Below are positions 1 to 52,161 of a DNA stretch of 52,161 nucleotides, in pieces. The stretch is from Acidimicrobiaceae bacterium (GTDB taxonomy: Bacteria > Actinomycetota > Acidimicrobiia > Acidimicrobiales > RAAP-2). A model generated the notes under the pieces. The model was given only the letters and a program-made list of their open reading frames with translations, had not been told where the DNA came from and did not search any database. The stretch covers positions 1-52,161 of the forward strand of contig PMTF01000021.1 in the NCBI GenBank assembly GCA_003167415.1. Reading direction: 5' to 3'. Positions within the stretch are counted from its first letter, which is position 1, and every line of letters starts with the position of its first letter. Both the position numbers and the translations under genes were made by a program.

Positions 1-132
1 ACGGCCCAGCAGGTGCTGGCCCAGATCCTCACTCTCCAACCACCAGATCCTGCGGCGGTGCTGCTGGGCGCTCTCGGCCTGAACACGTCGGAGGTTCGGC
101 GCCGATTGGATGCGGTCACGCCCGACAGCTGA
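1..132 (+). CDS. C-terminal end of an unidentified protein (partial)
   Basis: Frame 1 is open from the window edge to a TGA at 130-132 and encodes the last 43 residues of a protein that begins outside the window. The visible part is helical and Leu/Ala-rich and ends in LRRRLDAVTPDS-like charged sequence. The pattern GALGLNTSEVRRRLD is reminiscent of the last helices of a Clp N-terminal repeat domain, but this is only a resemblance. The first repeat of the array follows 146 nt downstream. Confidence 0.5.
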   Translation, partial: TAQQVLAQILTLQPPDPAAVLLGALGLNTSEVRRRLDAVTPDS

Positions 133-375
133 ATCCCCAGCGACATCCATCCGATGCACAGGTTTGGGACAATCACTCCCATCACCGAATTCTCCAGTCG
201 GCTGCAAGGTAGCGATGATGCGCGAATGTCGATCAATGACGCTTTCATGAGAAATTTCAACGATCCCATTGCTCCAGCCGCCGGTCGGAGATTGTGTGCG
301 TCGGCCCTCCGGCACACAGACATAGAACGACCCACTAGCCGGGATGATTGACATTCGACACTTGCGAATTCTGGA
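133..375. other. Intergenic stretch containing repeat B1
   Basis: No convincing gene is visible between the partial left-edge gene and the convergent lipoprotein gene. The only recognisable element is the type B repeat at 279-313. The open frame at 154-351 runs through this repeat and has no ribosome binding site, so it was not called. Confidence 0.5.
279..313 (+). repeat. Type B array repeat (copy B1)
   Basis: 35-nt copy of the array repeat. It has GTCGGAG near the left and a terminal GTCGG-CCCT-CCGGC hairpin, where the stem is kept by a G-T wobble. It lies between the left-edge gene and the lipoprotein gene. Confidence 0.75.
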
Positions 376-918
376 TTACTTGATGAATCGAAATGAATTG
401 AAAACCGCCTGCGTCACTGAGTTCGTCCGCGCGTTCACCATGATCTCGTAGATCGTGCTGTTCTTTAGGACCACGAGCGCATAAACGACTCCCGAACACG
501 AACCGGCTTGAGTCGAACAAGGGACTGCATCAGTCGCCGCCGGAAATCCCTGCCAGGTGATCATATGAGCGTCCTGCGACGGGGGAAGGAAACTGCGCAA
601 GACCGGATTAACCCGAGTTCGTGGAACCGCATCCGCCAACTCGTAGACGAAGGCGTCAACATTGCGACTGGTCCAGCGCGAAAACATATGAATTCCCGGG
701 CCATTCTTCGTAGGTGCCAGATCGGCTGGATCGAATTCGTCGGCCTGGACTTTTAGTCCACTCGGTGCCTTGAGAAAGGACAAGGCAAATTGATGTCCCG
801 GTGGTCCGTGGACTGTCGGAGCCAGAATGCTCACTGTGGACGGAGATGAGCATCCGGCCAAGAGCACTCCGAAGGCCAGAAGCAGCGCCGGAGTCCTTGC
901 GATACGGATCGCCTTCAT
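376..918 (-). CDS. Predicted lipoprotein of unknown function
   Basis: A 180-residue protein with a clear lipoprotein signal. There is a basic start (MKAIRIARTP), a hydrophobic stretch, and the lipobox LLAGC with the lipidated Cys at residue 23. After cleavage it should be anchored to the outer face of the cytoplasmic membrane. The mature part has two cysteines (CSTQAGSC) that could form a short disulfide loop, and ends in a hydrophobic strand followed by FNSFRFIK. No family is recognised. It is the only gene between repeats B1 and A1 and is transcribed against the repeat direction. No clear Shine-Dalgarno sequence was identified. Confidence 0.75.
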   Translation of the reverse strand: MKAIRIARTPALLLAFGVLLAGCSSPSTVSILAPTVHGPPGHQFALSFLKAPSGLKVQADEFDPADLAPTKNGPGIHMFSRWTSRNVDAFVYELADAVPRTRVNPVLRSFLPPSQDAHMITWQGFPAATDAVPCSTQAGSCSGVVYALVVLKNSTIYEIMVNARTNSVTQAVFNSFRFIK

Positions 919-955
919 CGAATCAGCCTATGAAACTTCTTTCCATTCAGGTAGT

Positions 956-997
956 CGCCAGTGCAAGGTTGCACTCCTGTCACGTCGGGCCTCCGAC
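956..997 (+). repeat. Type A array repeat (copy A1)
   Basis: Near-consensus 42-nt copy. The left arm forms a perfect 7-bp hairpin (AGTGCAA-gg-TTGCACT) and the right arm forms GTCGG-gcct-CCGAC. It lies between divergent genes, and the long open frame from GTG at 961 runs through it. Confidence 0.9.
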
Positions 998-1023
998 TTT
1001 CAACGCAGGGCTGCATCCGCGCG

Positions 1024-1707
1024 ATGAACGCGATAGATAATCTGGCGTCTATGGGAAGGGTTCAGGATGGCACGGTCTACCTCTCTCTTGAACACCAGAA
1101 CGACAACGAGTGTTTTTGGAGCGGCTCGTGCCAGTTTCACGACAATTCACCTGACGAGGACGGTCCAACATTCTCGGACGCTAGCGATGCCGTTGATTGG
1201 TGGCGATCGCGCGGCGCCAAGACGATACTCATTCGCCTTGACTTCAGCGAGTACTTGTGGGCCGGAGAAGGCTCTCCACCAGAAGATTGCGCAGCGATGC
1301 CAACTTTCGACGCGACAGATCCACGTGGTCGACCCGAAGGTGCAAAAAGTACATTTGAGGAACATGATCGAGTCGAGGCTGTTCGAGCGAACATCGAGCT
1401 AGCCGCCGCCGCCATCGAAGAAGGACGTCGATTGTCGGTCCGCCGAGAGTCCGAAGGGCTGTCAGTCGACGAACTTGCGGATCGCATTGGAGCGACTCCC
1501 CAGTGGCTCTTCGATGTGGAGTCAGGGAAGTCGACTTTTGAGGTCACTTTGACCGAATGGATCAACCTCGTTTGGGCAACTCGCCCAGGGTGGCCTGATG
1601 AAATGAGCACGGTCAAGCCCCGTCGATTTGGATGGGTTGCCAGGCAGGGTCAGTTCCTATCTCAAGCTGAGAAGTTAGTGAACGCGTCGATCAACCTCGA
1701 GGATTGA
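1024..1707 (+). CDS. Hypothetical protein with XRE-like helix-turn-helix segment
   Basis: A 227-residue protein from the ATG at 1024. The frame is open from GTG 961, but that extension consists of repeat A1, so the later start is preferred. The ribosome binding site is weak, and ATG 1051 is an alternative. The N-terminal half is acidic and Trp-rich (VDWWRSRGAKT). Around residues 140-175 the sequence RRESEGLSVDELADRIG followed by TPQWLFDVESGKSTF has the spacing of an XRE/Cro-type helix-turn-helix, so DNA binding is possible. A C-terminal tail of about 50 residues follows. It is the only gene between A1 and B2. Function unknown; the regulator idea is inference. Confidence 0.7.
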   Translation: MNAIDNLASMGRVQDGTVYLSLEHQNDNECFWSGSCQFHDNSPDEDGPTFSDASDAVDWWRSRGAKTILIRLDFSEYLWAGEGSPPEDCAAMPTFDATDPRGRPEGAKSTFEEHDRVEAVRANIELAAAAIEEGRRLSVRRESEGLSVDELADRIGATPQWLFDVESGKSTFEVTLTEWINLVWATRPGWPDEMSTVKPRRFGWVARQGQFLSQAEKLVNASINLED

Positions 1708-1708
1708 C

Positions 1709-1743
1709 AGACAGTCGGAGATTGTGCAGGTCGGCCCATCGAC
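1709..1743 (+). repeat. Type B array repeat (copy B2)
   Basis: 35-nt copy starting two nucleotides after the stop codon of the preceding gene. The left end is diverged (AGACAGTCGGAG) and the right hairpin is GTCGG-ccca-TCGAC, paired through a wobble. Confidence 0.75.
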
Positions 1744-1789
1744 ATGGGATAACCGAACGACATGATGCTCGCAGGACTACTTTGAAGTC

Positions 1790-3055
1790 ATGCACGCTCG
1801 AACTGCCGTGATTTCCCTGGCAATTCTTGTCCTTGGAGTGGGTTTGTTCTTTGCAGGTAGAGCGAGTGTTTCGAACGCTCCAAATTCGGCCTCAAATTCT
1901 GCGGAATCAACCGTCGTCAACGCTTCATTTAGTCCACTATCGGTTGATTTCACCTCCTTGACGACGGGGTGGGCACTGGGTACAACCCCATGTCACAAAG
2001 ACTCTGTTTGTTTGTCACTTAGTAAGACCACGAATGCTGGTCGTTCGTGGACAGTAAGTCCACTTCCGCAATCGCTCCTACACCTTGCCGATCGCAAAGT
2101 TGATGGAACACCATCGATTCAAAACGACTCACTCGATGACAATGGTCAACTAAGCATGAACGTTCGCTTCGCCAACGCCAATGACGGCTGGATATATGGT
2201 TCGCTTGAGATCCCTCCCAAAGTGAGCGATGAGCCCACGGGAGCTTTCGAACCGATCCTTTGGTCTACCCACGATGGAGGACTCGTATGGAAGTCTCAGA
2301 GGCAATCATGGATTTACTACGAAGGAACCGTTCTTGATCTTGAAGTGACGGCCGACACTGTCTACCTCATGGCGATGAACAAATCCTTCAATGTCACCGT
2401 CGAGAGTTCGCCCGTCAGTAGAGATCGCTGGCGCGTTTCTGACTCGAGGGGTCTTTACACGCCCGCCGGTGGCGGGTTTCTTTCAGGCACAATTGTTTTT
2501 TCGGGATCTCGCGGGTGGCTCGCCGAAGGCAATGATCGAGGCGTCAGTGGCAGCGCTCAACTATCGAAGAATGGCAAGTGGGTACCGTGGACTTCACCTT
2601 GTTATTCCGTCGGAAATAGTTTGGCCGTGCCTGCCGCCGCGACATCGAACGATCTATTCGCTGAGTGCCATATGGGCGGCTTTGCGTCTCCCTTGTCGAA
2701 AGCTGCTCCGCGAGGAGCAACTTGGGGCTCGACTTGGCTGTACAAGTCAGTCAACGCGGGACGGACCTTCACGGCGGTGACTGAGCTTGGGCCGCAAAGC
2801 CAATACTTTGGACCCGAACTCGCAGTATCGAGCTCTGGAACAATTCTCATTACCAAGAGCAACCCCCAGAATCAAAACTTGTTGGCCAGTTTCGACACCG
2901 GTCGCCACTGGTCGGTGGTGTACTCGGGGAACGTAATTTTCATTCACTTCATTAATTCCAACGAAGGAGTCGTCCTCGATGAGCCTACCCACGGCCCAAA
3001 TCGCCTGATTATGACGTTTGATGGTGGTCACATTTGGTTGCCAATACCTTTCTAG
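1790..3055 (+). CDS. Secreted or membrane-anchored beta-propeller protein with BNR/Ycf48-like repeats
   Basis: A 421-residue protein with an N-terminal hydrophobic segment (residues 6-24) that could be a signal peptide or anchor, then a Ser/Asn-rich linker. The rest contains repeated Asp-box-like motifs of the sialidase/Ycf48 type: TTNAGRSWT, STHDGGLVWK, SVNAGRTF, SFDTGRHWSV and TFDGGHIWLPI near the end. Each typically marks a turn between strands of a propeller blade. Such propellers outside the membrane usually bind proteins or glycans. No sialidase catalytic residues were identified, so an enzyme activity is not claimed. It is one of two genes between repeats B2 and B3, the only interval with more than one gene. 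Confidence 0.8.
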   Translation: MHARTAVISLAILVLGVGLFFAGRASVSNAPNSASNSAESTVVNASFSPLSVDFTSLTTGWALGTTPCHKDSVCLSLSKTTNAGRSWTVSPLPQSLLHLADRKVDGTPSIQNDSLDDNGQLSMNVRFANANDGWIYGSLEIPPKVSDEPTGAFEPILWSTHDGGLVWKSQRQSWIYYEGTVLDLEVTADTVYLMAMNKSFNVTVESSPVSRDRWRVSDSRGLYTPAGGGFLSGTIVFSGSRGWLAEGNDRGVSGSAQLSKNGKWVPWTSPCYSVGNSLAVPAAATSNDLFAECHMGGFASPLSKAAPRGATWGSTWLYKSVNAGRTFTAVTELGPQSQYFGPELAVSSSGTILITKSNPQNQNLLASFDTGRHWSVVYSGNVIFIHFINSNEGVVLDEPTHGPNRLIMTFDGGHIWLPIPF

Positions 3056-3283
3056 GAGACCTCAGCGGATGCCGTGATGTCGCCTCGATCCCTAAGGACG
3101 CCCGTTCATTGAAGTCCAAGCCGTGATCGGGATCGAAGGAGCCGAACGAGGTAACCATATGAAAACAAGAGAGTTTGTTAGTTGGAGTGATAAATAGTCA
3201 CTTGCCGACCGAGTCACCTTTCATTGCTAGAACAGTTCAATGTGGTTGCGCCCTACACGTCTCGAGCCAGGGACTCTCCCGGC
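3056..3283. other. Intergenic stretch with no recognised element
   Basis: About 230 nt between the propeller gene and the DUF167 gene. The lower-GC stretch near 3160-3200 (ATATGAAAAC and GAGTTTGTTAG) could hold a promoter, but no convincing -35/-10 pair or hairpin was identified. Confidence 0.3.
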
Positions 3284-3556
3284 ATGATCCGATTTTCCGT
3301 ACGGGTTCATCCGGGGTCGCCCACGAGCAGCGTTGGTGGCACCTACGACGGCGCTCTCCAGGTGCGCGTGCGGGCCCGGGCTATCGATCACGCAGCCACG
3401 AACGAAGTGTGCGCCGTACTCGCCGACGCCTTCGACGTTCGCCCCGGTGCCGTACAGTGCGTACGAGGTGCACGTTCTCGAACGAAACTGATCGCCATTG
3501 AGGGCAACGACGACGTCCTGACGGCCCAGCTCAGCACTCTGCTGTCGTCAACCTAG
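3284..3556 (+). CDS. DUF167/YggU-family protein
   Basis: A 90-residue protein from ATG 3284. The frame is open further upstream to 3224 but the extra residues do not fit the family. The sequence follows the DUF167 pattern: RVHPGSPTSSVGG at the start, LQVRVRARAIDHAATNEV in the middle, then the basic motif CVRGARSRTKLIAIEG. In typical members the middle motif reads APPxDGKAN; here it is ARAIDHAATN, a divergent version. These small cytoplasmic proteins are widely conserved and have no assigned function. The next features are the adjacent repeats B3 and A2. Confidence 0.85.
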   Translation: MIRFSVRVHPGSPTSSVGGTYDGALQVRVRARAIDHAATNEVCAVLADAFDVRPGAVQCVRGARSRTKLIAIEGNDDVLTAQLSTLLSST

Positions 3557-3705
3557 GGCGCCAGCAGTTGGCTTACCGTAGGCCTTGATTAATGAAGTGT
3601 CGCTAGCGACGCAGCACTAGTTGGACGAGAAATCGCAAGGTCGATTGGTGCTGGATCCATGGCTGATTCAGCCAATGGCTTCAGGAGATGTTCCAATCGG
3701 TCAAA

Positions 3706-3740
3706 CGCCAGTCGGAGATTGTGTGGGTCGGTCCGCAGAG
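3706..3740 (+). repeat. Type B array repeat (copy B3)
   Basis: 35-nt copy with a consensus left end (CGCCAGTCGGAGATTGT). The right stem is partly lost (GTCGG-tccg-CAGAG). It sits 25 nt upstream of A2. Confidence 0.8.
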
Positions 3741-3765
3741 CAGAACCCGCACGGTCCAGCCCAGC

Positions 3766-3807
3766 CGCCAGTGCAAGGTTGCATTCCTTTCACGTCGGGG
3801 CGCCGAC
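3766..3807 (+). repeat. Type A array repeat (copy A2)
   Basis: 42-nt copy. The left hairpin is AGTGCAA-gg-TTGCATT with one wobble. The right hairpin is GTCGG-ggcg-CCGAC: the loop is changed but the stem is intact, which suggests that pairing is conserved. Confidence 0.9.
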
Positions 3808-3957
3808 ATTGTGCATGACGTTCACGTCATTTCACGCGAAAAGCGCCAGCGATTAACTCTCATTGAAGAGTGAGAGATTTGCACTGTTGTTGCTCCTTCA
3901 AGTCCGTTACCATGCCCTTATTGATGGCATGATCCTGCCTGAAAGCGAAGGAGTGTC

Positions 3958-4506
3958 ATGAGACGTCCATTGATGCGATTGTCGGCAGTCTTAGCCGCAT
4001 CCGTCCTGTGTTTTGCGTTTGGAATTCCCTCGCTCGGTTTAGGAAGCACTGCAAACGTTTCATCTGGTGCCACAATTCCAGTTTGCGGTGGAGGAAACTT
4101 TGTGGGCGGTTGGGTAGGTAGGAATGGTGCAACGGGAACCTCGATTATGGATCTGGCATTCATCAATGACGGACACCTCACGTGCCGACTCACTGGCTAT
4201 CCCACAATTCAGGGCTATCGCAACGGTCGCGAGTACCCTCTAGCGGCTGGACATCTGAAAGATCAACCATTCGATATTTCTCCCACCATCGTGGCACCGA
4301 GAATGAGCGCTGAGATGGTCTTGACCTCTTCGGCCTCTTGCAATGCCTTGAATACTGGCAACCAGACGGCAATCAAGAAAGTGATTGCCAAAAACACATA
4401 TACCGTGAGTGTCAAATTCCCACATTCGAATGACCCGATCTACATCTACGGTCTGAGTATCGACGTAGCATGCGGTCTCAATATCACTGAATTGGGTTGG
4501 CGATAG
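3958..4506 (+). CDS. Secreted DUF4232-like protein
   Basis: A 182-residue protein with a signal peptide of about 30 residues (MRRPLMRLSAVLAASVLCFAF followed by a small-residue region). Translation from ATG 3958 is supported by AAGGAG four nucleotides upstream. The mature domain fits the actinobacterial DUF4232 pattern: an early Cys (PVCGGG), a strand with an asparagine-like MDLAFINDG, then CRLTGYPTIQGYRNGR. Two late cysteines (SSASCNALN and DVACGLN) could pair. The protein at 46510-47112 shares this pattern, so the window carries two members. Function unknown; location is probably extracellular. It is the only gene between A2 and A3. Confidence 0.8.
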   Translation: MRRPLMRLSAVLAASVLCFAFGIPSLGLGSTANVSSGATIPVCGGGNFVGGWVGRNGATGTSIMDLAFINDGHLTCRLTGYPTIQGYRNGREYPLAAGHLKDQPFDISPTIVAPRMSAEMVLTSSASCNALNTGNQTAIKKVIAKNTYTVSVKFPHSNDPIYIYGLSIDVACGLNITELGWR

Positions 4507-4953
4507 CGGTCCGGTCTCGCGCCGACTTTGCGGTCAATTCAACCTTTTAAATCTCCTGTGAAAGGTGACATCTCCAATTCGTCTGGCAGCAGAGCTCAAC
4601 CCTTACGGACTAGCCCTAACGCCAGTGCAAGGTTGCAGAACTGTCACGTCGGGCCTCCGAGACGAAATGATTCGGCTCGCAACGAATCAGACGGAAGTTA
4701 CGAGACGCACTTCAAATGAGGAAGCCTCACATATTAATTGCAAGCCGATATAACCCCCCGAAGTTTTGACTTCGAATTGAAAGCCGTTAATGAAACCCTG
4801 TTGGTTGGTCACAAGCCAGGCCCAAGGGATCGGCTTCGCGATCACTTGAATCCACGGCCTATACGTATTAACAAGAAGATTGCTCCGCTGGCGGAGGGCG
4901 ACTAATTGAGGTGTAATGGTGATGTTCGAAGAGGCGAGGAAAGATGGGGGGCC
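4507..4953. other. Intergenic stretch containing repeat A3
   Basis: A gap of about 450 nt. The only recognised element is repeat A3. The 136-residue reverse frame at 4687-5097 overlaps the start of the methyltransferase gene and has no supporting signal. The 100 nt before the methyltransferase start probably contain its promoter, but none stands out. Confidence 0.5.
4620..4661 (+). repeat. Type A array repeat (copy A3)
   Basis: 42-nt copy. The left hairpin is TGCAA-gg-TTGCA. The right stem is GTCGG/CCGAG, losing the last pair. Confidence 0.9.
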
Positions 4954-5805
4954 ATGGCCAGCAAGCAGGAATGGGGCCAATCTTTTGCATCGGCGTCGAC
5001 CAGTGCCATGAGATTCTATGACGAGATCATGGTTCCGCGAATGTTCGAACCATGGGCCGAACTCATGCTCGACCAGATGAAACTTCAGAGTGGACAAGCC
5101 GTTCTTGATGTCGCCTGTGGTCCGGGAACGGTGACTCGACTCGCCGCGCTTCGCGTCGGCCCCTCAGGACGTGTCACGGGTTGCGATCTGAGTCCGGCGA
5201 TGCTCGACCTCGCGCGCTCGAAGATCTCGGTTCGTGCCAGCGCACCAACCGAATACTTAGAATGCCCGGCTGGTTCGCTCCGCGTCCCCGACGACGCCTT
5301 TGACTTGGTGACCTGTCAACAAGGCCTACAGTTCTTCCCCGACCGACCGGCAGCTCTGGCCGAGATGCGACGAGCCTTGCGTCCCGGCGGACAGTTGGGC
5401 ATTGCCATTTGGTGCGCCATTGAGGACTGTCCGCCGTTCGCGGCCCTGGCGGATGCCTTGGGACGGGTGCTAGGCGCCGAAACCGCAGATGCTTACGAGG
5501 CCGGTCCCTGGGGGTTTAGTGATTCGGATTCGTTGGCTCGACTCGTCAAAGACAGTGGGTTCACGAATGTGAAAGTGCGTAGATATGAGTTGCCGTTAAT
5601 ATTTGAAGGCGGCCCGGGTCAACTCTTGCTAACGCTACGCGCAGCCTCGGTGGCGACAACCCTCGCCCAGCTTCCCGACGCGGATCAATTGGCACTCGCT
5701 GAAGCGGTGGAAGAGGCCGCTCGCCCGATCACCTTTGACGGAATCGTGCGCTCACACGCAACTTCGCACATCCTGACTGCGCAAGTCGGCGATAAGCGAG
5801 GTTGA
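4954..5805 (+). CDS. Class I SAM-dependent methyltransferase (UbiE/MenG-like)
   Basis: A 283-residue protein from ATG 4954, preceded by a purine-rich GAGGCGAGGAAAG stretch. The SAM-binding motif I is VLDVACGPGTVTR near residues 50-62. It is followed by an acidic motif II (VTGCDLSPAMLDLAR), a post-II PDDAFDLVTCQQGLQFFPD, and EMRRALRPGGQLGIA, the classic order of a Rossmann-fold methyltransferase of the UbiE type. The substrate cannot be read from sequence. The frame is open upstream to 4906, but those residues look non-coding. It is the only gene between A3 and A4, so it fits the single-gene cargo pattern of the array. Confidence 0.9.
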   Translation: MASKQEWGQSFASASTSAMRFYDEIMVPRMFEPWAELMLDQMKLQSGQAVLDVACGPGTVTRLAALRVGPSGRVTGCDLSPAMLDLARSKISVRASAPTEYLECPAGSLRVPDDAFDLVTCQQGLQFFPDRPAALAEMRRALRPGGQLGIAIWCAIEDCPPFAALADALGRVLGAETADAYEAGPWGFSDSDSLARLVKDSGFTNVKVRRYELPLIFEGGPGQLLLTLRAASVATTLAQLPDADQLALAEAVEEAARPITFDGIVRSHATSHILTAQVGDKRG

Positions 5806-5824
5806 CCATACCATCTAACTCAGG

Positions 5825-5860
5825 CGCTAGAGCAAGGTTGCATTTCTGTCACGTCGGGCC
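5825..5860 (+). repeat. Type A array repeat (copy A4), degenerate right end
   Basis: The left part matches type A (CGCTAGAGCAAGGTTGCAT) up to CACGTCGGGCC, but the right stem CCGAC is replaced by ACAAAGG. It starts 20 nt after the methyltransferase stop codon. Confidence 0.75.
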
Positions 5861-5916
5861 ACAAAGGGGGAACCCACGCGTTCGAAGTTACGTGCCATCG
5901 CTCAACTCGCGCGAAA

Positions 5917-6423
5917 CTACGCACATTCAACATCGGAACCCTGACCAAGTCTCGCGTACTGAGGAATTGGACGAGGCCTCGAACCAATGGGTCCGGTGGC
6001 GTCACCGTCGTAGTAAACGCCAGTGACCACTTCGACCAAATGTTTCGACTCGTGCGGTTCAAGCGATGCCAAGGTGAATGCTGCTGATCCTCGATACATA
6101 TGGTGCCGTTGTCCCGTTCCCGACGTCACTATGACCGCGCAGGTCACGGACTTTGTGACGCGACCTTCGTTTTTGACCCAGACGTCGACGTCGACGGTTC
6201 CGAGTTGGTCAACGATCTGCATGGTGTTGGACCCAAAGGCCGCCTGAAGTGAACTGGGCCGCTCGACGGTTGGCGATGTTGGTCCGAGCGACCAAATCGT
6301 AACGAGCGTCACCAGGGCTCCCAGGGCGGCAGCCACGATGAGACTTGTCGGCCACACCCAACTTCGGTATTTGCCGGTTCCTCGGACCGATTTAGGCTTG
6401 GAGAAATGGTCCGTCAGTGTCAC
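5917..6423 (-). CDS. Single-pass membrane protein with small extracytoplasmic domain, unknown function
   Basis: A 168-residue protein starting at GTG 6423, with a perfect AAGGAGGT Shine-Dalgarno sequence three nucleotides upstream (6427-6434). A short cytoplasmic head is followed by a transmembrane segment (about residues 24-46, SWVWPTSLIVAAALGALVTLVTIW) and an outside domain. The domain reads VDVDVWVKNEGRVTKSVTCAVIV, then AAFTLASLEPHESKHLVEVV, which has the strand spacing of a small Ig-like or FxLYD-type fold. Two cysteines (VTCAV and VECA at the end) could bond. It is the only gene between A4 and B4 and is opposite to the repeat direction. Confidence 0.75.
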   Translation of the reverse strand: MTLTDHFSKPKSVRGTGKYRSWVWPTSLIVAAALGALVTLVTIWSLGPTSPTVERPSSLQAAFGSNTMQIVDQLGTVDVDVWVKNEGRVTKSVTCAVIVTSGTGQRHHMYRGSAAFTLASLEPHESKHLVEVVTGVYYDGDATGPIGSRPRPIPQYARLGQGSDVECA

Positions 6424-6594
6424 GAGACCTCCTTATCGGGGTTCGCCCAATAATAATTGCCGGATGATTCAGTTGCGAATGACAGAAATCTCAAATTGTA
6501 CGCAGGATGGACGCGCCAAATAGAAAAACTTCAACGACTTGCCACAAGCACGGTTCACAGGCCTATCGGCGTTTAAGAGTGCCGAACCTGGAGA

Positions 6595-6629
6595 CGCCAG
6601 TCGGAGATTGTGTCGGTCGGTCCTCTGAC
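6595..6629 (+). repeat. Type B array repeat (copy B4)
   Basis: 35-nt near-consensus copy, CGCCAGTCGGAGATTGTGTC then GTCGG-tcct-CTGAC with one wobble pair. Confidence 0.85.
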
Positions 6630-6696
6630 AAACACAGCTCTACGACCGCGTGTAGTCCGAGCTATTCGACACTCTTCCGCTAACTCTCGATGCCGT

Positions 6697-7512
6697 CTAC
6701 TCAATCGCCGCCTGGAGATTCTGACCCACTTCCCCCAAGTACTGAATAATCCGCTCAATGTCTCGAGAATGGCCCTCATCCCGCAGCGCAATGTACGCCA
6801 GATCACCCGCAGCGGCATACTCTTCGATGCCTGACCGCGAAATCTCAGCCCGCTCGACTACCGCATCAATGAGACCTGCGCGTTGCTCGTAGCCGTAACT
6901 ATCGAGTAGGAGACGTAAGCGCGCGACTTCGTCAATTGTGGGATTGCACCCCATCTTCGCCTTGAGCTCGGGAGGACCCAGTGGCACCCACTGCCAGGCG
7001 AGGAAAGCGATCTCCTCTCGCACGGAACCCGGACCAGCGCCGTCCCAGTCGATCATCCCGAGTAGCCGATCTCCCTTGAAAACGGCGTTATAGGGTGCGA
7101 AGTCGTGGTGACAGATGATCTCATCAGGTAACAAGTTTCGCGGTCGGTACTGCCAGTGCGCGACCTCGTTAGGTACGAAGTCGGATACCGCGTGGTGGTA
7201 GGCCGCAACTGCTCGTCCGACTTCGGCGAGCAGCCCGTCAGACCACAGTGAGCCCGGCCAGTGAGCCACTGAGGCTGAGCTGTCTCCCTCGATGTAGCTA
7301 AGGACCTCTCGGCCTTGTTCATCGAATCCGCGCGGCTCCGGAACGAGCAGAAAACCGCGGTTGCGGACGTGCAGTAGAAGTCGCTGCACGTCCCCGCTCC
7401 ACGGCTTCCCCGGTCGACGAACGGTATCTCCTGCGCGCATGACAATGCTGAGCTTGCCCCCGGGAAGCCGTTCTTCTGAGGTGGCCGGCGTTACGTCGTC
7501 ATGCCTTGTCAT
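6697..7512 (-). CDS. Aminoglycoside phosphotransferase (APH)-family kinase
   Basis: A 271-residue protein with the APH/choline-kinase fold. The catalytic loop is HHDFAPYN (His136, Asp137, Asn142), and the metal-binding motif IDWDGAGPG follows (Asp155). These are the Brenner and DFG-equivalent motifs. The fold transfers phosphate from ATP to a small-molecule hydroxyl. Only a specific assay could show whether the substrate is an antibiotic, homoserine, choline or another metabolite. ATG 7512 was chosen; GTG 7551 would add 13 residues. It is the only gene between B4 and A5. Together with the AadA-like, CPT-like and Nudix genes it gives the array a small-molecule-modification flavour. Confidence 0.85.
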   Translation of the reverse strand: MTRHDDVTPATSEERLPGGKLSIVMRAGDTVRRPGKPWSGDVQRLLLHVRNRGFLLVPEPRGFDEQGREVLSYIEGDSSASVAHWPGSLWSDGLLAEVGRAVAAYHHAVSDFVPNEVAHWQYRPRNLLPDEIICHHDFAPYNAVFKGDRLLGMIDWDGAGPGSVREEIAFLAWQWVPLGPPELKAKMGCNPTIDEVARLRLLLDSYGYEQRAGLIDAVVERAEISRSGIEEYAAAGDLAYIALRDEGHSRDIERIIQYLGEVGQNLQAAIE

Positions 7513-7551
7513 GGTCTGAGTCTCGTCTAATACTCGCAGCAACGCCATCAC

Positions 7552-7942
7552 TTTGCGTGGGACTTGTCACTCCAAGTCCCCGACATCACTTGGGGCACGC
7601 TCGGGTCCAGTCGCCAGTGAGAGGTTGCACTCCAGTGGCGTCGGGCCTCCGACACCAACAATCGCCGACTCCTTAGGAACTATCTCAGCGAGAAGGACAT
7701 ACATTGGCGGCGCGCCGATTACCGAGCCTCTAGATGGTCCGGAAAGACCGTGCAGTGCGTTGGCGTAGTGCGTTCCGTTCCTGAAGTTGATCTCGAAACT
7801 GGTTGCGATCTACTGCTTAAAGGTGACGTCTGCGAACATGAATCCGACACCAACCGTATTGTTTCTTGGGGAGATCGAAGATGACACGTGGCGTCGCCGA
7901 GCGCCCATAGAAACACCTTCCAGAAACAAGAGGAGAGCAACA
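7552..7942. other. Intergenic stretch containing repeat A5
   Basis: A gap of 390 nt between divergent genes. The only recognised element is repeat A5 at 7612-7653. Open frames here overlap the repeat or lack start signals. Confidence 0.5.
7612..7653 (+). repeat. Type A array repeat (copy A5)
   Basis: 42-nt copy. Besides the right hairpin (GTCGG-gcct-CCGAC), CGCCA at the left end can pair with TGGCG at positions 28-32 of the repeat to make an outer stem around the left arm. Confidence 0.9.
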
Positions 7943-8266
7943 ATGGCCGCAACGCTGAAACTGACGCATAAAGCAATCGGAGTCGAGGTCCGACGTGGCA
8001 CGTACAACATCGTGGTTGATGGTCAGCGTGCCGGATCGCTCGAAATGAACGACACGATCGAGATACAAATCGAACCTGGACGTCACACTCTGCAAGTTCG
8101 CAATGGCCGAAACTCCAGCCGAACTCAGATCTTCGACGCCGCCGAGAACCAAACCGTCGCCTTCCGATGCACCGGAAAGAGTTTTCTGCCGATCTTCCTC
8201 GCGTCCTTCGTCATCCCCAGCCTGGCGCTCCAGCTCCGCCGTACAGTCGATGATCGGTCTCTGTGA
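7943..8266 (+). CDS. Small PEGA-like domain protein with C-terminal membrane segment
   Basis: A 107-residue protein. ATG 7943 is chosen because AGGAG lies eight nucleotides upstream; the frame is open further upstream without support. Residues 10-75 look like a short beta-sandwich: YNIVVDGQRAGSLEMND, IEIQIEPGRHTLQVRNGRNSS and VAFRC. This resembles PEGA-type or carboxypeptidase-regulatory-like domains found in many actinobacterial membrane proteins. A hydrophobic segment follows (FLPIFLASFVIPSLALQL). Function unknown. It is the only gene between A5 and B5. Confidence 0.75.
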   Translation: MAATLKLTHKAIGVEVRRGTYNIVVDGQRAGSLEMNDTIEIQIEPGRHTLQVRNGRNSSRTQIFDAAENQTVAFRCTGKSFLPIFLASFVIPSLALQLRRTVDDRSL

Positions 8267-8393
8267 CGACATCGTCGCAGGTCAAGATCAAGCGGAACAA
8301 ACGCCGTACTGATGCAAGCAAACCTGAGTATCAGCCGACAAGACGGCTGTCGCACCGGGTCGAACCTGACTCGCGATCGACCATTGTTCAATC

Positions 8394-8426
8394 CGCCAGT
8401 CGGAGATTTTGCGGGTCGGCACTGAC
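8394..8426 (+). repeat. Type B array repeat (copy B5), 2 nt shorter
   Basis: 33-nt copy. The left end is CGCCAGTCGGAGATTTT. The right end GTCGG-ca-CTGAC has a shortened loop but still pairs. It lies inside the 5-prime open extension of the next gene. Confidence 0.75.
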
Positions 8427-8463
8427 GCCAGTCAAACTTTCCTTCCGTCGAAGATACTGTTCC

Positions 8464-9303
8464 ATGATGGTTGGTCAACCGTTGATGTCATTTCCAGAGT
8501 TGGACTTCGTTCTTCGCGACCACGAAGAACGACTCAGACAGGCATTGGGGGATCTGATCGTTGCGTTCTATTTGCAGGGTTCACTTGCAATAGGTGACTT
8601 CGATCTCACAAGCGATGTCGATTTCATCGTTGTCACGCAAAGGGAGCTGTCTTCAGGAGAGGCCACGATCGCCCAGGCAGTGCATACTGAAACCTATCGA
8701 CAGAACAACCGCTGGGCTAAGCGGCTTGAGTACTCTTTTTTTCCGGTCGATCTATTGAGATCGCCGTCGTCGCCTTTCACAACCGAGGGCGTTTCAGACT
8801 CTGCAAGTCGAGATTTGTGGTACTTCGACAATGGAAGCGAGCGGATCGAGAGATCAGACCACGACAACTCACTCGTCGTGAGATGGACTCTGCGCGAGAA
8901 GGGAGTCGTGCAATTTGGGCCGGAACCTTCGGAATTGATCGAAATTGTACAGCCGAAGGATCTAAGAATTGAAATTCAGCGAACCCTCGTGACTTGGGGC
9001 GATCTGGTCGTCAAGGATCCTGAACCGTACAGAAATCGGTTCTACCAATCGTTCCTCGTTCTCAACTACTGCCGAGGTCTTCTCGACCTGTCCGAGGGAA
9101 GTATTCATTCGAAGATGGCGGGCGTCAAGTGGGCGCGAGAAAATTTGGATCCCGAGTGGACACCACTAATCACGTTCTGTTGGGAAGAACGCCAGGATCC
9201 TGATATCTCCATTACTCAACCTGCCGATGTGGAAGTCTTCGGGCAGACGATCGCGTTCGTTCACCACTCAGTTGGTCGAATGAGGTCTTATCAAGGAGAT
9301 TGA
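8464..9303 (+). CDS. AadA-like nucleotidyltransferase (aminoglycoside adenylyltransferase family)
   Basis: A 279-residue protein with the polymerase-beta-type nucleotidyltransferase motif near its start: FYLQGSLAIGDFDLTSDVDF, with Gly39-Ser40 and the catalytic pair Asp51/Asp53. The C-terminal half is helical and contains YCRGLLDLSEGSIHSKMAGVKWA, typical of the AadA/DUF4111 helper domain. Known relatives adenylate spectinomycin or streptomycin, but many environmental homologues have no tested substrate. Translation probably starts at ATG 8464 (or 8467). The frame extends upstream to 8263, but that part contains repeat B5. It is the only gene between B5 and A6. AadA genes are the classic cargo of integron cassettes, which makes its place here notable. 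Confidence 0.87.
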   Translation: MMVGQPLMSFPELDFVLRDHEERLRQALGDLIVAFYLQGSLAIGDFDLTSDVDFIVVTQRELSSGEATIAQAVHTETYRQNNRWAKRLEYSFFPVDLLRSPSSPFTTEGVSDSASRDLWYFDNGSERIERSDHDNSLVVRWTLREKGVVQFGPEPSELIEIVQPKDLRIEIQRTLVTWGDLVVKDPEPYRNRFYQSFLVLNYCRGLLDLSEGSIHSKMAGVKWARENLDPEWTPLITFCWEERQDPDISITQPADVEVFGQTIAFVHHSVGRMRSYQGD

Positions 9304-9329
9304 CGGCGCTCAGTGCGAGGTCAGATGAG

Positions 9330-9371
9330 TGCCAATGCAAGGTTGCAGAACTGTCGCGTCGGGCCTCCGAC
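9330..9371 (+). repeat. Type A array repeat (copy A6)
   Basis: 42-nt copy, TGCCAATGCAAGGTTGCAG then CGTCGG-gcct-CCGAC. It begins 26 nt after the nucleotidyltransferase stop codon. Confidence 0.9.
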
Positions 9372-9514
9372 ACTCGAACTGAAGCCGCTCGCTCCGTGGA
9401 CGTCGAGAAACCAACGAATGCCGTGAACGACCGAAGCAGACGAAGATAGTCCGCGCCAACGGCGAAGAACGCGCTAAGACCTTTCGAAAATCCTCGTCAA
9501 CCGAGACGTGTCAA

Positions 9515-9817
9515 TCAAGGTTGTTTCGTCGTGAAACTTCGTGACGCATGGACGTCATAATCCATCTCGTAGACCCGCCTGAGATCAGCGATCGCGTTCA
9601 GGGCTCTCTTACCGTGTGGGCTCGCGCACGACTCCCCCTCGTCGCCCTTCACCGGCTCGAACGAATGTAGGACGATCTTTTCCAGAAGCTCGCCCAACGT
9701 CACGCCGTTGAATTCGGCGAGGCCCTTGAGGACCTTCACCAAGCGTTTCTCCATTCGGACACCAAGCTGTACTCGTTCAATATGGACTAGTTCGTTATCC
9801 TCGGTCATGTCGATCAC
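9515..9817 (-). CDS. Ribbon-helix-helix-type small DNA-binding protein
   Basis: A 100-residue protein. The core VQLGVRMEKRLVKVLKGLAEFNGVTLGELLEKIVLHSFE has the one-strand, two-helix spacing of ribbon-helix-helix repressors: a basic strand (RMEKRL), a helix, a GVT turn, then a second helix. Similar proteins are frequent in actinobacteria, alone or as antitoxins; no toxin partner lies beside it. The start could be GTG 9817 (AGGA four nucleotides upstream) or ATG 9808. An imperfect 30-bp palindrome at 9831-9860, just upstream, is a likely operator for self-repression. It is the only gene between A6 and A7. Confidence 0.75.
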   Translation of the reverse strand: MIDMTEDNELVHIERVQLGVRMEKRLVKVLKGLAEFNGVTLGELLEKIVLHSFEPVKGDEGESCASPHGKRALNAIADLRRVYEMDYDVHASRSFTTKQP

Positions 9818-9830
9818 TCTTTCCTGGCCC

Positions 9831-9860
9831 GTTACTCAGGGACCAGGGTCCCATGGTAAC
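9831..9860. promoter_or_regulatory. Imperfect 30-bp palindrome, candidate operator of the RHH gene
   Basis: Outer arms GTTAC/GTAAC and inner arms GGGACC/GGTCCC surround a 2-nt centre (AG), with a 3-nt mismatch between the arm pairs. It ends 14 nt upstream of the reverse-strand RHH start codon, where an operator would block transcription. No U-tract follows, so a terminator is unlikely. Confidence 0.5.
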
Positions 9861-10033
9861 ATGACTCGTATTTTGAGGGATGGGGTCAGGTTCATTCAGA
9901 GCGATTTCGTGGTTCTTCGACCAAATGCCGTTGATTCTTTATGGAGCTAGGAGGCTGCGGGAATGCGGCCGATGCGTTGCGTTTGGCGCGATGCTTCTCG
10001 AAAACTGACATTGTCATTTCTCACATTGAGAGT

Positions 10034-10075
10034 CGCCAGTGGATGGTGGCATTTCTGTGGCGTCGGGCCTCCGAT
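10034..10075 (+). repeat. Type A array repeat (copy A7)
   Basis: 42-nt copy in which TTG/TCA positions read TGG/TGG (GGTGGCATTTCTGTGGCG). CGCCA can therefore pair with either downstream TGGC. The right hairpin is GTCGG-gcct-CCGAT with a wobble. Confidence 0.9.
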
Positions 10076-10092
10076 ACGAAGGTTGCATGCAC

Positions 10093-10566
10093 TCACGTCT
10101 CGTCAATGTTGATGATTGCATCAGGCCAAACACCGTGGTACTTGGCGACGAGTTGCGCAACGGCCGACGGGTGAATTGCTCCTACTTTGAGTTCATCGAG
10201 TCCGATCCAAACCGCACTGTAGGTGCCCCGGTTCGCGCCTTTAGTTTCGGGACCAACGAGTCGGATATCGTCAGCGCTCACCGTAGCGTCGAAGTACCAC
10301 TGACGTTTGATCGCCCCATTTTCATCTCGATGGTCGATGCAAACGCGGAGGGTACCCAATTCGACCGGTAGCCCAAGTTCTTCTTCTGCTTCACGCTGCG
10401 CCGCATCAGCGACAGTCTCGCCCGGCTCCACACCGCCGCCGGGTATGACCCAGTAGCGTCGACCCTGCCACAGGCGCTCTATTAGGGCTAGTCGACTACC
10501 TCGGATTATTATTACGCCGGCCCGCTCAATCGTCACGCTTCCAATAATGGCTCCAGAATGCGCCAT
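10093..10566 (-). CDS. Nudix hydrolase
   Basis: A 157-residue protein with a complete Nudix box at residues 44-66 (G-x5-E-x7-REAEEELGL), including Glu59, Glu62 and Glu63 for Mg binding. These enzymes hydrolyse nucleoside diphosphates linked to another group; the substrate is not readable here. The start is uncertain. ATG 10564-10566 lies inside repeat A8, so if it is used the repeat supplies the start codon. GTG 10536 (10 residues in) is an alternative that leaves the fold intact. It is the only gene between A7 and A8 and runs against the repeat direction. Confidence 0.88.
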   Translation of the reverse strand: MAHSGAIIGSVTIERAGVIIIRGSRLALIERLWQGRRYWVIPGGGVEPGETVADAAQREAEEELGLPVELGTLRVCIDHRDENGAIKRQWYFDATVSADDIRLVGPETKGANRGTYSAVWIGLDELKVGAIHPSAVAQLVAKYHGVWPDAIINIDET

Positions 10567-10602
10567 TGGAAGGTTGCAGAACTGTTACGTCGGGCCTCTG
10601 AC
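10561..10602 (+). repeat. Type A array repeat (copy A8), overlapping the Nudix start codon
   Basis: 42-nt copy, CGCCATTGGAAGGTTGCAG then CGTCGG-gcct-CTGAC with one wobble. Its first six bases overlap the reverse-strand ATG of the Nudix gene. Confidence 0.88.
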
Positions 10603-10621
10603 ACTCGGAGGATCGGCATTG

Positions 10622-11173
10622 ATGCAGCTCGTCGCCTCACCTTGTCGTGAGAACATAGCGGTTGTGAAGCGCGTCGCAGTGGTTGGATCAGGTGGAGCAG
10701 GAAAGACTACGTTCGCCAACGAACTCTCTCGTCGCACGGGCCTGCCCGTAGTGCATCTTGATCATCTCTATTGGAAGCCGGGATGGGTGGAGACATCAAA
10801 AGACGAGTGGAGAGTGGTCCAGGACAAACGATTGAACGCCGAAGAGTGGATCGTGGATGGAAACTACTCAGGTACGTTCGATATCCGTTTCCGAAGGGCG
10901 GACACGATCATTGTCCTCGCACCTTCTAGATCGAGATGTATTTCGCGCGTTCTCAGGCGGACGCTCGTAAATCACGGACGTTCTGTCCAGGCAGAAGGAT
11001 GCCCGGAGCGAATTGACTGGAAGTTCTTGAAGTGGGTGTGGCGATACCCGAAAAACAGCCGCCCCCTCTTGGAGGTCGCTATCCGAGAGCACGGTGGCGC
11101 GTCGAGACTGATCGAACTGAGGACACCGCGTGAAGTGGCAAAATTCTGCGAAAGTTTCGGGGCAGCGAGTTGA
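10622..11173 (+). CDS. P-loop kinase of the FlaR/topology-modulation (adenylate-kinase-like) type
   Basis: A 183-residue protein with Walker A VGSGGAGKTTFANELSRR (residues 21-38). The next segment, LPVVHLDHLYWKPGW, is the signature of the so-called topology modulation or FlaR family of small nucleoside-kinase-like ATPases. Later motifs are EEWIVDGNYSGTFDIRF and ADTIIVLAPSRSRCISRVLRR, the latter resembling a lid arginine region. It probably phosphorylates a small molecule in the cytoplasm; the substrate is unknown. ATG 10622 is assumed, and GTG 10664 directly before VKRVAVVG is possible. The frame is open upstream into repeat A8, which is discounted. It is the only gene between A8 and A9. Confidence 0.83.
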   Translation: MQLVASPCRENIAVVKRVAVVGSGGAGKTTFANELSRRTGLPVVHLDHLYWKPGWVETSKDEWRVVQDKRLNAEEWIVDGNYSGTFDIRFRRADTIIVLAPSRSRCISRVLRRTLVNHGRSVQAEGCPERIDWKFLKWVWRYPKNSRPLLEVAIREHGGASRLIELRTPREVAKFCESFGAAS

Positions 11174-11316
11174 GTTGACGATTAATCGCTCAGAGTTTGG
11201 CACGATCGAAAGGGTCTCTGACTCCAGTCACGAAATCGCTGGTTGAAGCCTCCAGCGATCGGTAGCTGACCTGCTGCATTCCACCCCCGAGCGAAACCAA
11301 CACGACCTAGCTCAAG

Positions 11317-11358
11317 CGCCAGTGCAAGGTTGCACTTCTGTTACGTCGGGCCTCCGAA
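11317..11358 (+). repeat. Type A array repeat (copy A9)
   Basis: 42-nt copy. The left hairpin is perfect (AGTGCAA-gg-TTGCACT) and the right stem GTCGG/CCGAA has lost its last pair. Confidence 0.9.
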
Positions 11359-11391
11359 ACCAGCAGCTTGGCCCGTCGTGGCACCTGTAAA

Positions 11392-11988
11392 TCAAAACAG
11401 ATCGTGCGTCTTTTGGTTTCCCAGGACGGCCTGGTGTATTTGGCGAGCGAGTACATCCGGCGGGGTCGCCGTCGTGTCGAGAAAGAGGTCATAGGTCATC
11501 TCGTTGTGCACGACTGCGAACGTCCCCGATGCGAATCCGAGAAAGCGATCACCGCGAGCAGTTTCGCGTCGGATGAGTTCGTCAAAGTCACAATTCACTC
11601 CGATCCAAAATGCGTCGACAAGCGTGCCCTTCGCCTGCTCTCGAATCATCGCGTCAAGGATCACGTGGTCAATGACCAGATCAATACCGTCTCTCCTCAT
11701 ATCGGCCCAGAACCTATGAGCGAGTCGCGTTACTGTGTGGAACTCGTGGTCATATTCAGGTATCCAGCTGGGCGCCGGACCATCCCCCTGTACGATGCGC
11801 ATTCCCGACTCAGACGCCGGGGAACCGTCGTCGCCTGGGAACGTGACGTGGGAGTCTGGCCACCCCCCAATGAACACATCGAGGCCAGAGGCGAACAGAG
11901 GACGGGGCCAGAGATCTTGGAGCGCCGAGATGATTGACGACTTCCCTGAACTGCTTGGCCCGTTGAGCACAATGAGTGACGCCGACAT
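11392..11988 (-). CDS. Chloramphenicol phosphotransferase (CPT)-like P-loop kinase
   Basis: A 198-residue protein that begins SASLIVLNGPSSSGKSS, the Walker A form typical of the CPT family (LNGPSSxGKS), followed by ALQDLWPRPLFASGLDVFIGG, in which Asp36 matches the catalytic base of the Streptomyces venezuelae enzyme. That enzyme phosphorylates chloramphenicol in its producer, but most homologues have unknown substrates. ATG 11988 is chosen because the longer frame (to 12087) crosses repeat A10. It is the only gene between A9 and A10 and runs against the repeats. Confidence 0.83.
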   Translation of the reverse strand: MSASLIVLNGPSSSGKSSIISALQDLWPRPLFASGLDVFIGGWPDSHVTFPGDDGSPASESGMRIVQGDGPAPSWIPEYDHEFHTVTRLAHRFWADMRRDGIDLVIDHVILDAMIREQAKGTLVDAFWIGVNCDFDELIRRETARGDRFLGFASGTFAVVHNEMTYDLFLDTTATPPDVLARQIHQAVLGNQKTHDLF

Positions 11989-12024
11989 CCTGCGATTCTG
12001 GACGATCGGTCCTCGACTGTCAAC

Positions 12025-12066
12025 CGCCAGTGTGTGGTGGCGGAACGGTGGCGTCGGGCCTCCGAC
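12025..12066 (+). repeat. Type A array repeat (copy A10)
   Basis: 42-nt copy with the TGG variant: CGCCA-8 nt-TGGCG makes a perfect 5-bp left hairpin, replacing the TGCAA/TTGCA stem of other copies. The right hairpin is consensus. Confidence 0.9.
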
Positions 12067-12114
12067 ACCAGTGCCGGGCGTCATCAAACGCGAGCAGGCA
12101 ACTTACTTCCTTGG

Positions 12115-14064
12115 TCAAGGCGATTCTCCCTCCATCCGGTGTGGATTGTCGAACCAGAGCAACAACTCTTCGACGTCGAATGGCTTGGTGAGGTAGCCGG
12201 AGGCACCCATCTCCAAGATCCGCCGGATTTGACCGGGACTGGCGTCGGCACTCACCACCACCGTGGGGATTCTCCTGGTGATTGACTCCGCCCGCAGCCG
12301 CCGCAGGACTTCTTCACCGGACATGTCGGGCAGGTGAAGGTCCAAGAGAATCAAACCGGGCCGAGACGAGGTGATGAGTTCCAGCGCAAGCCCACCCTGC
12401 ATCGCGTGAATCAGGGTGATCCCTTGACGACGGGCCGCCAGTTGCTCCATCAGTCGCACGTTTGCGAGGTTGTCCTCGATGTAGACAACGGTCAACGCCG
12501 CCGAACGACCTGGCACCGCGGCAGTCGCACTCACGGTTCTCGCCTCCGGCGAACCTTGCTCAACGGTTCTCGATTCAACGCCTCCTGCCAGGGGCAGCAG
12601 AACCGTGAAACTGCTGCCGACGCCGGCAGTTGATTCAACTTCAATGCGGCCACCCATCAAGTGGATGAGTCGCTGCGACAGAGCCAAACCGACTCCGGTT
12701 CCCTCCACGGCGGTGGCTTCTTGACCCAGCCGGTCGAAAGGGGTAAACAACCGTTCCAATTCCTCAGAACCGATTCCAATGCCCTTGTCGGAGACGGTAA
12801 TGGCAAACTCGCCGTTGGGCCGAGTGTCACAGGTCAACCTAATCTCACCGTCGTTGCGGTTGTACTTAATCGCGTTCGATACGAAATTCAATAGCACCTG
12901 CTTGAAGCGCTGTCGATCGGCCAGCACGTGGACGTGGCAGACGTCTCCCGTTGGCATTAGCACCGTAAGATTACGAGCCGCGACCAGGGGTACCACGAGA
13001 TCCATCACCTCGTCAATCACGTCCGACACCAACACGGGTTCCGAGGAGAGTGCCAGTTGTCCCGAGTCGATTCCGGAGATGTCCAGCACCTCATTGATCA
13101 GATCCAGCAGGTGCTGCCCGCCTCGAATGATCTGGCGCACGGACTCGTGCTGATTGTCACTCAGATCATCCATCCCCAACAGTTGTGCGAACCCCAGGAT
13201 CGCGTTCATCGGTGTTCGCAACTCGTGGCTCATCCGTGACAGGAACTCGGTCTTGGCCGCATTGGCCCGCTCCGCCTCCGCACGAGCGGACGCCTCGGCT
13301 CGTTGAGCATTCTTCCGAACGGTAATGTCGCTCACCACGATCGCCAGTAGCGGCGGATCTCCCGGCACGGTCGCCACCTGGCTGTACCGAACCCACAGCC
13401 AGCGAACCTCGCCGTCGGGGCGCAGAATTCGGCACTCAAACTCCAGTCGGGAAGAAGTATCAGCCTTCGCCATAGTTTCGCGCAGTTCTGCGACGTCGTC
13501 TGGGTGAATCACGTCAAAGAATATTTCTGGATCGGCAAGAACTTGGTCAGCGGTCAACCCATAGATCTTCTCGACGGCAGGGCTCACGTAAACGTACCGA
13601 ACAGGTGTCAGAGTTCGCAGCATGAATACCTCGTCGATGCAGTTCACCAATTGACGAAATCGCCCCTCGCTCTCTTGCTGCGACATGCGGTTCGCCACCT
13701 CGACGGTTAGGTCATGGACCATCCCGGTGAACATCGGCTTGCCCTCGAAGACAGACTCCTCGACCGAGAGGTGCATTGGAAAGGCAGTGCCGCCCTTTCG
13801 CAGCCCCGTGACCTCTCGATCCACACCAAGGACATGGGCGATATCCGACGCCCAGTATTTGGCCAAGTGGCCGTCGCGCCCACTGTGATCCGGCTCGGGC
13901 ATGAGCATCGACACATTGTGGCCAACGACCTCGCTGGACTTGTAACCAAACAGGCGTTCGGCTATTGGACTGAACGTCTGGATTATGTCATGTGAATCAA
14001 TCGTGATAGTGCCCGCCACCGATGATTCGACTTCTGAATTCAGGTTTTCCGGTGAATGTGTCAC
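12115..14064 (-). CDS. Hybrid sensor histidine kinase, PAS-PAS-HisKA-HATPase-REC, FixL-like first PAS
   Basis: A 649-residue cytoplasmic protein with no membrane segment. Domains: PAS 1 (about 15-120), PAS 2 (about 135-250), a short coiled coil, HisKA with phospho-acceptor His280 (SRMSHELRTP), HATPase with N box (Asn397), G1 (DKGIGI) and G2 (GTGVGL), and a C-terminal receiver with Asp575, Glu530/Asp531 and Lys627. PAS 1 strongly resembles the FixL haem domain (VSMLMPEP, REVTGLRKGGTAFPMHL, FTGMVHDLT). However, at the place of the FixL haem-ligand histidine it has Arg63 (SGRDG), so oxygen sensing through haem is doubtful. No separate output regulator is adjacent. It is the only gene between A10 and B6. 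Confidence 0.92.
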   Translation of the reverse strand: MTHSPENLNSEVESSVAGTITIDSHDIIQTFSPIAERLFGYKSSEVVGHNVSMLMPEPDHSGRDGHLAKYWASDIAHVLGVDREVTGLRKGGTAFPMHLSVEESVFEGKPMFTGMVHDLTVEVANRMSQQESEGRFRQLVNCIDEVFMLRTLTPVRYVYVSPAVEKIYGLTADQVLADPEIFFDVIHPDDVAELRETMAKADTSSRLEFECRILRPDGEVRWLWVRYSQVATVPGDPPLLAIVVSDITVRKNAQRAEASARAEAERANAAKTEFLSRMSHELRTPMNAILGFAQLLGMDDLSDNQHESVRQIIRGGQHLLDLINEVLDISGIDSGQLALSSEPVLVSDVIDEVMDLVVPLVAARNLTVLMPTGDVCHVHVLADRQRFKQVLLNFVSNAIKYNRNDGEIRLTCDTRPNGEFAITVSDKGIGIGSEELERLFTPFDRLGQEATAVEGTGVGLALSQRLIHLMGGRIEVESTAGVGSSFTVLLPLAGGVESRTVEQGSPEARTVSATAAVPGRSAALTVVYIEDNLANVRLMEQLAARRQGITLIHAMQGGLALELITSSRPGLILLDLHLPDMSGEEVLRRLRAESITRRIPTVVVSADASPGQIRRILEMGASGYLTKPFDVEELLLWFDNPHRMEGESP

Positions 14065-14679
14065 TGCTCTCCCGGGAGGGTCAGTTCGGTCCCCTCTTTT
14101 AGGTTAGATGCACGATCGTGCCTTCCTTCGGGATGTTGGGCACAACTTGTGAAAGAACTCCCAAACAGTTGCGATTGAATCAAGAGGGTCTCACTTTCAA
14201 ACCCAGTGGCGTGGAAATATCACTGCTGTGGCCAACCCCCGACGCGTTCGTCGCGATGGCTGGGCGGAAGGTTGAGATCATTAGACGGCTTTCCCATCAA
14301 TGAACGAATTCGAAGATTGCTGTTCGATCGCTTTTATCCGTCCGTCCATTCATTGATTCGCCAGTCGCAGATTGTTGAAGTCGGCCCTCCGACATCTTCA
14401 GCTTTCAGACGGATGTCCAATTCCGTTTCAGGCAACTCGACTTACGGTTATTCTCACCACCTGCACGATGAACCCATCGGGATATATGGTGACTGCGTCA
14501 CCGGGTTCTTGGTGATTGCTAGGAATTCCGCGAAGATCGCTCCATCCCAGAGTTCACTACGATGCCGGAGCCTGACCTCTCAGGAATCGTCGTTCGTAGA
14601 GATGGTGCGGATGTGATATATCCTGCTGTCTAATGGGCTTTCTCACTTTCGGTGATGTGCGGCAACAATTGTTCCCGTC
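14065..14679. other. Intergenic stretch of about 615 nt containing repeat B6
   Basis: Between the divergent kinase and GGDEF genes. Only repeat B6 at 14359-14393 is recognised. Open frames of 61 and 136 residues (14118-14303, 14206-14616) lack family resemblance and ribosome binding sites, and the longer one runs through the repeat. The stretch may hold divergent promoters or a decayed gene. Confidence 0.4.
14359..14393 (+). repeat. Type B array repeat (copy B6)
   Basis: 35-nt copy, CGCCAGTCGCAGATTGTTGAA then a perfect GTCGG-ccct-CCGAC hairpin. Confidence 0.85.
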
Positions 14680-15837
14680 ATGACCGGCGGGGCAGATCCG
14701 CCGTCTTCGACAAACGAGTCGGAGTCGCGAATGAGTGCATCGAGTTACGTTGACGAAGCCGTGCGGACCGCTGAACGAATCGCTCTCGGTAATGCGCTGG
14801 AAGATCGCACCGACGACATTGTCCGCTGGTGTCAGGAAATGTTCGCAAAGCATTCGGGGGCCGCGCTCGAAGAGGTGTCTGTAGCGCAGTCCGGATGGGC
14901 TACCACGTCGCTGGCGGTGCATTCGATCGCCAACTGGCTCAAGAGCGGAGTTTCGGCCAATCATCTTGACCGCGAACGGATTGCCTCGTTGGGAAAAGCG
15001 GCGGCGAGGCGGCGAAGGGCACCCGTGATGCCAGCCCGAACCAACGAAGAACTCGATGCTGACCTCGGAGCGGGTCTCCTCTCGCAAACCGAGTCGCCTT
15101 TGCAGTTGTCGGTCGCTCTCATCACCCGGCTCAACCTCTGGTGGAGCGAAGCGACTCGCGCCGTACTGGCCGAGGAGGCCAGTCGATTGAAGATCAGCGC
15201 CGCCACGCTGGACGAATCGTGCGAAATGGTGGTAAAGAGTTGTCACTCGAGTCTGGTGCGAATGGCGAAGCAGTTCGACGCAGAGTTCAAGTCACTCTAC
15301 GAGCGGCTGTCAAACCTTGCGCTCCACGACTCGCTGACGGGCCTGGTCAATCGCGCCACGTTGATCGAATGGCTCGACCGAGTCATTGCTCGATTGGCGC
15401 GGCAGCCCGGAGGGATAGTCGTGGCCTTCATGGACTTGGACAACTTCAAGGAAGTGAATGATGTATACGGACACGCCTGCGGGGACGATGTGCTCGTCGA
15501 GCTGGCGTCGCGTCTGCTCGCCCAGATGCGCCCCTCGGACATGGTCGCCCGTATCGGCGGTGATGAATTCGTCGCTGTTTTCGGAGACCTGTCTGAACCG
15601 CTAGACGCCGCTCAGAAGCTGGCAGAGCGCTTGCACTCCATCGTCACAGAGCCAGTAATAGTCAATGGAATCGATCTTCACATGACTATCAGCATCGGGA
15701 TCGCCGTCGTTCTGGGACCGGAGTGCCATTCCGATGAGGTCCTCGCCCAGGCCGACGCGGCCATGTACTCGGTGAAGAGAACAGGACTTAACAAGATCAT
15801 CACAGTGGACGGGGGATCACTGAATCGACCTGTTTAG
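14680..15837 (+). CDS. Diguanylate cyclase (GGDEF domain)
   Basis: A 385-residue cytoplasmic protein. The N-terminal 205 residues are helical with no recognised sensor domain. The GGDEF domain begins at LALHDSLTGLVNR and contains MDLDNFKEVND, GHACGDD and the active-site GGDEF at 293-297. RPSD (284-287), five residues before it, forms the product-inhibition I-site, so the enzyme should make cyclic di-GMP and be feedback regulated. No EAL domain is present. The start is uncertain: ATG 14680 or ATG 14731 (preceded by GGAG). It is the only gene between B6 and A11. A second GGDEF protein lies at 21356-22630. Confidence 0.9.
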   Translation: MTGGADPPSSTNESESRMSASSYVDEAVRTAERIALGNALEDRTDDIVRWCQEMFAKHSGAALEEVSVAQSGWATTSLAVHSIANWLKSGVSANHLDRERIASLGKAAARRRRAPVMPARTNEELDADLGAGLLSQTESPLQLSVALITRLNLWWSEATRAVLAEEASRLKISAATLDESCEMVVKSCHSSLVRMAKQFDAEFKSLYERLSNLALHDSLTGLVNRATLIEWLDRVIARLARQPGGIVVAFMDLDNFKEVNDVYGHACGDDVLVELASRLLAQMRPSDMVARIGGDEFVAVFGDLSEPLDAAQKLAERLHSIVTEPVIVNGIDLHMTISIGIAVVLGPECHSDEVLAQADAAMYSVKRTGLNKIITVDGGSLNRPV

Positions 15838-15985
15838 AAGGGGCGATTTGGCACCACTTTTCTACCGAGTGAAGAACACCGCGAATCGTCAATCAATCCG
15901 AATTCACAACTGAGAATCTCATCGTCGATCTCAGAGGACTGATGCGTCGCCACTCCGACACGAGCTCAGCTTCAGTTGTTCAACC

Positions 15986-16026
15986 GCCAATGATAGGTTG
16001 CACTCCTGTCACGTGAACCTCCGACA
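15986..16026 (+). repeat. Type A array repeat (copy A11), 1-nt deletion
   Basis: 41-nt copy. The left arm is CGCCAATGATAGGTTGCAC. The right arm is altered to CACGTGAACCTCCGAC, so the terminal hairpin is weakened. Confidence 0.8.
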
Positions 16027-16099
16027 CTTGGCTGAATTTCGCCTTGAGAGACCTTCCACGTTCACAGCACTACGCAAATGAATGACGCAAAACCGACGT

Positions 16100-17182
16100 T
16101 CAGCGCATCGCCCCTCGCCACGCAGCCAACACCGACGAAGCGAGAACGGCTTGACCGACGGCTGTCGGGTGGAAGGACCCCGATTCAATTACCGGAGCGA
16201 TATCGGCCAAAATTAGCCCGTTAATGTCAGGAGACGTTCCGGTCGCGCAGTTCAAGGGCGCGAAACCGTCATTCGACGGCGTCAGCGACACATTGAGATA
16301 TCCGTCCCGCCGCAGAGTCTCCGCGACGACGGAAGTTTCGAGTTGAACGTAACTATTGATGTCTCCCAATGCGTAACTGTTGGCGTTGCTGAATGCGGGA
16401 TAAATGGGTGCGCTTATGCCAACAGTGGTCGTGGGGCCCAGCGACGGAAGAGGCGTCGCAGAGAGGAGACAGGCGCCCACTCCCGGAGAACCCATTAAAG
16501 CCGGGTACTGAACGACCAAGAGCCGTGGGCCGGCTTCCCGGTTCTTGACTGCGCCTTCGGAGTGGAGTACGTGCACGTACAACGCGGACAGGCGCGTCTC
16601 GAAAGGTGACGGCATGGAAAGGGGGAAAATCAACGCTCCCAAGGGAATCGTCACGCCACCGGTCACGGGATTGATATCCGCACCAAGGAGTTTGGCCGCG
16701 CCGCTGATTGCGTTCGCGCAAAGCTTCGGACCGCTCACGCCGGGAAGATACTCGATCGTTGGCGATGTTGTTGAGTTGACCGCCCCCACACAGGCTGTAA
16801 TCAGACCAAAAAATGGCAGGTCGTTTCCCCCAGCCGTGACTGTCGTGATCTCGACGTGATGCAAGGTTCTCGACGGCAAGGACGAGACTTGTTGGTCGAT
16901 TTGCGCGATGGTCGCTCCGGAGCACGCAAGGAATTTCAACTTCACGTCACCGAAGCGACGTGCGACGATCTCCGGGTAGGACTTGGGTGATCTATCGCAC
17001 GATCCGGAACCGGGAAGAAACGGACCGAGACCCTCGCCCGCAGAGTACGAATCGCCCAGGGCCAGATAGATCGGCTTCGGATGCGGTTTAAGCGCGCCCA
17101 CTGACTGCCCCGCTGGAGCCAAGACCATCGTGACAAGTGCAAACAGGATTGCTGTTCGGACAAGCGCAGTGCTGCGATTCAC
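16100..17182 (-). CDS. Secreted SGNH/GDSL-family esterase or lipase
   Basis: A 360-residue protein with a signal peptide (about 30 residues, ending near SVGA). Block I is LALGDSYSAGEG with nucleophile Ser45. A later ACSGAT supplies the oxyanion glycine, block III is AGGND with Asn120, and His338 lies in SFHPTAVGQ. The usual Asp three residues before the His is a Gly, as in Streptomyces esterases that use a Ser-His dyad. Several Cys residues suggest disulfides. It should hydrolyse esters outside the cell; the substrate is not known. It is the only gene between A11 and A12. Confidence 0.88.
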   Translation of the reverse strand: MNRSTALVRTAILFALVTMVLAPAGQSVGALKPHPKPIYLALGDSYSAGEGLGPFLPGSGSCDRSPKSYPEIVARRFGDVKLKFLACSGATIAQIDQQVSSLPSRTLHHVEITTVTAGGNDLPFFGLITACVGAVNSTTSPTIEYLPGVSGPKLCANAISGAAKLLGADINPVTGGVTIPLGALIFPLSMPSPFETRLSALYVHVLHSEGAVKNREAGPRLLVVQYPALMGSPGVGACLLSATPLPSLGPTTTVGISAPIYPAFSNANSYALGDINSYVQLETSVVAETLRRDGYLNVSLTPSNDGFAPLNCATGTSPDINGLILADIAPVIESGSFHPTAVGQAVLASSVLAAWRGAMR

Positions 17183-17227
17183 CGTTAAACCTCAAAATGA
17201 GAGACTGGCGCCCACGTTACAGTAAGT

Positions 17228-17269
17228 CGCCAGTGCTTGGTGGCACTTCTGTTGCGTCGGGCCTCCGAC
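17228..17269 (+). repeat. Type A array repeat (copy A12)
   Basis: 42-nt copy. Left hairpin AGTGC-6 nt-GCACT, or alternatively GCCA/TGGC. Right hairpin is consensus. Confidence 0.9.
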
Positions 17270-17340
17270 ACCAACTTCAACAACGAAGTCGCGCTGGGTC
17301 GGGCGCACTCAAACAGATTGAGCATCCTGCCGCGCGAGTC

Positions 17341-18867
17341 TCAGGAGGGTCGCATGGTGCCTTCGCGTAGATAGCGCGCGTGCCACGAGAGCGCCTCCTC
17401 GATCATGTGCGGGGTGTGTTTGCCGGGGGCCGTGGCGCTCGCGCGGTCGAAATAGTCCTGCAGCATCGGCCGGTAGTCGGGGTGCGCGCAGTTGTCGATG
17501 ATCTTCTGAGCGCGTCGGCGCGGCGCCAAGCCGCGCAGGTCCGCTACGCCCCATTCGGTGATGACGACGTGAACGTCGTGCTCGGTATGGTCCACGTGGC
17601 TGACCATGGGAACTATTGAGGAGATCACGCCATTCTTGGCGGTTGAAGGCGTGAGAAACATGGCAATGTAGGCGTTGCGGGCGAAGTCACCAGAGCCGCC
17701 GATGCCGTTCATGATGCTCGAGCCCATGACGTGGGTGGAGTTGATGTTGCCGTAGATGTCGGCTTCGATGGCGCCGTTCATCGCCAAACACCCGAGCCGG
17801 CGTATCACCTCGGGGTGATTGCTGATCTCCTGGGGTCGAAGGATTATCCGGTCGTGGTACTCGGCGATGTTGGCGTGTAGGTCGGCCGCTCCCTCCTCGC
17901 TGAGCGAGAAGGCGGTAGCCGAGATGGTGCTCATCGTGCCCGAGTTCAGCAACGCCAGCATGCCGTCCTGGATGACCTCCGTATACGCGGTGAGCGAATG
18001 GAACGGCCCACCGTCGAGTCCGCGAAGGACGGCGTTGGCGATGTTGCCGACGCCCGACTGCAGGGGCAGGAGTGACGCGGGCAGGCGCCCTCCCTTCACC
18101 TCGTGGGCCAAGAACTCCAAGAGGTGTTCGGCGATTCGCTCCGAGGTGTCGTCGACCGGTTTGAATGCCGTGTTGCGATCAGGGGCGTTCGTCTCGACGA
18201 CGGCCACAATCTTCTCTGGTGGACAATGCAAGTACGGAACGCCGATGCGGTCGGACGCTTGGAGGATTTGGATGGGCTTGCGAAAGGGCGGCAGTGCGGT
18301 GCCGTAATAGATGTCGTGCATCCCCTCGAGCGCGACGGGCTGCCACGCGTTCACTTCGAGGATGACGCGGTCGGCCATGTCAATCCACGTCTTGTTATTG
18401 CCGACCGAGGACGACGGAATCAGTTCACCGTCCGCAGTGATACCGGACACCTCAACGACCGCGACGTCGAGGTGTCCGAAGGCGCCCTCCCAGACCATCT
18501 GCGCGACGTGCGAGAGGTGCATATCGAGGTAGTCGAGCAGTCCGGCATTGATCTTGGCGCGACTCACCGGGTCAGACTGGTATGGCATGCGCATGTCGAT
18601 CGCGTCGACCGCTGCGAGTGCACCGTCAAGCTCGGGAGCCGTCGACGCCCCTGTCCAGACACTCACCGCGAAACGGTCGCCTCGTTTGGCCGCGTCTTCG
18701 ACTCGTCGCACGAGAGCACCGGGTACCTTCTTGGGATAGCCCGCCCCCGTAAAGCCACTCATCCCGACATTGTCGCCCGGTCGTATGAATTCGGCTGCCT
18801 CGTCGGGCGACATGACCCGACCCGCAATTGACGCACTCTTGACTCGAATTTGGTCTGCGGGGACCAT
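17341..18867 (-). CDS. Acetyl-CoA hydrolase/CoA-transferase (succinyl-CoA:acetate CoA-transferase type)
   Basis: A 508-residue protein of the Cat1/AarC/ScpC family. The catalytic glutamate is Glu297 in LTAYTEVIQD, and the CoA-binding region MNGAIEADIYGNINSTHVMGSS then IGGSGDFARNA is intact. Family members move CoA between succinate, acetate or propionate, linking the TCA cycle to acetate use; some act as acetyl-CoA hydrolases. Full length. The GC-rich codon use looks more like the right half of the window than its neighbours, which hints at a resident chromosomal gene rather than cargo. It is the only gene between A12 and A13. Confidence 0.93.
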   Translation of the reverse strand: MVPADQIRVKSASIAGRVMSPDEAAEFIRPGDNVGMSGFTGAGYPKKVPGALVRRVEDAAKRGDRFAVSVWTGASTAPELDGALAAVDAIDMRMPYQSDPVSRAKINAGLLDYLDMHLSHVAQMVWEGAFGHLDVAVVEVSGITADGELIPSSSVGNNKTWIDMADRVILEVNAWQPVALEGMHDIYYGTALPPFRKPIQILQASDRIGVPYLHCPPEKIVAVVETNAPDRNTAFKPVDDTSERIAEHLLEFLAHEVKGGRLPASLLPLQSGVGNIANAVLRGLDGGPFHSLTAYTEVIQDGMLALLNSGTMSTISATAFSLSEEGAADLHANIAEYHDRIILRPQEISNHPEVIRRLGCLAMNGAIEADIYGNINSTHVMGSSIMNGIGGSGDFARNAYIAMFLTPSTAKNGVISSIVPMVSHVDHTEHDVHVVITEWGVADLRGLAPRRRAQKIIDNCAHPDYRPMLQDYFDRASATAPGKHTPHMIEEALSWHARYLREGTMRPS

Positions 18868-18953
18868 TTCGAAAGCCTAACGCTGCCGGATTATGCCTGA
18901 CTTAGCCGACCATTCGCCAACCTAGCGAATCACTCGGATTACTTCTATCAAGT

Positions 18954-18995
18954 CGCCAGTGCAAGGTGGCATTCCTGTTGCGTCGGGGCTCCGAC
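18954..18995 (+). repeat. Type A array repeat (copy A13), last clear copy
   Basis: 42-nt copy, CGCCAGTGCAAGGTGGCAT then CGTCGG-ggct-CCGAC. No clear copy was seen to the right of it. Confidence 0.9.
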
Positions 18996-19133
18996 ACCAT
19001 TGCGGTGTAGCAGAATTCTTGGGACCAACGAACCCTCAGAATTCTTCGACCTCCGTCAAATCAGATAGCGACAGACTGCGACGCGACGCGTCGATCTGAG
19101 TGCTGAGGATGAACTAAGTAGAAAGCGGCCCTG

Positions 19134-19370
19134 TTAGGCCACGCGATTGCGCTGTGTGGGGGCCGCGCACTCGCGACAAAGCACAACCGAGGAGTTGGAC
19201 TCTCCACTCGACGCAGTTACGCGAGAGATTCGAACGACTCCACTGGTCTTACACTGACGCGAATGCCAGCACGAACGGCGACTGCAAAGGCACGGCCCCG
19301 AAGCGGCAGCGCGAACGGGTCGCACCGCCGGAATGGCGCTACCGAGCTGCGCCCGCGGAACTGACTCCAT
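19134..19370 (-). CDS. Small cysteine-rich protein, possible zinc-binding
   Basis: A 78-residue open frame. ATG 19370 is preceded by AGGGAGGT four nucleotides upstream, a strong ribosome binding site and the main reason to call it. Cysteines occur as PCLCSRRSC, QCKTSGVV and VLCRECAAP. The last C-x2-C with an upstream Cys pair could bind zinc. The N-terminal 25 residues are Ala/Arg/Val-rich without pattern. No family is recognised, and a fortuitous frame remains possible. Confidence 0.4.
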   Translation of the reverse strand: MESVPRAQLGSAIPAVRPVRAAASGPCLCSRRSCWHSRQCKTSGVVRISRVTASSGESNSSVVLCRECAAPTQRNRVA

Positions 19371-19782
19371 CACGACCTCCCTGATCATTTCGTATTTTAA
19401 CAACGTAATACTGATTTAACGTTCACAAACACAACTTTTTGGCCGCGGTCGACTCAGTGTGGCGTCGTGCAAAAACGACCTCTGACCATGGGATATTCTC
19501 GACAAGCGCATCGTCACCCAAGACCGGCGGTCGGAATGGGTGGCTACGAGTTGCCGTCGAGGTTTGGATGATCGGCAATCAGAATCCGACGTTCGGCGAC
19601 GCTGGCCACATCCCGAATGGTCTGCACCGAGCCGCTGTGCTCGGGGACGACGCCCGTTGACGCCTCAGCGAAGTTGGCCCTTGCTGGGGTACGACGCTGC
19701 CGGAGTGCTAACAGTCAGCTAACCCGCCCCCTCCGGCGCTTCGGTGACGATACTGATAGCGGGCGAGACAAGTTCGACGAGA
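19371..19782. other. Intergenic stretch of about 410 nt
   Basis: AT-rich near 19385-19440, likely the promoter of the small Cys-rich gene. The rest contains short open frames without start signals. A stretch near 19665-19715 has CGCC...GTTGG...GACGCTGCCGGAG and could be a decayed repeat, but it is too diverged to count. Confidence 0.35.
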
Positions 19783-20268
19783 TCAACCTTCGGCAATGGG
19801 CTTGTCGAACAATATGATCTCCTCCTCGTCGGGAGGTTGAAAAATCGTTGCCCACCTCTCAAAGTGAGCCCGTGTCATAGGCGAGGCTGTCCACTCGCCC
19901 GACGCATTGCGACGTTCGGATCGCTCGATTAACTCCTCCAAGGGCGTATCGAGGTAATGCAGCTCGACTCCCACCCCCAAAACTCGCGCCCCGAGTCGTT
20001 TCTCATCCCGTTCAACTCGCGCCCAGTGGCCCCACTCCAAAATCACGCTCTGGCCCTGGGCGAGGAGATCCCGGGAAAGAACCCACAACTGATGTTCGAG
20101 ACGCACTCGGAATTCTTCATCCCACAAATCAGCGCCCAGTTGAGTCGTCCACTCGTCCTTATCCAACCTAATGGCGGGGATTTTGGGTGCGAGCTGACGA
20201 GCGAGTGTCGACTTGCCCGAGGCTGGAAGCCCACAGATCAGCACGAGCCGCGTCGATGACTTCGCCAT
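19783..20268 (-). CDS. P-loop small-molecule kinase-like ATPase
   Basis: A 161-residue protein with Walker A ICGLPASGKSTLARQLA (residues 11-27). It continues with IRLDKDEWTTQLGADLWDEEFR and a hydrophobic strand SVILEWGHWAR in the Walker B place. Basic lid-like residues (ELIERSERRNASGEW) follow. This matches the AAA_33/zeta-like kinases that phosphorylate nucleosides, sugars or antibiotics; the substrate is unknown. No antitoxin-like partner is adjacent. Confidence 0.82.
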   Translation of the reverse strand: MAKSSTRLVLICGLPASGKSTLARQLAPKIPAIRLDKDEWTTQLGADLWDEEFRVRLEHQLWVLSRDLLAQGQSVILEWGHWARVERDEKRLGARVLGVGVELHYLDTPLEELIERSERRNASGEWTASPMTRAHFERWATIFQPPDEEEIILFDKPIAEG

Positions 20269-20436
20269 GCACGATTTCTAACATGAGTCGCCCGCTGCCC
20301 GGAGACGACGGCCTCTACTGTGGTCAATATTGCCCGGGGAGCTCGCGGTGGTCTTCGACGTAGGGATCGGTGTTGGATTGGCCGAGCACAGCTTCGGTTG
20401 GGGACTGGCCGAGAGTAGCACTGCAAGTCGGCACTC

Positions 20437-21174
20437 TTAAATTGAATCCTTCACCAGGAACGCGACATATGGCTCACTCGGGTGTGCTCCCAACGTGCGT
20501 TCGAGGTGCCAGCCAGTACCATCCAGAATCATTCGCATTTCGCTTCGAGACACGTACAGCCAACGGAACCAGGGGCCGACTAAGTCTCCATAGTGGTAGC
20601 GCAACTTCACCTGTCCGGGGCTAAGGCCACGTGCTTTGTTCCGGTGATAGTACGAACGATCAAAAGAGGGAGCGCCGCCGCAGTATGCGTTCGTACTCTC
20701 AGCGAAGATTCGTGCGCCAGGCTTGGTCCTTTTAGCTAACTGGACCAGCAATCGCCGAGCACGTGTCGGAGTCTCAAAGATTCCGAAATTGTTGCCGAAC
20801 AACACTATGGAATCAAAGGTCTCGATCCTCGAATCCAGATCCTCGATTGGCATTGACCACACTTCGTTCACGCCTCGAATCTTGGCCGCTTTCGCCGCGA
20901 GGGGCGACGCATCAAGACCGACGACCTCGACGCCTCGATTTTGAAGCTCCAGAGCCACCCGGCCAGCTCCGCAACCAACGTCCATCACGCGTCCACGTAT
21001 GTAGCGAATGGACTTTCGTTCCGCCGCTGGCCAGCCACTGAATCGCGAAAGATAAACGTCGGGTCCGGCGCCGACTTGAGTAAATCCATCCTCGCGCTCC
21101 AGTACCTCGGGCGATGTGCCGCCCATTGCCCAATCGAGCAGAGCACGTCCAAATACATCTCTGTCAGGTGTCAC
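20437..21174 (-). CDS. Class I SAM-dependent methyltransferase
   Basis: A 245-residue protein. Motif I is VMDVGCGAGRVALELQ (residues 63-78). The acidic motif II is VEVVGLDASPLAAKAA, and IETFDSIVLFGNNFGIFE corresponds to motif post-II/III. The insert FAESTNAYCGGAPSFDRSYYHRNKARG probably shapes the substrate pocket. The substrate is unknown. It lies beside the P-loop kinase on the same strand, 168 nt apart, so co-transcription is possible but not shown. Confidence 0.88.
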   Translation of the reverse strand: MTPDRDVFGRALLDWAMGGTSPEVLEREDGFTQVGAGPDVYLSRFSGWPAAERKSIRYIRGRVMDVGCGAGRVALELQNRGVEVVGLDASPLAAKAAKIRGVNEVWSMPIEDLDSRIETFDSIVLFGNNFGIFETPTRARRLLVQLAKRTKPGARIFAESTNAYCGGAPSFDRSYYHRNKARGLSPGQVKLRYHYGDLVGPWFRWLYVSRSEMRMILDGTGWHLERTLGAHPSEPYVAFLVKDSI

Positions 21175-21355
21175 AACTCTCCAAATTCCTTACCCACCTA
21201 ACCTCCGATACAAAACGGCAGTACGGATAACCACTATCGCCGCAAGTTAGCGGAATGCGAAAGTTGGATCTCATCCACGGCGTCAACTAGGAAAGAAGCC
21301 GCCAGTGATTCGCATGTCGAGAGAGAGCCCCGCACTCTCACGCTTTCGATGAATG

Positions 21356-22630
21356 TCAAGGGATCCGATCCGTGTCGGAAAACAACACGACTGTCGACGA
21401 GCCACTGCGTTTGGATGCGTACATCGCGTGATCGGCCTGGGCCACTAGCGTGTCGGCGTCGATGATTGCCGAAGACCAGGCCACGCCAACGCTGGCACGC
21501 AGTTCAACGACGTTCGACGTGCCATGAACGGGCTGGGTCAGAGACGCCGTTATTCGTTTGGCGATGTCGAGCGACATCGGTGCTGTCTCCACGCGGGGGC
21601 AGACGACAAGAAATTCGTCGCCGCCAAAACGTCCGACTCGGTCGTACTGACGAATGGCAAACCGTAGCCGGTTGCCCGCCACCTTCAGAAACTGATCGCC
21701 GGTGGCATGACCAAACTCGTCATTCACCGTCTTGAACCCGCAGAGGTCAATGAAGATCACCGCGGTCCCCCCGGGGGTTTCCTTTTGGCGTTCCAGTTCC
21801 TCTGAGAGAACTTCGAGGATCCTGGCGCGGCTCAAGCACGAGGTCAGTTCGTCGGTATTGGCCCGGACCTCGAGTTGGCGTCGAAGTAGTACTTGGGCCG
21901 TTATGTCACTCACGCAGCCAACGGCCCCGGTCACGTCCCCCTTCTCGTCCGTCAACGGTCGCATGCTCAGTACGCACACGCGTTCCTCGAGCGGACGCTC
22001 TCCCGAGGTTCGCGAGAAACGGAGTTCGACGTCATCGATTGCTTCATTGGCCAGAACGGCATTCAACGCCGATTCCAAGTGGATGCGATCATCTTCATCA
22101 ATGTTCGAGAACTGGGCGTCTATCGTGGCCGACGCCGAATGGCCAAGGATTGTGTGCAGTCGGTCGTTTGTGAAGGTGGCGTTTTTATCGGCATCGATCT
22201 GAAACATGCCGATCGGCATGGCGTCGGACAGTCGACTCAATAACTGCTTACGAGTCCGGAGCTCCTCGGCCACGTTGACTTGATCGACGGCAACATGTCT
22301 CATCGTGGTCCTCACGACCGGGTTAACCGGATCCTCCAACATACTGACGTTGACGCACTCGACCCACTTCCATGCCCCATCAGAGGTGCGGTAGCGACCC
22401 TGCCAGGTGCACATCTCGCCCGGCCTGTCGATCATCTCGAACCATGCGGCAACCGCAGTTGGTTGGTCCTCGGGATGGACGAAATCCGTCGAAGGGTGAC
22501 CGACGAACTCGTCAGGAAGCCAGCCGAGCACCTTAGTAATCTCTTCGCCCACCGAGATAATCATGGAGGCGGCATCGCGAACGATGACGACCGACACTCC
22601 GTCAGGTTCGGACGCCGTAACGTTTGTCAA
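21356..22630 (-). CDS. PAS-PAS-GGDEF diguanylate cyclase
   Basis: A 424-residue cytoplasmic protein. PAS 1 (about 15-120, LGWLPDEFVGHPSTDFVHPED) and PAS 2 (about 130-250) are followed by a GGDEF domain from NTDELTSCLSRARIL. The active-site loop is GGDEF (336-340), and RQYD at 327-330 forms an I-site. The usual DLDxFK reads DLCGFK; the first, metal-binding Asp is kept. It should make cyclic di-GMP in response to a PAS-sensed signal. The start is uncertain: the open frame begins with TTG 22630 without a clear ribosome binding site. Confidence 0.88.
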   Translation of the reverse strand: MTNVTASEPDGVSVVIVRDAASMIISVGEEITKVLGWLPDEFVGHPSTDFVHPEDQPTAVAAWFEMIDRPGEMCTWQGRYRTSDGAWKWVECVNVSMLEDPVNPVVRTTMRHVAVDQVNVAEELRTRKQLLSRLSDAMPIGMFQIDADKNATFTNDRLHTILGHSASATIDAQFSNIDEDDRIHLESALNAVLANEAIDDVELRFSRTSGERPLEERVCVLSMRPLTDEKGDVTGAVGCVSDITAQVLLRRQLEVRANTDELTSCLSRARILEVLSEELERQKETPGGTAVIFIDLCGFKTVNDEFGHATGDQFLKVAGNRLRFAIRQYDRVGRFGGDEFLVVCPRVETAPMSLDIAKRITASLTQPVHGTSNVVELRASVGVAWSSAIIDADTLVAQADHAMYASKRSGSSTVVLFSDTDRIP

Positions 22631-22792
22631 GCTGTCATTATCGCGCAGTTTGATCTCACAACGACCTGCGGCCCGCGCTCGCCGCCAAATCGACGGTCAT
22701 ACAGGCTCGTCGATTCTTTCCGTCGGGCTCTAAATCGGGATCGCGTCAGGTTCTCAGCTTTCACCGAGACGCAACGTCTGTTCGACTCCCAC

Positions 22793-23206
22793 TCATGCGA
22801 CAACGAGGTTGACGCGATTGAACGCGAAGGCGCCATGGTGAACGTAGACCAATTGGCAGTTTTCGAGGTACTTCGCGTCGTGAATACGATGGGCGCGAAC
22901 GTATCCAACGTCGCCCTTGGCGAGCTGAACGGGTGCTCCGTCGGCGATGAGCGACTCCCCCACCTTGCGATAGAACTGAACCGACATTCGTCCTTCCACG
23001 ACCACCGTCATGTCGTCGCCCGGGTGAAAGTGTGGAAGCTCTTCCGTGCCGGCGTCCCACCGTTCGAGCATCACTTCAACCCCGTCGGGATTGGTCGGAT
23101 ACGTGGTACAAACGCTAAACCCTGGTGATCCCGGATCGGGAATCAGACCCCTCCACACGTCGCTGTTCATCGAGGTCCCGTCCCTGGCCATTTCGTCATT
23201 TGTCAT
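22793..23206 (-). CDS. Cupin-domain protein
   Basis: A 137-residue single-cupin protein. The metal-site pattern PHFHPGDDMTVVVEGRMSV has His59, His61 and a following Glu71. The second motif is less clear (LAKGDVGYVRAHRIHDAKY), with His residues that could complete a metal site. Such proteins can be isomerases, dioxygenases or small-molecule binders; function is not assigned. ATG 23206 is chosen, with other Met codons at residues 6 and 13. It is divergent from the riboswitch-controlled antiporter. Confidence 0.75.
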   Translation of the reverse strand: MTNDEMARDGTSMNSDVWRGLIPDPGSPGFSVCTTYPTNPDGVEVMLERWDAGTEELPHFHPGDDMTVVVEGRMSVQFYRKVGESLIADGAPVQLAKGDVGYVRAHRIHDAKYLENCQLVYVHHGAFAFNRVNLVVA

Positions 23207-23360
23207 ACTCCGCCCCCTGTATCCAAACCTGACTCTCCACGACACGAGGACCGCTCCGAACGGCGCTCTCGCGCACTGCCACTCATCATACGGGGCGAGT
23301 ATCCCGGCACCCTTCCGACACGACGCACCCGTTGGGATGGAAATGCCCTCCCATTCCCAT

Positions 23361-23419
23361 CAACGTTCAGAACGTTCACTTTGACATCACGTCACCTCCA
23401 AGTGATGATTTGCTACCAT
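23361..23419 (+). promoter_or_regulatory. Candidate promoter region of the fluoride-riboswitch transcript
   Basis: A tandem 9-nt repeat (AACGTTCAG/AACGTTCAC, 23362-23379) is followed by TTGACA at 23381. An extended -10-like TGCTACCAT at 23411-23419 would put the transcript start about six nucleotides later, right at the aptamer. Spacing to TTGACA is not ideal, so this is a candidate only. Confidence 0.35.
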
Positions 23420-23426
23420 CACCTTT

Positions 23427-23484
23427 GAGCGATGAGGCCCGCCCACAAAAACGCCGGTTGATCCGGCTGATGGCATCTACCAGC
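23427..23484 (+). ncRNA. Fluoride riboswitch (crcB RNA motif)
   Basis: The segment GCGATGAGGCCCGCCCA, then a GCCGG-ttgat-CCGGC stem, then CTGATGGCATCTACCAG, matches the fluoride aptamer order known from the Thermotoga petrophila structure: P1 enclosing ATGAGGCC, a second helix, and the conserved GCTGATG...CTAC strand that makes the pseudoknot. One P1 pair (A-C) and one pseudoknot pair (G-A) are imperfect. It lies 57 nt upstream of the antiporter GTG codon in the sense direction. Binding of fluoride normally turns expression on. Confidence 0.85.
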
Positions 23485-23501
23485 AAGAAAACCACGCTGG
23501 T
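23479..23501 (+). promoter_or_regulatory. Hairpin overlapping the riboswitch 3-prime end, candidate expression platform
   Basis: ACCAGC (23479-23484) pairs with GCTGGT (23496-23501) across an 11-nt loop. Its left arm includes the conserved CTACC of the aptamer, so the two structures could exclude each other. No U-tract follows, so a translational or Rho-linked mechanism is more likely than a simple terminator. Confidence 0.45.
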
Positions 23502-23541
23502 GGGGCCGGTGCGCCGTTCCCTACCTTGACAGGAGGTAACG

Positions 23542-24759
23542 GTGAACGTCTATTACGTAATGGCGATTTGGATCGGTATGGCTCTGCTCGCCTCATTTTT
23601 CAGCATCAAAGTGGGACTCTCGGTGGCGCTCGTGGAGATTCTCATTGGCGCCGTGGCGGGCAACATCCCGGGACTACGAGAGCACGTCCAACAGACCGAT
23701 TACACCACACTGCTCGCGGGAATCGGTTCGATCCTGCTCACCTTCCTCGCCGGTGCCGAAATCGACCCCGTGTCACTCAAGAAGCATTGGAGAGCCAGTC
23801 TCTCCATTGGCGCGGTGTCATTCGTGCTGCCTTTCATCGGAGCGTTTTGCTTCGCGCGCTACGTCTTTGATTGGAACTTTCACGCCTCGGAAATTGCCGG
23901 CATCGCTCTCAGTACGACGTCGGTCGCCGTGGTCTACGCCGTCATGGTCGAGACGGGACTCAACCGTCACGACATTGGCAAGCTCATACTCGCCGCGTGT
24001 TTCGTCACCGATTTAGGGACGGTCTTGGCCCTCGGTGGTCTGTTCGCGAGCTACGACTGGCTCCTGCTCGTCTTCGTCGTCGTGACCACGGTGATGCTGT
24101 ACTTTTTACCGAAGGTGCTTCGCTGGGTCGTGGCAAACTTGGGACATCGAGTCAGCGAACCCGAGGTGAAGGTGATCTTCGTGGTCCTCCTCGCCCTCGG
24201 AGGTTTGGCGACCGCGGCGGGCAGCGAGGCCGTGCTGCCTGCATACGTGGCCGGTCTCGTCGTGGCGGGCGTCTTCATGAACGACCGCGTCGTTCTGGAT
24301 CGCATTCGAACAATCGCGTTCGCCCTACTCACACCTTTCTTCTTCCTCCGCGCCGGGACACTCATTTCGGCCTCGACGCTGGTCACTGGCGCGGGTGTCA
24401 TTGCCACGTTGTTCCTCGTCAAAATGATCACCAAGTTCCTCGGGGTGTGGCCCACGGCCAAGGCGTTCCGACTGCCCCAGAAGGAGCGCGCCTACACGAC
24501 GCTCCTCATGGCGACCGGACTCACGTTCGGTTCCATATCGGCGCTCTACGGATTGACGCACCATCTCATCAATGAGTCGCAGTACACGGAACTCGTCACG
24601 GTCGTCATACTTTCGGCCTTCCTGCCAACGCTCATCGCGCAACAGTTCTTTCGACCCGGTATTGAAGTATCGAGTGACCAAGTGGAGGCGCTGGGCGAAG
24701 AAGACATTTCGCTTCCTCGTCGCTTTGATCAACGTGGCGGCGGCGCCCCCCAGCCTTGA
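23542..24759 (+). CDS. Kef/CPA-type monovalent cation:proton antiporter, fluoride-riboswitch controlled
   Basis: A 405-residue integral membrane protein with about 11-12 hydrophobic segments. It starts at GTG 23542, four nucleotides after AGGAGGT. Sequence features fit the Na+/H+ exchanger (CPA2) fold: LVEILIGAVAGN near the start, a TDLGTVLALGG segment whose TD lies where these antiporters keep a transport aspartate, and LLTPFFFLRAGTLI in the C-terminal half. There is no C-terminal TrkA/RCK regulatory domain. CPA antiporters are a known class downstream of fluoride riboswitches, so a role in resisting fluoride or acid stress is a reasonable inference. No crcB/fluc or eriC gene is seen nearby. 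Confidence 0.88.
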   Translation: MNVYYVMAIWIGMALLASFFSIKVGLSVALVEILIGAVAGNIPGLREHVQQTDYTTLLAGIGSILLTFLAGAEIDPVSLKKHWRASLSIGAVSFVLPFIGAFCFARYVFDWNFHASEIAGIALSTTSVAVVYAVMVETGLNRHDIGKLILAACFVTDLGTVLALGGLFASYDWLLLVFVVVTTVMLYFLPKVLRWVVANLGHRVSEPEVKVIFVVLLALGGLATAAGSEAVLPAYVAGLVVAGVFMNDRVVLDRIRTIAFALLTPFFFLRAGTLISASTLVTGAGVIATLFLVKMITKFLGVWPTAKAFRLPQKERAYTTLLMATGLTFGSISALYGLTHHLINESQYTELVTVVILSAFLPTLIAQQFFRPGIEVSSDQVEALGEEDISLPRRFDQRGGGAPQP

Positions 24760-24798
24760 TCCGATACCTCACAAATTGGTGACAGTTCACGTGGGACT

Positions 24799-25836
24799 TC
24801 ACGAAACGAGCAGGCACGCCACGAGCGTCACCGCCGTGACCACCGATCCCACCTTGGTGAACGTCCACACCGAGGGAGATGCACCTTCTCTTCGGGCGAC
24901 CTTGAGCCACAGCATGGACGAGAGTGCGCCGACGACCGTGAGGTTGGGGCCGAGGTTCAGTCCGAACAGAAGACTGTACGGGTGCGGTGGGAACTTCGCC
25001 GACAGCATCGCCGCCGCGGGAAGATTATTGATCACGTTGGACGAGACGGCCGCGACACCGGCCGTCTGCCACGTGCCGGCCGTCCCGATCAAGTGCTCCG
25101 AGAGGTGCCAGTAACGAGAGGCGACCGAGACGGCGGTGGCGAGAACGAAGAGACCGACCACCATCGGTAGATTGGCGCTTCGTACGAGGACCGGTAGGGC
25201 GAAACGGTGGCGAAGGACGATGTCGACAGCGGCGACACCGAGCGCGACTCCCAGCACCGCCAGGGCCGGACGACTGAACACGAGCATCAACACCACGGCC
25301 GCGACGACGCCGACGAGGCCCGGTCCGAACGTGAACCGTTGAGCGTCCATCTCCTCGGACGAACTCTCCGAAGAGAGATCTCGCCAACGCCACGCCAGCA
25401 CTACCAACGTCGTGAGCGTCACCGAGAGAATCCACGGGACCAACATCGTTCGAGCGAAGGCCGCGCCTTGCACGTTGGACCGCGAGAACACCAGGACGTT
25501 GGTGAGATTCGAACCGAGTAGTAACAGCGACGCCGCGTTGGCCATGAAGATCGAGCCGTAGAGGAACGCTTTCTCATCAACCGAACGGTGCCGCCCCGTT
25601 TGCAACAACACGGGAGTAAGAAAGACCACCGACGTGTCGAGATTCAGCGTCGCCGTCACGACCGCCGCGAGCAGCATCATCGAGACGAAAAGCACGACCG
25701 TGCCGCCACGCAGACGAGAGAGCTTCGAACCGGCGACCTCGAAGAGGCCATCGCTCGAGGCGACGTGTCCGATGAGAAGGAGCCCGACCACCAGGACGAA
25801 CGGCTCCCAGGTCTGCTGAATCGCCGCCCACAACAC
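24799..25836 (-). CDS. ArsB/NhaD-superfamily permease
   Basis: A 345-residue membrane protein with about 9-10 hydrophobic segments. It contains the ion-transporter signatures LNLDTSVVFLTPVLL and SSNVINNLPAAAMLS, then GLNLGPNLTVVGALSSMLWLKVARREG near the C-terminus, as in ArsB. ArsB is usually about 430 residues, so this is a short member; the start (GTG 25836) has no clear ribosome binding site and the N-terminus may be truncated. No arsC or arsR lies nearby. It converges with the riboswitch-controlled antiporter 39 nt away. Substrate unknown. Confidence 0.8.
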   Translation of the reverse strand: MLWAAIQQTWEPFVLVVGLLLIGHVASSDGLFEVAGSKLSRLRGGTVVLFVSMMLLAAVVTATLNLDTSVVFLTPVLLQTGRHRSVDEKAFLYGSIFMANAASLLLLGSNLTNVLVFSRSNVQGAAFARTMLVPWILSVTLTTLVVLAWRWRDLSSESSSEEMDAQRFTFGPGLVGVVAAVVLMLVFSRPALAVLGVALGVAAVDIVLRHRFALPVLVRSANLPMVVGLFVLATAVSVASRYWHLSEHLIGTAGTWQTAGVAAVSSNVINNLPAAAMLSAKFPPHPYSLLFGLNLGPNLTVVGALSSMLWLKVARREGASPSVWTFTKVGSVVTAVTLVACLLVS

Positions 25837-26015
25837 GCTCAGTCGAAACCCCTCTTGGACACGTCATCACCTTACGAGACGAAGAATGTTCCATCTGCTG
25901 GACTCAATTGCCGCGATTCAGAACGCGCGAGTACAAGTCGATGCAGAAGAATTACGATGGGCAGAAATGGTCACAGACGTGAACCATCAACTGCCCATCA
26001 AGAACGGAGCATGGC

Positions 26016-26351
26016 GTGGACGACGATCGAGCTCGACTCTTGCTAAGCGCGGAACGGTCACGGGTGGAGAACTTGCTCGACGCGGTGAAGGGCGACGGTG
26101 AGTCCGATCGTTCGGCCGCCAACCAGCACGGTGACATGAGCGACTCCTCAGAACTTCTCATCTCCGAAGGCACCGATGACGCAGTAGCCGACGCCCTCAC
26201 TCGGCGTCTGGCGGCCATCGAACGTGCCGAGCAACGACTCGCCGCGGGGACGTACGGCCGATCGATATCGAGCGGCGAGTCAATCTCGGACGAGCGTCTC
26301 GAAGCCGACCCCGCGGCGGAACTTACTTTCGACGAAGCTCAGAATCTTTGA
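26016..26351 (+). CDS. TraR/DksA-like protein lacking the zinc-finger cysteines
   Basis: A 111-residue protein from GTG 26016 with GGAG seven nucleotides upstream. Residues 1-80 are helical and acidic, with the ALTRRLAAIERAEQRLAAGTYG lead-in typical of the family. The C-terminus GRSISSGESISDERLEADPAAEL aligns by eye with the usual finger GxCxxCGxxIxxxRLxAxPxAxxCxxC, but all four cysteines are gone (Ser, Ser, Thr, Glu). A cysteine-free finger could still fold around the secondary channel of RNA polymerase, as some DksA variants do, or be non-functional. It is divergent from the permease gene. Confidence 0.8.
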   Translation: MDDDRARLLLSAERSRVENLLDAVKGDGESDRSAANQHGDMSDSSELLISEGTDDAVADALTRRLAAIERAEQRLAAGTYGRSISSGESISDERLEADPAAELTFDEAQNL

Positions 26352-26418
26352 GCCATCACCGTTCGGCGTAATCGCGTTGCCCCATCAATCGTCTAACGGA
26401 ACCGTTGCGGCGGCGACG

Positions 26419-27153
26419 CTACTTCTTACGGGCTAAGTACTCACTGCTTCGTTCAACTAGCCAACGGAACGTGGGATCGGGCTTGTCGAGGAGTTCCGGA
26501 TGCCACTGCACCGCCAGCACGTCATGACCGGGCAGTTCCAGGGCCTCGACGACGCCGTCGCTCGCCGTGGCCGACACCACGAGATCGTTGCCCAGTACCG
26601 CGAGTGTCTGGTGATGCAGTGAGTTCACGCCGATCGTTTGCGGGTAGAGCGACGAGAGCAACGAACCGGGCACGACATTGACTTCGTGCGTACGCTCGTG
26701 ACCGTCGGTGTCCCACTGGGGATGACCGGCGCCGTCGTCGAGTTCGACGTGTTGGTTCAACGTGCCACCGTAAAACACGTTGGCCAGTTGAGTCCCGCGA
26801 CAGATCGCCAGTACCGGCATCTCGAGGCGACGGGCTTCGCGAAGGAGCGCCATCTCCCATTCGTCGCGGTCCGGTTCGATCGCGCCCAGGTTCTCGTCGG
26901 CGTGGTGTCCGTAGCGATCGGGCTCCATGTCCGCTCCCCCGCTAAGGATTAGTCCGTCGAGTCGCGCGAGCACGCCCGCCACGTCCGCGTCGCGCGTCAG
27001 TTCCACGGGCAGTCCTCCGGCCGCGGCGACCGACGCCGGGTAGTCCGAGAAGTGCAGGTCGAACTCGAGGTCGTACATCGCTTTGGGCACGTTGTTGGCG
27101 AGCGCGGAGGCTGGCCAGCGACGGCCGGACATGCCAATGAGCGGTTTCGTCAT
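26419..27153 (-). CDS. Class I glutamine amidotransferase, PuuD-like gamma-glutamyl hydrolase
   Basis: A 244-residue protein of the peptidase C26 family. The nucleophile is Cys118 in LAICRGTQLANV, and His218/Glu220 in VQWHPE complete the triad. LILSGGADMEPDRYG is the typical early motif. PuuD removes the gamma-glutamyl group from gamma-glutamyl-GABA in putrescine breakdown. ATG 27153 is preceded by GGAGAG; the longer frame is not supported. A PuuA-like ligase lies at 28489-29778, on the other side of the P450, so the two could act as a gamma-glutamyl on/off pair. Confidence 0.88.
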   Translation of the reverse strand: MTKPLIGMSGRRWPASALANNVPKAMYDLEFDLHFSDYPASVAAAGGLPVELTRDADVAGVLARLDGLILSGGADMEPDRYGHHADENLGAIEPDRDEWEMALLREARRLEMPVLAICRGTQLANVFYGGTLNQHVELDDGAGHPQWDTDGHERTHEVNVVPGSLLSSLYPQTIGVNSLHHQTLAVLGNDLVVSATASDGVVEALELPGHDVLAVQWHPELLDKPDPTFRWLVERSSEYLARKK

Positions 27154-27241
27154 CTCTCCATAGTACGAACCATTCGGCCTCGTGGTGTTGCAATGTCGTT
27201 TGGCAACGAACGAGTACCCTTTGGGGAACCGAGGAGGATTC

Positions 27242-28492
27242 ATGTCGCCCGACACCACGGCCGTCGATATCACGTCCCACGACACCTACGTCGAGGGTAT
27301 TCCGCACGAGGTCTTCGCCGAAATGCGCGCCTCCGAACCGGTCGCCTGGACCGAAGAGACCGACGGGGGCCGCGGCTTTTGGAGTCTCACCAAGTACGAC
27401 GACGTCCTCTACGCCAGTCGTCACACCGAACTGTTCTCGAGCCGCCTCGGTATCCGCATGGAGGACATGGACGCCGAAGAGACCGAGGCCCGTCGCACCA
27501 TGATGGAGATGGATTCGCCCGAACACACCCGACTTCGTCGGATCGTGGCTCGCCCCTTCACGCCACGCGCGGTGGCAGACTACGAGGGCGCCGTGCGCGA
27601 GCTCGCCCGCGAGGTCCTCGCGAACCTTAAAGGTAAGGAGGAGTTCGACTTCGTGAAGGACGTCGCTCGAGAACTCCCAATGAAGATGCTGGGGCGGCTC
27701 CTCGGATTGCCGAATGAGGACCTGGACTGGCTAGTGAGTCGCGGCGACGCGTTGATCGGCAACACCGACCCGGACTTCACGGACTACGTTGTCGATCAGA
27801 GCGACACCAGCGCCTATCGGCTCCTGCCCTTTCGAAGTCCCGTCGCGATCGAACTGTTCGAATACGCCCAACTGGCCCTCGAAGAGCGTCGCGCCACGCC
27901 GACCGACGACGTCTTGACGGCGCTGCTCGCGCCTACGAAGGACGGCGACACGCTCGACGATCCGACGCTGAAGAACTTCTTCACCTTGATGGTGGCGGCC
28001 GGCAACGACACCACGCGCTACACGATGACGGCCGGCGCCCAGGTCTTCATCGAACGTCCCGAGATATTCGCCGCGTTGCCCACCATGGATAACGCCCAGG
28101 TCAAGTTGCTCGTGGACGAAGTACTGCGCTGGGCGAGCACGACGATGCACTTTCGTCGCACGGTCGTCGAAGACACGGAGCTGCGAGGTCAGACCTTGAA
28201 AAAGGGCGACAAGGTCGTGCTCTGGTACATCTCGGCGAATTTCGACGAAGAGCAGTTCCCCGATCCCGATGAATTCATTTGGAACCGCACGCCGAACGAT
28301 CACGTCGCCTTCGGGCTCCACAGTGCCCACCTGTGCTTGGGTGCGCACCTCGCGCGCTTGGAACTGCGCGTCATGTTCGAAGAAATGGCCAAGGCCTGGT
28401 CGAGCATCGCCGCGGCCGGCCCCAGTGAGCGATTCCGGTCGAACTTCATCAGCGGGACGAAGAAGCTCCCCGTTCGCGTGACCTGGCGCTAG
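27242..28492 (+). CDS. Cytochrome P450 (CYP125/CYP142-like)
   Basis: A 416-residue soluble bacterial P450. GAGGAGG lies four nucleotides before ATG 27242. Key parts are the I-helix oxygen-binding AGNDTT (253-258), the K-helix ExxR (Glu293-Arg296) and the haem loop FGLHSAHLCLG with ligand Cys365. MEMDSPEHTRLRRIV is the common actinobacterial C-helix motif. The haem loop has the 11-residue form seen in steroid-side-chain P450s. No ferredoxin or reductase is adjacent. It stands between the PuuD-like and PuuA-like genes, so hydroxylation of an amine or aromatic substrate is possible; the substrate is unknown. Confidence 0.92.
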   Translation: MSPDTTAVDITSHDTYVEGIPHEVFAEMRASEPVAWTEETDGGRGFWSLTKYDDVLYASRHTELFSSRLGIRMEDMDAEETEARRTMMEMDSPEHTRLRRIVARPFTPRAVADYEGAVRELAREVLANLKGKEEFDFVKDVARELPMKMLGRLLGLPNEDLDWLVSRGDALIGNTDPDFTDYVVDQSDTSAYRLLPFRSPVAIELFEYAQLALEERRATPTDDVLTALLAPTKDGDTLDDPTLKNFFTLMVAAGNDTTRYTMTAGAQVFIERPEIFAALPTMDNAQVKLLVDEVLRWASTTMHFRRTVVEDTELRGQTLKKGDKVVLWYISANFDEEQFPDPDEFIWNRTPNDHVAFGLHSAHLCLGAHLARLELRVMFEEMAKAWSSIAAAGPSERFRSNFISGTKKLPVRVTWR

Positions 28493-29778
28493 AGGAACGG
28501 CAGATACTCGCGCATTTCCCAGTCGGTCGTCGCCCCCATGTAGCGCTCCCATTCGCTGCGCTTGACAGCGAGGTGCTGGGCGACCAGTTCGGCGCCCACC
28601 GCGTCAACGAGGTCCTGGTCGGCCTCGAGCGCGTCGAGGGCGTCACTGAGTGACGGTGGTACGCCGACCGTGGCGTCAATGGTGTCGAGCCCGTTGCCAC
28701 TCTCTTTCGGACCGAGTGGTGTCTTATTGACGACGCCGAGTCGCGCGGCTTGCAAGACGGCTGCCATCGCCGTGTGCACCACGGCCGCGCCGTCGGTGAG
28801 CCGGTGTTCGAGGCGCGATCCCTCGCCGCGATCGGGCGGAATTCGCACCGTCGCGCCGCGGTGGTCGTAGCCCCAATTGGCCCAGTAGCCCGACAGCGAG
28901 GCCGGTCGCAGCCGCTTGTAGGCGTTGACCGTCGGCGCACAGAGCCCGGCCAGCGACTGGTGATGTTCGAGCATGCCCGCCACGGCGTGCTTGGCGAAGA
29001 CCGAGACGCCGTCGTCCTGGTCGGCGTCGAAGATCGCGTTCTCGTCACCCTCGTTGCGAAACGAGATGTTGAAATGAAGTCCCGAGCCTCCGCGATCCGA
29101 CAAGGGTTTTCCCATGAAGGTCAACAGCAGTCCCTGACGATGCGCGACCTCACGAGCCAGGACCTTGAAGAGGAACCCCTCGTCCGCGGCGCGCAGCGCG
29201 TCGCTATATCTCAGGGTGAACTCAAATTGCGGCGTGTCGTATTCGGAGTTGACTGACTCGAGTGGAATCTCGGCCTCACGACAGGCGTCCCAGATGGCGT
29301 CGATGAGGCCGTGAGGGTCGACCGAGGGACCGGTGCCGTAGACAAAAGCGCCGGGCGTGTCGAGGGGCCGCCAGCCACCGTTGTGATCGGGCTCGAAGAC
29401 GTAGGCCTCGAACTCCATGCCGACGAAGGGGCGGTAGCCGAGTTCTCGCCAGTCGGCGATCGCGCGGCGAAGGGCGTGTCGCGGCGAGGGACCGAAGGGT
29501 TCGCCGAGGCGCATCAGATCAGCGACCACGACTCGGGTCCCCGCCTCCCAGCCGGGTCGAATGTCGCTCATCTCGTAAGTGGCGTCAAAGTCCGGCAGAC
29601 CCTCACTCCAGTGCGAGCCCGGCGTCTCGGGCGTCATGCCGCGGTCGTAGCCGAGGGCCCAAGTGCCGGTGCAGTGACGTACGCCGTTCTCGGCCAGCGC
29701 CGCCGGCACGTATTTTCCTCGCGCGAGTCCGAGGTGATCGGGCCATAACACTCGCAGACGATTGAACTCACTGGACAT
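28489..29778 (-). CDS. Glutamine synthetase family gamma-glutamyl ligase (PuuA-like)
   Basis: A 429-residue protein of the glutamine synthetase fold but of the short, amine-ligating type. It has GMEFEAYVFE (metal-binding Glu), ESVNSEYDTPQFEFTLRY, GSGLHFNIS and APTVNAYKRLRP. The regulatory adenylylation loop of GlnA is not present. Relatives such as PuuA, IpuC and AtdA1-type enzymes add glutamate to putrescine, isopropylamine or aniline. It overlaps the P450 stop codon by four nucleotides in convergent orientation and is divergent from the meta-cleavage operon. The PuuD-like hydrolase nearby supports a gamma-glutamylation route. Confidence 0.87.
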   Translation of the reverse strand: MSSEFNRLRVLWPDHLGLARGKYVPAALAENGVRHCTGTWALGYDRGMTPETPGSHWSEGLPDFDATYEMSDIRPGWEAGTRVVVADLMRLGEPFGPSPRHALRRAIADWRELGYRPFVGMEFEAYVFEPDHNGGWRPLDTPGAFVYGTGPSVDPHGLIDAIWDACREAEIPLESVNSEYDTPQFEFTLRYSDALRAADEGFLFKVLAREVAHRQGLLLTFMGKPLSDRGGSGLHFNISFRNEGDENAIFDADQDDGVSVFAKHAVAGMLEHHQSLAGLCAPTVNAYKRLRPASLSGYWANWGYDHRGATVRIPPDRGEGSRLEHRLTDGAAVVHTAMAAVLQAARLGVVNKTPLGPKESGNGLDTIDATVGVPPSLSDALDALEADQDLVDAVGAELVAQHLAVKRSEWERYMGATTDWEMREYLPFL

Positions 29779-29889
29779 CGGGCCCCCTTGGGATACGTTG
29801 GGAAAGGTAGCACTCTGGCGAAGAGTAACCCACTAGGCAACTTACTAGTCTGGCAATAACGTTTAGATACAAACGACTCCGGGAGTGCA
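29779..29889. promoter_or_regulatory. Divergent control region of the ligase gene and the meta-cleavage operon
   Basis: A 111-nt gap with direct repeats ACTAG (29832 and 29844) and GGCAA (29836 and 29852), and an AT-rich TTTAGATAC near 29862 that could be a -10 element for the operon. The MarR gene at the operon end is the obvious candidate regulator. Confidence 0.3.
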
Positions 29890-30783
29890 GTGGAATTTCG
29901 ACGAATTCTTCTCGATGGGTACCCCACCGACGTCGTGCTGGACGGCGATTCGTTGGTGGCCCGCGACGGCCGTCGCGTCGAGGCGCGCGCCGCCACTCAC
30001 CTGCCCCCGGTCTCACCCACCAAGATCATCTGTTGTCACCTCAACCACATTTCGCGGGTGCGTGAATTCGGCGTGGAACTCCCACCGGCGCCGACGTACT
30101 TCCATAAGCCCATCACGGCACTCAACGCGCACGGCGGGGCCGTGGTGCGCCCCGCCAACTGTCACTATCTCAACTTTGAAGGCGAGATCGCCGTCGTCAT
30201 CGGGAGAACGGCCCGCAACATCTCCTACGCCGACGCTGCGCACTACATCGCGGGCTACACCGTCGCCAACGACTTCGGACTGCACGATTTTCGCGACACC
30301 GACGCCGGGTCGATGCTTCGAGTCAAGGGAGCCGACACGCTCTGCCCCATCGGACCGGGTGTGGTGACCGACTGGGACTTCACCAACAAACGGATGCTCA
30401 CGCTGGTGGGTGACGAAGTGCGCCAGGACGGATCGACCGAGGAGATGGCCTGGGACATGCACTATCTGGTCGCCGACATCGCCCGGTTGATCACGCTGGT
30501 GCCGGGTGACATCATTCTCTCCGGCACACCGGCCCTATCGCGCCCGGTCCAGCCCGGCGACGTCGTCTCGGTCGAAGTCGAAGGTCTCGGAATGCTGACC
30601 AATTACATTGTTGAAGGTCCGACGCCCGTGAGTGACGAAATAGGCGCGCAGCCGACAGCCACCGAAGAGGTTCTCTCGACCGCCCTCGGCGCGGAGTGGG
30701 AGTTTCGCGGACAACGTCGCCCGACACCCACCACTCGAGACGAGTTGCCCTTTCCTCGCGTCCATCCCAAGTTCCAGTCATGA
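29890..30783 (+). CDS. Fumarylacetoacetate hydrolase-family protein (HpaG-like isomerase/decarboxylase)
   Basis: A 297-residue protein starting at GTG 29890 with GGGAG upstream. The FAH core is clear: KIICCHLNHISRVREFG, FHKPITALNAHGG, the metal-binding FEGEIAVVIG, TVANDFGLHDFRD, RVKGADTLCPIGPGVV and VPGDIILSGTPAL. In the homoprotocatechuate pathway this family decarboxylates and isomerises the ring-opened diacid. First gene of a five-gene run; its TGA overlaps the next ATG (ATGA), suggesting translational coupling. Confidence 0.88.
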   Translation: MEFRRILLDGYPTDVVLDGDSLVARDGRRVEARAATHLPPVSPTKIICCHLNHISRVREFGVELPPAPTYFHKPITALNAHGGAVVRPANCHYLNFEGEIAVVIGRTARNISYADAAHYIAGYTVANDFGLHDFRDTDAGSMLRVKGADTLCPIGPGVVTDWDFTNKRMLTLVGDEVRQDGSTEEMAWDMHYLVADIARLITLVPGDIILSGTPALSRPVQPGDVVSVEVEGLGMLTNYIVEGPTPVSDEIGAQPTATEEVLSTALGAEWEFRGQRRPTPTTRDELPFPRVHPKFQS

Positions 30784-32246
30784 GTTCGCCGCGCGTCGAC
30801 GTTGACGGAGTGCTCGTCTCGCCCGATCACTACATCAACGGTGAACGAATTGCGTCCTCGCGGACCTTTGAGGACCGCTCGCCGCTCGATTGGACGTGGA
30901 AGTTGGCCGACGTCGCGCGCGCCGGATCCGTGGAAGCGGACCTCGCCGTGACCGCCGCCGAGGCGGCGTTTCCGGCGTGGGCCGCGCTGTCGGTCAACGA
31001 GCGCAGTGCGTACCTCGATCGACTGGCCGACCTCATCGACCGTGACGTCGACGCCATCGCCCACGTCGAATGTCTCGACATGGCCATGCTCGAAGAGAGT
31101 CTTCGACTTCGCGTCATCGGACGCGGCGCGCGCAACTTCCGCGCCTACGCCGAACTGGCCCGAAACTATGAACCGCGTCGTTGGTCGTCCAACGGCACCG
31201 CCAATACCGTCCTGCGCATGCCGGCCGGACCGACCGTCGTCATCACGCCCTGGAACGCACCGTTCATGCTCTCGACCTGGAAGTGCGCGCCGGCCCTGGC
31301 TGCGGGCAACACGGTGATCCTGAAACCCGCGGAGTGGTCGCCCCTCAGCGCATCGATGCTGATGGACCTCGTAGAGGAGGCTCGGTTTCCGCCAGGCGTC
31401 TTCAACGTCGTGCAGGGACTCGGCAACGAAGTGGGCGCCGCGCTCGTGGCCGATCCCAGGGTTCGTCGGATCTCCTTTACCGGCTCACCCGAGACCGGCC
31501 GGTTCATCGGCGAGGCGGCCGCTCAGAACCTTGTGCCCTTCACCGCCGAACTCGGCGGCAAGGGTCCCTTCATGGTCTTCGCCGACGCCGACCTGGACGC
31601 CGCCGCCGAAAAGGCGGCCGGCATGTTCGACGATGGCGGTCAGGTCTGTCTCGCCGGCACGCGACTGCTCGTCGACGCGTCGATCCGAGACGTGTTCGTC
31701 GAGCGCTTCGAAGAGGCCACCAAACGTCACGTCCTCGGTGACAGTCGCGAGTCAGCGACCACCATCTCACCGTTGATCCACCCCGATCACCTCACGCGGG
31801 TTGACGGGTTCGTCAAGCGCGCTCGAGTGAACGGTGACACGGTTGTCTTCGGGGGCGAGCGCAAGTCCAAAAACGGCCTCTGGTATGAACCGACACTGAT
31901 CGAACCGAAGTCGAATGACTCCGAGATCGTCCAGCGAGAGGTCTTCGGCCCGGTGCTGACGATCCAGAGCTTCACTAACGAGGCCGAGGCCGCCCAGCTC
32001 GCGAACTCGACGGCCTACGGTCTGTCGGCCATCATCTACACCTCGAGCGAAGAGCGAGCGGAGCGACTCGGTTCGTTGCTTCGCGCCGGCACCATCTGGG
32101 TGAACTGTTTCTTGGTCCGCGACCTCACCGCCCCGTTCGGCGGCACCGGCATCAGCGGCATCGGCCGCGAGGGTGGCGATTACGCGCTGGATTTCTATTC
32201 CGATCTGAAGACGCTCCAGATCAAAGAAGGGACCACCCATGGGTGA
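30780..32246 (+). CDS. Aldehyde dehydrogenase (HpaE-like semialdehyde dehydrogenase)
   Basis: A 488-residue NAD(P)-dependent aldehyde dehydrogenase. PWNAPFMLSTWK, KPAEWSPLSA and FTGSPETGR are the cofactor motifs. Glu257 in ELGGKGP and the nucleophile Cys290 in GGQVCLAGTR are in place. ATG 30780 overlaps the stop codon of the previous gene. From context it most likely oxidises a 2-hydroxymuconic-type semialdehyde (5-carboxymethyl-2-hydroxymuconate semialdehyde in the hpa pathway) made by the downstream dioxygenase; specificity is inference. Confidence 0.92.
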   Translation: MSSPRVDVDGVLVSPDHYINGERIASSRTFEDRSPLDWTWKLADVARAGSVEADLAVTAAEAAFPAWAALSVNERSAYLDRLADLIDRDVDAIAHVECLDMAMLEESLRLRVIGRGARNFRAYAELARNYEPRRWSSNGTANTVLRMPAGPTVVITPWNAPFMLSTWKCAPALAAGNTVILKPAEWSPLSASMLMDLVEEARFPPGVFNVVQGLGNEVGAALVADPRVRRISFTGSPETGRFIGEAAAQNLVPFTAELGGKGPFMVFADADLDAAAEKAAGMFDDGGQVCLAGTRLLVDASIRDVFVERFEEATKRHVLGDSRESATTISPLIHPDHLTRVDGFVKRARVNGDTVVFGGERKSKNGLWYEPTLIEPKSNDSEIVQREVFGPVLTIQSFTNEAEAAQLANSTAYGLSAIIYTSSEERAERLGSLLRAGTIWVNCFLVRDLTAPFGGTGISGIGREGGDYALDFYSDLKTLQIKEGTTHG

Positions 32247-33123
32247 AATCGTCGGCGCGGGACTCCTCGCGCACGTACCGACCATCGTGTTACCCGACGA
32301 CCTGCGTCGCGAACTGAACAACGGGAACGAGAGCACGCTCTTCACCGGGCTCCAGAGGCTCCGTCGCGAAGTCTTCGACGTCTTGAAGCCCGATCTGGTG
32401 CTGGTCTTCGACAGTCACTGGTTCACCACCGTGGAATTCGTCGTGACCGCCGCCGAGCGGCGGATGGGATTTTTCACCAGTGAAGAGTTGCCCCGAGGAA
32501 TGTCGAGCGTGCCCTACGACATGCCGGGCCATCCCGACTTCGCGCGACTGATTGGCAAAATCGCCGACGAGACCGACGAGTGTTGGATCACGCCCATCGA
32601 TAACGAGCATCTTCCCGTCACTTACGCGACGCTGAACTTTCTCTCCTTTTTGCAGGGCGACGAAGCCTGGGCCTCGATCGGCGTCTGTCAGACCGCGGAG
32701 CACCGTGACTTCGCGACGGTCGGCCGCGTCGTCGCCGAAGCGGTCGCCCAGAGTGATCTTCGTGTCGTCGTCATCGCGTCGGGCGCGTTGAGTCACACGT
32801 TCCACAAACTCCGGAACCTCCGCCACCACGAGGCCGCGCCCGAAGAACATATCTACTCCGACGAGGCCCGCCACTGGGACCACCGGGTCATCGACGCCTT
32901 GGTACGGGGCGACCACGCCCAGGTCGTGAACGAGATGGACCAGTTCATGAACGTTCGACCGGAGGGTCACTTCGCCCACTACCAGATGATGGTCCACTCG
33001 ATCGGCGGTGCTGAGTGCAGCGCACCGGGCCGGATGTATTCCGAGTACGAGAATTCAATCGGCACCGGCCAGGTCCACGTGTGGTTCGACCAACCCGCCG
33101 ATGGATGGACAGGACATAACTGA
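32239..33123 (+). CDS. LigB-type (class III) extradiol ring-cleavage dioxygenase
   Basis: A 294-residue protein of the LigB fold. AGLLAHVPTIV supplies an early metal His, DSHWFTTVEFVV and IDNEHLPVTYATLNFL follow, and ASGALSHTFHKLR is the typical late His motif. Members such as HpaD cleave homoprotocatechuate next to the diol using Fe(II) and O2. Start ATG 32239 overlaps the dehydrogenase gene by eight nucleotides. The order dehydrogenase-dioxygenase matches known hpa-type operons. Confidence 0.9.
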   Translation: MGEIVGAGLLAHVPTIVLPDDLRRELNNGNESTLFTGLQRLRREVFDVLKPDLVLVFDSHWFTTVEFVVTAAERRMGFFTSEELPRGMSSVPYDMPGHPDFARLIGKIADETDECWITPIDNEHLPVTYATLNFLSFLQGDEAWASIGVCQTAEHRDFATVGRVVAEAVAQSDLRVVVIASGALSHTFHKLRNLRHHEAAPEEHIYSDEARHWDHRVIDALVRGDHAQVVNEMDQFMNVRPEGHFAHYQMMVHSIGGAECSAPGRMYSEYENSIGTGQVHVWFDQPADGWTGHN

Positions 33124-33923
33124 TGACCTTCCAGGGACTGCCCTTCCCCCGAACCGCGGCCGGTGTCGCGTCGATGCTGCCGCCGACGCCGTGGCACTAC
33201 TCCGGTGACCTCCTCACGGTCGAATACCGCACCGACCCGGCCAACGTGCGCGCGGTCCTTCCACCGGACGTCGAACTCGCCCGAGACGACGAGGACCCCG
33301 GTGCGGTCGCCTTCATCTGGGCCGATTGGCAGAGCTGCGGGGACGACGGTGCCGAACTACTCGATCCCGTGCGTTCCCAGTACAAGGAGTCCTTCGTGGT
33401 GGTGCGCTGTCGCTACAACGGACAGCTGTACAGCCGGTGCGTCTTCATCTGGGTCGACAAGGACTTCGCCCTCGTTCGCGGCTACCTCCAGGGATATCCC
33501 AAGAAACTCGGTTCGATTCACCAGACGCGTCCGGTCTCGGTCGGTCGGGCCGGTCCGCGACTCGAGGCCGGAGGAAAATTCGGTATGACGCTGGCCGCGG
33601 CCGATCGCCGCCTCGCCAACGCCACCGTCACGTTGGACGAACCGGCGCCGTCGAACGGATTTGTCAACGGTCACGCGATGTTGCACCACCGCTGGTTTCC
33701 CCGCATTGAACTCGACGGTGTCGACTCCCTGGACGAAGTAGTCACGATGTCGGGCGTCAATCTCGATCTCGGTCCGGTGTGGGGTGGTCGGGCCACGCTC
33801 GAACTCTTCGAGTCACCCAGCGAAGAGTTATCGCGCCTCGCGCCCGTCGAGATCATCGGCGGGTACTTCCGATCGGTCGGCACCACCTTCGCCGGCGGCA
33901 CGACGCTTCGGCCGAGCCCATGA
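33123..33923 (+). CDS. Acetoacetate decarboxylase-fold protein
   Basis: A 266-residue protein of the ADC family. GYPKKLGS (residues 124-131) matches the Schiff-base lysine loop of acetoacetate decarboxylase, and VRGYLQ precedes it. The usual early motif around YRTDPANVRAVLPP is present. It starts in the TGATG overlap with the dioxygenase stop codon. ADC-fold proteins are not part of the textbook homoprotocatechuate pathway; here it may handle a keto-acid intermediate, perhaps as decarboxylase, hydratase or aldolase. Reaction unknown. Confidence 0.85.
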   Translation: MTFQGLPFPRTAAGVASMLPPTPWHYSGDLLTVEYRTDPANVRAVLPPDVELARDDEDPGAVAFIWADWQSCGDDGAELLDPVRSQYKESFVVVRCRYNGQLYSRCVFIWVDKDFALVRGYLQGYPKKLGSIHQTRPVSVGRAGPRLEAGGKFGMTLAAADRRLANATVTLDEPAPSNGFVNGHAMLHHRWFPRIELDGVDSLDEVVTMSGVNLDLGPVWGGRATLELFESPSEELSRLAPVEIIGGYFRSVGTTFAGGTTLRPSP

Positions 33924-34444
33924 GTCGTCGCATCGGATCGGCGTCACCGGCGGTCGTCCTGCGCGCCGAGAAGGACATCAAAGCCCGGCTGAAGGGACAG
34001 CACTTCGATTTCACGGCGATGAGCGCCGTCTCCAACGTGTACCGCGCCGGCACCGCCGTGCGCAATCACATGGAGCGAACGGTCCTAGCCGAATACGACC
34101 TCAGTTGGGTGGCCTTCACGGTCCTATGGATTCTGTGGATATGGGACACCCAAGAGACCGGGCACGTCGCCGAAGAGGCCGGCGTGACGAAGGGGACGCT
34201 TACCGGCGTCATTAAAACTCTTCAATCTCGCAAGCTCGTCCGGCGTCTCCCCCACAAAGACGACCGGCGACGAGTTTCCATCGAATTGACGCCTTCGGGC
34301 GAACACCTCATCGAGGCACTCTTCCCGAAGTTCAATCAGCACGAGCGCGTCGCCGTCAGTGCGTTGACGGCCGCCGAACAGCGCGAACTGGCGCGACTAC
34401 TGCGAAAGGTCACGCACAAGGTCTCCGACACCACGAAGGGCTGA
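33920..34444 (+). CDS. MarR-family regulator (HpaR-like)
   Basis: A 174-residue protein. The winged helix is visible: TVLWILWIWDTQETGHVAEEAGVTKGTLTGVIKTLQSR (recognition helix), then the wing LVRRLPHKDDRRRVSIELTPSG. The DxR wing motif is intact. ATG 33920 overlaps the upstream stop (ATGA); the open frame to 33779 lies inside the previous gene. As the last gene of the operon it likely represses the pathway until an aromatic ligand binds. Confidence 0.9.
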   Translation: MSRRIGSASPAVVLRAEKDIKARLKGQHFDFTAMSAVSNVYRAGTAVRNHMERTVLAEYDLSWVAFTVLWILWIWDTQETGHVAEEAGVTKGTLTGVIKTLQSRKLVRRLPHKDDRRRVSIELTPSGEHLIEALFPKFNQHERVAVSALTAAEQRELARLLRKVTHKVSDTTKG

Positions 34445-34675
34445 CCGGCTTTCATATTCCGACGCTATGTCGACAGTGTGTCCTCCGCGTCTTTCGCCGT
34501 GCACGGCAGGTACATCCCGAGACCGGCTTGCACGCAGATTACAACGACCGCACCGAACGTTTGTCGGCGCATCGCAGCAATCTTCGTGCGAGTGTCCATC
34601 GTGACATTCTCTCAAACGGATTCGTCGAGACATTTTTCATCCGAGTCATTCAGTTGTCGGACTTCGAGAATCCGT

Positions 34676-36190
34676 CTATCGACTCGCGGCGTCTTCCGTT
34701 GGAATCAGATGCCGCGCGGCGCGAGCTTCGTCGACCCGTGACACGGGAGTGGTCTGGGGCGCTCGGTGCAGGGCGTCCGGGTCGTCGATCGCCCGTTGGG
34801 CGATTCGCTCAACTGCTTCGGCCAACGCCTCCAACGTCTGGAGGCTCTCCGTTTCGGTCGGCTCGAACATGAGCGCCTCTTCCACGATGAGCGGGAAGTA
34901 AACCGTCGGAGAGTGGAAGCCCTCTTCCAGCAACGCCTTGGCCACGTCGAGTCCCCGAACGCCGTAGGCGTTCTTCAGGGGCGTCGCGGTCAGCACGCAT
35001 TCGTGCATGCAGACGCGGTCGTAGGCGGCGGGCAACGTCGCACGCAACCGGTGGCGCAACCAGTTGGCATTCAGGACCGCGTACTTGGCGACCCGGGTGA
35101 GCCCGTCGCCACCGTGGACGTCGATGTAGGCGAGGGCGCGAGCCAACACCATGGCGTTGCCGTGCCAACCGTGCACTCGACCGATCGAGCGCGGCGGCTT
35201 CACCCAGGCGAAGGTACCGTCGTCCATTCGTGTCGCCTTCGGGCCGGGGAGGAATTCGACCAGTCGCTGGGAGACGGCGACCGGTCCGGCGCCCGGTCCC
35301 CCGCCGCCGTGGGGGGTGGCGAAGGTCTTGTGCAGATTCATGTGCACGATGTCGAAGCCCATGTCACCCGGTCGCACCGCGCCGAGAATCGCGTTGAGGT
35401 TCGCGCCGTCGTAGTAGAGCAGACCTCCGACCTCGTGCACCGCGGCGGCGATCTCGGTGATCTCCTCTTCGAACAGACCCAGCGTGTTCGGATTGGTGAG
35501 CATGATGCCGGCGACATCGGGATCGAGTGACGCCTTCAATTTTTTCAGGTCGACCAGTCCACGGTCATTGGACGGCACGGTCGTCACTTCGAAGCCGCCC
35601 AACGTGACCGACGCGGGATTCGTGCCGTGGGCCGAGTCGGGAATCAAGATTCGCCGACGAGGATCTCCGTTGGCGCTGTGATAGGCGCGCATCAGCAAGA
35701 GCCCCGTCAACTCCCCGGCCGCCCCCGCGGCCGGCTGGAGGGTCGCGGCGGCCATGCCGGTGACGGCGCAGAGCTTCTCCTCAAGCGTCGCCAGCAGCTC
35801 GAGCCAACCTTGGGTTAGCTCGGCGGGCGAGCCCGGGTGAACCGAATTGAGACCGGGGTCGTTGGCCACGGCGTCACAGAACTTGGGGTTGTACTTCATT
35901 GTGCACGAACCGAGCGGGTACATCCCGAGATCGACGGAGAACTGACGATGCGAGAGCCGGGTGAAGTGCGCCACCAAGTCACGTTCCGAAACCTCGGCGA
36001 TGTTGACCACGTCGCCGTTGAGATGGGTCGCCGGGATCAGATCGGCCAACGCCGTCGAGGGCACGCCGGTCGTTCGAAGTTGATACGCGGAACGGCCCGG
36101 CACGGACATCTCGAAGATGGTCGGTTCGGTCTCGTGTCCCATCAGCGGCGCCGACGCCGCGCGGCCGCCCGAGAGCGCGCGACTGGTCAT
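34676..36190 (-). CDS. gcvPB: Glycine dehydrogenase (decarboxylating) subunit 2
   Basis: A 504-residue PLP enzyme, the C-terminal half of split GcvP. PLP binds Lys288 in MNLHKTFATPHGGGGPG, and SAHGTNPASV and LYYDGANLNA are conserved. With gcvPA it forms the P protein, which decarboxylates glycine and passes aminomethyl to the lipoyl arm of GcvH. Its ATG overlaps the gcvPA stop (ATGA), so the subunits are translationally coupled. The MarR gene converges from the left with a 231-nt gap. Confidence 0.96.
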   Translation of the reverse strand: MTSRALSGGRAASAPLMGHETEPTIFEMSVPGRSAYQLRTTGVPSTALADLIPATHLNGDVVNIAEVSERDLVAHFTRLSHRQFSVDLGMYPLGSCTMKYNPKFCDAVANDPGLNSVHPGSPAELTQGWLELLATLEEKLCAVTGMAAATLQPAAGAAGELTGLLLMRAYHSANGDPRRRILIPDSAHGTNPASVTLGGFEVTTVPSNDRGLVDLKKLKASLDPDVAGIMLTNPNTLGLFEEEITEIAAAVHEVGGLLYYDGANLNAILGAVRPGDMGFDIVHMNLHKTFATPHGGGGPGAGPVAVSQRLVEFLPGPKATRMDDGTFAWVKPPRSIGRVHGWHGNAMVLARALAYIDVHGGDGLTRVAKYAVLNANWLRHRLRATLPAAYDRVCMHECVLTATPLKNAYGVRGLDVAKALLEEGFHSPTVYFPLIVEEALMFEPTETESLQTLEALAEAVERIAQRAIDDPDALHRAPQTTPVSRVDEARAARHLIPTEDAASR

Positions 36191-37554
36191 TGGCCGATCG
36201 CCTTTCGCAGCACTTCGACGTAGCGGTCGATCTCGTCTTTCGTGCGACGTTCGGTCACCGTGACGAGCAGCACGTCGTCGACGTCACCGTCAATCGACGG
36301 GTCCGGCCCCGACGTCAGCGCGGCGATCGACACGCCGCCGAGCACGCCGTCGTTGGCCATCGTGAGAAGAACGGCCGACGCGTCGTGACCGAGGTGAACG
36401 GCGAACTCCCGGAAGAACGGCTGCGTGGAGACGGCCTTGACGCCATCAATCTTCACCAGCTCGTCGAAGAGGTAGTGCGCGCCTTGCGCGCAACGTGTCG
36501 CTACTTCGCGCAGTCCCTGTGTGCCGAGCCAGCCGAGTTGAATGGCGGCGGTGACGGCCATCAGAGTCTGGTTGGTGCAGACGTTCGACGTCGCCTTTTC
36601 GCGGCGGATGTCCTGTTCGCGCGCGCGCAAGGTCGTCACGAACGAGCGACGATTGTTGGAGTCCACAGTCTCACCAACGATCCGTCCGGGCAGACGTCTC
36701 GTTTGTTCGGTGGTGCAGGCGAAGAGTCCGAGGAACGGACCGCCGAAGGCGAGCGGCGTGCCGAACGGTTGACCTTCACCGACGAAGATGTCGGCGCCCC
36801 ACTGACCGGCGGTCTTCAAGACCCCGGCCGCCACGGGATCGGCGCCGAGGACGAAGAGCGCGTCGTTCGCCACGGCCAACGCCTTGGCCTCGCTCATGTC
36901 CTCGAGCACGCCCAGATAGTTCGGATAACTCGCCACGATCGCGGCGGCGTTGGTGGCGTCAACGATCCTCCAGTCAGTGACGCCGTCTTTCAAGGGGACT
37001 TCAACGATTTCGTGACCGGTGCCGCGGGCGAAAGTCTTGGCCGCTTCGCGCCAATGCGGATGCACGCCAGCTGAGATCACCATCTTCTGACGAGTGGTCG
37101 CGCCGTGGGCCATGTTGAGGGCCTCGACGAGACCGGTGGCGGCGTCGTAGAGCGAGGCGTTAGGAATCGGCAGTCCGCTGAGTCGCGCAATAAGTGTCTG
37201 GTATTCGAAGATCGCTTGGAGGACGCCCTGGGCGACTTCGGGCTGATACGGCGTGTAGGCCGTCACGAACTCCGAACGTCCGGCCAGCGTCTTCACGACG
37301 GCCGGCACTTCGTGGTCGTACACCCCGGCACCGGCGAAGCACGTCATCTCGCTCGCCGTCGCCCGATTGGCCGACGTGTAGTTCGTGAAGAGCGCCGCCA
37401 CGTCGGGCTCGCTCATGCCCTCGGGCAGGTCGAGTCCCTGGGTGAGACGAACGGCCGGTGGAATGTGGGCGAAGAGCTGCTCGAGCGAGTCCATTCCCAA
37501 GAACGCCAACATCTCATCGATCTCGGCGGGCGTGTGAGGTAGGTAGTCGGCCAC
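36187..37554 (-). CDS. gcvPA: Glycine dehydrogenase (decarboxylating) subunit 1
   Basis: A 455-residue protein, the N-terminal half of split GcvP. YLPHTPAEIDEMLAFLG at the start and MTCFAGAGVYDHEVPAVV are typical, as are YTPYQPEVAQGVLQAIFEYQT and SNVCTNQTLMAV. Start GTG 37554 lies one nucleotide after the gcvT stop codon. The split P protein is the rule in Firmicutes, Thermotogae and several deep actinobacteria, whereas mycobacteria have a fused gcvB. Confidence 0.96.
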   Translation of the reverse strand: MADYLPHTPAEIDEMLAFLGMDSLEQLFAHIPPAVRLTQGLDLPEGMSEPDVAALFTNYTSANRATASEMTCFAGAGVYDHEVPAVVKTLAGRSEFVTAYTPYQPEVAQGVLQAIFEYQTLIARLSGLPIPNASLYDAATGLVEALNMAHGATTRQKMVISAGVHPHWREAAKTFARGTGHEIVEVPLKDGVTDWRIVDATNAAAIVASYPNYLGVLEDMSEAKALAVANDALFVLGADPVAAGVLKTAGQWGADIFVGEGQPFGTPLAFGGPFLGLFACTTEQTRRLPGRIVGETVDSNNRRSFVTTLRAREQDIRREKATSNVCTNQTLMAVTAAIQLGWLGTQGLREVATRCAQGAHYLFDELVKIDGVKAVSTQPFFREFAVHLGHDASAVLLTMANDGVLGGVSIAALTSGPDPSIDGDVDDVLLVTVTERRTKDEIDRYVEVLRKAIGQ

Positions 37555-37555
37555 G

Positions 37556-38617
37556 TCACTTCGCCTTTCGCACGAAGGGCAGCGCCGTGACGCACGCGGC
37601 GATCTCTCGACCGCGCAGCGCCACCGTCACGGGCGCACCCGATTCCAGATCACCGTGTAGCAGGCCGAGGCCGATGCCCCGTTCCAACACCGGCGAGAAG
37701 TTGCCCGACGTCAGCGTCCCAACGTTGACGCCATCGACCAAGACCTCACCGCCATCGCGCAACGGTTGGCGGCCTTCGACGATCAGTCCGGTCATCAGTT
37801 TCTCGGGCCCGCGCTCTCGTTCGCGCTCAACCGCACTTCGTCCGCGGAACGTCTCTTTGTCCCAACCGAGGACCCAGCCCAGTCGGGCTTCGAGCGTCGT
37901 CGATGTCAGTGTGAGTTCGTGTCCGTACAACGGCAGGGCCGCTTCCAATCGGAGCGTGTCACGCGCCCCGAGTCCGGCGGGCATGATGTCGGCGTCGACC
38001 AGCTTCTGGAACAGCCCCTCGGCGGCGGCGTTGGGCACGGCGATCTCCAAGCCCTCTTCGCCGGTGTAACCGGTGCCGGCGACGCGCACTTCCACGCCGT
38101 CGTAGTCAAAGCGCGTCACGCGAAAACGCCCGACCTCGGCGAATCGCGGGTCGACGGCAGCGACTTTGGCGCGCGCGTGGGGACCCTGCACCGCCAGGAT
38201 GCAGCGCTCGGACGTCACGTCGAGGCCCGGAAGGGCGTCGGTCACGCCCGAGGTATTCGAGGCGTTGGGCATGACGTCGAACTCAGTGTCACTGACCCAC
38301 CACACGATGATGTCGTCCACCACGAATCCGTCGTCGTTCAACAGATGCGTGTACTGGGCCCGTCCGGGAGATACTTTTCGCAGGTCGTTGGTGAGCGTTG
38401 ACTGCAGCGCGGCGAACATGTCCGGCCCGTCACAGCGAACGGTACCGAGGTGACTGACGTCAAAGACCACCGCGTCATTTCGACAGGCCAGGTGTTCGGT
38501 GACCGTGCCGGTGCCGTACTGCAGCGGCATCTCCCAGCCCCCGAAAGGAACGATTTTGGCCCCTAATTTGACGTGCGCGTCGTAGAGATACGGGCGTCGA
38601 TCAGTCACGTCAGCCAC
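37556..38617 (-). CDS. gcvT: Aminomethyltransferase (glycine cleavage T protein)
   Basis: A 353-residue protein. [15 protein letters not shown] and [16 protein letters not shown] form the folate-binding N-terminus, and [10 protein letters not shown] and [21 protein letters not shown] are signature motifs. It transfers the C1 unit from aminomethyl-GcvH to tetrahydrofolate, releasing ammonia. Start GTG 38617 lies one nucleotide after the upstream stop codon, inside a five-gene run from merR to gcvPB. Confidence 0.95.
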
Positions 38618-38618
38618 T

Positions 38619-39017
38619 CTACGCTGCGAAAGTATCCAGAGTTCCGAGCCCGTGTTGTTCGAGGAGCGCCACGAAGTCGCGCTGGTAGACCACGAGCAGT
38701 TCGACTTCGGGATAGAGCGCGCGGAACATTCGGACCTTCTGATTCTTCTTCGTCACCAGTCGCTGTTCGAGCACCGTCAACTCGATGAAGAGGTGTCGCT
38801 CGGGCAGATAGAAGTCCGGTCGAAACGCCCGCACCGGTACGCCGAGTTCGTTCCATTCCAGTGGGAACTCCACCGGTTCGTAGGACCACGCGAAGCCGTA
38901 GAGATTCAAGAGGCGCGCGAAGGCGCGCTCACTGGGGTGGGCGAACTGGTCCTGCGGTACCGGTTCAAGACTGGGGTGCCGACGACGCGACGCGTCGATC
39001 GGCGACGGATCGGTCAC
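38619..39017 (-). CDS. Small PD-(D/E)XK nuclease-like protein in the gcv operon
   Basis: A 132-residue protein. RAFRPDFYLPERHLFIELTVLEQRLVTKKNQKVR has the restriction-endonuclease-like pattern of a PD motif followed by (D/E)-x-T and later lysines, as in DUF559-type and Vsr-like nucleases. The surrounding sequence (HPSERAFARLLNLYGFAWSYEPVEFP) also suits that fold. ATG 39017 overlaps the merR stop codon and its stop is one nucleotide from gcvT, so it is firmly part of the operon. Why a nuclease-like protein is here is unknown. Confidence 0.75.
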   Translation of the reverse strand: MTDPSPIDASRRRHPSLEPVPQDQFAHPSERAFARLLNLYGFAWSYEPVEFPLEWNELGVPVRAFRPDFYLPERHLFIELTVLEQRLVTKKNQKVRMFRALYPEVELLVVYQRDFVALLEQHGLGTLDTFAA

Positions 39018-39472
39018 GCCGAACGGGTCTCCCTCTCCGACGTTGCGAGCTGCGACTGACGAATGGTGGTCGTGAGTTCGGCGACCACGCTCGCCAGAGG
39101 AACGATGTTGAAGACGCCCTGACCACCGCGAAGCAGGTCGACGAGGTCGCCGTCGTCACGCGCGAGCACCGATCCGGCGTCGCTCAACACGAGACTGCTG
39201 GAGGCGAGATCGGCCCCCAGTGAGTTGCGTAGGCACTCCACGGCCTGTCGGGCGCGATTCAGGGCGACCCCGGACGTGAGGAGTGATTTGATCACCTTCA
39301 CTTCGAGCACGTCGGAGTAGGAGTAGGTGCGCTTGGAGCCGCTGCCCTTGGCCGCGGTAATTGACGGCGTCACGAGATCGGTCCGCGCCCAGTAGTCCAA
39401 CTGACGGTACGTGACGCCCGTGAGGCGACAGACCATCGGGCCACTAAATCCGTACGTTGAAGAATCTGCCAT
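39014..39472 (-). CDS. MerR-family regulator heading the gcv operon
   Basis: A 152-residue protein. The MerR DNA-binding domain covers residues 10-80 (CRLTGVTYRQLDYWARTDLV, then KRTYSYSDVLEVKVIKSLL). The C-terminal half is a short helical region without an obvious metal-binding Cys set. It resembles the second MerR of the mycobacterial gcvH-gcvB region (Rv1830-like). First gene of the run merR-nuclease-gcvT-gcvPA-gcvPB. ATG 39472 is preceded by a GGGAGGG stretch. A perfect 16-bp palindrome lies about 47 nt upstream and could be its operator. Confidence 0.9.
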   Translation of the reverse strand: MADSSTYGFSGPMVCRLTGVTYRQLDYWARTDLVTPSITAAKGSGSKRTYSYSDVLEVKVIKSLLTSGVALNRARQAVECLRNSLGADLASSSLVLSDAGSVLARDDGDLVDLLRGGQGVFNIVPLASVVAELTTTIRQSQLATSERETRSA

Positions 39473-39518
39473 GTGTCGTATCCCTCCCGACCGAGGTCTG
39501 TCCAGACTAACCCGACGG

Positions 39519-39534
39519 ACTACACGAGTGTAGT
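39519..39534. promoter_or_regulatory. Perfect 16-bp palindrome upstream of merR
   Basis: ACTACAC-GA-GTGTAGT is a perfect inverted repeat with a 2-nt centre, 47-62 nt upstream of the reverse-strand merR start. MerR proteins bind such dyads between -35 and -10, so it is a candidate site for self-control of the gcv operon. It could instead be the end of thiG transcription, but there is no U-tract. Confidence 0.5.
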
Positions 39535-39544
39535 TTGGCCACGC

Positions 39545-40324
39545 CTACTCAACAAATAAATCTGGACGACCGAGTGACGGCGAGGAAGCTTCGGCGTGCA
39601 CGCGCGGCGGGATCCGACCGGCTCGTCGGGCCAGGAACCCGGCTTTCACCGCCTCGCGCAGCGATTCGGCCATCATGACCGGATCCAGCGCCCGGTTGAT
39701 CGCCGACGCCGCGAGCACCCCGTCACAGCCCAGTTCCATGGCCAGGGCGGCGTCCGAGGCCGTGCCGACGCCGGCGTCGAGCAGGACCGGCACGCTCACT
39801 CGCTCACAGATCAGCCCAATGGCGTGAGGGTTGCGCACGCCGAGTCCCGAGCCGATGGGTGAACCGAGCGGCATCACCGCGACGCAACCGACCTGTTCGA
39901 GGCGCTGGGCGACAATGAGGTCATCGGAGGTGTAGGCCCAGACCTCGAAGCCACTGCGTACCAGCTTCTCGGCGGCGGCCAGGGTCTCGGTCGTGTCGGG
40001 CAACAGGGTCACGTCGTCACCGATGACTTCGAGCTTGACGACGTTGGTGTCAAAGGCTTCTCGAGCTAGTTCGGCGACCTTGATGGCTTCGGCCGCGCTG
40101 AAGCACCCAGCCGTGTTGGGCAGGAGCGAAAAGTTAAGGCGACCAAGCAAGTCGTAGATCGAACCCTTTACGTTCGGGTCGATGCGACGCAGCGCCACCG
40201 TCGCGATGGAGGCTTCCGAGGCGACCAGGGAAGCACCGAGAATCTCCAGGGAACGAAACCCGCCGGTGCCCACGATCAGACGCGACGGTGAGCTCAGCGA
40301 GCCGACTTGAAAGAGATCTCCCAC
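39545..40324 (-). CDS. thiG: Thiazole synthase
   Basis: A 259-residue TIM-barrel protein. [18 protein letters not shown] at the start, [10 protein letters not shown] containing the Schiff-base lysine, [29 protein letters not shown] and [11 protein letters not shown] are all family signatures. It makes the thiazole ring of thiamine from deoxyxylulose phosphate, glycine or tyrosine-derived dehydroglycine, and sulfur from ThiS. GTG 40324 is assumed; a TTG start at 40354 would add ten residues. No thiS or thiO is adjacent. Divergent from thiD with a 47-nt gap, so control is probably shared. Confidence 0.94.
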
Positions 40325-40371
40325 AACCTCATCGTACTGACCGTGGGCAGCCAATCATTAAGGTTGTTCAA

Positions 40372-41193
40372 GTGCAACCCCTCACCGTTCTCACGATCGC
40401 GGGGTCGGACTCCGGGGGTGGGGCCGGCATTCAGGCCGACCTACGCACGTTTTGCGCCTTCGAAGTGCACGCCACCACGGCGCTCACGGCCGTCACCGCC
40501 CAGAACACCGTGGGCGTGACGTCGGTGCAGAACATCGATCCCGACGTGGTGGTCGCCCAGATTCTCAGCGTCGTCGCCGACTTCGAGGTGAGCGCCGTCA
40601 AGACGGGCATGCTGTCCCAACCCGTGACCGTGGTGAAGGTGGCCGAACTCGCCAGCGAAGGACTACTCCCCCACCTCGTTGTCGATCCGGTCCTAGTCTC
40701 ATCGACCGGGCACCCGCTCATGGACGACGGCGGGGTCGACGCCTACCGAGAGGCCCTGTTAGCCCACGCCGAGGTCGTGACGCCGAACCTGCGCGAGGCC
40801 GCGATGCTCTGCGGCGTCGACGTGAACGACGTCAAGAATCACGACGACATGGTCGCGCTGGCGCGCCAGTTGCTCGGTTTCGGTCCGACCTGGGCGCTCG
40901 TCAAGGGCGGACACTTCGCCGAACATTCGCTCACCGAGACCCGCGCTCCCGACATCTTGGTCTGTCGTGACGACGTCTTCATCTTCGACGCCGCGCGCGT
41001 CGCGACCACGAACGATCACGGGACCGGCTGCTCACTTTCGGCCGCCATCTGTGCCGGCCTCGCTCTCGGGCGGACGCTTCCCGACGCCGCGCGCGACGCC
41101 AAATCCTTCGTACTGGCCGCGCTCACGAGCGCCGCCGATTGGAAGCTCGGACGAGGACGCGGACCGATTGACCACTTGGGTTGGGGCGAATGA
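40372..41193 (+). CDS. thiD: Hydroxymethylpyrimidine/phosphomethylpyrimidine kinase
   Basis: A 273-residue ribokinase-fold protein. VLTIAGSDSGGGAGIQADLRTF is the start signature, VSAVKTGMLSQP and VVDPVLVSSTGHPL follow, and the late TNDHGTGCSLSAAI carries the anion hole and catalytic Asp equivalent. It phosphorylates the pyrimidine half of thiamine. GTG 40372 fits the family start; the open frame to 40288 overlaps thiG. The stop codon overlaps the next ATG (ATGA). Confidence 0.93.
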   Translation: MQPLTVLTIAGSDSGGGAGIQADLRTFCAFEVHATTALTAVTAQNTVGVTSVQNIDPDVVVAQILSVVADFEVSAVKTGMLSQPVTVVKVAELASEGLLPHLVVDPVLVSSTGHPLMDDGGVDAYREALLAHAEVVTPNLREAAMLCGVDVNDVKNHDDMVALARQLLGFGPTWALVKGGHFAEHSLTETRAPDILVCRDDVFIFDAARVATTNDHGTGCSLSAAICAGLALGRTLPDAARDAKSFVLAALTSAADWKLGRGRGPIDHLGWGE

Positions 41194-41750
41194 GCGACGA
41201 GCCGCGAGCCCCGCTGACGACGACCACGAGTATCTGGCCGGCGGCGGGCGTACTGATCTTCGCCGTCGTCGTGCTGCTGGTCTTCATGCTGATCAATCTC
41301 ATCTCCGATCAGGGCGTGACGTCCACCCCGACCACGCTCCCCGTCGTCGTCGGCGGCCTGGCCAAGGCGCCGTCGTCGGCCGTCTTGGACTACTGCACCA
41401 GTGCCTCGGAGATCCCGTCGAACATCAACGACGTGTTCCTGGTGCCCGTCGGCACGACGAGTGCCTCGTCGGGCAACATCCCCAACGCCGGCGCCGGCGA
41501 CTTCGACTGCAACCAGCCGCTCATTACGACCGCGAACGGTGCGTCACTCCTGAAGTTCTACAAGACCCAACTCGAGGTTCGTGGCTGGGCTCTCTTCTCC
41601 CAAGGGTCGAGCAAGGGCTCGCCCCAGTCGCTTTTCCAGAAAGCCGGCAACGACGGCTTCTACTGGGTCGTCGGCATCACGGTCACGAGGTCCTCGAGCC
41701 AACTCGTGCACTGGACCTTCCGGATCTATCAGAACTCCGAAACGGTCTGA
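41190..41750 (+). CDS. Single-pass membrane-anchored protein of unknown function
   Basis: A 186-residue protein with one transmembrane segment (about 18-40, IWPAAGVLIFAVVVLLVFMLINL), a Thr-rich linker, and an outer domain with Cys residues YCTSASEIP and FDCNQP. LLKFYKTQLEVRGWALFSQG and FYWVVGITV resemble the small alpha-beta domains of actinobacterial secreted proteins, but no family is named. ATG 41190 overlaps the thiD stop codon. Its last 207 nt are antisense to the open C-terminus of the next, convergent gene. Confidence 0.75.
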   Translation: MSDEPRAPLTTTTSIWPAAGVLIFAVVVLLVFMLINLISDQGVTSTPTTLPVVVGGLAKAPSSAVLDYCTSASEIPSNINDVFLVPVGTTSASSGNIPNAGAGDFDCNQPLITTANGASLLKFYKTQLEVRGWALFSQGSSKGSPQSLFQKAGNDGFYWVVGITVTRSSSQLVHWTFRIYQNSETV

Positions 41751-43001
41751 ACCAGTCCTCGTCGGGACGACCGCTTCCTTGCACGCCCAGGACCAGAGCG
41801 CAAAGTTGAGTGGGTAGATCAGGTAGCCGATGCGCGTCGCCGACGAGACGCACATCATGGTGAGGAAGACCAGGCTCAAGATCGCCAGTACCTGTGAGAG
41901 GTTCAGCGGCCAATGGCCTCGCAGGTATTTCGCCATGAAATAACCCCCGATGAGGAACGTCACCGGCGCCAGAATGTGGCCGGCCGGTGCCCAGAGTGTC
42001 GTCAAAATGTGTCCCGGCAAGGCGCTGGCCGCCGGTGAGGTGACGCTGGTAAGGCCGAGGGGGAAGGCGAAGACGTTGGACATGAACGCCCACGGGGCAC
42101 GTATCGCGAAGGGGGTGACCGTCACGACGACGATGGCGCAGACCCAGGCGGCGATTCGCTTCCAGGCCGAACGGTTCCTCGAGTCGCGCGCGACGAGCAA
42201 CGCCCCGATGGCCATGGGCCACGCCGTCAGCTTCATCGCGGCCGCCAAGCCGAGACTGATCCCCGCGAAGTTGTTCTGTCGTCGTTGCAGCGCGACCACT
42301 CCGAGCAACGTGAGCGCGAGAATTGGCATGTCGTCGCCACCGGTCGAAAGGAATAACGCGCCGGTCGGCAGCGCCAGAAGAAACTGCGCGACCCGGATTT
42401 TCTTTTTCGTCGACGATCGCAACAGTCCGAGCGCCAGCGCGCTTGCCAATAACGTGAGGAGCGACATGGCGATTCGCGGGTCGGTCAGGCCCTTGCTCTT
42501 GTGGGTCTCGGCCGACGGAAGGCCGAAGATTCCCATGAGCGGAAAGTAGGGAAAGAACGACTCGTAGGCGGGAATTCCCGCGATCGGATTTATCAACTTG
42601 CCGTGCTTGTCGTAGGACGAGTAGAGGTTGCGGTCCTTGCTGAGGTTCTGGCCCGCGCGTTGAATCACGCGAATTTCCGGCTGGGCTACCCTCCAGCGCG
42701 CTTCGAGTCCGAGCGGAATGGCGACCGAGCCGAGCAACACCAGCACGAGCAGCGCGATTCGCACCATCGAGAGGCGCCGAAACCTCACTCGACGCAACGC
42801 GAAGGCAATGAAGGCACACAGTGCGTACGGACCGAAGGCGAGATACCCCCACTGCCACTGAGCGCCCTCGTGCGAGGTCATCCCGAGACCGAGGGCGAAG
42901 ACAGCCGAGAGACCGTAGAGGAATGCATCGCTACTCAGTCCCGGAAGCGCTCCCCACCACGTCACGCAGCGGGTGCGCGCGAATGAGCCCCGCGTCAGCA
43001 T
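41544..43001 (-). CDS. GT87/DUF2029-like multi-spanning membrane protein
   Basis: A 485-residue protein with about 11 hydrophobic segments. RNLYSSYDKHGKLINPIAGIPAYESFFPYFPLMGIFGLP and GLAAAMKLTAWPMAIGALLVA are typical of GT-C-fold mannosyltransferase-like proteins (GT87). KLTAWP is the conserved substrate-side motif, and an acidic loop residue expected early was not clear. Such enzymes use polyprenyl-phosphate sugars outside the membrane. The last 70 residues (after ALWSWACKEAVVPTR) are hydrophilic and are encoded antisense to the neighbouring gene, so they may not be functional. Confidence 0.8.
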   Translation of the reverse strand: MLTRGSFARTRCVTWWGALPGLSSDAFLYGLSAVFALGLGMTSHEGAQWQWGYLAFGPYALCAFIAFALRRVRFRRLSMVRIALLVLVLLGSVAIPLGLEARWRVAQPEIRVIQRAGQNLSKDRNLYSSYDKHGKLINPIAGIPAYESFFPYFPLMGIFGLPSAETHKSKGLTDPRIAMSLLTLLASALALGLLRSSTKKKIRVAQFLLALPTGALFLSTGGDDMPILALTLLGVVALQRRQNNFAGISLGLAAAMKLTAWPMAIGALLVARDSRNRSAWKRIAAWVCAIVVVTVTPFAIRAPWAFMSNVFAFPLGLTSVTSPAASALPGHILTTLWAPAGHILAPVTFLIGGYFMAKYLRGHWPLNLSQVLAILSLVFLTMMCVSSATRIGYLIYPLNFALWSWACKEAVVPTRTGSDRFGVLIDPEGPVHELARGPRDRDADDPVEAVVAGFLEKRLGRALARPLGEESPATNLELGLVELQE

Positions 43002-43043
43002 GGGGCCAATTGTATCGACCGTCGCGATTTCGAGCTGACCTTT

Positions 43044-43835
43044 CTAGTCCTCTAAAACCGTGCTCGGGCGGCGCATTGGGGCGAAGGTGACCGGTGGCAA
43101 TTTGGCGCTGAAGAAATGATCAATGATGCGCACGCACTCCTTGGTTCGCTCCTTCAGGAGCATGTGTGACGAACCGGGCACGATCGACAGTTGACCTTGG
43201 GGAATCGCCTCGTACATCGAGCAGGTGTGCGACAGCGTGGCGACGTCGTCATCACCGGCCATCACCAACACCGGCACCGCAATCGTGGCGAGGTCCTTCA
43301 CCGTCAGCGTCGGTTGGGAGAACGTCATGATCCGGGTCTTCTCTTCGACTGCTCGTGCGTGGTCCGGACCGTCGGGAGAGTTCTCACCGAAGCGCCGCGC
43401 CCACTCCGCGAAGTCGTCGCCCTCGAGGTCAAAGGTCGGCATCGCCAGCAGTCCTTCGTAGTGGTAGTTGGCGCCGACGGCGATCACTCGGCGAAGGAGT
43501 TCCGGGCGTTGCATCGCCACCAGCAACGCGATGTTGCCGCCGTCGCTGTGGCCGATCACGTGAACTCGTCGCTTCAAGTGCTCAATGAAGGCGATGGTTT
43601 CGGTCGCCATCGCGTCATAGGAGAACGGCGCGTCGGTATCTCTCGTTCGGCCGTGACCACGCCGGTCGAAGGCGGCCACGCGGTACCGCTTCGCGAGCGA
43701 CGGCCCGATCGACCTGAGCAGGCTCGCACTGCTGCTCATCCCGCCGTGCAAGAGGAGCACCGTCGGACCGTTGCCCTTGGGCAGTCGGGCCCAGGTCGGA
43801 TGGCCGTGCAAGGAGATCGTCGTCACCTCCGTCAT
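43044..43835 (-). CDS. Alpha/beta hydrolase
   Basis: A 263-residue protein. VLLLHGGMSSSAS gives the oxyanion loop, VIGHSDGGNIALL the nucleophile elbow (Ser), VMAGDDDVAT the acid, and GSSHMLL the His. AAFDRRGHGRTRD is the usual second strand. The substrate is open; relatives act on esters, lactones or epoxides. It is divergent from the reductase gene 48 nt away. Confidence 0.9.
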   Translation of the reverse strand: MTEVTTISLHGHPTWARLPKGNGPTVLLLHGGMSSSASLLRSIGPSLAKRYRVAAFDRRGHGRTRDTDAPFSYDAMATETIAFIEHLKRRVHVIGHSDGGNIALLVAMQRPELLRRVIAVGANYHYEGLLAMPTFDLEGDDFAEWARRFGENSPDGPDHARAVEEKTRIMTFSQPTLTVKDLATIAVPVLVMAGDDDVATLSHTCSMYEAIPQGQLSIVPGSSHMLLKERTKECVRIIDHFFSAKLPPVTFAPMRRPSTVLED

Positions 43836-43882
43836 GGTAGGCGTCGCCCAAGCGCCACTTCCTCGGGCCGTAGTGTGGCTGC

Positions 43883-44869
43883 GTGCGCGCGTTCGTAGTG
43901 TCCGAAGAGGGCGACACCCTGTCGATGGGTGTTCGCGAAGTTGAAGCAGTCGCGTCGGACGCGAACGACATCCTCGTCTCGGTGGACTACAGCGGCGTGA
44001 ACTTTAAAGACGCCATGGTCGCGGCATCCAAGAGTCGAGTCCGGCGCGTCAGCTCGCTCGTCGGTGGTGTCGACGCCGCCGGCACCGTGATGCACTCGAC
44101 CGACGCGGCGCTCCCCGAAGGCACGCGAGTCGCGGTGCACGGCGGAACGCTCGGAGTCGCGCGCGATGGGGGCTTCGCGCAGTCCATCTACTCCCCCGCG
44201 AACTACATCACGGCACTTCCGGACTCGATCTCGACGCGGGTCGCGATGATCATCGGCACCGCCGGCTTCACCGCGATGGAGAGTTTGCTGGCGCTCGAGG
44301 ACCGCGGCCTCGAGGCGGGTTCCGAGGTACTGGTCACGGGCGCGACCGGCGGCGTCGGTTCTCACGCCGTAGCCCTGCTCGCCGCGAACGGCTACCGGCC
44401 CGTGGCCTCGACCGGTTCACCGACGGCGTCGGCGTGGCTGTTCGAGCGCGGCGCGGTTCGCGTCATCGGCCGTGACGAAGTGGCGGACAACCCCGGACGA
44501 GTAATGGCGAGCGAGACGTGGGCCGGCGCCATCGACTGCGTCGGCGGTGACACGCTCGCTCAAATCCTTCGCTCGCTTCGCTACGGCGGCGCCGTCGCGG
44601 CTTGCGGCCTCGTGGGAAGCGTCGAGTTGTCAACGACGGTCTATCCCTTCATCACCCGTTCCGTCGCTCTGTTGGGCATCGACTCCGTCGAAGCTACGAG
44701 GTCCACCCGTGTACGTGTCTGGTCGGCCCTCGGGGCGGTCGCGACAAGGATCGATTTCGAGGCACTCGTCGATCGCGAAGTGGACCTCGAAGAACTGACT
44801 CCGGCCCTCGATGACATTCGCCAGGGAAAAACCCGGGGCCGGATTCTCGTGAATCCCACCCCGGGTTGA
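43883..44869 (+). CDS. Zinc-independent alcohol dehydrogenase-like reductase (AcuI/YhdH type)
   Basis: A 328-residue medium-chain reductase. YSGVNFKDAMVA at the start replaces the zinc site, EVLVTGATGGVGSHAVALLA is the NADPH-binding motif, and AVAACGLVGS and LLGIDSVEATRSTR are typical of AcuI/YhdH. These enzymes reduce acryloyl-CoA or related enoyl-CoA or quinone substrates. The start is taken as GTG 43883. The permease gene converges 14 nt downstream. Confidence 0.9.
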   Translation: MRAFVVSEEGDTLSMGVREVEAVASDANDILVSVDYSGVNFKDAMVAASKSRVRRVSSLVGGVDAAGTVMHSTDAALPEGTRVAVHGGTLGVARDGGFAQSIYSPANYITALPDSISTRVAMIIGTAGFTAMESLLALEDRGLEAGSEVLVTGATGGVGSHAVALLAANGYRPVASTGSPTASAWLFERGAVRVIGRDEVADNPGRVMASETWAGAIDCVGGDTLAQILRSLRYGGAVAACGLVGSVELSTTVYPFITRSVALLGIDSVEATRSTRVRVWSALGAVATRIDFEALVDREVDLEELTPALDDIRQGKTRGRILVNPTPG

Positions 44870-44883
44870 TCCGTTCGGACTAA

Positions 44884-46371
44884 CTACTCGTCGGCGACGA
44901 TCGATCCGACGCGTTCGCCCAGACCGGGATCACGCGCCACGAGCACCGACGCATAGATGAAGGCCACGACGATGAAGGCACCGGCCACCCATGGGTACCA
45001 GTTGTACGGCGGAACTGGTGGACTCGGACGAACCAGGTAGTAGAGCGGTACGCCAATCAAGAGGAACCCGATGGCCGGCAACACGGCGTGTCGGAATGGG
45101 TTGTAGAGCTCCGGGTGAAAACGCTTGTAATAGAACGGCAGCGCCAGGTTGCTCAGGGCGTAGACCACGAGTACCAGAATCGTGCCGAACGTGGAGGATT
45201 CGAAGAAGAAGTTCGTCGCACTCATCGACGCCGAGTTCGCAGCCGAGCCGGTGATGTGCAAGAGTCCCCAGATTCCGATGATGGCCAACGCGATTCCCAG
45301 GAACACGAAGAGCGCGTTGATGGGCGTTCGACGAGTGTCGTGAACCTTGCCGATGAACTTGGGCAGTAAGCCTTCGCGTCCGGCGTTGAAGATCAATCGG
45401 GCCTGCGAGTTCGTGCCGGCGATCAGGGCTCCCAAGGTGGAAGTCATGCCGGCGAGCAACGCGAAGAACAGCGCCGCACCGAGCACGCCCTTAGCCACCG
45501 TGATGAAGGGGATCAGCGCTCCGCTCAAGTTCGCCACGTTGTTTTTGAATCCCACCACCGTTGCAAAGGCGAACAGGACGTAGGCGACCAACATGATCAA
45601 CGTCGACGTGAAGACGGCCCTGGGGATGTTCTTGCGTGGATTGTCCGTCTCTTCGGCCAACGCCGCGGAGTTCTCCCATCCGATGAAGAGGTAAATGGCG
45701 AGCGGGAATCCCGCGGCCAAACCACTGAAGCCATTGTGGATGTTCTTGGGCTCGAAGGGACGGAAAGAGATTGAACTGTGGAACTTGATCAACGCAATCA
45801 CGCTCACGACTACGAGCACGACCATTTCGAACGCGAAGAATATCCCCGCGATCCGCGTCGATATGGAAATGCCGCGAATCATCATGAAGACCGCGAACGC
45901 CAAGAACACCAAAGTCCAGATAATCCACGGGACGTTCTCGAGGCCCGACACGTTGTAGTTCTTCAAGATGATCTGGAAGAACCCGCCGACGATCGCCACC
46001 ACCGACGCCATGGCGGCGATGTAGCCCGCACCGGTCATCAGCGCGGTCGTCACCGCCGTGCGTCCGCCAAAGGTCTTGCCGATGAACGAGATGAAGCCGC
46101 CGGTCGACGGCAGCACCTTACAGAACTCCGAGAGGGTATTGCCGAGAAAGAGGATCGCGACGCCCGCCAGAATGATCGTCAACGGCGAGGCCAGACCGGC
46201 CGTGTAGGCCAGGTAGCCGAAGCCGAAGTAAAAGCTCATCGCCGGGCCGATGTTGGCCATCGTCGCCGCGGCGATATCCAACGGACCTAGTTGACCCTTG
46301 CGAAGCCGGTCGTGACCACCGAGTTCCGGTTGCTTGGCCCCCAGATAGTCGGCACTGATTGCGTCAGTCAT
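44884..46371 (-). CDS. APC-family amino acid permease
   Basis: A 495-residue membrane protein with about 12-13 hydrophobic segments. GPAMSFYFGFGYLAYTAG, STGGFISFIGKTFG in segment 3, YLFIGWENSAALAEETDNPRKNIPRAV (the APC signature) and AGTNSQARLIFNAGREGLLPKFIGKVH are present. It imports or exchanges amino acids or amines with protons. ATG 46371 is preceded by AGGGGGAAG; the longer frame to 46425 is not needed. Substrate unknown. Confidence 0.9.
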   Translation of the reverse strand: MTDAISADYLGAKQPELGGHDRLRKGQLGPLDIAAATMANIGPAMSFYFGFGYLAYTAGLASPLTIILAGVAILFLGNTLSEFCKVLPSTGGFISFIGKTFGGRTAVTTALMTGAGYIAAMASVVAIVGGFFQIILKNYNVSGLENVPWIIWTLVFLAFAVFMMIRGISISTRIAGIFFAFEMVVLVVVSVIALIKFHSSISFRPFEPKNIHNGFSGLAAGFPLAIYLFIGWENSAALAEETDNPRKNIPRAVFTSTLIMLVAYVLFAFATVVGFKNNVANLSGALIPFITVAKGVLGAALFFALLAGMTSTLGALIAGTNSQARLIFNAGREGLLPKFIGKVHDTRRTPINALFVFLGIALAIIGIWGLLHITGSAANSASMSATNFFFESSTFGTILVLVVYALSNLALPFYYKRFHPELYNPFRHAVLPAIGFLLIGVPLYYLVRPSPPVPPYNWYPWVAGAFIVVAFIYASVLVARDPGLGERVGSIVADE

Positions 46372-46509
46372 TCTTCCCCCTCTATCCCTGTCGAGCCGGG
46401 CAATGAGCCGCTCGACCAACGTCAACGTAGACGCTCACGAATGAATGTAGTGGAACGTCGTGCGTCGGTTATGAAGAACGCTCTTATTCCTACCCGTCAG
46501 TAACGCGAC

Positions 46510-47112
46510 TTAGTAGAAGGGACTAACCCAGATCTTGCCGCTGTCGCAGGGTTGAACCGGATAGGACGGCGTTACCGGCAAGGACGATCCGCCGGTGGCG
46601 AACTGCACGCTGATGGTGACCGCGTTGTCACAGACCGTATTGGCGGTTTGCACGCTGGAGTACGCCAGGGAGAAGTTGGTAACGGAGCCGTTGGTGAGCG
46701 TCAGCGCGACGGGTGGGTCGTTGGCCTTCGGCCCGGTGAATTGGATTGCGTTGTTACTCCCGGTCTGGTCGACCAGATTCAGGGGCAAAACCGCGCCGGT
46801 CTTGTCCTGCAAGGTCAGAATCGGCCAGCCCTTGATCGAACAGGCTCCGGGTGTGGCCTTGGTCAGCGTGACGCTCGCGTAGACCGTGCCGGCCGCTCCC
46901 TCTCCCTCATTGAACACGCCCGAAAAGGCACTGCCCTGACAGGTGGGTGCCGCCACGACCGCTGTAGTCGTCGTGGCTGAATTAATGGTCGTGGTCGTCA
47001 CTGGAACGCCCGTCGTCGTGGTGCTGGAGGTGGAATCGATTACGTGTCGACTCACAGTGATGATCACTACGAAGGCGACGAAAATGGCAATCGAAATCGC
47101 ACCACGTCTCAC
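46510..47112 (-). CDS. Membrane-anchored DUF4232-like protein
   Basis: A 200-residue protein with a signal anchor (about 5-22), a Thr-rich linker (TTTTGVPVTTTTINSATTTT), then a domain starting at TCQGSAFSG. The Cys-containing CSIKGWPILTLQDKTG and TVCDNAV match the DUF4232 pattern of the protein at 3958-4506. GTG 47112 overlaps the BFN stop codon (GTGA), so it ends the fba-to-here run. Function unknown; likely at the cell surface. Confidence 0.8.
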   Translation of the reverse strand: MRRGAISIAIFVAFVVIITVSRHVIDSTSSTTTTGVPVTTTTINSATTTTAVVAAPTCQGSAFSGVFNEGEGAAGTVYASVTLTKATPGACSIKGWPILTLQDKTGAVLPLNLVDQTGSNNAIQFTGPKANDPPVALTLTNGSVTNFSLAYSSVQTANTVCDNAVTISVQFATGGSSLPVTPSYPVQPCDSGKIWVSPFY

Positions 47113-47624
47113 TGACCAAAGTCCTCGGGCCGAATCGTGTCGAGGAACTCTCTCAGTTCGGCAACGAGCGCTTCGTTCGGAGCTTCGGTGTCATCCTCGT
47201 CATCTTCGTCGTCGCCGAGGTCGAGTTCCATGACTCGGCCCTCGGCCGCCATCAACTCGTCGTTCACGAGAATCGGTGCGCCCACGCGAAGCGCCAGGGC
47301 GACCGCGTCACTCGGACGTGCACTCACGTTGATCTCGTCGCGATCGCGAAGCAGTCGAAGATTCGCGTAGAAGGTGTTGTCGCGAAGTTCAGTGATTTCG
47401 GCGGCGAAGAGTTGTGCGCCGAGCGCGACGATGACGTTACCGAGGAGATCGTGCGACATTGGTCGCGGCGCCTTCACACCCTGGAGGGCGTAGGCGATGG
47501 CGGCGGCCTCGGGTGCACCGATGAAGATCGGTAGTACTCGCGAACCGGTCACCTCTTCCAGCAGGAGAAGAGGGGTCGAGGATCCCACGTCGACGCGCAC
47601 CGCCCGAAGGACCACTTCAACCAT
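47109..47624 (-). CDS. Bifunctional nuclease domain protein (BFN, DUF151)
   Basis: A 171-residue protein. LLLLEEVTGSRVLPIFIGAPEAAAIAYAL, RPMSHDLLGNVI, AEITELRDNTFYANLRL and ARPSDAVALALRVGAPILV are the DUF151 signatures. Plant members have dual nuclease activity; the bacterial role is not settled. The acidic C-terminal stretch (LDLGDDEDDEDD) is a common addition. The gene order FHA-MerR-BFN is like Rv1827-Rv1828-Rv1829. Confidence 0.92.
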   Translation of the reverse strand: MVEVVLRAVRVDVGSSTPLLLLEEVTGSRVLPIFIGAPEAAAIAYALQGVKAPRPMSHDLLGNVIVALGAQLFAAEITELRDNTFYANLRLLRDRDEINVSARPSDAVALALRVGAPILVNDELMAAEGRVMELDLGDDEDDEDDTEAPNEALVAELREFLDTIRPEDFGQ

Positions 47625-47662
47625 GTAGTGAGCCTAGACCGAGAGCGGTCAAAAATTTACGT

Positions 47663-48451
47663 CTAGCGACCGAGGTAGTCCTGCAGTGCGCGTTCGTAGA
47701 GCACCGAGCGCAACGACGCAACCTCGGCGGCCAGTTCCGTGACGCTGCGGGCCTGTTCGCCGGAGAGCCCACTCCCCTTCGAATGCAGCGGGGCCGAAAG
47801 GTCGTCAATCAATCCGATCTCGCGCTCGGCGACGCGACGAAGTGAACCGAGCAGACGTACGTCGACCCCGCGTTCGAGGAGGATGACGGCGACCACGGCT
47901 ACTCGCAGGTCGAATTCGGTGTACGCAATCTCTTTGCCGAGCAACACCGGCGCGAGAAGACCGAGCGCGTGGAGCTGCGTCACCACCGCCGACGCCAATC
48001 CCGTAGCGCCCAAGAACTCCGCCGTCGTCAAATAGTGCTGATCACTCGAGACCGTGACGTCAACACTCTCGGGCACGACTGTGAGCACGGCACGCGACGT
48101 CACCGCAGGCGGCGCGGGCGGCGCGGGAATCGAAATGACGTTGGAGACCGCTTCACGAGCGGCGTGGCGGGGACTCGACGGTACCGGCACGTCGCGCAAG
48201 AGACCTTGCTCGATCAAACGAAGTCGCACGACGCGCAGCGGCACGAACTCTTCTTGGGCCAGGCGAATCGCTTCGCGCAAGCACTCGATGTCGCGCTCGG
48301 AGTACAGGCGATAGCCCTTGCGACTACGACTCGGCTGTACCAGACCCTTGTCTTCGTAGTAGCGAATCTTGGAGAGTTCAATATCAGGGAAGTACTTTCG
48401 GAGTTGAGCGTGTACCTCTCCGATGCGCATTATTCCCGGGTTGCCGTTCAT
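47663..48451 (-). CDS. ftsR: MerR-family regulator, FtsR-like
   Basis: A 262-residue protein. MRIGEVHAQLRKYFPDIELSKIRYYEDKGLVQPSRSRKGYRLYSERDIECLREA is the MerR DNA-binding domain in the form seen in FtsR/Rv1828. A Pro/Ala linker and a C-terminal domain (YLTTAEFLGATGLASAVVTQLHALGLL) follow. FtsR activates ftsZ in corynebacteria. ATG 48451 overlaps the FHA stop (ATGA). The symbol rests on position and domain pattern. Confidence 0.88.
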   Translation of the reverse strand: MNGNPGIMRIGEVHAQLRKYFPDIELSKIRYYEDKGLVQPSRSRKGYRLYSERDIECLREAIRLAQEEFVPLRVVRLRLIEQGLLRDVPVPSSPRHAAREAVSNVISIPAPPAPPAVTSRAVLTVVPESVDVTVSSDQHYLTTAEFLGATGLASAVVTQLHALGLLAPVLLGKEIAYTEFDLRVAVVAVILLERGVDVRLLGSLRRVAEREIGLIDDLSAPLHSKGSGLSGEQARSVTELAAEVASLRSVLYERALQDYLGR

Positions 48452-48921
48452 TGCGTCGCCTCCCAAAAGACCAGCTTGAACTTGCCGATCTGGACTTCAT
48501 CGGCCGAGTGCAGCGTGATCTCTTCAACTCGAGTGCCGTTTACGTAGGTGCCGTTCAGCGAATTGAGATCCCGCAGGGTGATCCGTCCGCTCGCGGTTCG
48601 CGTGAAGACCGCGTGATGACGGGAGACCGAGACGTCATCCAAGAGCAGTTCGCTGTTCTCGTGTCGTCCGACCGTCGTGATCTCCGCTTTCAATTCGATT
48701 CGGTTGCCCGCTTCCAGTCCCGCGGCGATCACTAACTCGTCACCGTGTTCACCGTTCGGACCGCGGTTGGTTCCGGGGTGCAATACTTCGGCCGCCGTGA
48801 TCACGGGAACCGCAATTGTCTCCGGCGAGCTGGCGTCGTGTTGAGGCGCACCGCACGACCAACAGAAATTCGCGTTGGCGTTCAGAATTTCCCCACATCG
48901 ACGGCAGTTCATCGGCTTCAC
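48448..48921 (-). CDS. Zinc-ribbon FHA protein, GarA/FhaA-like
   Basis: A 157-residue protein. The N-terminus has a zinc ribbon (NCRRCGE and FCWSCGAP). The C-terminal FHA domain is clear: TTVGRHENSELLLDDVSVSRHHAVF then NSLNGTYVNGTRV, with the phosphothreonine-binding Arg, Ser and Asn. In mycobacteria GarA sits here, is phosphorylated by PknB/PknG and controls glutamate and 2-oxoglutarate enzymes. GarA has no zinc ribbon and has an ETTS phosphosite, which is not obvious here. GTG 48921 or ATG 48912 could be the start. Confidence 0.9.
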   Translation of the reverse strand: MKPMNCRRCGEILNANANFCWSCGAPQHDASSPETIAVPVITAAEVLHPGTNRGPNGEHGDELVIAAGLEAGNRIELKAEITTVGRHENSELLLDDVSVSRHHAVFTRTASGRITLRDLNSLNGTYVNGTRVEEITLHSADEVQIGKFKLVFWEATQ

Positions 48922-48951
48922 ACTAGTTAAATTCGCGAGCGGTCGTCAGGG

Positions 48952-49332
48952 TCAGTTGTTGGTGAGGACTTGGTAACCCGCGGCGTCGAGCAGCGCGTCG
49001 AAGTCAGCGCTGCTCGTCGTCGTAATTTCACAGATCCAACCGTCACCGTACGGGTCGGCGTTGACCAATTCGGGTGCGCTGGTCAAGGAGTCGTTCACCG
49101 CGGTGACCGTGCCGCCGACCGGAGCGTAAATCTCCGACACCGACTTCGTCGACTCGACTTCACCGATCGGGCCGTGCGCGTCGATCGCGGTGCCGACCTT
49201 GGGAAGATCGACGAACACCACGTCGCCGAGGGCGTCCTGGGCGTAATCGGTGATGCCAATTCGAATCACGTCCCCGTTGGCTTTCGCCCATTCGTGGTCG
49301 TGGGAGTATCGAAGTTCAGAGGGAATCAACAT
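48952..49332 (-). CDS. gcvH: Glycine cleavage system H protein
   Basis: A 126-residue lipoyl-carrier protein. The lipoylated Lys63 lies in GEVESTKSVSEIYAPVGG. YSHDHEWAKANGDVIRIGITDYAQDALGDVVFVDLP and the C-terminal DPYGDGWICEI are typical. It shuttles aminomethyl between GcvP and GcvT. The other gcv genes are about 10 kb to the left in the window, so the system is split into two transcription units. Follows pgsA after nine nucleotides. Confidence 0.96.
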   Translation of the reverse strand: MLIPSELRYSHDHEWAKANGDVIRIGITDYAQDALGDVVFVDLPKVGTAIDAHGPIGEVESTKSVSEIYAPVGGTVTAVNDSLTSAPELVNADPYGDGWICEITTTSSADFDALLDAAGYQVLTNN

Positions 49333-49341
49333 GGGGCAAAC

Positions 49342-49956
49342 CTACAAGATTTTCCGCGCTTGCCGTCCCGAGCGAAGTGCGCGCAACGCCGGTTTCACGT
49401 AGCCCGCGAGCACGATCCACGAAAGCGTCAGTCCCATTATTCCGATCACCCAGCAGGCGTCGCGCGCGTCGTACTGCCACGGTTGCTGCGCGGCGTGACG
49501 CGGGTTTGTCGTGAGCAGGAAAAGCGGAAAGGTCGTCATCAGGGCAAACGTCGACACCTTGCCCCACCACAGGACGTCGATGCGCACGGCGCCAAGAGCG
49601 GCCAGCACAAGGGTCAGCACCGAGACGATCAATTCGCGCGCCAAGATCGTGAGCGCGAACCACCACGGCACGCCCGCCGCCGCGGCCACGGCGAGCAGAC
49701 CACTGATCACGAGGATGCGATCGGCCACGGGATCGAGAATCTTGCCGACGTTGGAGACCTGGTGCCAACGTCGCGCCACGAATCCGTCAATCCAGTCGGT
49801 CGCCCCGAGAGTGGCCAACAACCATGCCGCCATAGCGCGGTGATTGGTGTCGAAGAGGAGCCAAAAGAAGAGCGGCAGTAGCGCCAGTCGGATGACGGTG
49901 ATCAGGTTCGGCCATGTCAACCATCCCGCGTCCGATGATTCGTCTGCACTCATCAC
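49342..49956 (-). CDS. pgsA: CDP-diacylglycerol-glycerol-3-phosphate 3-phosphatidyltransferase
   Basis: A 204-residue membrane protein with about five hydrophobic segments. The full CDP-alcohol phosphotransferase motif DG-x2-AR-x8-G-x3-D-x3-D is present as DGFVARR...GKILDPVAD. NLITVIRLALLPLFFWLL is a typical start. It makes phosphatidylglycerophosphate for membrane lipid. Phosphatidylinositol-phosphate synthase is a related possibility. Twelve nucleotides follow the aldolase stop codon. Confidence 0.92.
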   Translation of the reverse strand: MMSADESSDAGWLTWPNLITVIRLALLPLFFWLLFDTNHRAMAAWLLATLGATDWIDGFVARRWHQVSNVGKILDPVADRILVISGLLAVAAAAGVPWWFALTILARELIVSVLTLVLAALGAVRIDVLWWGKVSTFALMTTFPLFLLTTNPRHAAQQPWQYDARDACWVIGIMGLTLSWIVLAGYVKPALRALRSGRQARKIL

Positions 49957-49968
49957 TGAAGCCTATTT

Positions 49969-51018
49969 CTAGGCGATGGTGATGGATTCGTCCAGGTACA
50001 CGTCCTGTACGGCGTTGATGAGCGCCGCACCTTCTTCGATCGGTCGTTGGAAGGCCTTGCGTCCAAGGATGAGTCCCTGCCCACCGGCGCGCTTGTTGAT
50101 GACCGCAGTGCGAACGGCGCCCGCCCAGTCGTCGTTGCCCTGCGACTCACCGCCGGAGTTAATCAGACCGATGCGGCCGGCGTAGCAGTTGACGACCTGC
50201 CAGCGCGTGAGGTCGATCGGGTTGTCGGTGGTCAACTTGGAATAAACGAGGGGACTGGTCTTTCCGAACTTCACCGCGTTGTAGCCACCGTTGTTGATCG
50301 GCTGCTTCTGCTTGATGATGTCGGCTTCGATGGTGACACCGAGGTGGTTGGCCTGGCCGGTCAAGTCGGCGCTGAGGTGGTAATCGACGCCGTCCTTGAC
50401 GAAAGCGTCATTTCGCAAGTACGTCCAGAGCACCGTGAACATCCCCAGTCGGTGGGCTTCGGCGAAGGCCCGGCCGATCTCTTCGATCTGGCGGATCGAT
50501 CCCTCGGAACCAAAGTAGATCGTCGCGCCGATGCCGACAGCGCCCAGGTCCGAGGCCAACTGGGCCGACGCAAAGAGTCGTTCGTCGTAGGAGTTCGGGT
50601 AACGCAGCAGGTCGTTGTGATTGATCTTCACGATGAAGGGAATCCGGTGCACGTAGCGACGCGAGATCGATCCGAGCGTCCCGAGCGTTGAGGCAATAGC
50701 GTTGCACCCCCCCTCGATGGCCAGGTCGCAGAGCCGGGCCGGATCGAAGTACTCGGGATTGGGCGAGAACGACGCCGCGGCCGAGTGCTCAATGCCCTGG
50801 TCAACAGGGAGGATCGAAAGATAGCCGGTTCCCCGTAGTCGCCCGTGATTGTGCAGGGTTCCCAGGTTCCTCAGCACGGTCGGAGACCGATCGGAGAGGG
50901 CGAACACGTCATCCAGGTAGTTCGGTCCGGGGAGGGTCAGCAGCTCTTTGGGGAAGGCGGTGGCCTGGTGATCGAGCAATGATGACGCTTCGTCACCCAG
51001 TAGCGAGGCAATGTCCAT
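49969..51018 (-). CDS. fbaB: Class I fructose-bisphosphate aldolase (FbaB/DhnA type)
   Basis: A 349-residue protein. [18 protein letters not shown] and [17 protein letters not shown] are conserved. [10 protein letters not shown] contains Lys236, a likely Schiff-base residue; [14 protein letters not shown] and [13 protein letters not shown] bind phosphate. It splits or forms fructose 1,6-bisphosphate. It begins the long co-directional run aldolase-pgsA-gcvH-fha-ftsR-bfn-DUF4232. Confidence 0.93.
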
Positions 51019-51118
51019 GACCCAAGGTTACAAGATGACAACGTCGACTCATTCTGCTCGCCGCGCCAGAACTCGATATGAAAAGCACAAAGCGAACCTT
51101 CTGGGACAGACTGCGATC

Positions 51119-51493
51119 ATGGACTTCGACTACCAATCATCGCTCTCGCGTCGGCTCCGCGCCGTGCACTCTCTCTACTACGAAGCCTGCGCGTCAATGG
51201 ACCTCGAGCAGGTCAATCGCGTGGTGGTGCCGGGTGTCCTGCCGATCGCGTTCTCGCTGGTGCACCAGTTGCTCATCGAAGACGGCAGCGTCGTGTTCGT
51301 TGGCGACCCGGTGCCCCAGATGAGCGAAACGTGGGCCACGCATGGGCTTGGCGATCAACGACCCCGGCAAGGCCAAGAGCGTCACCGAGATGATGGGTCA
51401 GCGCATCGGCGACTACGGGGCGTTCCTCGACTTCCAGCGACTGGCGTAGGGGCCACCGAGCACTTCGTCGGCCTCTCGGGGATGACGTTCTGA
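51119..51493 (+). pseudogene. DinB-family remnant with frameshifts
   Basis: From ATG 51119 the frame reads MDFDYQSSLSRRLRAVHSLY through VPQMSETWA, like a DinB-type four-helix protein. After about 51335 the continuation that fits the family (MGLAINDPGKAKSVTEMMGQ, then RIGDYGAFLDFQRLA) is in the next frame from 51342 to the TAG at 51447. The last residues (ATEHFVGLSGMTF) fall back in the first frame, ending at 51493. Two compensating shifts, or an indel plus sequencing error, would explain this. Typical relatives are near 160 residues, so it is also short. Confidence 0.55.
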
Positions 51494-51532
51494 CGGTAAC
51501 CTCGGCACCATCGCCAAAGTAGGGAGAGGCCA

Positions 51533-52161
51533 ATGTCGCAAGTCCAAGGAACGACGACCGAAAAGTTCGCTGGCCTCGTCGATCACCTAGAGAAGACGCT
51601 CGCGAATGGCGACGACGTCGGCGCGTCCATCGCCGTATACCACCACGAAGAACTCGTGGCCGACCTTTGGGGCGGCTACCGCGACGAGGCGAAGACGACG
51701 CCGTGGGACCGCGACACGCTCGTGAACGTCTGGTCAACCACCAAGACCATGACGTTCCTGGTCGCCTTGATGCTCTACGACCGCGGCGAACTTGACTTCA
51801 ACTCCCCCGTCGCGACCTACTGGCCGGAGTTCGCCGTCAACGGCAAGGCGGACATCGAGGTACACCACCTCATGAATCACAGTGCCGGCCTCTCGGGCTG
51901 GCACGAGTCGATCTCGCCCGAAGACCTCGCGGATTGGGAACTGGCCACTTCGCTGCTCGCCGCGCAAGCGCCGTGGTGGGAGGACCGCTCGATGACCGGC
52001 TACCACGCCGTGACCCAGGGGTTTCTCTTGGGCGAGGTAGTTCGGCGAATTACCGGCACGACCATCGGACAGTTCTTCAAGAGTGAAGTCGCCGACGTGC
52101 TCGGTGTCGATTTCTTCATCGGGCTGCCCGAGTCCGAAGAGCACCGCGTCAGCTTGGTGAT
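51533..52161 (+). CDS. Serine beta-lactamase/esterase-family protein (partial, runs off the window)
   Basis: The frame is open from ATG 51533 (AGGGAGAGG just upstream) to the window end, 209 residues so far. STTK at 68-71 is the SxxK nucleophile motif of class C beta-lactamases and EstB esterases. VHHLMNHSAGLSGWH and the TGYHAVTQGFLLGEVVRRITG stretch, containing the catalytic Tyr, follow. Environmental members mostly act as esterases or peptidases. The C-terminal KTG-like motif lies outside the window. Confidence 0.88.
   Translation, partial: MSQVQGTTTEKFAGLVDHLEKTLANGDDVGASIAVYHHEELVADLWGGYRDEAKTTPWDRDTLVNVWSTTKTMTFLVALMLYDRGELDFNSPVATYWPEFAVNGKADIEVHHLMNHSAGLSGWHESISPEDLADWELATSLLAAQAPWWEDRSMTGYHAVTQGFLLGEVVRRITGTTIGQFFKSEVADVLGVDFFIGLPESEEHRVSLV

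Follow-up and report, generated by a model that had tools for sequence, protein, structure and literature searches.

The closest described counterparts of the locus treated here are the sedentary chromosomal integrons and CALINs, which it resembles in its one-way arrays of mostly one-gene units, each closed by a site with inverted repeats, in units shared between genomes, in sites that are alike within the lineage, and in lower GC. In integrons, exchange falls after the first G of the core. The attC boxes are given as RYYYAAC/GTTRRRY in one paper (PMC3053210), and another reports no complete integron in Actinobacteria (PMC9024848). REP/RAYT elements are similar in being short, intergenic repeats with inverted arms, but here the copies are clustered, in one direction, and in a genome without a Y1 transposase. 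Xer-dependent modules (dif, pdif and phage attP hairpins) would use the sole tyrosine recombinases found in 15/15 array genomes searched; the core of the present family does not resemble a dif site.

The locus lies in the first 19 kb of the window, by which we mean the whole stretch of 52,161 nucleotides that was analysed. Unlike integrons and CALINs, it combines exchange at GTCGGS^YC^TCCGAC with genes in both directions about equally, and with several arrays per genome and no platform seen. Judged from sequence, the array appears to work like an integron but falls outside integron membership, and its 42-nt and 35-nt repeats are probably site-specific recombination sites joining mobile gene cassettes into a one-way array.

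The repeat array and its distribution

A profile search of the window recovered the 19 repeats that the initial annotation had placed at 279-18995 (13 of type A and six of type B, 19/19 on the + strand) and, as had been claimed, no copy beyond 19 kb rightward. The CGCCAGT start ascribed to all copies stands as a consensus but is not literal in every one, the deviant starts being AGACAGT at 1709, CGCCGGT at 279, CGCTAGA at 5825, TGCCAAT at 9330, CGCCATT at 10561 and CGCCAAT at 15985; this last is the true start of a 41-nt type A copy previously placed at 15986. The exact core GTCGG-N4-CCGAC is found eight times in the window, always within 984-18995, against 0.34 expected. Degenerate copies are also present about 67 nt upstream of good ones: at 4553 there is a left block of type A, and at 15946 a core that matches 14/17 letters. 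The core at 7571 matches 11/17 letters, no better than many chance matches, and only its 69-nt spacing suggests a possible third degenerate copy. That the repeats might be recombination joints between exchangeable units was a point missed in the initial annotation. The window is this genome's contig C2 from base 1, so that the end of the contig truncates the array; the first 19 kb have a GC content of 56.7%, against 62.2% in the remaining window. Its features are listed below, the sites and cassette genes being putative.

279..313, +, type B site
376..918, -, cassette gene without a Pfam match; L124 and L116 carry homologues
956..997, +, type A site
1051..1707, +, cassette gene, 218 aa; its helix-turn-helix match is weak and under the cut-off
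1709..1743, +, type B site beginning AGACAGT
1790..3055, +, cassette gene, no Pfam match; family in 5 genomes, always within arrays
3706..3740, +, type B site, opening a 67-nt micro-unit without a gene
3766..3807, +, type A site
3958..4506, +, cassette gene, DUF4232; family in 4 genomes, always within arrays
4553..4594, +, degenerate type A site, 67 nt ahead of the next site
4620..4661, +, type A site
4906..5805, +, cassette gene, methyltransferase
5825..5866, +, type A site with decayed right arm
5917..6423, -, cassette gene, no Pfam match
6595..6629, +, type B site
6697..7551, -, cassette gene, APH-family phosphotransferase
7571..7587, +, possible degenerate core, by its match alone no better than chance; next one 69 nt downstream
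7612..7653, +, type A site
7943..8266, +, cassette gene, DUF2846 and BiPBP_C matches, both below cut-off
8394..8428, +, type B site, decayed right arm; unit on its left common to L156 (92%)
8464..9303, +, cassette gene, AadA-like nucleotidyltransferase
9330..9371, +, type A site
9515..9817, -, cassette gene, no Pfam match
10034..10075, +, type A site
10093..10566, -, cassette gene, NUDIX
10561..10602, +, type A site, overlapping the very start of the NUDIX ORF
10622..11173, +, cassette gene, AAA_18 P-loop protein
11317..11358, +, type A site
11392..11988, -, cassette gene, chloramphenicol phosphotransferase-like; open as well in a longer version, to 12087; homologues within arrays of 2 other genomes
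12025..12066, +, type A site
12115..14064, -, cassette gene, PAS hybrid histidine kinase
14359..14393, +, type B site
14680..15837, +, cassette gene, GGDEF
15946..15962, +, degenerate core, about 67 nt ahead of the next core position
15985..16025, +, type A site, 41 nt
16100..17182, -, cassette gene, GDSL lipase
17228..17269, +, type A site
17341..18867, -, cassette gene, acetyl-CoA hydrolase/transferase; homologue in L118 at 84%
18954..18995, +, type A site, final one of the array

The same family occurs elsewhere in this genome, on contig C11 (1-11640, where 20/21 matches run in one direction and the odd one overlaps a good copy), on C27 and, as two weaker copies, on C1. The type A pattern is present in 34/61 genomes of the genus (relatives titled Acidimicrobiaceae) and in 0/39 other genomes of the order, the genomes being drafts, the relatives metagenome assemblies, and related pairs not independent. 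Several arrays per genome are found, several of them cut by contig ends, and they hold up to 24 same-direction copies. A single orientation within each locus holds for the great majority, in that 365 of 378 matches in 42 loci follow the majority direction of their own locus, but not for L128, with four forward and three reverse; several of the 13 minority-direction matches overlap a good copy and are palindromic mis-calls. Ten extra stretches, mostly array flanks, gave one match in total, and viral contigs gave no exact match to either of two patterns. No Rfam match at gathering thresholds was found in the window, and those portions of the literature that the search covered contained no description of this repeat family.

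Shared units and the exchange point

Comparison of 42 stretches from 13 genomes shows that the cassettes are shared as units, with orientation kept and with an exchange point that falls within three bases. Between-repeat units are common to different species but have different neighbours; L121:6067-7060, for example, matches L124 at 98.7%, the two genomes differing in the type of the entry site, A in one and B in the other. Among HSPs of at least 200 bp and at least 80% that reach into arrays in both loci (55/73 kept, each between different genomes, with five ends at locus edges set aside), homology stops no more than 25 bp from a site in both loci in 49/105 cases, against 0.3% expected at random, and all 37 of 37 shared units retain their orientation. 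Counted against the cassette reading are the 38/105 ends that fall at no site in either locus, the 26/257 ORFs of at least 150 aa that cross a site, the lack of any circular cassette among the observations, and the 98 of 282 units in which there is no ORF of at least 100 aa. A single ORF of that length is present in 151 units, and more than one in 33 (L128, L153 and units above 4 kb were left out of these unit and ORF counts).

Of particular relevance is the behaviour of the two halves of the repeat, which assort independently among the 213 ungapped type A sites used for this comparison and for the covariation and folding tests. Pairs homologous on the left (n=33) have an identity of 0.65 in the left block and 0.39 in the right, those homologous on the right (n=18) 0.43 and 0.62, and unrelated pairs 0.43 and 0.42, respectively. 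The switch between halves maps to three bases, which places the exchange point centrally in a short inverted repeat. From -28 to +5 the left block moves together with the left unit, with no excess identity in right-homologous pairs. Base +5 tracks the left half of the same junction, being G in 241/264 type A and C in 63/73 type B, and has no link with the next or previous site (337 junctions, after dropping matches without a recognisable core and minority-direction matches except in L128 and L153). Over 213 sites of type A and 48 of type B, the consensus reads GTCGGSYC followed by TCCGACACCA; in type B, GTCGGAG ... CTCCGAC form an inverted pair of 7 bp, and the right member of this pair begins at the exchange point.

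A cassette would be written as YC plus TCCGACACCA, followed in most cases by a single gene, which may point either way, and closed by a left half-site (A or B, about 33 nt long) with GTCGGS at its end. A recombinase acting in trans would exchange sites at their centre, and direction would be set by the non-palindromic centre together with the long left block. Our guess is that a tyrosine recombinase is responsible, be it the resident Xer-like pair or an integrase of the phage type provided in trans.

Candidate recombinases and alternative explanations

Also counted against the cassette reading is that no recombinase was identified, that none lies consistently beside the arrays, and that the one array edge examined showed no site-like core. 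Nor was a recombinase recognised, as judged from sequence starts, in gene clusters recurring at array edges in at least three genomes. PF00589 matches fall into two groups, sorted by eye according to score and range and presumably XerC/XerD; both groups are present in 15/15 array genomes searched, and this Xer-like pair is the only candidate present in all of them. The phage-type integrase family P0001/P0002, encoded on this genome's contigs C27 (twice) and C7, was at first taken for the cassette integrase because the C27 copies sit beyond array ends, one of them 1.3 kb from a weak 14-bit site and 2.1 kb from a strong one, the other 2.2 kb away. It is found in 27/61 genomes of the genus (19/34 with the array pattern and 8/27 without, one of these eight, G045, does hold sites), and is missing from the array-rich G005, G034 and G050. 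A site is found no more than 6 kb from it in 7/34 cases, compared with 1/27 for other integrases, many stretches being cut by contig ends, and the family is a weak candidate. Weak tyrosine recombinase ORFs of 407-656 aa in three genomes belong to no obvious common family. Rejected as common agents were serine recombinases (PF00239 is absent from 6/11 array-bearing genomes), the Y1 transposases of IS200/605 and REP/RAYT (present in 1/11) and the IS110/bridge RNA DEDD transposases (present in 3/11), none of which occurs in the genome of the window.

It could be supposed that the arrays belong to a true integron lineage, that is, that they are CALINs with diverged attC sites whose IntI gene was lost or left unassembled. 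The mostly one-gene, one-direction layout with lower GC, the arrays cut by contig ends, the position of the type B inverted pair with its right member at the exchange point, and the possibility of drawing type A as a stem in which one arm has unpaired bases would all agree with this. In the drawn stem 76% of cells are paired, against 24-50% when it is slid, and the pair (-18,-14), like its alternative (-19,-14), beats 500/500 shuffles; the other stem pairs do not, the stem being mostly invariant with the loop-closing base as the sole covarying one, and the folding energy of the left block is no better than that of shuffles (mean z -0.22). Furthermore, IntI (TIGR02249) is over cut-off in 0/100 genomes, 61 of them of the genus, where the best score is 92.9 against a cut-off of 265 bits (G008:C127), and the attC boxes are absent, the core being GTCGGSYC followed by TCCGAC rather than GTTRRRY. 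Exchange lies to the right of +5, and an integron crossover after the first G is ruled out, as +5 follows the left half at the same junction. We consider an integron origin unlikely.

Ordinary homologous recombination between dispersed repeats might move units with no dedicated recombinase, and it would suit repeats that are direct and similar and for which no dedicated enzyme was found; it would, however, exchange anywhere in the 42 nt, whereas the left block stays with the left unit, and we regard it as very improbable. Even less credit can be given to a REP- or MITE-like element inserted into intergenic gaps with a strand preference. The repeats are indeed small, partly palindromic and intergenic, but they are clustered, with the single match in the ten extra stretches, in genomes that (this one and 10/11 array-bearing ones) lack the Y1 transposase, and insertion would not explain why gene units end at sites in two genomes; the preference of the initial annotation for an organised array over such an element is borne out. 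That the repeats are terminators, insulators or RNA elements behind each gene, as the inverted repeat of the core might suggest, is scarcely credible, since the core, as read in sequence, is not followed by a T-run, the longest ORF runs with the site in 101 units and against it in 83, there is no Rfam match, and the core arms, between which no covariation was found in the type A alignment, belong to different units.

Probable cassette exchange in the genus

The reading of the repeats as recombination sites raises a broader possibility, on which we are evenly divided: a second cassette-capture system independent of integrons, spread across one uncultivated genus, with its own A/B site type and a genome-specific YC exchange centre, in which the housekeeping Xer pair or an undescribed enzyme would act as recombinase for several arrays in each genome. 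The genus titled Acidimicrobiaceae appears to run integron-like cassette exchange on a large scale, at sites that would probably be missed by searches based on IntI or attC. The arrays would also mark the places of foreign-gene uptake in this genus. Finding the enzyme would show how such systems arise and yield a new directional cassette tool.

Sites and units

In the window, the initial annotation had described 13 copies of the 42-nt type A repeat and 6 of the 35-nt type B repeat. Profile and pattern searches confirmed them all, 19/19 on the + strand, though the copy placed at 15986 (+) truly starts at 15985; the claim that every copy opens with CGCCAGT did not survive, since several window copies begin otherwise. 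The exact core GTCGG-N4-CCGAC occurs 8 times in the window against 0.34 expected, and the first 19 kb have a GC content of 56.7%, the remainder 62.2%. Because the window begins at base 1 of contig C2, its array is cut by the contig end.

Degenerate copies and micro-units in the window
4553, degenerate copy
7571, doubtful degenerate copy
15946, degenerate copy
3727-3794, micro-unit
4581-4648, micro-unit
7571-7640, possible micro-unit
15946-16013, micro-unit

The array comparison covered 42 stretches (loci) from 13 genomes, the window included, picked for holding pattern matches, with sites called by profile models made from the repeat copies. Of the 378 matches (291 type A and 87 type B), 365 agree in direction with the majority of their own locus. 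Locus L128 (genome G009, contig C49) has sites in both directions, in two runs that face each other within a single contig, 4 sites forward followed by 3 in reverse. The units between sites have a median length of 768 bp; counting ORFs of 100 aa or more, 151/282 have one, 33 have more and 98 have none. The longest ORF and the site point the same way in 101 units and opposite ways in 83. By our reading of the ORFs, almost all window units are single-gene, including APH-like, AadA-like, NUDIX, CPT-like, methyltransferase, histidine kinase, GGDEF, GDSL and acetyl-CoA transferase genes as well as unknowns. Three units, at 6697-7551, 8464-9303 and 11392-11988, encode predicted enzymes of families known from aminoglycoside/chloramphenicol modification.

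Gene-less units of near-constant length but varying interior sequence make up about 15% of all units and are present in many loci: 42/282 units fall below 120 bp, and 31 of these measure 66-69 nt. These micro-units look like units consisting of the site alone. A recognisable core lies 59-73 nt upstream of 69/262 type A sites, and equal-width windows farther upstream hold 4-16.

Movement of units and the exchange point

All-against-all comparison revealed single units common to different genomes with differing neighbours. The clearest (L121:6067-7060 and L124:11794-10802, 98.7% identical over 994 bp) starts inside sites of different type in the two genomes, A in one and B in the other. Homology ends were counted on 55 HSPs reaching into arrays, each between different genomes, those from related genome pairs being non-independent; of their 105 free ends, 49 have a site no more than 25 bp away in both loci (0.3% under random placement), 18 in one locus only (11%) and 38 in neither (89%). 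Direction relative to the sites is kept in 37/37 shared units touching a site.

With the G of GTCGG numbered 0, the +5 base is G in 241/264 type A sites and C in 63/73 type B sites; it follows its own site type, with no association to that of either neighbouring site, and is therefore part of the left unit. From +8 onward, left-homologous junctions are as dissimilar as unrelated ones. Among ungapped type A pairs, identity in the left and right halves is 0.65 and 0.39 for left-homologous pairs (n=33), 0.43 and 0.62 for right-homologous pairs (n=18), and 0.43 and 0.42 for unrelated pairs. Such junction comparisons place the exchange switch between +5 and +8, at the centre of GTCGG-SYCT-CCGAC. 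Homologous recombination between repeats, as the means of moving units, is disfavoured because its breaks could fall anywhere along the repeat, and the switch is instead confined to +5 to +8.

Within this switch region, +6 is T in G050 (21/21 scored sites), G008 (11/13) and G012 (9/11), and C in G000 (29/33), G005 (5/5), G029 (21/21), G051 (22/23) and G059 (37/39), irrespective of site type; G039 is mixed. Near-identical units show the base typical of their genome: with left units 95.8% identical, site L113_18424 carries T and L157_8528 carries C. At the same position of GTCGGSYC, loci L115, L117 and L122 contrast with L118-L121, L124 and L141-L144, one unit carrying T or C by genome. To judge from the sequences, the +6 base seems to mark the genome rather than the unit, as would be expected if the centre belonged to the exchanged overlap, or were recognised by an enzyme specific to the lineage.

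A stem can be drawn for type A in which CGCCAGTGC faces TGCA..CTG..GCG and the 3' arm has unpaired bases; 76% of stem cells are paired, versus 24-50% after sliding, and the stem is mostly invariant. The pair (-18,-14) covaries (120/213 Watson-Crick versus 75 in shuffles, reached by 0/500 shuffles), as does the alternative (-19,-14). Covariation was absent from the remaining type A stem pairs tested and from the core arms tested, and the folding energy of the drawn stretch was not better than that of shuffles (mean z -0.22). On these results, including the non-covarying core arms, the core therefore behaves like a pair of half-sites that meet at the exchange point; the site might act as a folded single strand.

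Distribution, position and candidate recombinases

Beyond the window, the source genome carries the family on C11:1-11640 and in two groups on C27, with two weaker copies on C1. A type A pattern of 30 bases, allowing at most 2 mismatches, matched 34/61 genomes of the genus versus 0/39 from other genera, an undercount, because G045, lacking the pattern, had sites in the profile search. A broader sample of 397 genomes from the order gave the pattern in 4/14 genus genomes, with a single 2-mismatch match among the 383 non-genus genomes. A named-genome scan gave 42 stretches, mostly from metagenome-assembled genomes termed palsa, bog or fen in their titles; 39 were titled Acidimicrobiaceae and one each Acidobacteria (L076), Saccharibacteria (L078) and Actinomycetes (L085). 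These last three have the same sites and units resembling the genus's arrays, so that mis-binning, or transfer or a wider spread of the sites, is possible.

The distal flanks of the C11 array (L009:18040-19762) and of a G005 array (L127:3-1728) are 80.6% identical in matching orientation; some arrays thus share a chromosomal position across species. A proximal flank (L133:11120-11420 against L124, reverse) is common to two species over about 11 kb at 94-97%, and no site-like core was seen at its end.

Among 11 array-bearing genomes, the serine recombinase PF00239 is missing in 6, the IS110 enzyme PF01548 in 8 and the Y1 transposase PF01797 in 10. When tyrosine recombinases of 15 array genomes were grouped by eye, using score and matched range, only two groups occurred in all 15, and these we took for XerC and XerD. 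The phage-type integrase family P0002 lies near two arrays on C27 and has a site within 6 kb in 7/34 cases (other integrases, 1/27); it is present in only 27/61 genus genomes and lacking from G005, G034 and G050. C27 carries two phage-type tyrosine integrase copies, 82% identical (L166:11827-12912 and L175:5930-7021), each about 1.3-2.2 kb outside the proximal end of an array, transcribed away from it and with a similar hairpin region upstream. No recurrent recombinase was recognised among the recurring genes at array edges, and the recombinase searches there and in the array genomes singled out no enzyme for the system.

Relation to integrons

The arrays resemble integron cassette arrays in their mode of working. 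They differ in the three defining features tested, IntI, the GTTRRRY core and the exchange point, and because none of these was found we do not class them as integrons. The IntI model TIGR02249 scored above cut-off in 0/100 genomes; a G008 tyrosine recombinase (C127:14379-14558) tops the other genus proteins at 92.9 bits, far under the 265-bit cut-off. Integron exchange takes place after the first G of the core, a point disfavoured here by the mapping of the switch between +5 and +8. The attC boxes compared were those defined in PMC3053210, and PMC9024848 reports one In0 and few CALIN in Actinobacteria, but not a complete integron.

No description of the repeat family was found in the literature searched. 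Whether it stands wholly separate from known kinds of cassette system we put at an even chance; the window repeats and their relatives form a genuine system of gene cassettes within one genus, and its joint is of a new kind.
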